Shown piece by piece: positions 1 to 64,000 of a stretch of 64,000 bases of DNA (within the stretch, counting starts at the first letter, position 1; every line of letters begins with the position of its first letter). The notes under the pieces were generated by a model, which made no database searches, was not told where the DNA came from, and saw only the letters and a program-made list of their open reading frames with translations. The translations under genes were made by a program, and so were the position numbers. The stretch comes from Mesostigma viride (Eukaryota; Streptophyta; Mesostigmatophyceae; Mesostigmatales; Mesostigmataceae), in contig RPFO01000579.1 in the NCBI GenBank assembly GCA_009746045.1, positions 559,660 to 623,659 of the forward strand, written 5' to 3'.

Positions 1-186
1 GGCGACGCCGACGGTTGGCTCGGGTGGCCAGGTAGAATGAGTCTGCGTCTGCACGCATAAGAAATGCGTGCAGTCTGAGGAGGTTTCGGAGGCGGCCGCG
101 CGAGGCGGGGCGAACCTGGCTCACTGCCGACCCGGTGCTCTCTCTCCGACAGCCCGAGGGCTGCGAAGGCAAAGGGGCGGGAAGGG

Positions 187-262
187 AGTTATATACATCG
201 ATTCCTGCGGAATCGAGACTAAGCGCTTAGTCTCGATTCCGCAGGAATCGATGTATATAACT
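187..262. repeat. Perfect 76-bp palindrome (fold-back element)
   Basis: The arms are 38 bp and perfectly self-complementary, with the centre between 224 and 225 (core ACTAAGCGCTTAGT). The same core sits at the centre of the 380-bp palindrome at 623-1002 and recurs as a half copy at 1003-1050. This looks like a small fold-back MITE-like element. No target-site duplication could be fixed. Confidence 0.85.
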
Positions 263-309
263 AAAACTTTTGCTTGCGCCGGCAAGGCTAAGGCCGATAC
301 TAGTCGGGT

Positions 310-412
310 CATCGAATTGGCTATTCGATTATCGAAGTTGCCTATTCGACCATCGAACTTTCCTATTCGATTATCGAATTTTCCTTATTCGATTGTCGAA
401 ATTTCCTATTCG
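310..412. repeat. Tandem repeat of about 21 bp, five copies
   Basis: The units resemble CCTATTCGATTATCGAA and have drifted from one another. Each contains TTCGATnnTCGAA, which is itself close to palindromic. I see no gene from 1 to 1170; the sequence is repeat-rich and AT/CG mixed. Confidence 0.7.
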
Positions 413-622
413 ACGGGGGGTCAGAGGCCAGCGGCCTATCATACTCGGTGCCCAGCGAGCCACCGAACTAGGCCTAGTCGATTATAGCGAGACATCGCGT
501 GGAAATTAGCCGATTTCGGGGACTTAGCCGATTTTCGGAGCGACGTCGAACAACACAGATGATTAGCCGGTTGAGCACATCATATCAGTCGAATAGCTAG
601 CGCTGGTACTCCGCCTATTCAG

Positions 623-1002
623 CGGAGAGCACTTGCCTTTTTCGATTAACATAGCACATTAGGCCGAACGATTAGCGTCCGCAACGTTATTCGCATTACT
701 AGGCGAAAAATCCACCCCCGGAACGATCCTAGCGGGATTCGAACCCGGGATGCCGGCGTGTCGCAACAGTCTTAGTTATATACAACGATTCCTGACGGAA
801 TCGAGACTAAGCGCTTAGTCTCGATTCCGTCAGGAATCGTTGTATATAACTAAGACTGTTGCGACACGCCGGCATCCCGGGTTCGAATCCCGCTAGGATC
901 GTTCCGGGGGTGGATTTTTCGCCTAGTAATGCGAATAACGTTGCGGACGCTAATCGTTCGGCCTAATGTGCTATGTTAATCGAAAAAGGCAAGTGCTCTC
1001 CG
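623..1002. repeat. Perfect 380-bp palindrome with tRNA-like T-arm sequence in each arm
   Basis: Position p pairs with position 1625-p over both 190-bp arms with no mismatch that I found. The centre (812/813) is a copy of the 187-262 fold-back element carrying one extra base per arm. Each arm contains GGGTTCGAATCCCGC (minus strand at about 734-748, plus strand at about 877-891), which matches a tRNA T-arm or Pol III B box. The rest of a tRNA cloverleaf is not present, so this is a tRNA-related fragment and not a tRNA gene. A perfect palindrome this long is either a very recent inverted duplication or a fold-back assembly artefact. Confidence 0.9.
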
Positions 1003-1050
1003 GCTAAGCGCTTAGTCTCGATTCCGCAGGAATCGATGTATATAACTAAG
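1003..1050 (+). repeat. Half copy of the fold-back element
   Basis: This begins at the TAAGCGCTTAGTC core, abutting the end of the 380-bp palindrome, and continues with the same arm as 225-262. It is the third occurrence of this arm within 1.1 kb. Confidence 0.75.
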
Positions 1051-1170
1051 GGGAGTTACTCAGATCCCACTGCTAAAGCCGCGGAGCCGCGGGGCCGCGA
1101 GCGTCGTCATTGATAGGAGAGAAGGGTTCGCAGCGCGGGCTCCGGCTCAGGTGCAAAGCGAACGAATTTA

Positions 1171-2333
1171 TTAGGGGGGACGGCCAAGCCTGGCAGCCAT
1201 ACCTGAGTTGAAGTTGCCCCGGCGGATCCCCACACGTGCTGGGGAGCAGGTGACCGTCGATGCCGGTGGCGATGGCGGTGACGGCGGGGGCCGAGCAGGG
1301 GGCTGGGGCGCTGGCACGGCGGTATCCATGGGGGTCGCCGTCATTGGAGGAAGGTCCTGGCCGTTAATGCGGACGATGAAGACGCCATTAAAGAGACGGG
1401 CATAGATGCTGCACCGTAGTTGCGGGTTGGCCTGCTTGGCTGCCCGAGCCTCGTGGACCTCCGGCCGGTTCAGGGCGGCAGCCCGGGCCTCAAGCTGCTC
1501 CAGGGTATAGTAATCGTCGATGCTCAGTTGGGTATCGTGGAGGTTCCGGCGGGCCTTCTGCCCCTGCAGTTTGTCCTCCTTGCGGTGGAGTTCCACCAAG
1601 ACAGGGGCGGTGGGGCCGCCGAGCCGTCGTGCCGTTTTGATGACGACGCTTTGGGCCACGCCGAGCTTCCCCAGGAAGGGGTCGCCTCGGAGGTAGGTGC
1701 CCAGGCGTGCATCGTTGACGTTCGAGGGGACGCCACGTACCACAATACTGCATGAGCGAATGGGTTCGTGCATAGCATCCCTTGTGCTGGCCTTGACGGC
1801 TGTTTTGATTTCGTTGATGAGCTCCGTAGGGTTCTGAAGCGTGGCGGCATAGGTGGTCTTGGCAGGAGTTATGGAGGCGGCAAGTTGTTGCTGGAGCTGG
1901 TGGAGGAGCTGCTGCTGCTGCTGCAGCCCTGCTGCAATGTGGGTGATGGCGGAGTGGATGGAGGTGTCGGCGTGTGAGGAATGGGCGTGGTGGGTGGCGA
2001 GGTGGTTGTGGACAGGGTTGAGGGCAGCGTTGAGGAGGGGAGGGAGGCGATCGAAGCAGGTATTGGCGACTTGCTTGGCGGTGATGTTGATGGCGGCCGC
2101 AACAGTGGGGTCGGCTCCCAGGTCCAGAGAGGCCATGACAAAGCTCTCAAGGGCGCTGTCGGAAAGACGGGAGCACGTCCACCAGACTGCGAGGCAGAGG
2201 TCAGTGTCGTCGGGGTCGTCGTGGAGAAAGTCCGACAGGTGGGTAACCTGTTGGTTGCAGTCCCGGATCTCGCACTTTTTCTCGGCAGCCAGGTGCAGGA
2301 TGGTGAGGGCGGCAGCTCGGGACAGGCGCATGA
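1171..2333 (-). mobile_element. LINE ORF1-like protein, minus strand
   Basis: An open frame of about 387 codons runs from a Met at 2333 ([12 protein letters not shown]) to a stop at 1171. In order it shows an N-terminal helical part, a Gln-rich coiled-coil-like stretch ([14 protein letters not shown]), a strand [10 protein letters not shown], then [27 protein letters not shown] and a terminal [11 protein letters not shown]. The layout of the second half (nucleic-acid-binding strand, K/R-rich helix, DD-T-EQ helix, then X-G-V-V-I-V-G end) matches the ORF1 proteins of the ORF1-only elements at 22.8, 27.9 and 61.4 kb. I infer a diverged member of the same broad LINE ORF1 group. The frame runs on upstream, open, into the tetranucleotide satellite. 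That extension is probably fortuitous, because a 4-bp repeat has no stop in this frame. No RT follows it. Confidence 0.6.
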
Positions 2334-2352
2334 TGGCGTTAAGGGGGCGGGT

Positions 2353-2990
2353 CCGTCCGTCCGTCCGTCCGTCCGTCCGTCCGTCCGTCCGTCCGTCCGT
2401 CCGTCCGTCCGTCCGTCCCTCCGTCCGTCCGTCCGTCCGTCCGTCCGTCCATCCGTCCGTCCGTCCGTCCGTCCGTCCGTCCGTCCGTCCGTCCGTCCGT
2501 CCGTCCGTCCATCCATCCATCCATCCATCCATCCATCCATCCATCCATCCATCCATCCATCCATCCATCCATCCATCCATCCATCCATCCATCCATCCAT
2601 CCATCCATCCATCCATCCATCCATCCATCCATCCATCCATCCATCCATCCATCCATCCATCCATCCATCCATCCATCCATCCATCCATCCATCCATCCAT
2701 CCATCCATCCATCCATCCATCCATCCATCCATCCATCCATCCATCCATCCATCCATCCATCCATCCATCCATCCATCCATCCATCCATCCATCCATCCAT
2801 CCATCCATCCATCCATCCATCCATCCATCCATCCATCCATCCATCCATCCATCCATCCATCCATCCATCCATCCATCCATCCATCCATCCATCCATCCAT
2901 CCATCCATCCATCCATCCATCCATCCATCCATCCATCCATCCATCCATCCATCCATCCATCCATCCATCCATCCATCCATCCATCCATCC
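2353..2990. repeat. (CCGT)n/(CCAT)n tetranucleotide satellite, about 640 bp
   Basis: About 160 units. The 2353-2510 part is mostly CCGT with rare CCAT or CCCT, and 2510-2990 is pure CCAT. The sharp change of unit type suggests a point change that spread by slippage. The array is open in several frames (on the minus strand Met-Asp-Gly-Trp, on the plus strand His-Pro-Ser-Ile), which explains very long apparent ORFs that are not genes. Confidence 0.95.
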
Positions 2991-3309
2991 GGGTTAATGC
3001 TCCGTGACTCCCCAACGGGAGCACGAGTTTAATTAATTAATTAATTAAGAGTTTAATTAATTAAGAAGTTTGGTCTTTTTCCTCCTGTTCACCTTTGCCC
3101 GGACTTACAGACTTTTTTTTTGCCATCTGGTTCCCCTTTGCCATCCCAGCCTTGACCCTTTTGTAGGGGCAGCAATCCATTTACTAATCCAACAGTTTGA
3201 TCATTACGTCTCAATTATGCATCCTGCCCCCCCCCCAGAAAACTATGGACTTGGAACCTCTTATGACATACAAGCAGCTATCGCTCGAAGAAAATTCTAG
3301 GGGTGCGTG
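2991..3309. other. Non-coding stretch with TTAA repeats
   Basis: This holds a (TTAA)n tract at 3029-3064 preceded by ACTCCCCAACGGGAGCAC, which resembles the 3'-terminal motif of the LINE family seen at 24.66, 29.76, 57.95 and 61.14 kb. The rest shows no coding signal. It lies just downstream of the sulfotransferase stop. Confidence 0.4.
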
Positions 3310-9351
<6,042 letters not shown>

Positions 9352-10433
9352 TGCTGCTGCCCGTCATTGCTTATAGTGCCTGGTAGCGTGAACTCTGATA
9401 GCGCGGCAGGTGCCGCAAGGGAGGCATCCTAGTGTCACCTGAAAAGCACTATGACGAGATATAGTGTCACCGCTTGACGACTGTTAGTTCAGTTACTCCG
9501 TCGCTAGATGCTGACAGGGAACATGAGCCTGACGGTTAAGCTATCCGGTGGTAAGTCGACATTGCAGCTTCGTCGCTGATTTGGAATCAACGCTCCCCTT
9601 AGCGGCTAGCGGCTAGAGCATGGACCAAAAAGTAAATTATATGTTTTGCCTTCGTTCGTCCCTATCGCACAAGTAATCATGCAACCGACGTCCGAAAGGC
9701 CTGCGATCCGTAATTTAGACATTTCTTTTTACGCAAGTATGCCTGGAGATGTCAAGGCATTACGTGCATGCCTTCACAGGTATTCCACCTCTGTCCGATC
9801 AGGCCAAGTTGATAACCTCAATAATGTTATCAACTTCAACTTTAAAATAATGTTCCATTGACCGACGTGGGTTTTCTTTTACGGCATCTTATAGGCTCCC
9901 AAAAACCATCAGAACGACGTATACGCCCACAGTAATTCGGTACGGATTGCAAAATCACGCGGAAAGGCTCCCGCCAATTTTTGCAGTGAGCAAAAGTACG
10001 CGCGGAATTTTCTGCCGCACGCCACAGCAGCGTAAAGAGCGTGGCGCCACGCCGCGTTATGCTGCCTGGCTTCAACTACCGGATGATACTACATAGTTGA
10101 GTCATTTTATTGGACGGCAGGGCAGTGATTATCCGCCTGACCGCGTCGGATAAACTACTTTCCCTGGGCACGCGTGGCCTCGCCCCTGCGCGTCGCATCG
10201 GTCATCGAATGCGTCGTCTGGTGCAGCGATGGACTTCACGTGCGTTATGTTAAGCTGCTGCAGGCGTGTGTGAGAAGGGGCTAGAACGAGAGTAAGAAAG
10301 ATCATTCACAATTGCCACTAGGACTGGTTTCGCTTGTCAGACCTGCAACCGTCTGGCGCTAAGAGCCTATAGTTTTGGCAAGAGGGGGGGGGTGTAATTG
10401 AAACAGGAAGTTGATTGTTTAATTTTGATCGCG
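9352..10433. promoter_or_regulatory. Divergent intergenic region between sulfotransferase and carboxypeptidase
   Basis: The two genes are head to head with 1,082 bp between start codons, so this must hold both promoters and 5' UTRs. I see no convincing TATA box or other named motif. A short C/G run (10385-10391) lies 45 bp before the carboxypeptidase ATG. Confidence 0.5.
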
Positions 10434-10645
10434 ATGACGAAATTCGGGGTTTGTCTGGCAGGCAGTGCGCTGGTTTTCCTGCTATGCCTGTCTGTCAGCT
10501 GCGCATCGAGCGAGCCTGAGCCAGGCGCCTTCCAGTATACCTTCATTTCCGACTCCGGCCGCATCGCCGAGCGAGAGCTTGCCATTAATTGGCCTCATCG
10601 CCCGAACGATGGCGACAAGAAGATCGGGCCTAACCAGTATGCTGG
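10434..10645 (+). CDS. Carboxypeptidase exon 1 (signal peptide)
   Basis: It starts at ATG 10434 and ends GCTGG before GTAAGA. Joining to exon 2 restores Gly and reads NQYAGYFKLDR, the conserved N-terminal motif of the family. A frame open further upstream has no better start. Confidence 0.88.
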
Positions 10646-13600
10646 GTAAGAAAACGCTTTCTTTTATCCCCCCCTCCCCCCCCCCCCCCCCACCCCACCA
10701 ATCCAGATTAGGGGATCTACGAAGGCTCTATTCCTGTCTGGGTATAAGTGCTTTGTATGTTGGATGCAGTCCGCGGATAGGGTACGATTTTTTGGTAGGC
10801 ATCTGACTCTCTTGGTAAGAAGATTAGAGCAGCGAGCAGTGAAAAAAAAGCAGTGAGCTTCTTCCTTTCCTTTTGGTACGTAGAGGGGGCTTTGTGAGGC
10901 TGCTATGCAGAGAAGGGTAGTGTAGTCTGACAACTTTGTAGCATGACGCTTCCGTGCTATGCAGTCGATTGCGCTATAGAAACCGGGTCGACGCTATTGA
11001 GTGATATCAATTAGGCAGATCTTGCTTTGAGCTGTATCTCTCGGTCGTTCTTGGGGTGCTGGCAGGGTCTTTGCGGCAGGCTCTACAATTACTGATGTTA
11101 TGCTGGTTACAGGGGCAAGTAGTCATCGAATTGTACAGATTTGCAGATAAGGGGGTTGGTGACAGAGGAAAGTAGACATGGCCGTTTTGCCGTCCTCAGC
11201 ATGCCTCCACCCCTTGTTTCCAGTTGCGTCTCCAGTATTCCCTGTGTGCATGGCGGGGGCCCTTGCGCTGTAATCGTGGCGTGCCGGTAACCACTGTCGC
11301 ACGAGGTGTTTTTGGGCGTTCTATCACGGGGGCGTCGCTGTGGTGGCATGCCGGTACCCACTGGGTTGTCCTGGGATGCGCTTGTTTGGGCATGGCAGTG
11401 CTGGGTGGATTATGTTTCATTAAACAATCCATGAGTGGTCAGTGACATGCATGTCTGGTGCATGGCTGGTGAATGAGTCTGTCCGTGCAGATGATGGCTA
11501 GTGGCGCAGGTGGCGGCGTTGGCTTAGCTTGGCGAGGACTTGGTTTCCTTGCTTATGATTAATGAAAGTCTGCTACTGCATCATGCGAGTATAAAGCCCT
11601 GCTTATGATAACCATGGTTGTTCATCATAGGATGGCTCTGTGGATATACCACTATAATAGTAGTATATGAACAATAACCAAGTATCATAGTAGTATATGA
11701 ACAATAACCAAGTATCATAGTAGTATATGAACAATAACCAAGTATCATAGTAGTATATGAACAATAACCAAGTATCATAGTAGTATATGAACAATAACCA
11801 AGTATCATAGTAGTATATGAACAATAACCAAGTATCATAGTAGTATATGAACAATAACCAAGTATCATAGTAGTATATGAACAATAACCAAGGTTCTTGG
11901 GCTTCTGTGGCTGTGGTGGCCTCCTTGGCGGTGACGGCTTGTGTGGGCCGTTGGTCGCGTTGTGCTGTTGTGCATGGCATTCTTGCGGCCTGGTGCCGTG
12001 GCTTTGTGTGGCTTGGGTGGCGTGGGGTTGTGGGGGCATTGGGGGCGTTGTTGTTGTTGTTGGTGGTGGAGGTGGCGGTGAAATTGGTGGCGTTGGTGGC
12101 GGTGTTGCCGGCGTTGGTGGCGGTGTTGACGGTGCTGATGGCGGCGTGGCGTGCGCCGGCAGGTATTTCAAGCTGGACCGCACGCGCGCGGCCGAGATGT
12201 TCTATTTCTTCTTTGAGAGCCGCGGCGACAAGGACAGGGACCCCCTGGTCCTCTGGATGACAGGCGGGCCAGGGTGCAGCAGCGAGCTGGCGGTGTACAT
12301 GGAGAACGGTCCCTGGGTGATCAACGAGGACCTGACCCTCAACCTCACTCAGTATGGGTGGGACACGGCCGCCAACATGATCTTCGTGGACCAGCCCATT
12401 AACACGGGTATGTATGCTTAGCCTGCTTGTTGCTACATTCAGCTCGACGCCCTTGTGATGTTTGTGATATTCGTGGGCCAGCCGATCAACACGGGTGGGT
12501 AGTCATAAGTTGATACATTGGTCAGGCATACTCCCAGCTATTTTCTTGTCGGCCAGATTTGTCTATGATGTTTTACTGGCTAGCCGATCAACACCGGTCC
12601 GTAATAGGACTGGCAAGGGGTCCGCAAAAACGAGAGTTTGGAGTCCAGCTGATCAACACGGGTGAGAGTAAGAGGGGGGGGGGGGGGGGGGGGGGGGGGG
12701 CGGGACGTCCTTTTTCCAGCGAACCGTGCGACTTGGTTTGTGATGTTTGCCTTGTCATTCTCTCCATGCCTGTCCCTACCCCCTCTACCCCCCAGGCTTC
12801 TCCTACTCGGATGACCCACGCGACCTGGTCCACAACGAGAAGGGCGTGGCCGACGACATGTGGGACTTCTTGCAGGAGTTTCTGGCCGCGCACCCGTCGC
12901 TGGCGGACCGCCCCTTCTTCGTGACGGGCGAGTCGTACGCGGGGCACTATGGTGGGTGGATGATTGTTGATGGCTAAATATGGGAGGTGTGTAGGCATTG
13001 AGGCATGGGGTTTGAAGCATGGAGTGGGGGATTCCGGCGGATGAGTTGTTTATTAGTGGTTAGTTTATTAGTGGGGCATTCCGGTGGATGAGTTGTTTAT
13101 TAGTGGTTAGTTTATTAGTGGGGCATTCCGGTGGATGAGTTGTCTATTAGTGGTTAGTTTATTAGTGGGGCATTCCGGTGGATGAGTTGTTTATGAGTGG
13201 TTAGTTTATTAGTGGGGCATTCCGGTGGATGAGTTGTTTATTAGTGGTTAGTTTATTAGTGGGGCATTCCGGTGGATGAGTTGTTTATTAGTGGTTAGTT
13301 TATTAGTGGGGCATTCCGGTGGATGAGTTGTTTATGAGTGGTTAGTTTATTAGTGGGGCATTCCGGTGGATGAGTTGTTTATTAGTGGTTGGTTCATTAG
13401 TGGGGCATTCCGGTGGATGAGTTGTTTATTGGTGGGGCATTCCGGTGGATGAGTTGTTTATTAGTGGTTACTTACTACAACGGTTATTAGTGGCTAATTA
13501 CTACTACGGAAGATGTGAATGGGGGCTTGCGGGTGGATCTTTCTGTGTCATGACCGAGTTGTACGTGGACCATCGTGGTGGGCCCGATCATCTATTCTAT

Positions 13601-16600
13601 TCTAACAAAGGCATCCGGTGAAGGCTTTTGGCGGGTACGCGGGGCAGTGTGGTGGGTGGTTCATGGCCACATCTCGGCGCTGTGAAAGGAGTTAATCGCC
13701 ATTTGAGGCATCGGGTTGGGATGAGGGGCATGGTGGTGGGTGGAAATTTAGTCCGGGGACGCTTTGTTTTGGGATGTTTAAGCTACGCTATCAAATGGTT
13801 ATACTTGGGCCACTGCAGTGAGTAGGTTATCGGTGAATGATTTGATCTCGGTTGACCTTCTCGGCTCCTTTCCTGCCCGACGGCCAAATGCGTGCCCGCG
13901 GTTTCCGACCTCTTTGTTGCGGTATTCTGAGATGGTTGTAAATCTTGTCTTTTTTAAATTCGATCAGCAAGTGATTTTATCTCACCCTCCCCGTTCCTCC
14001 CATTCACCCTATTTGCAGTGCCCGCGGTGTCCTACCGCATCATGAAGGGCAATGAGAAGCTCGACGAAGCCGCCGCCGCCGCCGCCGCCGCCAAGGCTGC
14101 CGCGTCGGGTGACGCGGACGTGGTTGTGGATGCTAGTGCTGTCGAGGGTGTGCGGGAGGACGACGGCCACATCCGCTGGAAGAAGATCAACCTGCAGGGT
14201 CTGGCCATTGGCAACGGTCTGACCGACCCCGCCATCCAGGCATGTAACAAGATGCCCATTGTGCATTGTACAGTATACTTGCAGTACACAGTGCAGTCAA
14301 GTAGACCACTCCTGTTTGGTCATTTTCAACGGTCTGACCGACTCCGCCATCCCGGCATATGGTTGCGTATGGTTGTGCCAGTAATAAAGAATTGTGTAGT
14401 ACTTTTCAGGAATGCATTTATCATCTAGTAATAGGGTCGAGCCCTCGGGAGTTGCCTGACGGATCCTGCCCTCATGAATATCCCTCTTTCACGCGCTTAT
14501 ACTGACAGACACTCCTCCCTCACGTGCTTATACAGACAGTAACTCACGCCTTAAGTTGGGTTGACCCCTCGAAACCCTCGAACCCATTTTTAGGCGTGAA
14601 TGACATACGCTAAACATACCGTATGACCCCCACGCCGACTTGTTGTACAACAGCAAAGGGGTCCACAAACCAGCCCTTGCTCCGACCCTTGCTCCCTAAC
14701 AAAAAAAAAAATCTTCCTCGTCCTCCCCACCCCCCCTTCTTCCCGGCCAGCCCACAGTACGGCGCCCGTGCTGACTTCTCGAATGACGACAAGCTGACTG
14801 CTCAGGCTCCTTAGGTTTCTGCTTAGGTTTCTCTGCTGATTGTTCCGCATGTTTCCCTAATTGTTCCGCATGGATACCTAATTGTTCCGCATGTTTCCCT
14901 AATTGTTCCGCATGTTTCCCTAATTGTTCCGCATGTTTCCCTAATTGTTCTGCATGGATACCTAATTGTTCCGCATGTTTCCCTAACTCTTGTTTGTTTC
15001 TCCCTCTGGCCTGCAGTCTGGTGCATACGCCGGCTTATCCTACGAGTACAAGCTAGTGAACGAGGCCACCCTGTCTCTTTCCCAACCAAGATATCATTTA
15101 GATATGTATCATTTAGTTGTCCTTATCCCCAACCAAGATATTCTTATTCGTTATCCCCTCTCCACTCCCCTGTCCCCATAGTTGTACGCGCATTATGGCG
15201 CGTGCGGCGACCTCTCCCATCATGAGAAAAAGCTGATCGACAAGGCCACATTTACTCCACTTTTCTAACCCCGAGAAATCTCTCCCCCCCCCCCCATGTA
15301 TCCACAGTACGGCGCCTATGCGGACTCCTCCTACAAGAACAAAGTCATCGACAAGGGGACCCTTGCTCTGCTTTTCTAACCATGAAATTCTTTGTTTTCT
15401 TTGTCATCTCCCCCCCCCCACACACACCCTGCCCTTTCTCCCCTACACACAGTATGGCGCCTACGCGGACTTCTCCTACGAGAACAAGCTCATCGACAAG
15501 GCCACCTACGACATGATCTCCCAGCTCTACCCCGCCTGCAATGCGTCCATCCAGCAGTGCTACTCGGGCACCGGGGGCCTCAAGTCCCGCATCGCCTGCC
15601 TGTCCGCGCTCGGCCGCTGCGAGGGCATCGTCGACGGCATCCTGATGGCCGCGGGGAACATCAACGTGTACGACATCCGCGAGCAGTGCAACGTCAAGCC
15701 GCTCTGTTACAACATGACGCTCATGACCAAGTATTTGAACGCGCCGGAGACGCGGGAGCTGCTGGGCGTGGGGCACCGTGTTTGGAAGAGCTGCAGCAAG
15801 TGAGTGGCGGGGAAATGCCATTTTTTAAAAAATGGTATAAATGGTATCGTAATGTATGTATGTACGCTTGTATGACTGGCTTGTTCATGGAGAGTCTTCT
15901 CCTTTGTGTGTGGAAAAGTCGCAGCAAGTGAATGGAGGGGATGCCGTTTTTTCTTTGATGTTATGAATTGTTTGAATAAATTGCATAAGATCTGCCGCAA
16001 GTGAGTGGTGGTGAAATGGCGGCCTTTCCCTTGTGTAAAACATCTTTTTTAAATGTGAAAATAGCTTGTTTCAAAATAGTTTGTTTTATTGGGTGCCTTT
16101 TTCCTTGTGTTGGGACGAGCCGCAGTCCGTGAGTTGAAGAATTGTTTACTGTTTCTTATCTCGGTATCTCATGCCGCACGGGTATAATGGTGTATGTTGG
16201 TCTGGAGAGCTGCAGCAAGTGAGTGGTGGACTCTTTCAGGGGAGTTTAGCCAGTGTTTTTTTTAAGGTTTTCGTTACTAGTGGCGCTAGGCCACTTGTGG
16301 CGTTCCGAACTATGAAAACTACAGTTTACTCGGCCAATGTGTGGCTTTAAGCCAATTAAAATTGGGCTTGGCACGGCCACGTGTGGCGGGCTGGCTTTTT
16401 GGTGCAGCAAATGACCCTGCCGGCAGCGGGGTCAGCGCGGCGCGGCGCCGTACTGGCTGTACACAAGGCAGGCGAGCGTCTCCGTCTCAGGCATCGGCGC
16501 CGGGCGTACAGTACTTGGTAAATTAACAACAACGATTACAACTGTTGTGCCGAAAGTCGAAACACAATCATTACCGTAGTCAATGCAGTACAAAGTGATC

Positions 16601-19600
16601 TTGACCACTACGGTAGTCAATGCAGTACAGTATGGCTGGCGAGTGACTTGATAACTGAGGCGCCAGCCGCCAGCCGCCAGGCCGCCAGCCAGCTGAAGCC
16701 TGAAAAGTGAAAATGCACACAAGCTGCAGTCTGCACAGTGCACTCTGGTCTCTGGCAGCGGGCCACTTGCCACTTGGCACTTGGCCGGGCTCTACGTACA
16801 TGCACTCACTATGCAGTCAGTGAGTCAGTCAGTCACAGTAGTACTCATTGTAGTAGTCTACTACTAGGGAGGCTTGTGGCGGAACGCCGGCCGGAAGTTC
16901 GGCTGACACTGCCAATTGTGGCGTAACCTGTACTAGAGTGAACTTCAGGCACGGCCACCCTGTGGCGAAACGAAACTACAAAGTAGAACAGCACGGCCAA
17001 ATTGTGGCTTCTTGGGAGCCCTGTCAAAGTGGGTGGCACCGCCACATTTTGCCAAAAAAAGTGCCACACCGCCACATTTGGCGGCATATCGCCACTAAAA
17101 AAAACACTGAGTTTAGCTCCCTGGGCAGTTTCTCGCTTATTCTCTGCCATGCACTGGCCTATCTTCTTGTCACTTGCTCCCTGGGTGCTTGCGGTACTGT
17201 TGGCAGTTGCTCAGTACGTGAGGGACTCGATTAACTGATTCGGAACTGGGGATGGATACTCATTAATAAAAAGATAAGGGCTAAGGTTATAGATAAATAA
17301 ATGGATAATCGCGTAGGTCCGTGCGTAGTACTCCTGCGCACTTAGGTCTAGTGGTGAGTCATCTTCTATAGATTCAGCAATATCGGATATATTGGCACCC
17401 CTCTCCGGTAAAGAGGTTTTTCGCAGTTGGGCTGTCTCGAAACGTTAAGTGAGATGCCTTCGGATCGGGAGACTCACACAGCCGCGAAATCATGCCAAAG
17501 GTCCTATGTTCGATTCCTTGCTGGTAGCTTCTAGGCTTTCTTACTTTCTGTGTTCCGCGGAATCTCAGATTTGGGCAGCTAGCGTTTTCACATTTGTTGC
17601 TTTCTGAGGACGAAATAGATAATGGCTGAGGGTAGAGATAAATAAATAGATAATAATGGCTGAGGGTAAAGATAAATAAATTGATAATGGCTAAGGGTAT
17701 AGATAAATAAATAGATAATGGCGAAGGGTATAGATAAATAAATAGATAATGGCTGAGGGTAGTTCATGATGGGTCTTATCCATGATGGTATTGTTGTTCG
17801 ATGATGGTATTATTATTCGATGATGTGTCTTATCGATGATGATGGGTCCACTTATCGTCCTGGGAACAGGGCATGTGAAGGAAGAGGAAGAGCTGGCTTG
17901 CTTGTTGGATAGCCATAGCCTCCGCGGGACTTGATGATGGTCTGCGCTGCCTGATGGTACGCGGCATCTGAAGGAAGGGCTTGATCGTTGATCGTAACTT
18001 TTTATTGGCCCCACTTAGTACTTTTAGGCAAATAACATCCCTCGTGTGCGAGTGCATATGCCTCTGCCTCTGTGGCCCTGTCTTTGTGTCCTTTCTGCGG
18101 TGGGTTTTTGGTGGTCTGGTTGGCCCCCCCCCCACTGTGTCACGCCTTTCCATGGCCCACGCTGGTACTGCTCTACACCCCGGCGGCGGCTCCTTCACGC
18201 GTGTCCCTTGCGGACGCAGCCTTGTGCATTCTGCGGTACGTGCCAAAGCCTTCACAAGGGACATATGCAAGGGTTCATGCGCAAGGAGAGGGTCAGTGTG
18301 TGTGTGTGTGTGTGCGTGTGTGCGTGTTTGTGTTTGTGTGCGTGTGTGCGTGTGTGCGTGTGTGCGTGCGTGTGCGTGTGTGCATGTGTGCGTGTGTGTG
18401 CGCGTGTGTTTCTTGGGCTGCTCTCGGTATGAGTCTCCGTGGGATCTCTTCACTCTCAACTCCTGCCACTTCGTCCATTCTTCCATCCCGCTGAGATGAA
18501 AACAACATTGGGTCGCATGCACTTTTGCATATTTTCCAAAGCGGGGGCTTGGCCATGTATGCATGCACAGGCTATGGCCTCAGATGAGCGGTCTGGGTCT
18601 AGTTCATAGTAGATACAAAGTTGGTACTATTATATACTAGAAGATACAAAGTAGGTACTAATGTATTCTAGTAGATACAAAGTAGGTACTAGTATATACT
18701 AGTAGATACTAGTAGATACTACTAGTAGTAGATCTGGCGGACTGGAGCTCCGTTAAATCTTCAACTCTGGTCTTTTTTCTTAGTCCTTTGACTCAAACGC
18801 TTGTCACCCCCCCCTCATCCTAAAGATGTCATCCCCTTCAACCCTCAGACGGCACCCGACTGGGTGTGTCCGGCTTAAATCTGGGTTTTAACCGCTTACC
18901 CTGTGCGCCCTCCCACCCCTTGCCCCCCTCCACACCCCACCGCCCCCCACCGGCCCACAACACCGGCACCAGATGATGGCGGACTGGATGTCCGACTGGG
19001 AGCCGGTCATCCCCCCCATGCTGGAGGCCGGGCTGCGCGTGATGATCTACGCGGGCGAGGCTGACTTCATCTGCAACTGGCTGGGCAACCACCGCTGGGT
19101 GGAGGCGATGCCTTGGTCGGGCCAGAAGGGCTTCAACGACGCCCCGATGGTGCCCTGGAATGGGGGGGATGCCGGCAAGGCCGAGGGGGGGTACTACAAG
19201 GCATTCGAGAACCTGTCGTTCGTCAAGGTTGCACAGGCCGGCCACATGGTACGCTGCGGGGGGGCAGCCTGATGACCTGTATGCCTTGCTTTGTGGGGTT
19301 GTGGCCTCTTGGTCGGCACGTGCCTGGTGATGTGTGTCCCTCTTTTGGTCGTGTTTGTCAAGGTCGCAGAGGCCGGCCACTTGGTACGCTGCGGTGGAAC
19401 AGCCTGGCGATGCGTATGCCGTGTATCCGTTGCTTTCAAATAGCTTTACATAATCGATTGATCAATTGCTTTTGTCCAGGAGAAGCAGGCAGGGCACATG
19501 GTCAGCTGCGGTCTCTCTATTTGCACATGGGTCATGGTCAGATTGTTTCCCTGTGTATATGCTTCCCGTGTTGCTTTCAAGGTCGCCCAGGCAGGCCACA

Positions 19601-20536
19601 TGCAATGCCTTGGTCGTCATCTTTGCCTTGTGGAATAGCCCTTTGGACAGTGTAGCATGTCTACCTTGTTTCTTAGTTGTGGTTGTCAAGGTGTGTGGTG
19701 GCGCCATAGCGCTGGCGATGGGGGTACTTGTTGCCCCTGGGACGCGCCTAGAAGCAAGGACGCTGTGCTTTATGAACCTTGGTACGGTTATGGTTTGTCA
19801 TTGGGTGCATAGTAATTAGCCATCTTGTTAGCGGATGCATGCTTTTTGCCGCCACTTGGATTTACATTTCTGTTGGTGTTTTATGCCTGCAGGTGCCCTG
19901 CAACCAGATCATACACAACCTGTCGGCCATGCAATTAGAACTAGCAATTATAACTAGCCCACTGGTTTGCTATCAGCGGGCTATCTATGGCCAGTGTGTC
20001 GATGTTGGCCACCATGCAGGTGCCCTACGATCAGCCCAAGCTGGTCTGTTGGCCATGCAGTTAGGACTAGTCCACGCATGTGTAATGTGAGGTTCGCGAG
20101 TCTGTTTACTGCCGTATTGAGGCTAATTAACAATCTAGCCACCTCTAGTATCGTGCCAAAATGTTCTGTACGGGATATACATGGCTGTGATGGACACCCT
20201 ACAGGACCCTTACAACCTGCCCAAGCACAGCCTTTTGCCATGCAATTCGGTCCTGCCCACTTATTTGCGATGTGTGGTCGCGTGTGTCTTATTTTCCAAT
20301 CTGCGGTCTGTGTGCCTTGGACTTGTGCATGTGTGCAGGTCCCTTACAACCAGCCCAAGCACAGCCTGGTCATGCTCAAGGCGTTCCTCGCCGGCAAACC
20401 CCTGTCCCACCAAGGACCCGAGGTTGAGGAGGAGAAGAAGGAAGAGTCGCCCTCGGAGCGTGGCCAGTGGGTGGACGTGCTCCGCCTGGCGCAGGAGGAG
20501 GTCCGCAACCACTTCAAGGGGAAGGCTGCGCTGTGA
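10434..20536 (+). CDS. Secreted serine carboxypeptidase (S10 family), at least seven exons
   Basis: Exons: 10434-10645, 12163-12407, 12796-12951, 14019-14239, 15453-15799, 18973-19248, 20339-20536, about 550 codons. A signal peptide starts [21 protein letters not shown]10 hallmarks appear in order: [17 protein letters not shown] (across exons 2/3), nucleophile loop GESYAGHY (exon 3), [11 protein letters not shown], catalytic Asp in [14 protein letters not shown], and catalytic His in [12 protein letters not shown] (across exons 6/7). It should be a vacuolar or secreted enzyme cleaving C-terminal residues. All introns are GT-AG except intron 4, whose donor is GC. Exon 5 ends phase 2 while exon 6 starts phase 0, so a microexon of 3n+1 bases is probably missing between 15800 and 18972. 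A charged tail ([12 protein letters not shown]) follows the last motif. Introns are full of exon-edge echoes. Confidence 0.92.
11648..11891. repeat. 30-bp minisatellite in carboxypeptidase intron 1
   Basis: Eight nearly identical units, each containing TATCATAGTAGTATATGAAC and AATAACCAAG. The rest of the intron is otherwise unremarkable, with a GTTGGTGGCGG-rich stretch just before exon 2. Confidence 0.93.
12163..12407 (+). CDS. Carboxypeptidase exon 2 (oxyanion region)
   Basis: The acceptor is GCCGGCAG. The exon encodes [17 protein letters not shown], then [14 protein letters not shown], and ends [10 protein letters not shown] (phase 1) at a GTATGT donor. Confidence 0.93.
12466..12668 (+). 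repeat. Three donor-side echoes of carboxypeptidase exon 2 (intron 2)
   Basis: Copies at 12466-12500, 12567-12602 and 12634-12668 resemble the last 28 bases of exon 2 plus its donor (12379-12413). Each keeps the sense of GACCAGCCCATTAACACGG followed by GT. The first differs from the live junction at roughly 6 of 35 positions. Each carries a potential GT donor (GTGGGT, GTCCGT, GTGAGA). A poly-G run follows at about 12677-12700. Confidence 0.85.
12796..12951 (+). CDS. Carboxypeptidase exon 3 (catalytic serine)
   Basis: The acceptor CCCCCCAG is followed by [17 protein letters not shown]. The exon ends in [10 protein letters not shown] at a GTGGGT donor, phase 1. The Ser of GESYAG is the nucleophile. 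Confidence 0.94.
13025..13475. repeat. 47-bp minisatellite in carboxypeptidase intron 3
   Basis: About nine copies of a unit containing GTGGGGCATTCCGGTGGATG and GTTTATTAGTGG. The start of the unit (ATGGTGGGTGGATG) resembles the exon 3 donor at 12949-12962, so the array may descend from a donor duplication. A further GTACGCGGGGCAGTGTGGTGG at about 13634-13654 echoes the GESYAGHY codons and donor. Confidence 0.85.
14019..14239 (+). CDS. Carboxypeptidase exon 4 (GC donor)
   Basis: The acceptor TTTGCAG is followed by [15 protein letters not shown], an Ala-rich insert, and [14 protein letters not shown]. The only frame-compatible junction to exon 5 is CAG before GCATGT, a GC-AG intron. The GT seven bases on would break the frame. 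Confidence 0.85.
14328..14360 (+). repeat. Donor-side echo of carboxypeptidase exon 4 with its GC donor
   Basis: This copies the end of exon 4 (14213-14245): AACGGTCTGACCGACtCCGC, then the CATCCCGGCAT equivalent of CATCCAGGCAT. The GC at the donor position is retained, so the GC donor predates the duplication. Confidence 0.8.
14756..15360 (+). repeat. Four acceptor-side echoes of carboxypeptidase exon 5 (intron 4)
   Basis: Diverged copies of the first 50 bases of exon 5 start at about 14758, 15017, 15193 and 15309, each preceded by a pyrimidine-rich tract and three of them by CAG. They keep the pattern TAYGGCGCCTAYGCGGACTY and CTGATCGACAAGGCCAC. The last is closest to the live exon at 15453. 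All have lost the frame. Confidence 0.88.
14826..14990. repeat. 21-bp minisatellite in carboxypeptidase intron 4
   Basis: About eight units of ATTGTTCCGCATGTTTCCCT, some with GGATACC in place of TTTCCC, lying between the first and second exon-5 echoes. Confidence 0.9.
15453..15799 (+). CDS. Carboxypeptidase exon 5
   Basis: It encodes [20 protein letters not shown] through CYSGTGG and ends [10 protein letters not shown], phase 2 at a GTGAGT donor. The Cys residues fit the family's disulfides. Four acceptor echoes precede it and four donor echoes follow it. Confidence 0.9.
15906..16230 (+). repeat. Four donor-side echoes of carboxypeptidase exon 5 (intron 5)
   Basis: Copies at about 15908-15933, 15988-16006, 16108-16133 and 16201-16226 resemble the end of exon 5 plus donor (GGAAGAGCTGCAGCAAGTGA). 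Each ends in a (G)CAAGTGAGTGG or CCGTGAG type donor. The fourth is almost identical to the original. Confidence 0.88.
16280..17100. repeat. Cluster of GGCCAC...GTGGC mini-hairpins in carboxypeptidase intron 5
   Basis: Short inverted motifs GGCCAnnnTGTGGC occur about seven times (for example 16289-16302, 16334-16347, 16374-16388, 16954-16967, 16995-17008), spaced irregularly. No coding signal is present. They may be a dispersed micro-element or slippage products. Confidence 0.6.
17310..17612 (+). mobile_element. SINE-like element, long copy
   Basis: About 303 bp, bounded by imperfect repeats AAATGGATAAT (17299-17309) and AAATAGATAAT (17613-17623), which may be the target-site duplication or the host minisatellite. 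The last 140 bp match the insertion at 29960-30099 on the opposite strand almost base for base. GTTCGATTCC at 17508-17517 fits a Pol III B box, suggesting a tRNA-derived SINE. An A box is not clear. Confidence 0.7.
17613..17762. repeat. Tandem repeat AGATAAATAAATAGATAATGG
   Basis: About five units of roughly 31 bp containing GGCTGAGGGTA and AGATAAATAAAT. One unit also lies before the SINE-like element (17277-17309), so the element landed inside this array. Confidence 0.8.
18297..18412. repeat. GT/GTGTGC microsatellite in carboxypeptidase intron 5
   Basis: An alternating purine-pyrimidine tract of about 115 bp. Long open frames of Val-Cys are artefacts. A tandem array of AGATACAAAGTAGGTACTA follows at 18610-18730. 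Confidence 0.9.
18973..19248 (+). CDS. Carboxypeptidase exon 6 (catalytic aspartate)
   Basis: The acceptor GGCACCAG is followed by [16 protein letters not shown] and then [14 protein letters not shown], ending VKVAQAGHM at a GTACGC donor, phase 0. GHM carries the catalytic His. Confidence 0.93.
19350..19620 (+). repeat. Three donor-side echoes of carboxypeptidase exon 6 (intron 6)
   Basis: Copies at about 19358-19397, 19478-19515 and 19579-19618 resemble the exon 6 end and donor (19225-19262). The pattern GTCGCAGAGGCCGGCCACTT with following GTACGCTGCGG is kept in the first. The catalytic GHM codons are visible, mutated, in each. Confidence 0.88.
19889..20250 (+). repeat. Three acceptor-side echoes of carboxypeptidase exon 7 (intron 6)
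   Basis: Copies at about 19890-19938, 20012-20060 and 20199-20248 follow the start of exon 7 (CAGGTCCCTTACAACCAGCC) and its GGTCATGCTCAAG as GGCCATGCAATTA. The last is closest in sequence and nearest to the live exon. Confidence 0.88.
20339..20536 (+). CDS. Carboxypeptidase exon 7 (last)
   Basis: The acceptor TGTGCAG is followed by [17 protein letters not shown], an acidic stretch, and [11 protein letters not shown] then TGA. It completes GHMVPYNQP. Confidence 0.92.
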   Translation, partial: VPYNQPKHSLVMLKAFLAGKPLSHQGPEVEEEKKEESPSERGQWVDVLRLAQEEVRNHFKGKAAL

Positions 20537-21071
20537 AGAGGGAGGGAGGACTGAGGGGTTTGGATAGGATGACAGCCCTTTGACATGGGGAAGGCTGCGC
20601 CCTATAGAGGGAGGGCTTTTAGTAGAGATAGGAAGACCGTTTGTCGGGAGCGACTGAGGTGTTGTAGGGAAAGGCGACAAGGGAGGCCTGGGCTTTGAAA
20701 GGGAGGGTGGAGTTTTCGTTTCTTTTCAAAGCATCTCGGTCAATGGCGCCTTCAGTGTGCTGATGACCTCGTGTAGGCCCTCTGGAAAGCTCATGGCTTG
20801 GGCCAGGTTCTGTACATTGTGTTTGATATGTGAAGGGACATATCACGCATCGGTGATCTTAGACAAACAGTGGGCCCTGCACGCATTAGCATCATTCGCC
20901 TCGAAAAGAAATGCGCTTTGTACACGAGACAAGTAGTGCGCGCTGTCGCCGATTGCTGATTTCTTAGGATCCGTTCGTAGTGGTAACTAGCAGTTTGAGA
21001 AAGGGCACAACACTGTAGATATTCACTTGAGCAATATGGAAATGGGACTTGTTCATGGGCGCATGCATTAA
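20537..21071. other. 3' flank of carboxypeptidase gene
   Basis: A GGGAGGG-rich segment duplicated in part (GGGGAAGGCTGCG at 20518 and 20586), presumably 3' UTR. No further gene seen and no clear polyadenylation signal. Confidence 0.4.
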
Positions 21072-22780
21072 TTAAGGGGACGGGACACCCCCGAATTTTT
21101 TGGCGCCAAAAAATTCGCGCCGGAGCCGAAGGTCACAAATTTCACGTGCACGGTGCGCGCACCCCTTGCGGAAGTGGCCATGGCGACTGCGTTCAGGCGA
21201 AACTACCACACTAGGGCAGGCGAAATGCAAAAATTTTACTCGAATCTAAAAGGAGATGAGTTTATGATGTTAGTTTGTGGCGGAAATCAGCTGGTTTACA
21301 ATATCGCCGTTGTTTTTTTATGCCATCGGCATGGGGGGTAATCTGAATTTTTTGGTCGCGCGGAATGAAATAGAATTCATGATAGCGGCTGTAAAATAGC
21401 GGTTTTGGGGGCTGTTCTGACCTTGAAGCAGGCATTAATATCGGTTGCATCGAATTCTAAACCGAGCTGGTGCTTTTTGCCAGATTTTCGGCCATTATCG
21501 GTAAGTAATTGTTCAGACCTGCGCAGTGCGTGTCTGACCTGTCCATGGAAGAACGGCTGTTGTTGCGCGCCTGGGCGAGGGATTTACGAGGGCAAGGTAC
21601 AGATTTGTCGCGAACGTTATCTGCTATCGGTGCTTTCTTCTATGAGCTCATCGTTCGAGGTTTTTTGCGTTCTTTTTGGGCAGTTTCCGCCAGCTAGCTC
21701 GCCGTCGCTTGCCGTTGTGTTGTCGAATACCTGGCAGCTTTAGATTGTTTTCGTTGATCGATGTCGTGATCAGGGCCGCTTCAGTCGCAGCCTATAGCTC
21801 TTCGGGAAGGTATAAGGCATTTCATAAAACGTGTTCTGGCAAGGATGTTATGCGTATGGACGCTTCTTGTTGTTTGAGAGTGACGCACCCTCTCCTCACA
21901 GGCCGCAGCGGCATCACAGCGCTCATGCGGTGAAGGGCCGCCAATGGTTTCTTTGCATTTTATCGTGCAGGGATGGAAGTGTTATAGTGATGATGATGTT
22001 GGAGATATTGCATTTGTGTGACTGCATGTAGATAGCTGGCACCAATGGTTGTTTGAGCTTTCCTTTGTTATGATGATGTGACAAGACTACAATGTGCTGA
22101 GCCAACCATGGTTGACATGCATGACTGCATGCAAGCTATATATACCATGTTCTTACTTGGTTCCTTGCCCTCCATAGTCCCAGTTTGTCATCCATGCCGG
22201 GGAGGACAGTTTAGGAGGTGTTGTTGTGTTGGCATCAACCTTACACTCTAACCTGGGAGAAACATAGGAAATGCTGCTTAGGCATGTTAGGGCTACCATC
22301 GTCAAGGCTATGCACATATTTACAAGGCTGGCCATGCTGGAGGGATGATGAAGACATATGAGGTGCGTGGCCACCCCTTCGTACTTTGTAAACATACTCT
22401 GCATGGTTTCGGTGCATGTTGGATGGCATATTAAGTGGCACTGTGGGGTTACTAACTTACTGAGTGGTCCTTAGTGCCTTGTCATGTGGTCATATAGGAA
22501 ACCCATCAACTTGAGCAGTTCTTGTCGCAATGACCCCCCACATTGAGCATGCGTTGCCGTCAGCGTGCAAGAGTTGATTATCAAGGAGACAAAATTATGT
22601 GTGCTTTGGTCAGTTTGCAGATGTCTTTGATGAAGAAGGAGGTGCTAGTGTGGCTAAATGGTTACTCTAATTTCCTTGTAGCGTCTACATGGGTGGCCGT
22701 CTTGGAATGGTTGTAACTTGGGCAGTTCTTGTCAGATGGGCGTCAAACCAGCCTTGAACATAGGAGGTACCATATGTGCA

Positions 22781-24693
22781 GAGTGGGCCCAGGTCATAGA
22801 GGACAACGGTCATCGAATTCCGGCCACGAGGTAGCCATGGCTGTCGGAGCTCATAACTTTCACGTTTGAGCACCGAATTTAGCCGTGAATATCACAATCG
22901 CTTCGTCTTTTTAAGACGCACATGCTGATATAATTTTCCGACGCTATTACGCAATATATGGCGAATAAACGCGCCTCGACGCAACGCAGCCTGGCGGCTG
23001 CGCTTGGCAATGAAAATACGTCTGCAGCTCAGGCTGCAGCTCCGCCATCAGGTCCGGCAGGCAGCGGTGACACTAGTCGTGCACTGGTGGTCGTCCAGCA
23101 ACCTCCCGGGCTTAACGCCTCGCCATCTGCATCGCCTGACCCCAAGCGCACCCGCTCAGCCGACAAAACCGGAGGGTCCTCACGCCCCTCAGAACCGAGC
23201 TTTCGGCCCCTGCCTTTCAAGGTCGAAGATTACGACTGGGCCAACCCGTCTCCGACCGATGCTCTGCGATGCATCTTCTTCGGGGACTACGCTTCGCTTT
23301 ACGACCTGTGCCTCCATCTCCACGACAACCAAGCGCTCCGACGGCGAGATCTGGGCTCCATCCATCTCCGCCCCCACACTCCGTTCCATCCTGACGGAAG
23401 CCTTCCAGCAGCACGTGACCCCCCTAGTGCTGCCGACATTTCAGCAATCGGCGGCACGCTGACTGCTGAACTTCCTCACATTTCCACCGCCGCCGCCTCC
23501 ACCTCCACCGCCGTTTCCGCCTTCACTGCCGACATCAAAGCCCAGCTCCTCGACCTCGACCAACGCCTTCAAGCCACCGCCACCGCCCTTGAGAGCTTGC
23601 ATGACACCGCCGGCCTCACCGCCCAAGCGGTGCAGGAAATCGCTGCCCAGCCGGCACCTGCTGGCCCGGCCAGTGATGTTCCCTCCACCTGGGCGGACTT
23701 GCTTAAGCATCATACCACCTCCACCACCTCCACCATCGCGGCACAAATCAAGCAACAAGCCCTCGACCTTCGCGAGGCGGCCGAGCTCGACAAGCGCAGC
23801 CACAATGTCATCGTCAAGCACTTCGACCAGCCGGCAGGTGAGACCTCCACGAGTCTCCTTGAGGCAGTTAAGCGCGCGCCATTGCCCCCATGTTACTCAC
23901 TGGTGAGCTGGACATGTCGGCTGTCCGCCTCCCCCGCGCGCGGGGGAAGGCTGGCCCGGCACCCGTGCTCCTCACCTTTAAGTACATGACGGACAAGCTG
24001 GCGTTCCTTAAATGCCGCAAGAAGCTCTCGGAGACTCGCTTCACGCTGGACGACGACTTGACCTTGGCCCAGCAACAGCGGCGACGCGAGCTATGGCCGA
24101 CCTATCTTCAGCTCCGGCAGCGTGCAGGGGGGAAGCCGGTATACTGGAGGGGGGCGGTCATCCACGTTGACCACAAGCCCTGGCAGGCCCCTCCTGCCAC
24201 TCCAGACTAGGGAATATATCAGTAGTGTAGATTATATAGGCTTAGCCTTTGCAAGTGGCCCACGCGCATGTGCGCCCGTAATGGCCCCCATGGATGATGC
24301 TTTCAGTATCTAGCCGCGCCCAGCCTACAATGGGACCTCCCATGAATGATGCATTAAGAATTTAGCCATGCGATGCCTATGCAGGGAGTTACTCTCTGCT
24401 GAGATGCCATGTGTACACCAGCTATAGCCTAGCCACATACCCTCCACCCCATATGTCATGCAGGCCTTCTAGGCCCTCTCCTCAAGCCCCCCCTGGGTGC
24501 CTGTGCTTGTTAAGGAGGCATGAACCATCATGGCGGTGCAGGTGCACCTTGTGCACCCAGAGCAGGTGACAGTTGTACATCCTCCACCTGCAGGTTGTAG
24601 CCCTGATTGTATTACAAACCCATAGATGCCCCTTTCTCAGGGCTATGTGTTACATATGCTCCCAACGGAGCTATGATTTTAATTAATTAATTA
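22781..24693 (+). mobile_element. ORF1-only LINE-like element, copy 1
   Basis: It is absent from the matching place in the other arm (30775/30776), which proves insertion. A likely target duplication is ATATGTGCA (22772-22780 and 24694-24702), with boundaries good to about 40 bp. It has a 5' leader with TAGCCATGGCTG, an ORF1 frame from 22958 (MANKRASTQRSLAAALG) to 24210, a 3' UTR with a stem-loop at 24381-24399, and the family terminus GCTCCCAACGGAGCTATG before an AATT-rich tail. The frame is broken by a deletion near 23330-23440 and a shift near 23880. No endonuclease or RT is present. Confidence 0.8.
22958..24210 (+). pseudogene. LINE ORF1-like protein, copy 1 (frameshifted)
   Basis: It starts MANKRASTQRSLAAALG and has a Ser/Pro-rich N-terminus with PDPKRTRSADK (possible nuclear signal). 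A conserved block DCIFFGDYASLYDLCLHL is partly deleted here. It continues with an Ala-rich coiled-coil-like region (LLDLDQRLQATATALESLHD), WADLLKHHTTS, then NVIVKHFDQPAGETSTSLLE. After a frame change come LLTFKYMTDKLAFLKCRKKL, FTLDDDLTLAQQQRRRELWP and VYWRGAVIHVD. The last part has the layout of LINE ORF1 nucleic-acid-binding proteins. No known catalytic motif. Confidence 0.7.
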
Positions 24694-25310
24694 ATATGTG
24701 CATGTGTGTTATAATTTATAATTTAATGGTAGTATGTGGTTTGGCATGAGGCTTAGATGTATAAAGGGGTGTTAGTGTGGTTAAATACTAGCTAAAACCT
24801 CCCTTAGCTTCGTCACAGGTGGCAATCTAGGAATATCCATCAAATAGGGCTGCGCTTGTCAGAATGACCTGAAAATTTGGGGCTGCATGTCCCCCCCTCT
24901 CTAGTATTTGGGAATATATGATTTGGCACTATTGCATGTGTTTATGATTTGTTTTATTTTTTTTTGTTTAAAAAAGGACCCTTTTTGCGGGAAAATCCAT
25001 CAATGTGTCTAAACATCATTATTTTGTGCTCAAAACTAGGCAGGCTTTCTCAAAAGTGGGGGAACTATGCGGGAATATATGATTTGGTCCCAATATGTTT
25101 GCCCATTGTCCTAGGAAAAATGTGACTAAAATAGCGTCTTTTTCTATTTTTAGCGCGTAACTGGTGTATGGTGGGGGCTAGTACCACCCCCAAGTGGCTG
25201 GAAATTTTTTTTTAATCATATTTATGGCCCCCAACCATAATTGGATTTTTAGCACATGCATAGGTATGGTTTCCAGAAAAGTGCCCTTTAGGGGTGTCCC
25301 CTCCCCTTAA

Positions 25311-27028
25311 CTCGTCGTCTGTCCCTGGTCCTCTACGGAGGACTGAGTTGAACTCAGTCCTCTCTGGAGGACCGAGTTTTTGGGTTTCGTAGAAAATTCG
25401 CCCCGGTCAGAATGTTTGACAAAAAAATTCTCTCAAAATTTATTCAAATACTACGTGAAAAGATCTTTCTTGGACATATTTTTGGGATTTTTTTGGATTT
25501 GGTATGCGCGGCTAACTGTACGGTCAAAGTACAGGTGGTAAGGGTACTTTTCCACGTGAAACGCGAGTTCCGGAAATGCACGACCTAGCCATGGCGGCTC
25601 GCGCCCATGCATGCAGTTTACGTTTGCGGACGAGTTAGCCGTCCAAACTCAGTAAATAGATTTAACATGCCCTAAAGATGATATAAATCAATTTTTAGCT
25701 CGCGGGGATGCGATTTACCCGGTGTCGGCACTGTTCTTGCTGGAAAAAACTGCGATAAGGCAGGTCGACGGAATTGATTACTGCGCTTGCTTTCCGGCGC
25801 AATTTCAATGGCTGATAGGTTTCTTTCTACATTTTAACATGATTTGTATTAGAATATATTGAGTGACAGTATAGATTTGATGATCTCGACCATTCTGTCA
25901 CGTCATGGTCTATGTGCCGCAAAGTGCCACTTTTGCGGGCACCGCCTGGGCCAAGGTAAGGCCAGCCGTGCCAGGTAAAGCCGGATAATCGTTGCCTCTT
26001 CGTTCCTTGATGTTCGTACATGAGTTTAAGCTTGCGAGGCGTTGTCAGGTTCAAGTCTTGATGCTCTTTCTTGACCGTTGCCTGCCCCTCTCTAAAACCC
26101 CCTTTTCAGATGATGTTAGCAGGCATTTGCCTTAACCCAGTGTAGTTGTGCAGGTTTTTAGGAGCTGTGCAGGTTTAAACACCTTCATAGATGTTAGTTA
26201 TTCTTTTGCTACGTTCATACTGCATGATTGTGTGGCCACGGGCTGCGTCAAGGGTGCATTCAAGCTTTTACGGGTGAGTGAAAAGTCTTGGTGACAAACC
26301 ACTGCCATCATGTGCCAGCAACTATGTTGGCCACATCATGGCAAGGCAAAACAGTTATAGCCATATCTATTGTTGTTTGAAACAATGGAAATATGCTTAA
26401 CCTACCCATTATATTGGTGGTTGACACTTATAACATAACCCTTTGTTGGTAGGTATCCAAGCCCATTCCCTACATGCATGCATAGGCTCTCACTACATGA
26501 TAAGGTATGATATACCTGAAGTATGATGATGCAAGTGTGTTGTCCTGTAATGCTTGAAGGGAAATGAGTTGATTGGGATGGTTGGTGGCCACGGTGATGT
26601 AGTATGACCGCACTTAGATGCTAGCAAAGTTAGCAAAAGCCCCATTCCTCTCCTGAGGACTGAGAGTTTTTTAATTGTTTCAGGCAGTTGCAGTGGCCAA
26701 ATGGAGCCCAGTTTTTTGCCACGCTTCAAGAACTATGTTGTTTACATGCCTATATTTTTTCTTCATGCACCAGGATTTGATTGAATTTTTCCCACTCGTT
26801 CTTATCCCGAAAAATGCAAATTCGCGAGGGGCGCCCAACGTCCGTGTAATTTTCAGGTGTTCGGGTCAAGTTTTCACATATGCAGTATTTTTGCCAACAA
26901 AATGATATCTAGTACACCCCAGATCCACATCAAAACATTTGGGATGGACCCCCCACCTAGTCGCTACACGCGGTTGAAAATTGTCAACTCAGTCCTCCTG
27001 TGAGGACTGAGTTGGGACAGACGACGAG
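25311..27028. mobile_element. Second TTAA-target DNA transposon, 1,718 bp
   Basis: The terminal inverted repeats are CTCGTCGTCTGTCCC and GGGACAGACGACGAG, 15 bp and perfect, flanked by TTAA (25307-25310 and 27029-27032). Subterminal palindromes built from CTCAGTCCTC and GAGGACTGAG occur at both ends (about 25330-25375 and 26989-27012). It is missing from the right arm, where TTAA lies at the same junction (30181-30184). There is no transposase frame. It abuts copy A, sharing one TTAA. Confidence 0.8.
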
Positions 27029-27118
27029 TTAATTAATTAATAGACACGTGACTGCGTCACGTGAGCATAAGTCCTCAGTGGGAGGGGGACATGGGGTGGA
27101 ATGGATGATGTAAGCTAT

Positions 27119-27633
27119 CTAGGTCCTAGTTACAGGGGTGTGGGCATCGCGGCCCGAATCGCTATGAATGCCATACTTGGTCACACGCGGAGCCCCCACA
27201 GGCTTGGGGGTGGTCTCCTTCATCACTACTTGCCATCTATCCTTGCGCACCATCTGCCTCCATATTACAGACAAACCAGGAGGCTGCCCGGGTGTGAGCC
27301 CGTCATGTCTAGTGTAGCACATGTCCATGCCGAGTCTATCACGAAAAGTCCACGGGTGGCGGCCCTGCCGCGCGCGGCCGGGGGCACGCCAGGTGAGGAC
27401 ATATCGCCCAGGCTGGGCGGGCTTGGTGCCAGCTAGTCTATCTGATGTATCTACCTGATCTGTGCGGGCCAGGTGCCCGGCTAGGCCCAGGCGCCTGTGC
27501 CTAATAATGTGGGAAACATAGGGCAAATCAGCATACAAATCCTCATTACGAATGTGTAAACCAAAGGGGATGTTAAGGGCCTTGCGCAGCATCTTGGTGA
27601 CGGCGCCGTCGAGTCGTTGCTCCAGCTCCTGCA
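27119..27633 (-). pseudogene. LINE ORF2 C-terminal fragment, minus strand
   Basis: It reads LQELEQRLDGAVTKMLRKAL, then NEDLYADLPYVSHIIRHRRL, GLAGHLARTDQ and ends HSDSGRDAHTPVTRT. The string rLDG-TkMLR-aL ... I-RRRL-LAGH-AR is the standard region downstream of the RT in many LINEs. RT and endonuclease are absent. It is 5'-truncated near 27640. The inner part forms the end of the left inverted-repeat arm. Confidence 0.8.
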
Positions 27634-28009
27634 GATATGTAATTAATTATTTATATCAAGGAGACAAGTTAGTTATAGATCAGTCCCAACCAATATGTTC
27701 TCACCTGGCATGCCCCAGGCCGCGCGCGGCAGGGCCGCCACCCGTGGACTTTTCGTGATAGGCTCGGCATGGACATGTGCTACACTAGACGTGACGGGCT
27801 TACACCCGGGCAGCCTCCTGGTTTGTCTGTAATATGGAGGCAGATGGTGCGCAACGAGCCACGAGCCACGAGCCACGAGGTAGCCATGGCTGACGGCGGA
27901 GCTCATAACTTTCACGTTTGAGCCCCAAATTCAGCTGTGAATATCACTATCGCTTCGTCTTTCTAAGACGCACATGCTGATATAATTTTCCGAACCTAAA
28001 ACGCAATAT

Positions 28010-29355
28010 ATGACGAGCAAACGTCCTTTGACGCAACGCAGTTTGGCGGATGCGCTCGCCCATGAAAATGCGGCAGCTGCGGCTGCAGCTTCGCCATCAG
28101 GTCCGGCAGGCAGCGATGACACTAGTCGTGCACTGGTGGTCACCCAGCAACCTCCCGGGCTTAATGCCTCGCCATCGGCATCGCCTGACCCGAAACGCAC
28201 CCGCCCAGCCGACAAAACAGGATGGTCCCGCCCCTCGGAACCGCGCTTTCGGCCCCACCCTTTCAAGGTCGATGATCACGACTGGAACAACATGTCTCCT
28301 TACGATGCTATGGACTGCATCTTCTTCGGGGACTACGCCTCGCTTTACGACCTGTGCCTCCATCTCTTCGACCAAGGTCGCCTCCTCGGCAGCAACGGCA
28401 GCCGCTGGCAAACCCACGGTGCCCTGCTTGGCTGCCCCCGCCCCCAGCTCCAGCACACCATCCTCAACTCCCTTCTCCAGCGCTCTGACGACGCGATCTG
28501 GGCTCCATCCATCTCCGCCTCCACCCTCCGTTCCATCCTCACGGAAGCCTTTCAGCAGCACGTGACCCCCCTTGCTGCTGACGTCGCAGCAATGGGTGGC
28601 ACGCTGGCTGCTGAACTTCCTCACATTTCCGCCGCTGCCGCCTCCACCTCCACTGCCATTTCCGCCTCCACTGCCGACATCAAAGCCCAGCTCCTCGACC
28701 TCGACCAACGCCTTCAAGCCACCGCCAACGCCCTTGAGAGCTTGCATGACACCGCCGGCCTCACCGCCCAGGCGGTGAAGGACATCGCCGCCCAGCCGGC
28801 GTCTGCTGGCCCGGCCGGCGATGCTCCCTCCACCTGGGCGGACTTGCTTAAGCAGCACACCACCTCCACCACCTCCACCATCTCGGCACAACTCAAGCAA
28901 CAAGCCCTCGACCTTCGCGAGGAAACCGACATCGCCCGGCGCAGCCACAATGTCATCGTCAAGCACTTCGACCAGCCGGCAGGTGAGACCTCCACGAGCC
29001 TTCTTGAGGCATTTAAGCGCGACATTCTTGCCCCCATGCTACTCACTGGTGAGCTGGACATGTCGGCTGTCCGCCTCCCCCGCGCGCGGGGAAGGCTGGC
29101 CCGGCACCCGTGCTCCTCACCTTTAAGTACATGGCGGACAAGCTGTCGTTCCTTAAATGCCGCAAGAAGCTCTCGAGGACTCGCTTCACGCTGGACGACG
29201 ACTTGACCCTGGCCCAGCAACAGCGGCGACGCGAGCTATGGCCGACCTACCTTCAGCTCCGGCACAGCGCAGGGGGGAAGCCGGTATACTGGAGGGGGCG
29301 GTCATCCACGTTGACCACAAGCCCTGGCAGCCCCCTCCTGCCACCCCAGACTAGG
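28010..29355 (+). pseudogene. LINE ORF1-like protein, copy 2 (one frameshift)
   Basis: The frame runs from ATG 28010 (MTSKRPLTQRSLADALAH) and keeps DCIFFGDYASLYDLCLHL and the helical block intact. It shifts at about 29088, where one G is missing from a G run relative to copy 1. The last part (FTLDDDLTLAQQQRRRELWP) continues in the next frame. It is the best-preserved of the three copies. Confidence 0.75.
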
Positions 29356-29523
29356 GAATTCATACCAGTAGTGTAGATTAGTCAGGCTTAGCCTAGCATG
29401 TGGCCCACGCGCATGTGCGCCCATAATGGCCCCCATGGATGTTGTCTACAGAATTTAGCCAAGCCCTGCCTATAACGGGACCCCCATGGATGTTGCATTA
29501 AGAATTTAGCCATGCTACGCAGT

Positions 29524-29541
29524 GCAGAGAGATGCTCTCTG
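29524..29541 (+). other. 3' UTR stem-loop of the ORF1-only family
   Basis: GCAGAGAG-ATG-CTCTCTGT forms eight pairs. Homologous hairpins lie at 24381-24399, 60911-60929 and 63090-63107, and the fifth pair appears as A-T, G-T or G-C. See findings. Confidence 0.65.
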
Positions 29542-29959
29542 TCGAGAAGCCATGCCCTAGCTCTTGTATAGCCATGATGATCTTCCCCCACATGACATAC
29601 TCCCCCTTAGCTGGGCATAGTGTGAAGATCATGAGGGTGCAGGTGCCCTCGTGCACCTAGAGCAAGTGTTGTTTACATTCCCACCCTTGCAGGAAGTAGC
29701 TTAGAATGTATGATAGGCCATATGCCCCTTCTCTGGGCTATGTGCTACATATACTCCCAACGGAGTTATGTTACAATTCAATTCAATTCAATTCAATGGT
29801 GCGCAAGGGTAGATGGCAAGTAGTGATGAAGGAGACCACCCCCAAGTCTGTGGGGGCTCCGCGTGTGACCGCGTATGGCATTCATAGCGATTCGGGCCGT
29901 GGTGCCCACAACCCTGTAACTAGGACCTAGATAGCTTACATCATCCATTCCATCCCATT

Positions 29960-30099
29960 GTCGTCAGAAAGCAACAAACGTGAACACGATAGCTACCCAA
30001 ATCTGAGATTCCGCGGAACACAGAAAGTAAGAAAGCCCAGAAGCTACCAGCAAGGAATCGAACATAGGACCTTTGGCATGATTTCGCAGCTGTGTGAGT
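29960..30099 (-). mobile_element. SINE-like insertion with perfect 15-bp target duplication
   Basis: CCATTCCATCCCATT flanks both sides (29945-29959 and 30100-30114). The left arm has a single equivalent sequence at 27094-27108. The 140 bp match the 3' part of the element at 17310-17612, including the B-box-like GTTCGATTCC (here 30053-30062, inverted). It is a 5'-truncated copy. Confidence 0.85.
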
Positions 30100-30184
30100 C
30101 CATTCCATCCCATTTTTCCCCTCCCACTGAGGACTTATGCTCACATGACGCAGTCACATGTCTACTAATTAATTAATTAATTAA

Positions 30185-32471
30185 GGGGAGGGGACACCCC
30201 TAAAGGGCACTTTTCTGGAAACCATACCTATGCATGTGCTAAAAATCCAATGATGATTGGGGACCATTAATATGATAAAAAAAAAATTTTCCAGCCACTT
30301 GGGGGGGGTACTAGCCCCCACAGGGCACCGGTAACGCGCTAAAAATAGAAAAAGACGCTATTCTAGTCACATTTTTCCTAGGGCAGTGGGCAAACATATT
30401 GGGACCAAATCATATATTCCCATATAGTTCCCTGGCTTTTGAGAAATGCTACCTAATTTTGAGCACAAAATAATCATGTTTACACACATTGATGGATTTT
30501 CCCGCAAAAAGGGTACTTTTTTAATGAAAAAAAAAATTATCAAATCATAAACACATGGAATAGGGCCAAATCATATATTCCCAAATACTAGAGGTTGGGG
30601 GACATGCAGCCCCAAATTTTCAGGTCATTCTGACAAGCGCAGCCCTATTTGATGGATATTCCTAGATTGCCACCTGTGACGAAGCTAAGGGAGGTTTTAG
30701 CTAGTATTTAACCACACTAACACCCCTTTATACATCTAAGCCTCATGAAAACTGGCCAAACCACATACTACCATTCTCTGCACATATGGTACCTCCTATG
30801 TTCAAGGTTTGACGCCATTCTGACAAGAACTGCCCAAGTTACAACCATTCCAAGACGGCCACCCATGTAGACGCTACAAGGAAATTAGAGTAACCATTTA
30901 GCCACACTAGCACCTCCTTCTTCATCAAAGACATCTGCAAACTGACCAAAGCACACATAATCAACTCTTGCACGCTGACGGCAACGCATGCTCAATGTGG
31001 GGGGTCATTGCGACAAGAACTGCTCAAGTTGATGGGTTTCCTATATGACCACATGACAAGGCGCTAAGGACCACTCAGTAAGTTAGTAACCCCACAGTGC
31101 CACTTAATATGCCATCCAACATGCACCAAAACCATGCAGAGTATGTTTACAAAGTACAAAGGGGTGGCCACGCACCTCATATGTCTTCATCATCCCTCCA
31201 GCATGGCCAGCCTTGTAAATATGTGCATAGCCTTGACGATGGTAGCCCTAACATGCCTAAGCGGCATTTCCTATGTTTCTCCCAGGTTAGAGTGTAAGGT
31301 TGATGCCAACCAAGCTAATCAACACAACAACACCTCCTAAACTGTCCTCCCCGGCATGGATGACAAACTGGGACTATGGAGGGCAAGGAACCAAGTAAGA
31401 ACATGGTATATATAGCTTGCATGCAGTCATGCATGTCAACCATGGTTGGCTCAGCACATTGTAGTCTTGTCACATCATCATAACAAAGGAAAGCTCAAAC
31501 AACCATTGGTGCCAGCTATCTACATGCAGTCACACAAATGCAATATCTCCAACATCATCATCACTATAACACTTCCATCCCTGCACGATAAAATGCAAAG
31601 AAACCATTGGCGGCCCTTCACCGCATGAGCGCTGTGATGCCGCTGCGGCCTGTGAGGAGAGGGTGCGTCACTCTCAAACAACAAGAAGCGTCCATACGCA
31701 CAACATCCTTGCCAGAACACGTTTTATGAAATGCCTTATACCTTCCCGAAGAGCTATAGGCTGCGACTGAAGCGGCCCTGATCACGACATCAACGAAAAC
31801 AATCTAAAGCTGCCAGGTATTCGACAACACAACGGCAAGCGACGGCGAGCTAGCTGGCGGAAACTGCCCAAAAAGAACGCAAAAAACCTCGAACGATGAG
31901 CTCATAGAAGAAAGCACCGATAGCAGATAACGTTCGCGACAAATCTGTACCTTGCCCTCGTAAATCCCTCGCCCAGGCGCGCAACAACAGCCGTTCTTCC
32001 ATGGACAGGTCAGACACGCACTGCGCAGGTCTGAACAATTACTTACCGATAATGGCCGAAAATCTGGCAAAAAGCACCAGCTCGGTTTAGAATTCGATGC
32101 AACCGATATTAATGCCTGCTTCAAGGTCAGAACAGCCCCCAAAACCGCTATTTTACAGCCGCTATCATGAATTCTATTTCATTCCGCGCGACCAAAAAAT
32201 TCAGATTACCCCCCATGCCGATGGCATAAAAAAACAACAGCGATATTGTAAACCAGCTGATTTCCGCCACAAAATAACATCATAAACTCATCTCCTTTTA
32301 GATTCGAGTAAAATTTTTGCATTTCGCCTGCCCTAGTGTGGTAGTTTCGCCTGAACGCAGTCGCCATGGCCACTTCCGCAAGGGGTGCGCGCACCGTGCA
32401 CGTGAAATTTGTGACCTTCGGCTCCGGCGCGAATTTTTTGGCGCCAAAAAATTCGGGGGTGTCCCGTCCCC
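30185..32471. mobile_element. TTAA-target DNA transposon copy B (uninterrupted, 2,287 bp)
   Basis: TTAA flanks (30181-30184, 32472-32475) and imperfect terminal repeats GGGGAGGGGACACCCC / GGGGACGGGACACCCC. An inner palindrome TTTTTTGGCGCCAAAAAA lies at 32436-32453. It preserves the empty site for the ORF1-only insertion seen in copy A. It has no recognisable transposase. The longest frame (31804-32142, minus, 112 codons) also exists in copy A but resembles nothing I know. Confidence 0.75.
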
Positions 32472-32600
32472 TTAATTAATTAATTAATTAATTAATTAAT
32501 TAATTAATTAATAAATTAATATTCCCACCCGGGGCACGTTAATTAATTAATTAATTAGTTAGTTTTAATTATTAATTTAGTTAGTTAATTAATCAAGCAA
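32472..32600. repeat. (TTAA)n AT-rich tract
   Basis: About 130 bp of TTAATTAA repeats with short interruptions, adjoining copy B. From 32600 to about 33450 I see no gene, only a CACACG-rich microsatellite at 32838-32883 and GGTCCTCAAG repeats near 33113-33180. Confidence 0.85.
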
Positions 32601-33744
32601 CTGAAGCTTCAACTGGCAGCTACCAAGCGAAAAGATCAATGGATTTGGAGCTCGCAACGTCTTACAACAAACACAACTCAATTTCCTGACCGCCTTCCCA
32701 AAACTCATGGAGTACAATTCAAGTAGGCCTACTCTCAAAGCTATAAATGCCCATCATTGCGTTTCCCCCAACAAAAATTGGAACCAAAACCGGGCTGTAA
32801 CTCCAGCCCCAAAGAAATCAATCGAAATCATTCTCCCACCCACACACCCACACCCACACCCACGCGCACACGCACACGCACACAAAAGAAATTCTAGCAT
32901 AGCCCCAGCCCCCCAGGTGTGATGCAACGACATGCAATCCGCATGCTCAGGTCCTTCCCGCACTGACAAACCCCCATAGTTGTCTCGCTTAAAGCCCCCC
33001 CATAACACTAGTTAAGCCTCCATCAGCTGATCCTCCGCAGGAGCTCTCCTTGAGCGATCCTGAGCCTCAAAGGACTCTTCCAGAAGCAAGTCCTTGGGAG
33101 GCGATTTCCCCATGGTCCTCAAGGAAAACTGCTTCATCGCCCTCAAGAGGCAACCTCCATGGTCCTCAAGAGACCTCAAGCCGCTTCTGCCCTGGTCCTC
33201 GGGGAAACCTGGTCCTTTCATTCACTTTTGTTACGCATGTCCCAAAAGCTCGCCGTCTCACCTGTCAAAAACAGCAGTGGACCCACCAGATAGAAACGCA
33301 ACGCCCCCTCCACGCAGTCTCCCCATTCAACGCTCCGCCAGGGTTGATCTTGGGGCCAGGGTTTCAAGTCATTTTGCCAAAAAAGACAACAACAAGCCTC
33401 CAAATCCATCATTATCCATCCAACAACCCCTTTGGGGTTTGCCTTGCCGAGCAGTCGTATACTGTACTAGACCCACTGGTCACTACAAGGCTTGGGCGGT
33501 TGCCTCAAAAAGCCGCAGCCCCTAATCACATATACAAGTAATACTTCCCTTTCAACTCTTCTCATCCTCACACTCAGATGCGCCGCGCCGCCCCCCCCCC
33601 CCCCCCCCCGCCCCTCCCCCTTTTCCTCCCTCACTGTTGACCAATCACATCGTCCCCCCCCCCAAGCTCTCCCAAAACACCGCCGTGCTCGACCCACCGG
33701 CCAAGTCACTTGGCCAACAGAATTAAACCTCCCTGTCCACTCTT

Positions 33745-36700
33745 CACAAACTCTTCTCCTCCTCACACTCGGATGCGCCGCAGCCGCGCTCCCCCCCCAC
33801 GCTCTCCGCGTCGGCGGCCGCGCTTGAGCGCGGCGTGCTCGCCCCTTCCTGCCAGGGGACCAGCGAGGAGGGGGACCCTGGTGAGGACCCTTCAGCCGAG
33901 GGCGACCCTTCGGCCGCCGAGGACTTGTCCAGCCACGCGCGCACTGCCAGCTTGCGGATCTCCATCGAATCCTCCCCTCCGCCACCACCGTTACCAACAC
34001 CTGCTCCTGCACTCGAGTCCAGGGGGACGTCCCACCCTGTGGGGACGATTGGCGTCTCTTCCTCCTTGGGTGGAGACGCCCCCTTGCCCGCCTGCGTAGC
34101 ATCCCCTTCCGCAGGGGTGGCTGGCACGGCCCGGTCAGCCCCCCGGTCAGCCCCCGTCTCGGCCTCCGTCCCCTGCGCCGCGCAATCCCGTCCTTCCCTA
34201 CTGGCCACATGATTATCACCGGCAATGCCTGCAGGGCCATCTCCTCCTTTCGTTGCCTCAGCTCCCCCTTTACCCTCCTCTCCCTCCTTCTCCCCCTCCC
34301 CCTTGTCAACGCCCACCGTGCAGGGACCCGAGGTATCCGGTGCCCCCACCCACCCGGATGTGCTGGCAGCGACCGAGCTGTCCCCTCGTTCCGTGACCAT
34401 CGACTCGTTGGCATCAGCGAGGGCTGAGGACGACTCCGCTCCTCCGTCGGCCAACGCCGACAAGGCAGATGCAGCCGCGCCCTCCACCAATCCCGCCATG
34501 GAAGCAACTACAACAGCAGTGCCCTCCTCAGTCCGTCCTGAAATGGAGGCAGCAGCAAAGCCCTCCACCGTGCTGAGGCCCCCTTGTTGCAAATCCACTT
34601 CCTTCTCCTGACCACTGTCACCGTCCTTATGTCCCTGCTGCGCCCTCTCCTTCTCCTGCGTCATGCTTCCCTTGTCTTCCGTCTCCACCGCCTCCTGCGC
34701 CCTCTCAGGCCCCCTCGCTTGTTCCTCCGCGCCCGCCTGCTCCTCTGCGAATTCACTCCCCTTCTCCTCCGCCTTGTCCTTCTTCTCCTCCTCCCGCGGC
34801 TGCTGCGACGGTGGTGCTGCTACTGCTGCTGTTGCTGCTTCCACTGCTGGTGATGCTGGTACCGCCGCTGCCGCTGGTTCCTCATCTCCTGAAGCCAGAG
34901 CTGCCGCCGCGACCGCAGACCTATCCCCAGCGGCCACCTCAGCTGATCCTGTCAACGGCGTGGGTGCCGCGTCGCCCGATGCAGAGAGCGAGGACGCATC
35001 CGCCCCAGCGACCCCAGAGGAGGCCACCTTAGCAGGGGCGACTCTGGGAGAGGCACCGGCCTTGATATTCCCCCCCGCCCTGGCCCCGCCTTTGCTGGCG
35101 GGATCGGTCGAAGGACCAGAACTCTTGCCCTCTTCCTCCCGCTTCGTCTGCAGCTGCTCACCCGCCTGCGCCTGCGCTTGCACCGGCTCTGCCTGCTGTG
35201 CCCGTTGCGCCTGCTGTCCCCCGGCACCCCCCCGGCTGCCCGCTTTCTCCCTCGAGCCTGGCCCTTGTGCCTCCCCAGGTGCCCCTGCCCCTGGAGAACC
35301 ACCCTGGCCCTGCCCCTGCCCCTGCCCCTGCCCCTGCCCTTGACCTTGGCCTTGCTTTTGCCCTTGGCCGAGGGACGTCGCCAGCGCGGCCGAGACGAGC
35401 CGTTTAGAGACCATCGCCGAGGCGGGGCCGTCCAGGGGCCGGCGAGTGGGCCGGGTGCGGGCTGAATCCTCCCCCGTATCCTTGGGGGAATCTCGCCCCC
35501 CCCTCTCGTGCCGCCTGTCCGCTTGCCTGTCCGCCTGTCTTTCAGGTGGTTGTCGGCCGGATTGCCAGTCCGAAGACTGTCTTTCCGCTGGCTCAGTGGA
35601 GACTGCCGCCGCCGCCGCCGCCGCCGCTGATGACGATGATGGGGAGGCTGACGTGGCGGGGGCAGCGCGGGCGGATGCCCCCCGTCGGTTGGCTGTGTTC
35701 GGGTTGGCAGTGGGGCTCATCGCGTTGGGGTTGGGGTTGGCATTGGTGGCAGGCGTCCGGGTCACGTTAGTCGCGGGCGCGATCTTGCTGGAGGGGCTTC
35801 GGCCGGTGGGGGATGCCAATGTGCGGGGGCTGCCTGCGGCAATGGCTTGAGAGACCCAATGGCTTAAGGGCAGGAACTTGTCTGTTTTTTTTGGCGGGGG
35901 GGGGAAGCAGATGGAAATAAGTGAAACAAGCAAGCAAGGCAGCAGGTGGGTATGGTCAGTAGGCAGGACTGCGGTTGGCTTGGTGGCTCAGGGGCAGGAA
36001 CTTGTCTGTGGAAAAGGGAGGGAGCAGGTGGCAGATGAATCACAGGCAATCAAACAATCAAGCAGGTGGCCAGGTGCGCTACTAACCAGGCAAAACTACG
36101 GGATACACATAATAAAAATATAGTAGTATAGTATAGTAGTAAGTAAATAAGTAATAGCATAACTACAGGGTTATGTTAAACTAAACCACGTGACTGCATA
36201 GTAGTAAGTAAATAAGTAATAGAATAACTACAGGGTTATGTTAAACTAAACCACGTGACTGCATAGCAGTAATTAAATAAGTAATAGAATAACTACAGGG
36301 TTATGTTAAACTAAACCACGTGACTGCATAGTAGTAAGTAAATAAATAATAGCATAACTACAGGGCTATGTTCAACTAAACCACGTGACTGCATAGTAGT
36401 AAGTAAATAAGAAATAGCATAACTACAGGGTTATGTTAAACTAAACCACGGGACTGCATAGTAGTAAGTAAATAAGAAATAGCATAACTACAGGGTTATG
36501 TTAAACTAAACCACGTGACTGCATCATGCACGTGGGTACCGATACAGGAACCTTCAACCCCAGCTATACACGAGGAGGTAGGGCGCCCTAGCTGCTCTCA
36601 CTGCCTCAAGCAGCATCACTATGGGATACCTAGGGGTCGAAGGGCAGGAAATTGTAATTGTCTGCACGGGGCGGACCAGGTGGTGGAAGGAGAAAAGACG

Positions 36701-39700
36701 CACAAACAAGCAAGCAATGCTAGGCGAAAATGGAGGAGCTTGTCCACGGGGGTTAAGGAACAGGTTTAGGGTAGGCTTTCAAAGCATGAAACAACAAAAG
36801 GGGAGGACTAAAGTACCAATATTTAATGTGTATAAACACTCTCAGTGGACTCAATCTATTGCCCGGTACAACATTTTCCTACTCCAACCCACCTTTTTAT
36901 TCCAAAAGGGGTTGCCTTGCGAAGCCGTAGTAATACCCTCAGCAAAATTGACATTACCTATACTAAATGAGAAGAGGCACTTGAAAGCAGATTTGGAAGA
37001 GATTAAGAGAGGCACTTATAGCAGATTCTGAAGCAAATGTGCGCATAGTTAACCGAACTATGCATCCACATGTACCTTGGCATTGTCCATCTGGTGGGAA
37101 GAGACCGGAAAAAAAAAATCAAATCCATGTTTTCAAAAATAGAATTTTCCAACTCGCATAAAAGCCGGAAGTCCGAATCGGAGGTATCCAAACTCATCCT
37201 ATTTTAGAAATTTCGTTGAGGTTTTACTCCAGAAGAAACATGATGGGAACAGCCAAAGCCAAACTCACCCGTGCCTGTCTTGCTGCAGCTGATGGGCAAG
37301 TCATCAGAAAAGAAGAGGCCCAAGTGCCTGCGTTGTGGTTGACGTGATGGGTTGTGGTGTCCAGCATCAATAAGCAGCAATGGCATTTAACATAAGGCAA
37401 CAGCAATGGCATTGGACGACCCCCAGGGGCGCATGTCGTTGTTGACGTGACATGGCACACAATAGCGTGTGACAGCACATGCAAACATGCCTGTATAAGA
37501 AAACATAAGAGAAGCAAAGCGAACAGGGCTCGATTTCATATCATTTACCAAAAGAGGTAGGAAGCTCGTCATACCAAGACATCTACCCACAACCAAGACA
37601 TCTACCCACAACCAAGACATCTACCCACAACCAAGACACCTACCCACAACCAAGACACCTACCCACAACCAAGACATCTACCCAAGACATATACCCACAA
37701 CCAAGACATATACCAACAACCAAGACATCTACCCACAACCAAGACACCTACCCACAACCAAGACACCTACCCACAACCAAGACATCTACCCAAGACATAT
37801 ACCCACAACCAAGACATCTACCAACAACCAAGACATCTACCCACAACCAAGACATCTACCCACAACCAAGACATCTACCCACAACCAAGACATCTACCCA
37901 CAACCAAGACATCTACCCACAACCAAGACATCTACCCACAACCAAGACATCTACCCACAACCAAGACATCTACCCAAGACATATGCCCACAACCAAGACA
38001 TATACCCACCAACCGTTTCATACAGTTGTTTCGAATGTAGTTATTCAAGGGAAAGGCACGCGTGCCAACTAAGTGTTGTACCCCGAATACAGTCCTCGTG
38101 GTCTGTGTAACTTGGTCAGTCAAGGGACATGCGTTGTTGTATCCAGGACACCGTCCACGTGGTCTGTAACTCATCACTTCGTTGTCATTGTACATAGCTT
38201 AGTCAGTCGAGGGAAAAGGCATAGTTATCTAGTATACAGTCAGCGAGGTAACTGACTCCACTTACCTCTAGATGAGGGATTTGAGGAAGGAGAGAAGTAC
38301 AGTCAAGACAACGCACCCTGGGTGCATGTGTGCGGGCGAGTAACTGGCTACATGGACATAGGTTTAGAGAAGCGTGAAAGCACCAATAAGAGTGAGGTGA
38401 CCCACCACTGGTGCATCTGCGCAGGCGAGTAGGGGCCGTGCACCTCCCCCTTGGGGTCGACATAGTGGAACGTGGCGCCCTCCTGGTCGGGCAGGGTGAG
38501 TAAAACCAGCAATCCGGTGAAATGTTAATACATTGACGAGGCAAATTGAAGGGGTAAGGGGTGCCCTACGGGTGGGAGTAGCCCGCCGAAACACATGCAT
38601 GACATCGATGAGGCGATCAAGTGAGGTGCTGATGATGAGACAAGTTGCCGTAGAACGCGGCCCCCGCCAAATGGGAACCGATGAGGCGAGCGGCGTGGGA
38701 AAGCATAGGACATCACTTTAGACGAACAAGTACTCATGCGCCAACACTTTGAAAACATTAAAAACCTTTTTAAAAACATTTTTAAAAGGGGTTCGTGAGG
38801 CCGTAGGCGGTGCCCTGCTGATCGCAGGGATTGATGGGGCAGCCGCTTGATGAAAGACAGCGCAGAGCTCTGCACCCGCCTAGTCCTGCACAGGCCCAGG
38901 GAGCTACTGATTCAAACCTCCCTATTCGTTGTATTACTATCAAAACAACATGGATAACATTCGCCCGCCTAGTCCTGCACAAGCGCACGAAACCACATAC
39001 TTAAACAAGTTTATAGAACAGTCCTCGGGATAGCCTCCGCCCACCTTGGCATGCACAAACACACGGAACTCCCTATTTAAACCCTCCTGTTCGTTGTACT
39101 ACTATCAAAAAACAACAGAATAGCAATCGCCCACCTCGTTCTGCACAAACACGCGGAACAGCTACCATCCTTGGCATTTGACACTCCCTATTCCCTGCAC
39201 TTGTGGCTGGTGTCACAAACACTGTCCTTAGTTTAGTTTAGTTGAGTGTAGTTACCATCCTTGGATTTGACACCCCCTATTCCCTGCACTTGTGGCTAGT
39301 GTCACAAACAGTGTCCTTAGACAATAGTTGAGTGTAGTCAAATATATTTTATAGTTTACCAGATTTTAGTATAGTTTGGTATAGTTTTATGTCCAGACGC
39401 CCACCTTGTCCTGCACAAAGACGCGGAACGACAGCGCCTTGAACGCCTCCATGGCCGCGTCCTGGCCAGTAGCCGCCGCCACCGGAGCCGCCCCCGCTGC
39501 CATCCCCGCTCCCGACTCCACAACCCCCGCCGCATCCCTCCTCCCCCCCCTCTGCCCGTCTGCCCCCCCCCCCTTCCAACCCCCCCAGTGCCTCTCTCCC
39601 CTTCCCCTCCGGGGGCTGACCCAGCCCCACCACGGGCCACCTGACCCCCCTGGCTGCCCCGCCCCCGGCCCTTATCTCCCAAAGGCCCCCGATCCCCTGA

Positions 39701-42700
39701 CGGTCCCCGATCCCCCGATCCCCGGTCCCCTCGAACACCCTGGTAGGGGGCCTCGGCGCCGCCCCAGCTGCCAGCGGCCTGGCCCCCGGCCTGCGACGGC
39801 TCCCGAACTTCTGCACTACTGGCATCCGGTACGTACCCTCCCAGTCGTGAGAACACCGAGGGGGCACCGCCTGAAACAGGACGCCTGCCCCCCCCGCCGC
39901 CACCTCCGCCGCCCGACCCGCCACCACCCCAGCCGCCCCCGCCCCCAGGCTCTGAGTGGTCCTGCGAATACGGGTGAGGCCGGCGGCCTCCGCCCCCCCC
40001 CCCCCCCCCCCCAGCCGCCGCCACTACCGCCACCGGCACCATCGTATTCGTATTCATCCCGGTTGTCATGTTGCCATCCACCGTCACCGCCGCCACGGCT
40101 GCCGCCACCACCGCTGCCGGTACCGCCACTACCCCACCCCCCGCCCGCCGCCCCCCGGCCCCTGGCGGGGCCCCTGGGGCCATCGTGGGGTTGCTGCTGA
40201 CCGGCATCGGTCGGGTGCGGGTTGTCGAAACTGGATGATGTCAGCGCGCGATGAGCGCGGGCGATGACGTCAGCGCCACGCACGGGGACAGGGGGTGGGC
40301 GCACGGATGAGGGCGTTTGTCACGTCAACAGGCCTATGCGTGTCCACGAATAACAGGTCAAGATTACCCCATGGATATCACGGGATGGTTCAATGCGTGT
40401 CCACGAATAACAGGTCAAGATTACCCCAAGTAGGCACGTGATGGTTGAGACATGGGTGATGGGCACCACACGAGAGAATCGATACTGGGATCCATGTCCT
40501 GCGACACTTGCCCATCAAGCCTAGAATCCTGTCCGTTCCAATCAATCCTGTCAGGAAAGAATTGATCCTGTAGTCCATGGAGGACAGTTCCCAACCCATC
40601 CTGGAATCAATCCTGTCAGTTTCGATCCCGTGTTATCAATCCGGTCCGCGACCATACACACAATGACTGCCCGCGACACCTAATCGACAACCCCAGACAC
40701 GAGGCGACGACAGCGGCCGAGGCGACGACAGATACCTTCGAGCGCATGACGATGAACCCGGGAGGGCCCCAACATGCACCACGTCGTATCAGGAAGATTC
40801 AAGTCTACACTTCATCAATTATGCCATCTCATCGCATCGACATTGATCCATTTTAGTACATGATCCATGATAGTACCTGGTCTAAGAACGACAGCTACGC
40901 CGTGACTGACCCCCCCCCCCCCCCCCCAAGTCTCCCTGTCAAGGAGCATCCAGCCAAAAATGGATAAACTCTGCGTCGCCCTACCCTACCACTGGTGCAT
41001 TAAGCTCCTGCACACCCTACCGTCCCGCATGCCCTAACCTCCGGAGTGCCCTTATTTAACTTCCCCTAACCCACCTAGAGTGCCCAAGCATCCCGCATGC
41101 CCTACCTTCCCCACTGCCCTAGCCCACGTCCCCTAAATCCCCCAGCGCAAGCTAGCTTCCAACGCGCCCCAACCTCCAGCCTAAAACGCTAACCTCCAGC
41201 CTAACCGTTAACCTCCGGCCTAACCGCTAACCTCCAGCCTTAACGCTAACCTCCAGCCTTAACGCTAACCTCCAGCCTTAACGCTAACCTCCAGCCTTAA
41301 CGCTGACCTCCAGCCTTAACGCTGACCTCCAGCCTTAACGCTAACCTCCAGCCTAAACCCTGACCTCCGGTGTGCGCTAGCTTCCAGCATGGGGTGATTT
41401 CCATCGTGCCCTGCCCAAGTTGATCTTGGCAACTAAACGAGGGCCACGCTCCCATGTGTGTTTGTCATCACCCAGCCTGCCCTCCGCCCAGCACGCCGTG
41501 ATCTTCAGAGCGCTCCAGCCCAGAGCGCTCTGAAGATCACGGCGTGCCGCCTCGCGCACTTTCACAATCCAACCCCCTTAACACGAGGGGGTTGCCTTGC
41601 AAAGCCGTAGCCCAGCATCCAAAAGCCGTACCAAGTTTGGATATCCAGAAGGGTGGGCATCCAGGGTGGCACCCACCTGTCCCAGGGCGCGCCCGACCCT
41701 TCGTCCTTGCCGTCGCCCTGGTGTCGCCCCCCTGGCTGGGCCTGGGGTGGCTGGTGCGTTGGCCACCCCAAAAGGACGCAAATTGTGGGGACAGGTGTCA
41801 GGGACGAGGGAACCGAGGTTATAACAAGCAACGGGTTGTCTTAGTGGCAGCCTAGTGGGGGAGGATGGTCGGGGCGTACTGGGGACAGGTGTCAGGGATT
41901 ACAGGGAGGGTGACCCCAAGACGGTTGATACGTATACTCCAAGGAATGCACTGATATTTTTATAAATACCGTTACATTCGCCATCAAGTTTTTTTGGGAA
42001 AAGCATAGGGGGGGAGTATGGATAGGGCGTGATAGGGACAACAGTATATGGGGGCAAGGCAGAGGGTACCTTTTCCTGAACTAAAAATAGACATAAGCTG
42101 GGAAAGGTCCTTCGCGGGAAGGTCTAGAATCCCAGTCCTAAGCACGGAAAAATTTACTGAGACGCGCGTCAGCGGCAATCCGCCCGCATCTCCGTGCCAT
42201 ATCGTCGGCCCAGTCTGACAGGGAGGAAGAAAAGGTCCCGTTCTCTGAGCTTTTCTACCAAGAAACACGGTCAGTAAGCGCTTGGAAATGTACGTTGAAC
42301 GATCCCGTCTACCCTACACGTTTATATACTCGTCCATCCTCGTGGCCTTTCGCAATCATCATCTATCTACAAATGACTCTAGCTGGCTTCGTGCCTGACT
42401 AGCTTCTAGACTCGTGACGATACCTGCCTGACGCTGCAACCAGGAACGGAATTGAGAGCTTATTATTTGCGGCAAAAGAAACTGCAGCAGCCAAACAGGT
42501 CCCCACCTCGTCTTGCGATCTGTCATCGTGCAGGTACCAGTTAGGCTGCCGCTGGGGTCGAGGATGCAGGTCGCCACGGCCGGCTCTACTGGCCGATCCA
42601 GCATCACCGCCTCCTCCACCGCCTCCACTGTGCTTCCTAGGTTCATGACCACCGGTTAGCTCGGACACAGGGGCTTTGGCCCACCTTCCCTTCGAGTCCT

Positions 42701-42758
42701 CCTGAATTCCACCCTCGCGCCACCCACCATAGCGGTTTCTTTCCCCCGTGCTGTACAT
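33745..42758 (-). CDS. GYF-domain protein gene (partial model)
   Basis: The minus-strand exons I can support are A (42758-42507), B (ending 39405), C (38482-38406, GYF core) and D (about 35854-33760). The GYF core FHYVDPKGEVHGPYSPAQ has the D-G-GPYS-M-W pattern of the proline-rich-ligand-binding domain. The rest is largely disordered: Gly-rich in B, and Gln/Gly, Ala and Glu-rich in D. The upstream start faces the eIF3L gene across about 750 bp. GYF proteins act in mRNA decay, translation repression or splicing; which applies here is unknown. Exon linkage, intermediate exons (36-38 kb) and the C-terminus are unresolved, and B could belong to a separate gene. Every boundary I can see has exon-edge echoes, as in the neighbours. 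Confidence 0.45.
33760..35854 (-). CDS. Long disordered exon (exon D), Ala/Gln/Gly/Glu-rich
   Basis: An open frame of about 700 codons on the minus strand, with candidate acceptor TCTCTCAAG near 35855 and candidate donor GTGAGG near 33755. It contains a (GQ)n run (35299-35369), poly-Ala, an acidic Lys/Glu helix (EEEKKDKAEEKGSEFAEEQ) and near its end MEIRKLAVRAWLDKSSAAE. Composition is that of an intrinsically disordered region, with no catalytic domain. An acceptor-side echo lies at about 35990-36030 and a donor-side echo at about 33563-33592. Confidence 0.45.
36122..36525. repeat. 65-bp minisatellite
   Basis: Six units containing AACTACAGGGTTATGTTAAA and CCACGTGACTGC. Each unit holds a CACGTG hexamer in most copies. 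It lies within the presumed GYF-gene intron. Confidence 0.93.
37575..38010. repeat. 19-bp minisatellite
   Basis: About 22 units of CCAAGACATCTACCCACAA with a few shortened CCAAGACATATACC units. On the minus strand it reads TTGTGGGTAGATGTCTTGG. Confidence 0.95.
38406..38482 (-). CDS. GYF domain core exon
   Basis: The acceptor CCCGACCAG is followed by EGATFHYVDPKGEVHGPYS, ending MHQ-TG before a GTGGGT donor, 77 bp, phase 0 in and phase 2 out. W/F-Y-D-G-GP-S-M-W spacing fits the GYF family. The C-terminal part of the domain must lie in the next exon, not identified. Confidence 0.65.
38875..39160 (-). repeat. Four donor-side echoes of exon B
   Basis: Copies at about 39128-39160, 39037-39070, 38962-38993 and 38875-38902 repeat, on the minus strand, the end TTCCGCGTCTTTGTGCAGGA plus the GTGGGC donor of 39430-39399. 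Similarity falls with distance from the live junction. In the two farthest the GT has become GC. Confidence 0.85.
39405..40207 (-). CDS. Gly-rich exon ending in a conserved donor (exon B)
   Basis: The 3' end encodes AAMEAFKALSFRVFVQDK, then a GTGGGC donor (39404-39399). Four degenerate copies of this junction follow in the intron, which strongly supports a real exon end. The 5' limit is unknown. G-run lengths make the upstream frame uncertain, and the long Gly-rich frames here are in other phases. Confidence 0.4.
40325..40435. repeat. Direct repeat of about 37 bp
   Basis: ATGCGTGTCCACGAATAACA and GGTCAAGATTACCCCA occur at 40336-40372 and again at 40392-40428. The stretch from 40300 to 41170 is otherwise featureless. 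Confidence 0.85.
41180..41365. repeat. 18-bp minisatellite
   Basis: About ten units of CGCTAACCTCCAGCCTTA with a few substitutions. Confidence 0.93.
41493..41549. repeat. Perfect hairpin with a 25-bp stem and 7-nt loop
   Basis: GCACGCCGTGATCTTCAGAG and its continuation pair with an exact inverted copy across a CAGCCCA loop. It is a possible small fold-back element or small-RNA precursor. There is no flanking duplication. Confidence 0.85.
41866..42506. other. No gene identified
   Basis: Non-repetitive sequence downstream of candidate exon A on the minus strand, so probably intron of the GYF gene. I see no coding signal. Confidence 0.35.
42507..42758 (-). CDS. Candidate first exon of the GYF-domain gene
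   Basis: ATG at 42758 (MYSTGERNRYGGWREGGIQ), or an in-frame ATG at 42818. It ends YLHDDRSQDE before a GTGGGG donor, phase 0. Low-complexity Gly run in the middle. No domain recognised. Confidence 0.4.
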
Positions 42759-43507
42759 GTCTCGCACACAGCACGTCGCGGTCTGGGAAAAGAATTTCCC
42801 GGTGCAAACGTTGTACAAATATTAATTCAACCCTTGAAGCGTCATCATGCGACAGAAAGATCAAGGTTGCTCATCTCCATGGCTGGTAAATAAAACATTG
42901 ACGGCTGTTTCAGCAGCGAGCGAGATTCTGGTTCCCGCCTCGTCGATTCGGTGCTCTGTGTGCGTTGCGTGTTCGCGCGAAACTTGCACACGCACGGGTT
43001 GCAGTCAGCAGAGGTCAGCACTCAGCAGTCAGCACACGTTTACCCGCGCGGTCTCGTCGAGCAGGCTGCTGCTGTTGTAACCAATACAAGCTCTTCAAGT
43101 GTATATTGCTCCCAGCCGAATAGAAAGTTCTGGTTACAGGGTACCCTTCATTCACTGTCCAAAGATCTGCATCTGGAATCAAATAATATGTTACCTGAAG
43201 TATGCTAAAAACCACCCTTTGCTTACCCTAAAGGGGGCATTGTTGGCTGTATCGCAGTCTGTCAAAGTTGGGATTTGGGCCCAGAAAGTACTGCATCTCG
43301 TCGAATTGGGCCGGAGTGGGAGCCTGCAGGTAAACTGTGAACTTGCCAGCCTTCAGCCCGCCTTAAGTTTACCAATTTCCCTGGCGGCTCTTTTCGTGCA
43401 TGGCGCCAGCGGAGGGAAAAAGACGAGGGAAGGGGCGCCATCGCTGGTCCAGCGTGCTCTTGCGGCGTGCTCAATAGAGCGGTGTACTGCACGCCGGTTT
43501 GCCGAAA
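42759..43507. promoter_or_regulatory. Divergent region upstream of eIF3L and the GYF gene
   Basis: This lies between the eIF3L start (43508) and the candidate start of the minus-strand gene. No TATA box or named element is visible. Confidence 0.4.
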
Positions 43508-44023
43508 ATGTACGGGGGATACGATGACCACGATAGGGAGGAAAATGACCAGTTTTATATGCGGCCGGATGCCGTTGTCCCGGATGTGGTGAAGACATTC
43601 GTGGTCTATTTCTACAGGCACATACGGGAAAAGAATGTGGCCGAGATTCACCAGATGTACGAGGGCAGTTTCGCGAAGCTCACGGAGCGCTATTTCAAGG
43701 CGTCTCCCTGGCCACTAGTGGATGCTATTGCCCCTCTGGTTGACAATGATCACGTCTTCTGCCTGCTGTACAAGGAGATGTACTTCCGCCATATCTACGC
43801 CAAGGTGTCCCCGTCGCTGGCCCAGCGCTGCGAGTCGTGGGATAACTACTGCTCGTTGTTCCAGGTCATCCTCCACGGAAATGTCAACATGCAGCTGCCA
43901 AACCAGTGGCTCTTTGACATGATCGACGAGTTCATCTACCAATTTCAATCCTTCAGCCAGTATAGGTCGAAGCTGAAGACGAAGACGGATGAGGAACTAG
44001 CCCTGCTCAAGAACTGCTCGCAG
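43508..44023 (+). CDS. EIF3L: eIF3L exon 1
   Basis: 172 codons from MYGGYDDHDREENDQFYM to ALLKNCSQ, donor GTGGGT, phase 0. It contains the conserved FIYQFQSFSQY block. Confidence 0.96.
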
Positions 44024-47000
44024 GTGGGTTTTCCAGGAACGGTCTTTGTCAAACTGCCGGCATACGCCGACCGTGCTTGTCTCCCGTTTACAAGTTACTG
44101 GGCGTTCAGTTTCACGCCTGCCAACTTTGGTTGCGAGCATGTCAGGTCAACCCGGTTGTGTTTGTGTGCAATCTGGGCCAAGCCGGTTTTTAGTGTAGCT
44201 TGTTGCATGCGGTTATTGCTCTTGTCAATTGGAAGTTAACGCCGCTCATCCTCTTTTCCCGGTATATGGTTTATTACTTGAATACAAGCTCAGGGCCACC
44301 ACGTGGCCAGAGTGGGCTGGTCACCTAGTTTCTAATAGTGAGTCAAAGCTTAGTTGCATCTCCTCTTTTTTCCGCCTTATCCATATCAAAGCTTGTTTCT
44401 ACTTGTTGCGCGGCGGCCATTAGTTGCGTGGCCTTCAGTAAGTTACTTTTGCTTAGGTTCATCTTTGCTTATAGTAATGTTTTTTGTAGCTAACAGCGAC
44501 ACGGCTTCCCCTTGTGTCCCCTTGTCGCGGCGGCTGTGGATGACGAACAAAAGATTAGGGACATCTGTACCGCCCCCCTAGGGGGGCCGGGTTGATGAGC
44601 AACATCTGATGGGAATCTCTCTGACACAAGCCGCCTGTACACAAGCATGGAATAGGCTCACATGTCCCTTGAATGAGTTTTAGCTTTCTTTTTCTCCCTC
44701 TTGCCGCCTGCACCAAAACACGGTGCGGAGTACCTCCTCATGTACCTCTCTTTTCTCCCTTTCTCGTCGTTGTCTTGTCTGTCCCCTGTACCACAGTTAC
44801 TACCTTGTCCTAATTGTACTCCTTTTTTGTGTGCTCCCCCCCGCCCCTATTTACTTTGTTTGTAATGTACTAGAATTTCCATGTAATGTACTATAGCTGC
44901 ACAAGGCACCCAATCTTTATCAATTGTAGTGTTGGAAGCATGTCTGTCCATCCTCCCAGTCTTCCTAGCCCTGCCCTGCCCTGCCTTCTTTTGCCTGCCG
45001 CCCTCACCCTATGGTTCCGCACCTATTGCAACCCTTGGTTTCCGTACTAACTGCCCCAATCCCCATCTTCTCGCCGCGCAGGTATCCCAAACACTACCCA
45101 CCACATCACATATGTTTCCCCTGGAGGGCGGTTCTTGCATCGGCTCATGTGGCATAGCCTTTCCCACATGAGACCCGCTTTCAGAGCAGCATTGATAGGC
45201 TGCTGTGCATGCTCCACACAGGGTACTGGTAGTATCCTAACTGCGCTCCAAGTAGTATCCTAACTGCGCTCCAAGTAGTGTCCTAACTGCGCTCCAAGTA
45301 GTGTCCTAACTGCGCTCCAAGTAGTATCCTAACTGCGCTGCAAGTATTATCCTAACTGCGCTGCAAGTAGTATCCTAACTGCGCTCCAAGTAGTATCCTA
45401 ACTGCGCTCCAAGTAGTATCCTAACTGCGCTCCAAGTAGTATCCTAACTGCGCTCCAAGTAGTATCCTAACTGCGCTCCAAGTAGTATCCTAACTGCGCT
45501 CCAAGTAGTATCCTAACTGCGCTCCAAGTAGTGTCCTAGCTGCGCTGCCATCCATCAATTGAGTCAAGTTATCAATTGAGTTGCATTTCTGCACGCCTTC
45601 CCTTGTTTTTTTTCCCCATGCACTCCACCCACCCACCTGGTCTGGGCCTCTAACATGGTTGCGCACTTTCTGTGGTATTGTGATTTTTGTGTGCCCCACG
45701 TCGTTTGTGTGCATGATGGTCGTTCACGTACTTGCTTGCCACGCACCCCTCGCACCCACCACCCGCCCACCCACCAGGTCTGGAACGTCCTCGGGGTGCT
45801 CAACTTCCTGCAGGTACGGCTGCGGTTGCTGGCACAAGTGGCATGGTCCCCCAAGAGGGGGTTCGCTTTCAGGGCTTGAAAATATCTTAAGAGAAAGTAC
45901 TGGTTGAGTGGAACGTGGTAGGGTTTGGCAGGGTGCTTTATGTGGGGATCGTTGAACAGGGTATTGGCTTGGGGGCATTTGAACTGTACCTTTGAGAGGT
46001 CTCTGCTAGAATACCCGGTTCTTTAATTTTAGTATCTTTACTCGGCTCGTAACAGGTTTGGTGCTCTCTGTGGGTACCCTTTAGTACTAGTTGCGGGTAC
46101 ACGTGGACGGTTTGCGGGTGGATGTTTTAACGCGTGGGGCTTGGGGGGGGGGGGGGGGAAGAGCTCGTTTCTTTGACTCACTTGGTCCTGTCATTCCTGC
46201 GATCGCTGCGGAATGCATAGCAAGTTCGAATCCGTGTTGGAGCTACTTGAACTTTCGCGGTTTTCGCGTCCTGGCGCTCGGCAGCTTACAATCTGTTGCT
46301 TGCCTCAACAATATAAGAGCAATAGCGATTGCAAGGTACAAGAGCAATAGCAAGGTGTTAGGGTCTGGCCATGCCGCAAGAGGTAGGAGCAAGGGCAACC
46401 CTTAGGTTCATGTTTTTCTGGGATCTTTGCTATATGTTATCTATAATGTATAGTATATAGTATATCTGGTTGTCTCCTTGATAGTATATAGTATAGTATG
46501 GTATAGTATAGTATGGTTTAGTATAGTACAGTACAGTACAGTACAGTACAGTACAGTACAGTACAGTACAGTACAGTACAGTACAGTACAGTACAGTACA
46601 GTACAGTACAGTACAGTACAGTACAGTACAGTACAGTACAGTACAGTACAGTACAGTACAGTACAGTACAGTACAGTACAGAACAGTACAGTACAGTACA
46701 GTACAGTACAGTACCGTACAGTATAGTGTAGTGTAGTATAGTATAGTATAGTATAGTGTAGTATAGTGTAGTGTAGTGTATAGTCATCGATCATGTGTAT
46801 ATTTGCTTTTGTCTCCTTTTGCGTGATGTTTTGGCTCATCCTTCCTCCCCTTCGCTACTTATATCACCCGCGTGACAGGCGCTGGTGGACAAGGCGGACA
46901 TCGTGCTCATCCTCAACAAGGAGCGCGCGAGCGGGGACACCTGGTTCACCGACAACGACGGATACGACCTGTCGGGCGGCAGCAACGTGCTGCGCGTGCT

Positions 47001-50000
47001 GGGGTGGGTTTGCCACCGGTGGCTGTGGTTGTTTACACTATGCTACATAGTGGGGTATAGTATACCATAGTGGTGTGTAGTGACCGGGCGGTAGCAACGT
47101 GCTGCGAATGCTGGGGTAGGTTTCTTTTGTATCGAAGCTCTCTGCTAGTAAATACGCTGGGGGGGGTCAGTCACATCAGCTTGTTATTGGACGGCTGGGG
47201 TAGGTTTCTTTTGTATCGAAGCTCTCTGCTAGTAAATACGCTGGGGGGGTCAGTCACATCAGCTTGTTATTGGACGGCTGGGGTAGGTTTCTTTTGTATC
47301 GAAGCTCTCTGCTAGTAAATACGCTGGGGGGGGTCAGTCACATCAGCTTGTTATTGATCGGCTTCTTATTTACCAAAGCTATTTACTAGTAAAGACGCTG
47401 GGGGCTCAGTCACATCGACTTCTTACTTATTGGTTTCTTATTTATCGAAACTCTCTTATAGGTAATGCTTATTCCGACTTGTATTTATGTTTACCAAATT
47501 ATCGTCATTTATGTCGTAATGACTTCGTATACACCAAGAAGTGTTTTCGCCCTCGTTGGCCTTAGGACCTCTTGCTTCCCTCCACCTGCTGCGTGCCGGA
47601 TGCCTGCTGCCACCACCACTGTCTGTGCCTCCCTCCCTCTGTGGCCTGTGCCGTGAACAGTGCCTCCTGGGCAAAATATCCCTTCCCCACCCCTTGCTTC
47701 TCTCTGCCCGGTGGTGCGCCTGCTACCACCCGTCACGCCTCAGCCCTTGCTCATCATCTCTGCCCCCATGACTCCGTGCCTGTGCCATATGCATGTCGCC
47801 AGTGACATACCCCTCGTCACCTCACGTGTTCGATCGCTCTCTATCAGCTCCTGCCTCGCTGTGCCAAACCATTTCGACTCGTGCCAGATTAAATAAAAAT
47901 CAAATGCAGATGAAATTAAGTTATACTTGTGCCAAAGGCTGCCACCGCCACCCGCTACGCGTCCCTCATCAGCTGCAGCTGCCTGCTGGGCGAGTACCCC
48001 TCAACACTCCTTTGCTTCCCCTTGCCCCCTGTTGCGTGCCATATGCCTGTTGCCAGCTACGCCTCCCTCATCGGCCTGTGCCGCGTGCACTGCCTGCTGG
48101 GCGACTACCACGGCGCGCTGCGGGCGATCGAGCCCGTCGACGTCTTCCACCGCGGCCTCTACCAGAAGGTGCCGCAGGGCCACATCGCCGCCCTGTACTA
48201 CGCTGGATTCTCCTACATGATGCTGTGCCGGTGGGTGGGACAGCGACTAGGTTTACAACAGAACGCGGCCAGTGTGTGTGATGCCGGTGAGTGGTGTAAT
48301 CGGTGCACGCATGTCGCGCAACACCCAGTTTTTGTTTCGTTTCCTTTTCGATTGTTTCCTTGTCTCATTCAGTATCAGCCGGTGCCTTTCCTTTCCTTTT
48401 AGATTGTTTCCTTGTCTCATTCAGTATCAGCCGGTGCCTTTCCTTTCCTTTTCGATTGTTTCCTTGTCTCATTCAGTATCAGCCGGTGCCTTGCCTTTCC
48501 TTTTCGATTGTTTCCTTGTCTCATTCAGTATCAGCCGGTGCCTTGCCTTTCCTTTTCGATTGTTTCCTTGTCTCATTCAGTATCAGCCGGTGCCCTTTGG
48601 AGGGCATATATAATATCCTACAATATGCTAATGATTATAACAGCCGGTGCCCTTTGGGGGGCATATATAATATCCTACAATTTGCTAATGATTATATCAG
48701 CCGGTGCCCTTTGGGGGGCATCTCCCTTTTGTCCCGCTAGCAGGAAACCGCCAGCCTCCTAACCGGCGCTCTCACGAATGTTTCGTTCATCTCTCTGTCC
48801 CCACATTCTCTTTATGTACCTGCTGGTCCCCCTGGTTATGAGGAGGCGGCCACCCTCTCCAACAGCGTTCTTACCCATGTCCCCCCCCTTCCTATCTGTA
48901 TCTACTGCCTCTGTCTATTTACTCAGTTATGAGGAGGCCACCCTGTTCAGCAGTGCGCTGGTCTTACATCTCTAACACCCCCTGTTCTCTTTGATTCAAC
49001 CAGTATTCCCTCCTTTCCTCCCCCCACCCCCCAGTTACGAGGTGGCGGCCACCCTGTTTAAGAGCAGGCAGGCTCGTGTACATCTCTAACACCCCTTGTT
49101 TCTTTCTCCCTCCTCCTATCTGCATCTACTGCCCTCATTATAAATTCCTTGTCTATCTTATTCAGTTACGAGGAGGCGGCCACCCTGTTCAACAGCGCGC
49201 TGGTCTACATCTCGCGCGCCAAGCACTACCACACGCGCATGGCGGCCTACGACCAGATCCTGAAGAAGAACGAGCAGATCTTCGCGCTGCTCGCCATGTG
49301 CATCGCGCTCTGCCCCGCGTGGCTGCTGCTCGAGGAGGCCGTGTCGTCGGTCCTGCGCGACAAGTATGGCGAAAAGGTGAGTAGGACAAGTGCGGCGAAA
49401 AGGGGAATAGGCCAAGTCGGGGTAAAATTGGCTCTTTTTTAGCAAATTTAGCAAATTAGCGGAAGGCGGGGGGCGAGATTAATTAAGAGGTACCTTGAAA
49501 TTAAATAAGACGCATACCTCTATCGAGATATATGTTTGGAGGCGAGTTTCTATTGGCGTTAATTTGTACTATTGTACGACAACTGTCAAGGGTGACGGCA
49601 TGTACTGAAATCGCGGATACTTTCTAGATCGATTGCGCATTCGACGGTTAAAAGGCAGAGCTGCGGTTGAAAGTACTGTACGTGGGGGGGACGGTGTTAC
49701 AACGGGGGGGGGACGCATTTATGGGGGGGGGGGACGATGTTACAACGGGGGGACGGTGTTACAACGGGGGGACGGTGTTACAACGGGGGGGCGAGATTAA
49801 TTAAGAGGTAAGTTACCTTGAAATTAAATAAGACGCACGCCTCTATCGAGATATATGTATGGAGGCGAGTTTCTATTGGCGTAAATTTGTAGTATTGTAC
49901 GAAAACTGTCAAGGGTGACGGAAAGTACTGAAATCGCGGAAGTGTCGCGGGGACGTTTCTACTTTCTAGATCGATTGCGCATTCGACGGTTAAGAGGCAG

Positions 50001-52258
50001 AGGTGCGGTCGACTGGCAGTACTGTACGACGGTGTTGGACGGAATTTCCGGTTAGCGATGCGGTATAAAGCTTTGCATGTCACGTTGTCGGATCTTAGCC
50101 CTTGCGTCGCGCTATGCTGTGGCGAACTTATTCTCCGCCGTCAGATTGCACCGTCGATGAGCGTCGATGCTCGTCGATGAACCCAACGCAAGCCATGTGA
50201 CGGAAAGAAGTAAAAATTGGTGCGGCGGCCTCTAAGCCTGAGTTTGGTAAAGTACGGAACTTGTAGCCCGGCGACTCCGCGTCGAGCAGTCCGCAGGTAG
50301 TCCGCCGGCGTTAATTTGTTAATTTTGTTAATTTGTAAACTGGGGACAACCTAGTCAGTAAAAAAGTATGGTGAATAGGGGAATAGGACAAGTTTGTGAA
50401 TAGGGGAATCAGACAAGTTTGTGAATAGGGAAATAGGACAAGTATGGTGAATTGGGGAATAGGAAAAGCACAGCGAGTAGGGGAATAGGATAAGTACGTT
50501 GAAAAGGGGAATAGGACAAGTGCGTCGAAAAGGGGAATAGGACCAAAGTACGGGGTAGAGCGATTAGGAGGGCTGGCACGATTGCGGTCTTGACAAACTT
50601 CAAGCTTGTTGGGTATATTCTAATCCTTATGTAGGCAGGGAGAGAGGGTGGCTCAAGGGCGCGTAGGCAGGGAGAAAGCCTGGTTGAGTCACGTGTTACG
50701 TCGAACTGCCGCAGGTCTCTTGTCAGCCTTTTTTTCTTCCCCCTCCCCCTCCCGCATACACACCGCCCTTCTGTCTGAGGGGGGATGTCTGAGCACATTC
50801 CGCTCTCGCCTCGCCCCCCCGCAAAAAAAAGAAAGAGCCCTTCCCACCACATAGCTGTGCTCTAATTGAATTGCATCATGCCGTTTGCCCGTCCCTCTTT
50901 TCCCTCCCCCCCCCTCCCCGCCATTTTCCAGATGGCGCGCATGCAGCGCATGGAGGAGGTTGTCTTTGACGAGCTGTTTGCGTACGGCTGCCCCAAGTTC
51001 GTGTGCGCGGCGCCGCCCACCATCGAGGGGGGGCTCGGCGACCACCACCAGGTGAGGGGTGGCTGTGCGCCCTTTGCCGCGGGGTGGCTGTGCTGATGTG
51101 TGCTGTCTCTCGGCTGTCCGCCTTGACTCACCAGGAGGCCTCTGTGCGGCTGCCGCTCGTTTTGTTGGCTGCTGAAATCCTGCAGGCCGCAATCCACTTT
51201 GCCCCCCACCATCCCTTCACACATTTACCATTCATGGCTGTCCCCTTGGGAGCAGGAGGCATCGAAGCTGCAGCTGAGGCCGTTTGCCATGCAGCTAAGT
51301 GAGGTGCTTACCATGCTGCTCATGCAGGCCGCTTACCATGCAGCTAAGTGAGGCGCTCTCCATGTGGCTAACTGGAGTGCTTGCCCCCACGCGTTCGTTC
51401 ATGCCCTTTCGCCTGCCTGGGTTCCTCAGGAGGCGTTTGTGCTGCAGCTGAAGCTGTTCCTGGCCGAGATCCGCCAGCAGCAGCTGCTCCCGGCGATCCG
51501 CTCGTACCTCAAGCTCTACTCAACCATCACGATCTCCAAGCTGGCCGACCTGATGGAGGTGGAGGAGAGCGTGCTGCGGTGGGTGGCTGGTAGTTGGCGT
51601 ATTGGGTCACTATAACATGGTCTATAGAATGAATGGGGTCACTAAAACATGGTCTACAGAATGAATGGGGTCACCATAACATGGTCTATAGAATGAATGG
51701 AAGAGGGACATGGAGGTGGAGGAGAGCGTGCTGCAGTGGGTGCGGTTGTTAGCTGTAGGGATACCGACAAGATATCACTGGCAAGATACGGCCTATAATA
51801 GCCCGTCACTGAAAGAGCAGATTTAAGTGTCACCGGGAATAGTAGCCTCAGCTCAGACAGTCCTCAGCTCAGACAAGCTGTGTCTTGTACTCCATTGTCT
51901 TCTATTCCATTCTTTTTAGGGTCTAGGGTTTAGGGTTTAGGCTGTCTTCCATTCCATTCTTTTTAGGGTTTAGGGTTAGGGTTTGGGGTGTCTTGTATTC
52001 CTTTCCCTATCCCTGCTCGCCCGTACGGTGCGAGATGGCCCTCCCACATGTGCCAGGGTATCCTTCTGACCAGGCCATTTCATGGGCCCCCCCTTTTTCC
52101 CCCTTGTCTTCCCTTCCTCTCCCACACCACACCACACCCACACCACACACTATACTATAGTGACCACACCACACCACACACACACACACAATTCTCCACA
52201 CGAATTCTTGCATCATAACCGCTGTGCCTCCTTGCTATGCTCTCATGCGGATCCTTAG

Positions 52259-52355
<97 letters not shown>

Positions 52356-53995
52356 GTTCCCTTCCCTCTCCTTCTTTTGCCCCCCCCTGGCTTTCCTTTC
52401 TTTGGCCTCATCCTCCTTGTGCCCACTGGCAGCATGCCGCCACTGTGCCTCAAGGCCATACTCTGACCCTCAATCTGTCCCCTCCGCCCCGCTCGTTGCG
52501 CTTTCCGCCCACATGTTTCTTAAACTTGCAGCACGCAACTGCTGTGCCTCAAGGCCAAGGCGATCCATTCGTACGCGCAGGGAGGGGGGGCACAGCGCGG
52601 CACCCACCACGATGTGGATTTCTTCATCGATGGGGTAAGGCTCCCCCCTTGTTCGTCACATACCACTACTGGTGTTATGATCATCGTCACTCTACTGCAC
52701 TGCACTCACCACGATGTGAATTTCTTCACCGACGGAGTATGTCCCCCCCTCTTCTCTGACAGATCCTAGCACTGGAGTGTTTTACAAATACTTGTGTACT
52801 AGTGTATTAAGAATAGTGCCTTGAATATACTAGTGTATCCCCCCCCCTTCTTAGACAGATACTAGGGACAGTGTTTTACAAATAATAGTGTGTTTTAGTG
52901 ATTAGAAAATGTCAGTGTTTTACAAATACTAGTGTATTAATAATATTAGTACATTGCATATACTAGTGTATTAAGAGTACCAGTGTAGTGAAAGTAGTGT
53001 ATTGTTGTTACTGCTCTGCGCGGCACCCCTCTCGACGCAGGATTTGTCCATCAACAGGGTATCCTGGTATAATATACAACTGTGACGATTTAATTGATTA
53101 ATGTATTTTGTTGTCAGAATGTCCATTCTTAGCATCCTGTTCACGCTCTAGTGCTGTTCTTAGCACTTTGTGTACGTAATAGTGCTGTTGTCATACAGTG
53201 CGGGTTGGCCACGATTCTTCTGACTCTATTTTGCTATGCCCACACTTGGGCACTTCAGGACGTGGGTTACGTATTTTGTGGGGGCAAGTTTGTAACCTGA
53301 CTCGACCCGTTAATCTGTGGTGGGGTGGGGGTGGGGGTGGGGGTGGGGGTGGGGTGGGGGTGGGGGTGGGGTGGGGGTGGGGTGGGTGGGGGTGGGGGTG
53401 GGGGTGGGGGTGGGGGTGGGGGTGGGGGTGGGGGTGGGGGTGGGGGTGGGGGTGGGGGTGGGGGTGGGGGTGAGGGTGAGGGTGGAGGTGGGGGTGTGCG
53501 TTTGTGTTTTCCTGACTTGACCCGCTGGTATCTCCTTCCTTGCTCCGCACCTTATTTCTGGCAGGACATGGTGCACGTGGCCGACACGACCGTCCAGCGC
53601 AACTTCGGTGACTTCTTCGGCCACCACATCCGCAAGGTAGGATGGCATGAGCAGGGCAAGGTAGTATGACGTGAACAGGGCACGTTTTTTGTTTCATGCC
53701 TTGTCACCGCGTGCGTTGGGTGGGACCTCCGGCATGGCATGTGCCACTGCATGCACAAGGTTGGACGGCATGAGCTGGGGTTGATTGCCACCGCATGCTG
53801 CAAGTAGGCAGAGACAGACAACCACAGTTTTGCACGTCAATCGGTTGGTTGACCCCCACTACCACCACACACACACACCACCCTCCTTCCCCCCCCCCCC
53901 CCCCGCCCCGGCCCCACCCAACACCCCAGCTGTCGGACATCACGCGCGAGTTGGAGGCGCTGCCCAACCCCATCTTTGTCGCGCCCGTCATCTAA
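43508..53995 (+). CDS. EIF3L: Eukaryotic translation initiation factor 3 subunit L, ten exons
   Basis: Exons: 43508-44023, 45778-45813, 46879-47003, 48057-48230, 49166-49376, 50932-51051, 51430-51578, 52532-52634, 53565-53636, 53930-53995. All introns are GT-AG and phases agree, giving about 523 residues against roughly 560 in animals. Recognisable blocks in order: LYKEMYFRHIYAKVSPSLAQ, NQWLFDMIDEFIYQFQSFSQ, VWNVLGVLNFLQALVDKADI, VHCLLGDYHGALRAIE, RVRPE-type segment YQKVPQGHIAALYYAGFSYM, LYSTITISKLADLMEVEE (PCI-domain winged helix) and DMVHVADTTVQRNFGDFFGH. eIF3L binds eIF3k at the periphery of eIF3 and supports 40S initiation. The start ATG at 43508 matches the conserved N-terminus. A TGTAA hexamer-like signal, the usual green-algal polyadenylation signal, lies at 54271-54275. 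Confidence 0.96.
45228..45545. repeat. 23-bp minisatellite in eIF3L intron 1
   Basis: About 14 units of AGTAGTATCCTAACTGCGCT followed by CCA or GCA. The rest of intron 1 (44024-45227) shows nothing I can name. Confidence 0.95.
45622..45662 (+). repeat. Acceptor-side echo of eIF3L exon 2
   Basis: CCACCCACCCACCTGGTCTG followed by GGCC resembles the live acceptor CGCCCACCCACCAGGTCTGG at 45764-45783. Here the AG has become TG, so this copy is inactive. Confidence 0.75.
45778..45813 (+). CDS. EIF3L: eIF3L exon 2 (36-bp microexon)
   Basis: Encodes exactly VWNVLGVLNFLQ, phase 0 at both ends, acceptor CCACCAG and donor GTACGG. The residues correspond to the conserved W-V-VLN-L segment after exon 1. 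Confidence 0.93.
46440..46785. repeat. (GTACA)n pentanucleotide satellite in eIF3L intron 2
   Basis: About 40 pure GTACA units (46526-46720) flanked by diverged GTATA units. The unit is nearly self-complementary, so long frames appear on both strands as artefacts. Confidence 0.95.
46879..47003 (+). CDS. EIF3L: eIF3L exon 3
   Basis: ALVDKADIVLILNKERASGD ... SGGSNVLRVLG, phase 2 at a GTGGGT donor. Confidence 0.94.
47078..47340 (+). repeat. Donor-side echo of eIF3L exon 3 expanded into a tandem array
   Basis: GACCGGGCGGTAGCAACGTG ... GCTGGGGTAGG at 47081-47120 copies the end of exon 3 plus donor (46969-47007). From there a unit of about 84 bp, each ending GGCTGGGGTAGGTTTC, repeats about three times to 47340. 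Confidence 0.85.
47575..48000 (+). repeat. Acceptor-side echoes of eIF3L exon 4
   Basis: The copy at 47949-47996 reads GCTACGCGTCCCTCATCAGC ... CTGCCTGCTGGGCGAGTACC, close to exon 4 (48057-48113). An older copy at about 47590-47672 keeps TGGCCTGTGCCGTGAACAGT and GCCTCCTGGGC. Upstream CTTGC/CCTGTTGCC tracts are repeated with them. Confidence 0.82.
48057..48230 (+). CDS. EIF3L: eIF3L exon 4
   Basis: The acceptor TTGCCAG is followed by YASLIGLCRVHCLLGDYHG, ending FSYMMLC plus two bases of Arg, donor GTGGGT. Confidence 0.95.
48335..48725. repeat. Two minisatellites in eIF3L intron 4 (52-bp and about 56-bp units)
   Basis: The first array (48335-48590) has units ending TTCCTTGTCTCATTCAGTAT, which resemble the exon 5 acceptor region (CCTTGTCTATCTTATTCAG). 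The second (48590-48725) has GCCGGTGCCCTTTGGGGGGC and ATATATAATATCC. The first may descend from an acceptor echo. Confidence 0.85.
48836..49085 (+). repeat. Three acceptor-side echoes of eIF3L exon 5
   Basis: Copies start at about 48836, 48930 and 49036: TATGAGGAGGCGGCCACCCT, TATGAGGAGGCCACCCTGTT and TACGAGGTGGCGGCCACCCT. Two continue to the CTGGTCTACATCTC equivalent and then TAA. The live exon begins TTACGAGGAGGCGGCCACCC at 49166. Confidence 0.92.
49166..49376 (+). CDS. EIF3L: eIF3L exon 5
   Basis: The acceptor TTATTCAG is followed by YEEAATLFNSALVYISRAK, then KKNEQIFALLAMCIALCP, ending VLRDKYGEK at a GTGAGT donor. This junction has seeded a minisatellite downstream. Confidence 0.95.
49380..49425 (+). 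repeat. Immediate donor-side echo of eIF3L exon 5
   Basis: Directly after the live donor, GGACAAGTGCGGCGAAAAGG and GGCCAAGTCGGGGTAAAATT repeat GCGACAAGTATGGCGAAAAG from the exon end. This is an evident start of tandem duplication. Confidence 0.85.
49468..50030. repeat. Direct duplication of about 220 bp in eIF3L intron 5
   Basis: 49468-49690 and 49787-50030 share GCGAGATTAATTAAGAGGTA through CGCATTCGACGGTTA with small changes, separated by GGGGACGGTGTTACAACGGG repeats. Confidence 0.85.
50358..50560 (+). repeat. Minisatellite derived from the eIF3L exon 5 donor
   Basis: About nine units of roughly 23 bp, GGACAAGTATGGTGAATAGG followed by GGAATA, clearly related to the exon 5 end plus donor (GACAAGTATGGCGAAAAGGT at 49359-49378). 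The array lies almost 1 kb from its source. Confidence 0.9.
50932..51051 (+). CDS. EIF3L: eIF3L exon 6
   Basis: MARMQRMEEVVFDELFAYGC, then PKFVCAAPPTIEGG. 40 codons, phase 0. F-Y-CPKF is conserved in the family. Confidence 0.94.
51131..51290 (+). repeat. Two acceptor-side echoes of eIF3L exon 7
   Basis: ACCAGGAGGCCTCTGTGCGG at about 51131 and AGCAGGAGGCATCGAAGCTG at about 51254 resemble CTCAGGAGGCGTTTGTGCTG (51426-51445), each after a pyrimidine-rich stretch. Confidence 0.82.
51430..51578 (+). CDS. EIF3L: eIF3L exon 7 (start of PCI domain)
   Basis: EAFVLQLKLFLAEIRQQQLL, then IRSYLKLYSTITISKLADLM, ending EESVL plus CG, donor GTGGGT. Confidence 0.95.
51712..51750 (+). repeat. Donor-side echo of eIF3L exon 7
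   Basis: GGAGGTGGAGGAGAGCGTGC then TGCAGTGGGT copies 51555-51583 with one base changed at the donor (CGGTGGGT to CAGTGGGT). Three copies of an ACATGGTCTAYAGAATGAAT repeat lie between. Confidence 0.92.
51915..51990. repeat. Interstitial telomere-like repeats in eIF3L intron 7
   Basis: Two blocks of TTTAGGG/TTAGGG (TTTTTAGGGTCTAGGGTTTA and TTTTTAGGGTTTAGGGTTAG), separated by GCTGTCTTCCATTCCATTC. Plant and many algal telomeres use TTTAGGG. Blocks are too short to be functional ends. Confidence 0.85.
52264..52352. repeat. (CT)n microsatellite in eIF3L intron 7
   Basis: About 44 CT units. An acceptor-side echo of exon 8 with GCATGCCGCCACTGTGCCTC follows at about 52431-52465 (live: GCACGCAACTGCTGTGCCTC). 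Confidence 0.93.
52532..52634 (+). CDS. EIF3L: eIF3L exon 8
   Basis: RTQLLCLKAKAIHSYAQGGG ... HHDVDFFIDG, phase 0 at a GTAAGG donor. VDFYIDKDM-like context continues into exon 9. Confidence 0.92.
52697..53070 (+). repeat. Donor-side echoes of eIF3L exon 8
   Basis: CACGATGTGAATTTCTTCAC plus CGACGGAGTATG at 52710-52741 copies the exon 8 end (52608-52640). A weaker copy with CGACGCAGGATTTGTCCATC and AACAGGGTATC lies at 53033-53064. Repeats of TTTTACAAATACTAGTGTAT lie between. Confidence 0.82.
53320..53492. repeat. (GGGGGT)n G-rich array in eIF3L intron 8
   Basis: About 28 units of GGGGGT or GGGGT on the coding strand, with strong G-quadruplex potential in the pre-mRNA, 73 bp before exon 9. Confidence 0.95.
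53565..53636 (+). CDS. EIF3L: eIF3L exon 9
   Basis: DMVHVADTTVQRNFGDFFGH then HIRK, 24 codons, phase 0, donor GTAGGA. Highly conserved C-terminal motif. Confidence 0.95.
53640..53815 (+). repeat. Donor-side echoes of eIF3L exon 9
   Basis: GGCAAGGTAGTATGACGTGA at 53656 follows GCAAGGTAGGATGGCATGAG at the live junction. GCACAAGGTTGGACGGCATG (53754) and TGCAAGTAGG (53799) are older copies. Confidence 0.78.
53930..53995 (+). CDS. EIF3L: eIF3L exon 10 (last)
   Basis: The acceptor CACCCCAG is followed by LSDITRELEALPNPIFVAPV then Ile and TAA. Confidence 0.92.
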   Translation: MSDITRELEALPNPIFVAPVI

Positions 53996-56900
53996 ACCCA
54001 CTGCCCGGCATCTAAACCCAGCGCCTGGCAAGGGATGAACTGTACTCAGGCAACCTTTGACATGGAGCCCTGGGGGGGGGGGGGTCAATTGCCGTGCTAC
54101 ACTAGGAGGAAGGACATAGGCGTGGGCCCCAATGAGATGGCTGCCGTGGGCCTTGGGCGGTGGGCGGCACATCGGGCCCTTCACAGGGCGCAGAGGTCCA
54201 TGTCTTTTCCAGCCAATCACAACATGGGAGCAAGCAGCAGGTGGCTGGATACCGCAGTAGACTCGCGGCCTTTGTAAGCCTGAGGTCAGTGGTCTCTTGA
54301 GCATGAGTTAGGGAGGGCCCGGCTCTGCGGCGGCGGCGTATGATTATCGAGCGTGGGGGGGGATAACAGGTGGGCATTCCACGCTGTGGTGGTGCCACCC
54401 GGGGGGGTGGCTGTTTCGGGGACCGCATGGGGTCGGGCCAGGCTGAGGTTTGGGGGACTGTTCAGGATCCTGCTGGCAAGTCATTGGTTGTGGGGGCTAT
54501 CAGGATCATGATGGCTGTTGAAGTAGCGCGGGTCTTCTGGAACGGGTCTTTTGGAACGGGTCTTCTGGAACGGGTCTTCTGGAACGGGTCTTCTGGAACC
54601 GGTCTTCTGGAACGGGTCTTTTGGAACCGGTCTTCTGGAACGGGTCTTCTGGAACCGGTCTTCTGGAACGGGTCTTCTGGAACGGGTCTTCTGGAACGGG
54701 TCTTCTGGAACGGGTCTTCTGGAACGGGTCTTTTGGAACCGGTCTTCTGGAACGGGTCTTCTGGAACCGGTCTTCTGGAACGGGTCTTTTGGAACGGGTC
54801 TTTTGGAACGGGTCTTCTGGAACGGGTCTTCTGGAACGGGTCTTTTGGAACGGGTCTTTTGGAACGGGTCTTCTGGAACGGGTCTTTTGGAACGGGTCTT
54901 CTGGAACGGGTCTTCTGGAACCGGTCTTCTGGAACGGGTCTTTTGGAACGGGTCTTCTGGAACCGGTCTTCTGGAACGGGTCTTTTGGAACGGGTCTTTT
55001 GGAACGGGTCTTCTGGAATGGGTCGACTGGTTGGTTGGTTGGGGATGGGGCGCGCCCAAGTTCCCTGTCATTTGGGGTATCACCGGTTGGTTTGGGGCGG
55101 AGGGTGCCAGGTCATCGCATGGGCAGAGGGGGAAATGAATTCAAGACAAGAACGGTCTGTGACAACCATGGCACGGCAGCGAGACAGCTTGGGGGTGCAC
55201 GTGAACGATCCTGCGGCTGAAACGCCGTGTGAGAAGCCCCGTGGGTACTCTGAAAGGTACTACCTCACGGTCGGGACTTCTGCAGTCGCCCATGACGTGG
55301 CCGCGGATGAAGGAATAGATGGGAGGTGGTTTGCCGTGGGCGAGCGCCCTGCCCATGTGATATTATCCCAGTGGATGCAGTGGATCAAGTGGGTGCTGGG
55401 TGGGTCCAGCATTTCAGAGGGCGGGGCTGACAATGTCAGCAACATATTCCCATTGTTTCGTCCGCCCAGTCCCCGTCCGTGCCATTTTCTGCGTGTGCGG
55501 ACTAGACACTTTCAGCAAATGGCAAGGATGTGCGGTCGGTATGCGGCTTGCGAGTCAACGCGAAAGGGTTGGTGCGCGGCCTCCCCAACGGCGGGGCATG
55601 AGGGAGTTGACGGCATGATGGGGGAAGAGCAATGGGTCCCTGCTGAATGGGGGCGTGGGGGGGAAGAGCAGCAATGCCTGCTGGTTGCTGACGGCCAGGG
55701 TGGTGTCTTGTCCGCCCAGCAGGCCTCGTGTGCGGGAAAGGCATGCGTCACCAGCAAGCCTCCTGCAATGGTATCTGTCAAAGCTACCTGCCACTCATGT
55801 TATAGCCATGCCATGGCTCATGGGGTGGGGGGAAGGAAGGCTCTCCAGCACAAGGCAGTTTCGAAAAAGTCTTTCTCGTTGGACAAAGCGGAAGCAGAAG
55901 CACCTCCTCCTTGTAGGGCAATGAGCTCATCTAGCCCGCCATGGGGCGCTCGCTTGCGGTCACGTCAGGCCCACATCCATGGGGGTGGCCCGCCCTGGGA
56001 CTCCACGGCCGGGTTATCCACGGACGCCTCCCCCCCCAAGGGATGCTATGGACGGACGAGAGATGCATTGCCGCAGATGGAGTGCATGGAGCCGAGAGCA
56101 GCGCGCTTCTTGCGGGCTGCCTCTTTCTATCCGCCTGCGGCTCTGCAAGGCAAAGGGGTTGGTTACCATTCTTGTTGGCTCCTCGCAAGCAGTGGGTGGG
56201 ATTCCCCTTGCTGCCCACAGTTTGCAGCAGCCAGTGGTTTTAGTGTCTCCCGTGCCCGCTTCCGCGTGTGCGGCTGCGATCGTCAGATTCGAGTAACTTC
56301 TGGGGGGCGCGTCGGCCTGTGCTGCAGCTTATGGTAGCGACTGCGACTGCTAGTTTGGCAAAGGGGGAACGTGCCAGCGATGCAGATGGAGGGGTGAGAA
56401 CGGACAGGCGTCCGGGGGAGGGCGGGGGGGGGGGGGGGGCTGGTCGAAAGGAATGGGCGGAGGAATAGATAGGCAGTTAGGATAGCTTGTTAGCTAGGTA
56501 GCCGAGCTCTCTTTGGGGGTTTTGATATGGAGGTTCTATAGCCCCCCCATGGGGCTTTTTCAATAAAAATGTCCTGCTTGTGTATTCTGCAGCTGTGGTT
56601 TGCCAGCCCTGCCCCATGTGCGGGCGTGGTCCATGCGCGCTGAGAGCTCCATGATTTGCAGCACTCCACGTGTGCAGTGCTCCCTGAGCGCACGCACGGT
56701 TTGCATGGACTTGCAGCGTGGGCTCCTTGAACTTGGAGTCCAATGTGTCTGCTTCTCCGCGGGATTCTCCGCGGGAAGTTTGGGGGGGAGGGGGGGGGAC
56801 TTGGTTGGCCTGAAAAATCTCGTTCTGGAAGTCATTGGGGCCAAAACCCTTGTGTGCAACGGCAGCATCGCTGGCTATGTGGCACGTTTTCTGGGGTCCA

Positions 56901-57737
56901 TCGTTGGTTGTGCCTGCCCTGTCTTTCCCACCTCGCCTGTCATGTATTATGTGAGAGACCTTAGCCAACGTCAAGTGAGACAACTGTCAACGTTGGACGC
57001 ATGGCATGCTAAGTGCTGTTCATGTGTTTGCCGTGCTGCTTCCGGTCGGCTGCCTCCATGGACGTGATGTTCACCAGTAAAAGGTCTGATGTGGGGTTCC
57101 CATCCGCCAAGGTAAAGGCACACACACGCAGGCCCCGGGGAACTCGTGGCGGCATGTGGCAGTTACTTGGGGGCTTCATCTGGAGCGCAGGGTGCCAAAC
57201 AGTCTGCGGGGGCCCCTGGCCCTCGGAGCTGCTCCCTTGTGCCCATGGGGCCCTGCTGCCAGAGCATGTTGCCCAGCTCTTGGGTGCTGCGGTCGTGGAG
57301 TCTGGCGGGGGAAGTGCCATTTCTGATGCAAAAGAAGTGCAGCTGATCCATGGTGGCCAGCCGTGTCGTTTCATTGCCAGAAACTCTTTTTTTAGTGGGA
57401 ATGTCAGGGGCAAAGCCTTCTGAGGTTGGTCACTCTGTTGCCTTTCATCTGTCTGCCTGTGTGTGTCCGGGTATCCCTGTGTCCATGTGTGTGTTGGAGT
57501 CCGCGCCCTTTGAACAAAAGTGCAGGCTGAAACCTTTTGCTTTTTCAGTGTGAACATGGAGTTTGTGCCTGCAGGAGTGTATGAGGGCTCTGCATGTCAT
57601 GAGTGTTATCATTCAGCAAAGTGGCCTCAAACCCCCCAGGGGTCACTCTCGCGAAGCGTTGTGCGAATGCATCAAACAATAAGCACGCATCAAAGGTACC
57701 ACAGGCTACTAGTCACGCATGGTAGTTACGACTGCTA
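53996..57737. other. eIF3L 3' flank and region without a defensible gene
   Basis: After a probable eIF3L polyadenylation signal (TGTAA at 54271) I see no exon set I can support. Open frames at 56477-56983 and 57009-57557 (minus) and 57013-57423 (plus) overlap on opposite strands and match no family I recognise. 57105-57115 looks like a donor (GCCAAGGTAAAG), so a plus-strand exon cannot be excluded. Confidence 0.4.
54530..55030. repeat. 14-bp minisatellite, about 35 units
   Basis: The unit is GGGTCTTCTGGAAC with variants GGGTCTTTTGGAAC and CGGTCTTCTGGAAC arranged in a non-random mix. Since 14 is not a multiple of three, all three frames are open and give RVFWNGSSGTGLLE-type peptides on the plus strand. 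These are not genes. Confidence 0.95.
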
Positions 57738-58043
57738 TGCACAACAAGAAGAGGTGGCAGACCATTGTCCAGGCCCACACGGCAGCCCCTGTGGGCAAGG
57801 CCCCCTTCCCAAGGAGGAAGGGGCGCTTTGCTGAGAAGAGTAGTTAGGATTTTCTAGATTACCTTAGAGTTAGCTTACTTCCCTTGCATGAAGTAGCCTA
57901 GAATGTATTAAAAGGCATATGGCCTTTCTCAGGGATATGTGCTACATTGACTCCCAACGGAGTGATGTTAATAATTAATTAATTAATTAATTAGCTTACT
58001 TCGGTTTCGCGGCTTCGCTCACCTCTGTCATTCATGCAAGGGA
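57738..58043 (+). mobile_element. LINE 3' tail (ORF2 C-terminus and 3' UTR)
   Basis: HNKKRWQTIVQAHTAAPVGK ... GRFAEKSS then stop, the same tail as QDKTRWKKIVKAHTPDPVGK at 60.44 kb and NKKRWKTIVQAHTPAPV at 63.5 kb on the minus strand. The 3' UTR is cut by an insertion at 57881-57990, and the terminus (GTGCTACATAATCTCCC) abuts the next LINE copy. Confidence 0.75.
57881..57990 (+). mobile_element. 110-bp 5'-truncated ORF1-only element
   Basis: Perfect 11-bp target duplication TTAGCTTACTT (57870-57880, 57991-58001). The contents are the last 110 bp of the ORF1-only family: CTTGCATGAAGTAGCCTAGA, CATATGGCC, GACTCCCAACGGAGTGATG and an (AATT)n tail. Confidence 0.88.
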
Positions 58044-60690
58044 ATACGTGCTACATAATCTCCCCCGGTTTGACACGCCCACGGTGTGCTCTGACCACCG
58101 GTTGGTGCGCGCGACCCTTCAGCTCCGGTTCCACGTCCCCGCGCGCCGCGCCCCAGTGGTCCGCCCTGACTGGTACGCTCTACGCCCGGTCAGGGGAGAT
58201 CCTGAGGACTGGACGGACGCCGAGCACGAGCGGAATCGGTGCCGACGGGAGTACCTGTCGGCCCTGGACGCCCGGGCGGACGTCGACGAGCTGGACAAGG
58301 GTGCCCCCAACGCCGCCATTTTTGCGGGCTTTGCGGCCCGTGCCCCGTTGCTGGCGGCCCGGCACCTGCCGGCCATGCCCCGCCGCCGCCCCGGCCCGCT
58401 CTACCGCCAGGACCCCAAGGTCTTGGCCGCCCGGCACCGCCTCAAGCGTAACCGGGACCCGCTGCAGAAACCAGTGCTCAAGGCCGCCCTCGTGGAGGCC
58501 TACGAGCATGCTCAGGACGCGGAGGCGGCCCAGTGCATCGCGGACGCCAAGGCCTGCCAGGCTCGCAACCAGGGAAAGGACATGTGGTACCACCTCGACC
58601 GGCTCGGCGGCCGGCGGCAGCGCACCCCGGTGGAGCACACAGGGGACGGCACGGCGCCGGTTAGCCTTGACCGCTGGTTGGCCCACAATGTTTCCTTGAC
58701 CGGTGGGGCTCGCGCCCCCCCCCGCCGCTTCACCCCGAGACGGCCGCCCGCCTCGGGGTCGCCGGACCCCCGCCGCCGCCAGCGCCCCCCTCCTCGGCCG
58801 CGGACTACCAAGTCCCCGCCTTGCAGGAGGGCTGCCTTGCCACTGACGACGTCGTCCCCCCCTTCACTTTGAAGGAATTGGACGGCGCCCTTGCTCGCCT
58901 GCGGTACGATGCGGCGGTCGGTGCCGACCACCTTTCTGCTGAGCTGCTGAAGACCCCTGATCCGGCGGTTAGGGATCTTCTGCTGGCGTTCTGCAACCGT
59001 GTCCTGCTCTCTGACGAGCCTCCGCCTGCCGAGTGGCAGACGGCCATCCGCGTCATGCTGTACAAGAAGGGCTCTGCTGCTGACCCCGGTAACTACCGGG
59101 GTGTCTGCCTCCAGAGCGCCGCGCTGAAGGTCTTCATGCGCATGATGCTGCACAGGCTCCGCGCCGCGCTGGACCCACACCTGGGTGAGTCTCAGATGGG
59201 TTTCCGTCGTGGTCGTAACACTGTCATGGCTGTGTTTGTCGCGCGCCGGTTGATGGAGGAGGTGCGTCGCCTTCCCCCTGACAGTTTGCCGCTGGTCTTC
59301 ATTTTTGCTGACTATATCAAGGCCTTTGACACGGTTCTCTGGGAGGCTCTTTGGGCCATCCTAGCTCTGGATCGGGTACCACCTGCGTTTATTGCTGCCA
59401 TTCGCCGACTGTATGAGGGCTCACAGGCAGTAGTGCGGACTGCGGAAGGCACCACTCCACCATTCCCCCTTCACCACGGGGTGTGGCAAGGTTGTGTCCT
59501 GTCCCCATACCTGTTCATTATTGTCGTGGATCACGTCATGCGCCGGGCACGTGCGCGCTTTACTGCTCTTAAGGGGTTCGAGCCAGGCTTGGACAACGTG
59601 AAAGAGCACGGCGGGGTTAGACCTGGTTACCGCCTTGCCGACCTGATTTATGCGGATGACACCACCCTCACTGTGCACGGGGCATCGAGAGCCCCGAGCA
59701 CATTCAGACCTGGCTGGACTGTCTGGGCCTGGAGGCGCGGGCGGTGGGGTTGGAGATTAGTGTCAAAACTGAGGCGATGGTGATTGGGGCCTCCAGTACA
59801 CCACCGCTGCCGCGCCTGCTCGACGGGACGGAGGTCGACCGTTCCGCGACCGCTTCAAGCTGTTGGGGAGTTGGCTTCCTGACACTGCCGACGATGTGGA
59901 CACCCGCATCGGCCTTGCCTGGGCCAAGCTCCGTTCGCTCAAAACCTACTGGCGCTCGAAGGGCCTGGGCGAGCACCGCAAGCGCATGCTCTTCAAGGTC
60001 CTCGTCCTCACGGGTGCTCACGTATGGCGCCGAGGCGTGGACCATCCCACCCAAACTGGCAGCTATAGGCTAGACGGCACGGTTTACAGGATGCTCCGAC
60101 AGGTCCTTAACGTAGGGTTTTCCGAGCGCCCGTCATCAGAATCTTTGTATCATGGCATGCCTCGTGTTTCGGACGAGATTCGGGCAGCGTAGGCCCATTT
60201 GTAGGACACCTTGCTCGCACCAGCCAGGTCGACACCGCCCTTGGCTTGGCCGGCCCCCAGCGGCTTGGCCAGCCAGGGCGACACATTCTGACCTGGCCTG
60301 GCCCCGAGGGCATTCCCAAAAGGGTAGGGAAACCTGTCACGAACTACATCCAGATGTTGCTGGACGACCTAGTAGTGGTCCCAGCCCAGTTTGAGCACCG
60401 CATGATTCCACTCTCTCTCCCGTCTTTGGACTGCCATGCAGGACAAGACGCGGTGGAAGAAGATTGTCAAGGCGCACACGCCCGACCCTGTGGGCAAGCC
60501 CCCTCCCCCCAAGCGGAGGAGGCGTTTTGATGAGTAGTGTAGTTAGGATTTTCTACTAGATGGCTTAGAGTTAGGATAGTTCGATCACGCGGCTTCCTCC
60601 ACCCCATCCATCATGGAATATGTGCTACATGATCTCCCCACGGAGGCATGTTATAATTTAATTTAATTTTTAATAATCTCCCCACGGAGT
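58044..60690 (+). mobile_element. LINE (non-LTR retrotransposon) ORF2 copy, decayed
   Basis: 5'-truncated inside the endonuclease (VCSDHRLVRATLQLRF is the end of an APE-type domain). It then has a linker, a reverse transcriptase, a post-RT region (DGTVYRMLRQVLNVGF), the tail DKTRWKKIVKAHTPDPVGK and the 3' terminus TGCTACATGATCTCCCCACG with AATTT-rich tail. At least four frame changes break it (near 58850, 59690, 59850 and 60000-60190), and stops occur near 60190. It is a dead copy, but it identifies the probable source of the machinery for the ORF1-only elements. Confidence 0.88.
58821..59783 (+). pseudogene. LINE reverse transcriptase domain
   Basis: In order: LARLRYDAAVGADHLSAELL, AEWQTAIRVMLYKKGSAADP-GNYRGVCLQ, SQMGFRRGRNT, FIFADYIKAFDTVLWEALW (motif A with the first catalytic Asp), HGVWQGCVLSPYLF (motif B; the usual Arg before Gln is Trp here) and LADLIYADDTTLTVHG (motif C, YADD). 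The frame is lost after motif C. Confidence 0.88.
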
Positions 60691-60721
60691 CATGTTGTAA
60701 TTTAATTTTTAATTTAATTTA

Positions 60722-61385
60722 ATGGTAGATACATCAGATAGTGTCATCAGCAGCAGTAGTGTAGAATAGTTAGACAGTGGCCTTGTACATGCCCGCCTAC
60801 TACAGGCACTATACCAGCTGAGGCCTAGCCTTTTTAGTCATGTACATGTATGCCTATGATGAGCCACCCTCCAGATGATGCCTAGCTTTATTTAATTATG
60901 CAGTGCCCATGCAGGGGGTCACTCCCTGCTGAGAAGCCATGCCCTCGCTCTTGTATAGCTGTGCTGATCTTCCCCACCTATGACAGGCTCCCCTTAGCTG
61001 GGTGTTTTAAACTCTGGGTGGTGCAGGTGCCCTAGTGCACCTAGAGCAAGTGTTGTTTACATTCCCACCCTTGCAGGAAGTAGCTTAGAATGTATGATAG
61101 GCCATATGCCCCTTCTCTGGGCTATGTGCTACATATACTCCCAACGGAGTTATGTTACGATTCAATTCAATTCAATTCAATTCAATTCAATACATCAGAT
61201 AGACTAGCTGGCACCAAGCCCGCCCAGCCTGGGCGTTATGTCCTCACCTGGCGTGCCCCCGGCCGCGCGCGGCAGGGCCGCCACCCGTGGCCTTTTCGTG
61301 ATAGACTCGGCATGGACATGTGCTACACTAGACGTGAAGGGCTCACACCCGGGCAGCCTCCTGGTTTGTCTGTAATATGGAGGCA
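60722..61385 (+). pseudogene. LINE ORF2 C-terminal fragment interrupted by an ORF1-only remnant
   Basis: It begins GGTAGATACATCAGATAG and resumes after the insertion as SDRLAGTKPAQPGRYVLTWR ... GQPPGLSVIWRQ, the same region as 27119-27450 inverted. It is cut at about 61386 by ORF1-only copy 3. Confidence 0.75.
60742..61189 (+). mobile_element. 448-bp 5'-truncated ORF1-only element
   Basis: The target duplication ATACATCAGATAG lies at 60729-60741 and 61190-61202. It contains the 3' UTR only, with the stem-loop at 60911-60929, the terminus ACTCCCAACGGAGTTATG and an (AATTC)n tail. Confidence 0.85.
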
Positions 61386-63195
61386 GAATGTCCCATCCAA
61401 GCCACGAGCCACGAGTTAGCCATGGCTGACGGCGGCGCTCATAACTTTCACGTTTGAGCACCGAATTTAGTCGTGAATATCACAATCGCTTCGTCTTTCT
61501 AAGACGCACATGCTGATATAATTTTCCGACGCTATTACGCAATATACGATGAGCAAACGCCCATCGACGCAACGCAGCCTGACGGCTGCGCTCGGCAATG
61601 AAAATACGGCTGCAGCTCAGGCTGCAGCTTCGCCATCAGGTCCGGCAGGCAGCGGTGACACTAGTCGTGCACTGGTGGTCGCCCAGCAACCTCCCGGGCT
61701 CAATGCCTCGCCATCGGCATCGCCTGACCCTAAACGCAGCCGCCCAGCCGACAACACAGGAGGGTTTTCACGCCCCAAAGAACCGCGCTTTCGGCCTGAA
61801 CCTTTCAAGGTCGATGATCACGACTGGACCAACATGTCCCCGGCAACTGCCATGCGTTGCATCTTCTACGGGGACTACGCCTCGCTTTACGACCTGTGCC
61901 TCCATCTCTACGACATCAATCGCCTCATTTGCTCGGACGGCAGCTGGTGGTATAACATCAGCATGCTGGACGGGTGCAACCGCGCCTTCCTCCAACACAC
62001 CATCCTCAACTCCCTTCTCATGCGCTCTGACGGCGAGATCTGGGCTCCATCCATCTCCGCCCCCACACTCCGTTCCATCCTCACGGAAAGCCTTTCAGCA
62101 GCACGTGACCCCCCTTGCTGCCGACGTAGCAGCAACGGGTGGGACGCTGGCTACTGAACTTCCTCACATTTCCACCACCGCCGCCTCCACCTCCACTGCC
62201 ATTTCCGCCTCCACTGCCGACATCAAAGCCCAGCTCCTCGACCTCGACCAACGCCTTCAAGCCACCGCCACCGCCCTTGAGTGCTTGCATGACACCGCCG
62301 GCCTCACCGTCCAGGCGGTGAAGGACATCGCCGCCCAGCCGGCACCTGCTGGCCCGGCCGGCGATGCTCCCTCCACCTGGGCGGACTTGCTTAAGCATCA
62401 GTGCATCACACCAACTCCACCACCTCCACCATCGCGGCACAACTCAAGCAACAAGCCCTCGACCTTCGCGAGGAAGCCGACATCGCCAGGCGCAGCCACA
62501 ATGTCATGGTCAAGCACTTCGACCAGCCGGCAGGTGAGACCTCCACGAGCCTTCTTGAGGCATTTAAGCGCGACATTCTTGCCCCCATGCTACTCTGACA
62601 CTGGTGAGCTGGACATGTCGGCTGTCCGCCTCCCCCGCGCGTGGGGGCCGGAAGGCTGGCCCGGCACCCGTGCTCCTCACCTTTAAGTAAGTACATGGCG
62701 GACAAGCTGGCGTTCCTTAAATGCCGCAAGAAGCTCTCGGAGACTCGCTTCACGCTGGACGACGACTTGACCCTGGCCCAGCAACAGCGGCGACGCGAGC
62801 TATGGCCGACCTACCTTCAGCTCCGGCAGAGCGCAGGGGGGAAGCCGGTATACTGGAGGGGGGCGGTCATCCACGTTGACCACAAGCCCTGGCAGGCCCC
62901 TCCTGCCACCTCAGACTAGGGAATATATACCAGTAGTGTAGCTTAGTCAAGCTTAGCCTAGCATGTGGCCCACGCGCATGTGCGCCCATAATGGCCCCCA
63001 TGGATGTTGCCTACAGAATTTAGCCAAGCCTTGCCTATAATGGGACCCCCATGGATGTTGCATTAAGAATTTAGCCATGCTCTGCCTATGCAGAGAGATG
63101 CTCTCTGTCGAGAAGCCATGCCCTAGCTCGTGTATAGCCATGATGATCTTCCCCCACATGACATGCTCCCCCTTAGTTGGGCATAGCGTGATATA
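61386..63195 (+). mobile_element. ORF1-only LINE-like element, copy 3
   Basis: The leader (TAGCCATGGCTGACGGCGG), ORF1 from 61549 and the 3' UTR to about 63195 match copies 1 and 2, but the usual terminus is missing. It is inserted in the LINE C-terminal fragment within a few bases of the position hit by copy 2 (after GTAATATGGAGGCAG). A short ORF1 fragment in the same orientation follows at 63198-63285. Confidence 0.78.
61549..62919 (+). pseudogene. LINE ORF1-like protein, copy 3 (frameshifted)
   Basis: ATG at 61549 (MSKRPSTQRSLTAALGNE), conserved RCIFYGDYASLYDLCLHL, a shift near 62090 (one extra A), a small insertion near 62398 and another near 62690 (duplicated GTAA). The C-terminal FTLDDDLTLAQQQRRRELWP is intact. 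Family description as for copy 2. Confidence 0.75.
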
Positions 63196-63285
63196 ACACG
63201 TACCACCACCACCACCTCCGCCATCGCCGCACAGCTCAGGCAAGCCACAGACGCTTGAGGTCCGCGAGGAGTGCGAGCTTGACAA

Positions 63286-63560
63286 AATTAAATTAAATTG
63301 AATTATAACATGACTCCGTTGGGAGATCATGTAGCACATATTCCCTTGCTGGATGGATGGAGGTGGCCGGCGAAGCCGCGAAACCGAACTAAGCTAACTC
63401 TAAGCTAATCTAGAAAACCCTAACTACTCTACTCAGCAAAGCGCCCCTTGGCTCCTGGGGCCGGGGAGCTAGGGGGCTTGCCCACAACAGGGGCTGGCGT
63501 GTGAGCCTGGACAATCGTCTTCCACCTCTTCTTGTTCTGCACATTGCATTACCGAAAGAG
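63286..63560 (-). mobile_element. LINE 3' tail, minus strand
   Basis: On the minus strand NKKRWKTIVQAHTPAPV ... GAKGRFAE then stop, followed by the 3' UTR (CGGTTTCGCGGCTTCGCCGG) and terminus TGATCTCCCAACGGAGTCAT with an AATTT tail. It meets the ORF1 debris of copy 3 tail to tail. Confidence 0.8.
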
Positions 63561-64000
63561 GCAACATTCGTTTCCCTTGAAAATTCAAGTACAACGGACG
63601 GCGCGCAAATTTTAGCATACGGACTGATCCAGGACCGGATCGACCAAACCCGATCTGCCCAAATCTGCCCAAATCTTTCACTTCACGAGTCACTACCGGA
63701 TCTGTACGGCAACTGCGGGCCGACTTCCTGATTCCGTGGACTCCGAGCATAGAACCTTTTCTAGACGGGAGTAGTTTTTGGACTCGGATCTACACCAACG
63801 GTCGTGGCAAAACTCGCTGGCATGAAAATAGAAACTTTGGAAGCATTTTGCTGGCATTAGGTAGCTGGAAAATACGGCGCTGCAAATAGGCATAATGCAT
63901 TGTGAACATTTTCTCGTAACTAACGTGCCGCTCATCACGCATTTTTTAGTGGTCATAATTTACATTTTACACTAGCTAGTACACTTGCTGCAGGGCATAC
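63561..64000. other. No gene identified
   Basis: Unique-looking sequence with a short tandem CCGATCTGCCCAAATC at 63651-63677. No coding signal supported. Confidence 0.35.

Follow-up and report, generated by a model that had tools for sequence, protein, structure and literature searches.

The locus

The window, by which we mean the whole 64-kb stretch of Mesostigma viride DNA analysed here, carries two intron-containing genes on the plus strand, an S10 carboxypeptidase and eIF3L, together with retrotransposon-related sequence:

10434..20536, plus strand: S10 carboxypeptidase gene, introns CP1-CP7; its translation from MFYFFF onwards is all 474 residues of P0241
10434-10645, 12163-12407, 12796-12951, 14019-14239, plus strand: carboxypeptidase exons 1-4
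15453-15799, 18220-18235 (16-nt microexon), 18973-19248, 20339-20536, plus strand: carboxypeptidase exons 5-8
43508..53994, plus strand: eIF3L gene, introns EF1-EF9; PF10255 family by its homologs
43508-44023, 45778-45813, 46879-47003, 48057-48230, 49166-49376, plus strand: eIF3L exons 1-5
50932-51051, 51430-51578, 52532-52634, 53565-53636, 53930-53994, plus strand: eIF3L exons 6-10
57850-60540, 61500-62940, 22930-24210, 27980-29350, plus strand: retrotransposon with an RVT_1 domain, and three related open reading frames recognised by eye

A protein search with the carboxypeptidase returned P0241 (Mesvir1 22386), with 85% of the query aligned at 99% identity; going by JGI labels, we take Mesvir1 to be Mesostigma viride. 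The reading frames of exons 5 and 6 were incompatible in the initial model, at a place where P0241 shows extra residues; these are supplied by the 16-nt microexon at 18220-18235 (plus strand), which the reading frame requires. With the microexon included, our model matches the deposited Mesvir1 protein exactly, and the deposited model splices at the outermost sites. As P0241 starts within exon 2, exon 1 and the first join belong to our own gene model alone. The splice sites of carboxypeptidase intron 4 (14240-15452, plus strand) are of the GC-AG type, and GC is also present at its first donor copy.

Homologs of eIF3L reach at best 61% identity among the 120 matches listed, such that none of those listed comes from this genome, and the eIF3L query had no match in viral contigs. 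All nine eIF3L joins agree with an alignment of nine hand-picked homologs, with no common indel at the joins; next to the sixth join a single homolog carries an additional residue, and most of the nine stop shortly past the ninth.

Pfam, run on 20 open reading frames, gave RVT_1 alone above cut-off, so the names GYF and sulfotransferase, used below for two minus-strand genes, are labels taken over from an earlier, sequence-only reading of the window. The reverse transcriptase shares 97% identity with another Mesvir1 protein across 64% of the query; a 24-base pattern from the retrotransposon had no match in viral or genome contigs. A stretch of 141 bp in carboxypeptidase intron 5 (17471-17611, plus strand) matches intergenic 29960-30100, inverted, at 95%, and is probably a mobile element. 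By eye, a long near-perfect inverted repeat lies at 590-1000; ARAGORN found no tRNA in the 64-kb window.

Exon-edge copies in the introns

The sequence-only reading had proposed that almost every intron of the carboxypeptidase and eIF3L genes holds diverged copies of the neighbouring exon edge and its splice site. Probing each intron with its own adjoining edges (8 intron nt and at most 60 exon nt per probe, with 300 dinucleotide shuffles as the null and p ≤ 0.01 as the cut-off), we found a significant direct copy for 17 of the 30 testable edges in the two genes, both microexon edges having been left out as too short. The copies are therefore a real observation, and they occur in a majority of the introns; the exact figure, 12 of 16, falls short of ‘almost every’. 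Under the corrected gene models 13 of the 30 edges have no detected copy; the CP6 acceptor narrowly fails (p 0.017), and the EF1 acceptor passes with a probe carrying 40 intron nt but fails with the 8-nt version (p 0.07).

The same probes in inverted orientation match their own intron at none of the 30 edges, and foreign pairings of edge and intron pass in 3 of 450 cases, those scoring below 80 being entered as misses without shuffling. Probes made of exon letters alone still give direct copies at 13 of 30 edges and inverted copies at none of 30; with these same probes, an edge set against the intron on the opposite side of its exon passes in 1 of 22 cases, and 0 of 23 interior exon windows have a copy. 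With 40 intron nt in the probe there are 40 copies, spread over 18 of 30 edges and 13 of 15 introns.

For 40-nt exon edges, the own-intron score is 1329 for donors, where permutations average 824 (z 9.3), and 1186 for acceptors, where they average 821 (z 7.1); none of 20,000 permutations equalled either score. It should be said that the permutation, anatomy, simulation and spacing tests predate the microexon: 15800-18972 was taken as one intron, giving 15 introns in all, and the present CP7 carried the name CP6 in that model. The proportion of exon windows with a local copy falls with distance from the junction, from 30/61 (0-20 nt) through 15/54 (20-40 nt) to 5/48 (40-60 nt), and is 0/111 for windows more than 60 nt from an internal junction.

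On the minus strand three of four tested edges pass (GYF donors 1 and 2 and the sulfotransferase acceptor), two of the passing introns having one end placed by hand. The earlier claim that copies extend to the introns of these genes thus stands for three edges and fails for GYF acceptor 2, which has no significant copy. The copies, all in the orientation of their gene, are as follows:

12465-12519, 12603-12663, plus strand: CP2 donor copies, by edge-versus-intron alignment
13525-13582, 13635-13684, plus strand: CP3 donor copies, by edge-versus-intron alignment
13865..13914, plus strand: CP3 acceptor copy, by edge-versus-intron alignment
14299-14360, 14433-14473, plus strand: CP4 donor copies, the second ending 3 nt before the junction
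14614-14668, 14722-14815, 14997-15070, 15155-15251, 15269-15361, plus strand: CP4 acceptor row of five copies
15906-15964, 15987-16020, 16188-16229, plus strand: CP5 donor copies, with copy sites at 15928, 16001 and 16219
19353-19423, 19469-19511, 19577-19608, plus strand: CP7 donor copies
19873-19932, 19983-20058, 20200-20258, plus strand: CP7 acceptor copies
47085..47123, plus strand: EF3 donor copy
47576-47674, 47764-47818, 47929-48000, plus strand: EF3 acceptor copies
48719-48772, 48835-48888, 48904-48972, 49032-49086, plus strand: EF4 acceptor copies
49359..49417, plus strand: 26-bp tandem array across the live EF5 donor (intron start 49377)
50362-50417, 50437-50488, 50489-50546, plus strand: EF5 donor-derived array, about 1 kb from the live donor
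51116-51191, 51229-51284, plus strand: EF6 acceptor copies, weak
51710..51764, plus strand: EF7 donor copy, exon side 25/26
52425..52458, plus strand: EF7 acceptor copy
52694-52777, 53013-53061, plus strand: EF8 donor copies, the first site in frame and open if used
53632..53682, plus strand: 24-bp tandem array across the live EF9 donor (intron start 53637)
53708..53779, plus strand: EF9 donor copy
38958..39159, minus strand: three GYF donor-edge copies (intron start 39404)
38311..38342, minus strand: GYF second-donor copy (intron start 38405; far end set by hand at 37300)
7090..7146, minus strand: sulfotransferase acceptor-edge copy (exon start 6840; far end of intron set by hand at 7510)

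Eleven spans had been named as examples by the sequence-only reading, and each contains at least one copy at p ≤ 0.01. The donor spans so confirmed are 12466-12668, 15906-16230, 19350-19620, 50358-50560, 51712-51750 and 38875-39160, in the last of which all three recovered copies lie at or after 38958 and none before it; the acceptor spans are 14756-15360, 19889-20250, 47949-47996, 48836-49085 and 51131-51290, the last being the weakest of the eleven (p 0.005 and 0.01). Rows of up to nine copies had also been reported, but the most we detect at any one edge is five.

The exon part of the sulfotransferase copy matches at 17 of 18 positions, the remainder being a CA repeat. On the plus strand, this acceptor and its copy (6843-7290) each precede a TG repeat with a GA repeat behind it, an arrangement that looks as though both microsatellites had been duplicated along with the exon edge.

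Anatomy and decay of the copies

Seen directly, the copies lie in the same orientation as the edge they resemble and in the intron adjoining it. With the 40-intron-nt probe, 39 of 40 alignments run across the junction and the remaining one ends 3 nt short; the copied exon part is limited to the last ~60 nt of the exon. Distances to the nearest copy have a median of 128 nt: 13 of 17 edges fall at 87-157 nt and the other four at 26, 174, 241 and 626 nt, a spacing narrower than expected of random lengths. Independently, Tandem Repeats Finder reports the 26-bp and 24-bp arrays across the live EF5 and EF9 donors (eIF3L exons 5 and 9). The second donor of the EF9 array, after 53660, is in frame and open. 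This 24-nt tandem copy (53637-53660, plus strand) would, if its donor were used, add eight in-frame residues.

Rows hold up to five copies. Along the CP4 acceptor row, exon-side identity moving inward is 85, 82, 78, 66 and 66%. Over the 12 multi-copy edges, pairwise comparison finds the nearer copy to be the better match 27 times and the poorer one 9 times (permutation p 0.007), which bears out the earlier remark that copies become less alike with distance as a tendency though not as a rule, the nearest copy being the best match at 7 of the 12.

Of 38 pairs of adjacent units, 9 share significant homology beyond the edge itself; 5 of these 9 are among the 18 pairs with the live unit as one member (the CP4, CP7 and EF4 acceptors and the CP5 and EF5 donors). 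This leaves 29 of 38 unit pairs overall, and 13 of 18 live-neighbour pairs, with no significant homology outside the edge. Alignments of whole units, edge included, reach 84% (CP4), 76% (CP7) and 75% (EF4) for acceptors, and 75% (CP5), 74% (EF8) and 66% (CP7) for donors, all with large gaps in the intron part; for the EF8 donor pair, homology outside the edge is below significance. At the EF4 acceptor, two copies share an exon end point (+48) and both continue into the same stretch of intron. Arrays within units, along with the large gaps, may point to a high turnover of intron sequence.

Copies differ from the live exon at 95/502, 99/503 and 156/503 sites in codon positions 1, 2 and 3 (19, 20 and 31%), with 107 transitions and 121 transversions. 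Their decay looks neutral: this is the pattern expected when a neutral copy is compared with an exon changing mainly at third positions. A GT, GC or AG is kept in 27 of 39 copies with a readable site, slightly above the ~59% predicted by a per-base identity of 77%, and hence there is no sign of decoy removal. Frame breaks and stops had been noted in the copies, and amongst the 27 retained sites just one (EF8, at 52737, 102 nt) would extend the exon in frame and free of stops, three being stop-free at all. The narrow spacing had raised the idea that near decoys are avoided, which we rejected, as the EF9 copy only 24 nt away retains its GT.

Local duplication is not confined to exon edges. Outside arrays and edge copies, 70 of 715 intron windows have local repeats unrelated to exons, and eIF3L intron 5 (49447-50040, plus strand) contains a direct duplication with a spacing of ~320-340 bp and no relation to exon edges. 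Windows with local direct copies make up 27, 42 and 44% of the introns of carboxypeptidase, eIF3L and GYF, 0, 3, 14 and 15% of four intergenic stretches, and 11% of the 3-5.7 kb stretch that contains the sulfotransferase introns; these figures are to be read against a reversed-sequence control that simple repeats lift to 16% in the introns of GYF and to 11% in one of the intergenic stretches. A rough count by eye gives 17 edge families and ~25 wholly intronic ones (~16 arrays and ~9 diverged families).

Origin of the copies

Synthesising these observations, we propose that the copies probably arose by recurrent tandem duplication across exon-intron junctions, after which the outermost site would stay in use and the inner copy decay neutrally. 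The duplication step, the selection step and the order of events in time are what we infer here. Small local tandem duplications would recur in this genome, and one that happened to span an exon-intron junction would create two splice sites. Selection would then retain the outermost, because use of any other site would alter the mRNA; the earlier statement that the live site is always the outermost copy is thus what one would predict if selection preserves the mRNA. The inner copy would become intron sequence, lengthening the intron, and would be free to decay. Later junction-spanning duplications would displace the older copies farther from the junction, giving rise to rows and to a gradient of similarity. 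Duplications within exons would be purged, and those wholly within introns would survive with both of their copies decaying.

Within these genes, tandem junction duplication as an explanation of the direct orientation, the junction content, the arrays over live donors and the gradient is well supported. The earlier suggestion that introns lengthen by local duplication at junctions followed by decay of the inner copy is accordingly upheld for carboxypeptidase and eIF3L, and that interpretation as a whole is partly supported. A further step would be a ratchet operating genome-wide, in which edge and splice core are copied preferentially in steps of ~90-160 bp to lengthen M. viride introns and leave a dated series of decayed sites; this we put forward as a tentative possibility, and would rather bet against it.

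Some of the data fit junction duplication poorly, among them the 13 of 30 edges that have no copy, the narrow spacing of the nearest copies and the unit pairs that lack homology outside the edge. Identity on the intron side of the copies is 0.61 over 30 nt and 0.49 over the 15 nt beyond the splice core, whereas simulated neutral junction duplications, passed through a like detection step, give 0.72-0.76 and 0.70-0.74. The simulated copies are younger on average (exon side 0.80-0.86 versus 0.75-0.79 observed), so that part of this difference is age and the true gap is smaller; saying this, it persists in the closest identity class (0.64 observed, 0.79-0.80 simulated). Letting the live intron evolve three times faster brings the simulated values to 0.65 (30 nt) and 0.61 (15 nt), and copying only 6-15 nt of intron brings them to 0.58 and 0.55.

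These values lend weight to a rival account, in which a copying process specific to edges (e.g. break repair or template switching near junctions) inserts the edge and splice core ~100 nt into the intron, the spacer between live edge and copy never having been homologous. The observed intron-side identities are approached in simulation only when the copy takes along 6-15 nt of intron, the nearest-copy spacing is narrow (median 128 nt), and rough arithmetic for uniform placement of ~100-bp units leads one to expect ~6 edge families where 17 are seen, a roughly three-fold excess. Longer visibility may yield about a two-fold excess of edges: edge copies stay visible for longer because the exon edge is a frozen reference, whilst paired intron copies both decay. 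Part of the focus on edges is a matter of visibility, and general local duplication together with longer visibility may explain much of it. Templated insertion should often give inverted copies, of which we see none at 30 edges; nearly all alignments (39 of 40) cross the junction, which a dispersed copy need not do; homology does extend into the intron part at 5 of 18 live units; and tandem arrays sit across live donors. We therefore regard edge-specific copying as unlikely, albeit the most serious competitor to tandem junction duplication.

Selection might instead maintain the copies, for use as alternative exon ends or splice sites or for a role in regulating splicing. The retention of splice dinucleotides in 27 of 39 copies could be taken this way, as could the greater likeness of exon sides than intron sides, which holds even when copy is compared with copy (0.68 versus 0.49), and the EF8 and EF9 copies that are in frame and open if used. 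Yet divergence is 19% at first and 20% at second codon positions, a single usable site in 27 is in frame and stop-free, with three stop-free, and dinucleotide retention about equals the prediction from per-base identity, all of which makes maintenance by selection improbable. Coding constraint in particular finds no support in the codon-position divergence of 19/20/31% or in that same lone open site.

Were the copies instead relics of intron gain, in which exon sequence undergoes tandem genomic duplication, the raw mutation would be the same as in tandem junction duplication, namely a local duplication carrying a splice site. Intron gain of this type was reportedly described by Hellsten in 2011 and by Gao and Lynch in 2009. 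The geometry it predicts, an intron start resembling the start of the next exon or an intron end resembling the end of the previous one, is found in 1 of 30 tests (EF1, p 0.01), and none of the 16 introns has alike 5′ and 3′ splice regions. For these introns this origin is largely refuted and we give it very little credence, although old gains could have decayed beyond recognition.

Chance similarity between skewed, repeat-rich sequences need hardly be entertained: the introns are indeed repeat-rich, but the permutation z values of 9.3 and 7.1 and the inverted (0/30), foreign (3/450) and interior-exon (0/23) controls speak against it, and the comparison of own with foreign edges that the sequence-only reading had itself proposed refutes it, own edges in the two genes scoring clearly higher.

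Two further candidates were set aside. Introners were rejected as no sequence is common to any two of the 16 introns (0 hits at E 1e-4), and tandem duplication of whole exons was rejected on the interior windows (0/23) and those beyond 60 nt (0/111).

Implications

In the two genes the stretches that reach from a live splice site to the most distant copy detected for it add up to 6,708 of 17,348 intron bases (39%); this sets a ceiling on what the copies contribute, with the weak EF1 acceptor counted in. Each row of copies would be a record of past local duplications, the exon serving as a reference that selection keeps constant. The rows also place natural decoy splice sites, of known distance and strength, beside live ones, and would open to testing both the cause of junction duplication and the means by which the spliceosome consistently selects the outermost site. 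If the genome-wide ratchet were true, it would constitute a main route of intron lengthening, hitherto without a name, and might include a copying step targeted to junctions.

Comparison with known systems

Full-text literature searches, whose reach excluded most subscription papers, returned no description of this pattern. Closest in kind are the short tandem duplications of PMC8355091, which in the portions available are tied to DNA break repair or slippage, with Vaughn and Bennetzen 2014 cited there for natural insertions in rice. Like the copies described here they are direct, local, small and head-to-tail; rows at exon-intron junctions and the lengthening of introns are absent from the sections of that account we draw on.

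Intron gain by tandem genomic duplication, as outlined in the accessible passages of PMC3443670 and PMC2891723, doubles exon sequence with AGGT and leaves a new intron between the copies. The likeness lies in a local duplication bearing splice signals; here, by contrast, an existing intron grows and the geometry of gain is missing. Introners, as the extracts of PMC9860276 present them, are likewise recurrent sequences within introns, but there one element is found in many genes, whereas here the copies stem from the local exon. The direct repeats at intron-exon borders in PMC11782384 are, from its available text, 4-30 bp long, lie between the 5′ and 3′ borders and are interpreted as insertion scars, unlike the present copies of one edge, which sit inside the intron on that edge's own side. 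Introns go unmentioned in the part of the text of PMC7027972 at hand.

For M. viride itself, the genome paper (PMC6947507) gives, in its accessible part, a mean intron of 1,142 bp and attributes this length to repetitive elements, which make up 30.1% of intron space. Intronic minisatellites offer the last parallel, being built of head-to-tail units, as are the two arrays that straddle live donors here; they differ in that the unit in our introns holds a live, conserved exon edge, that most spacings are ~65-190 bp and that most of the copies are strongly diverged.
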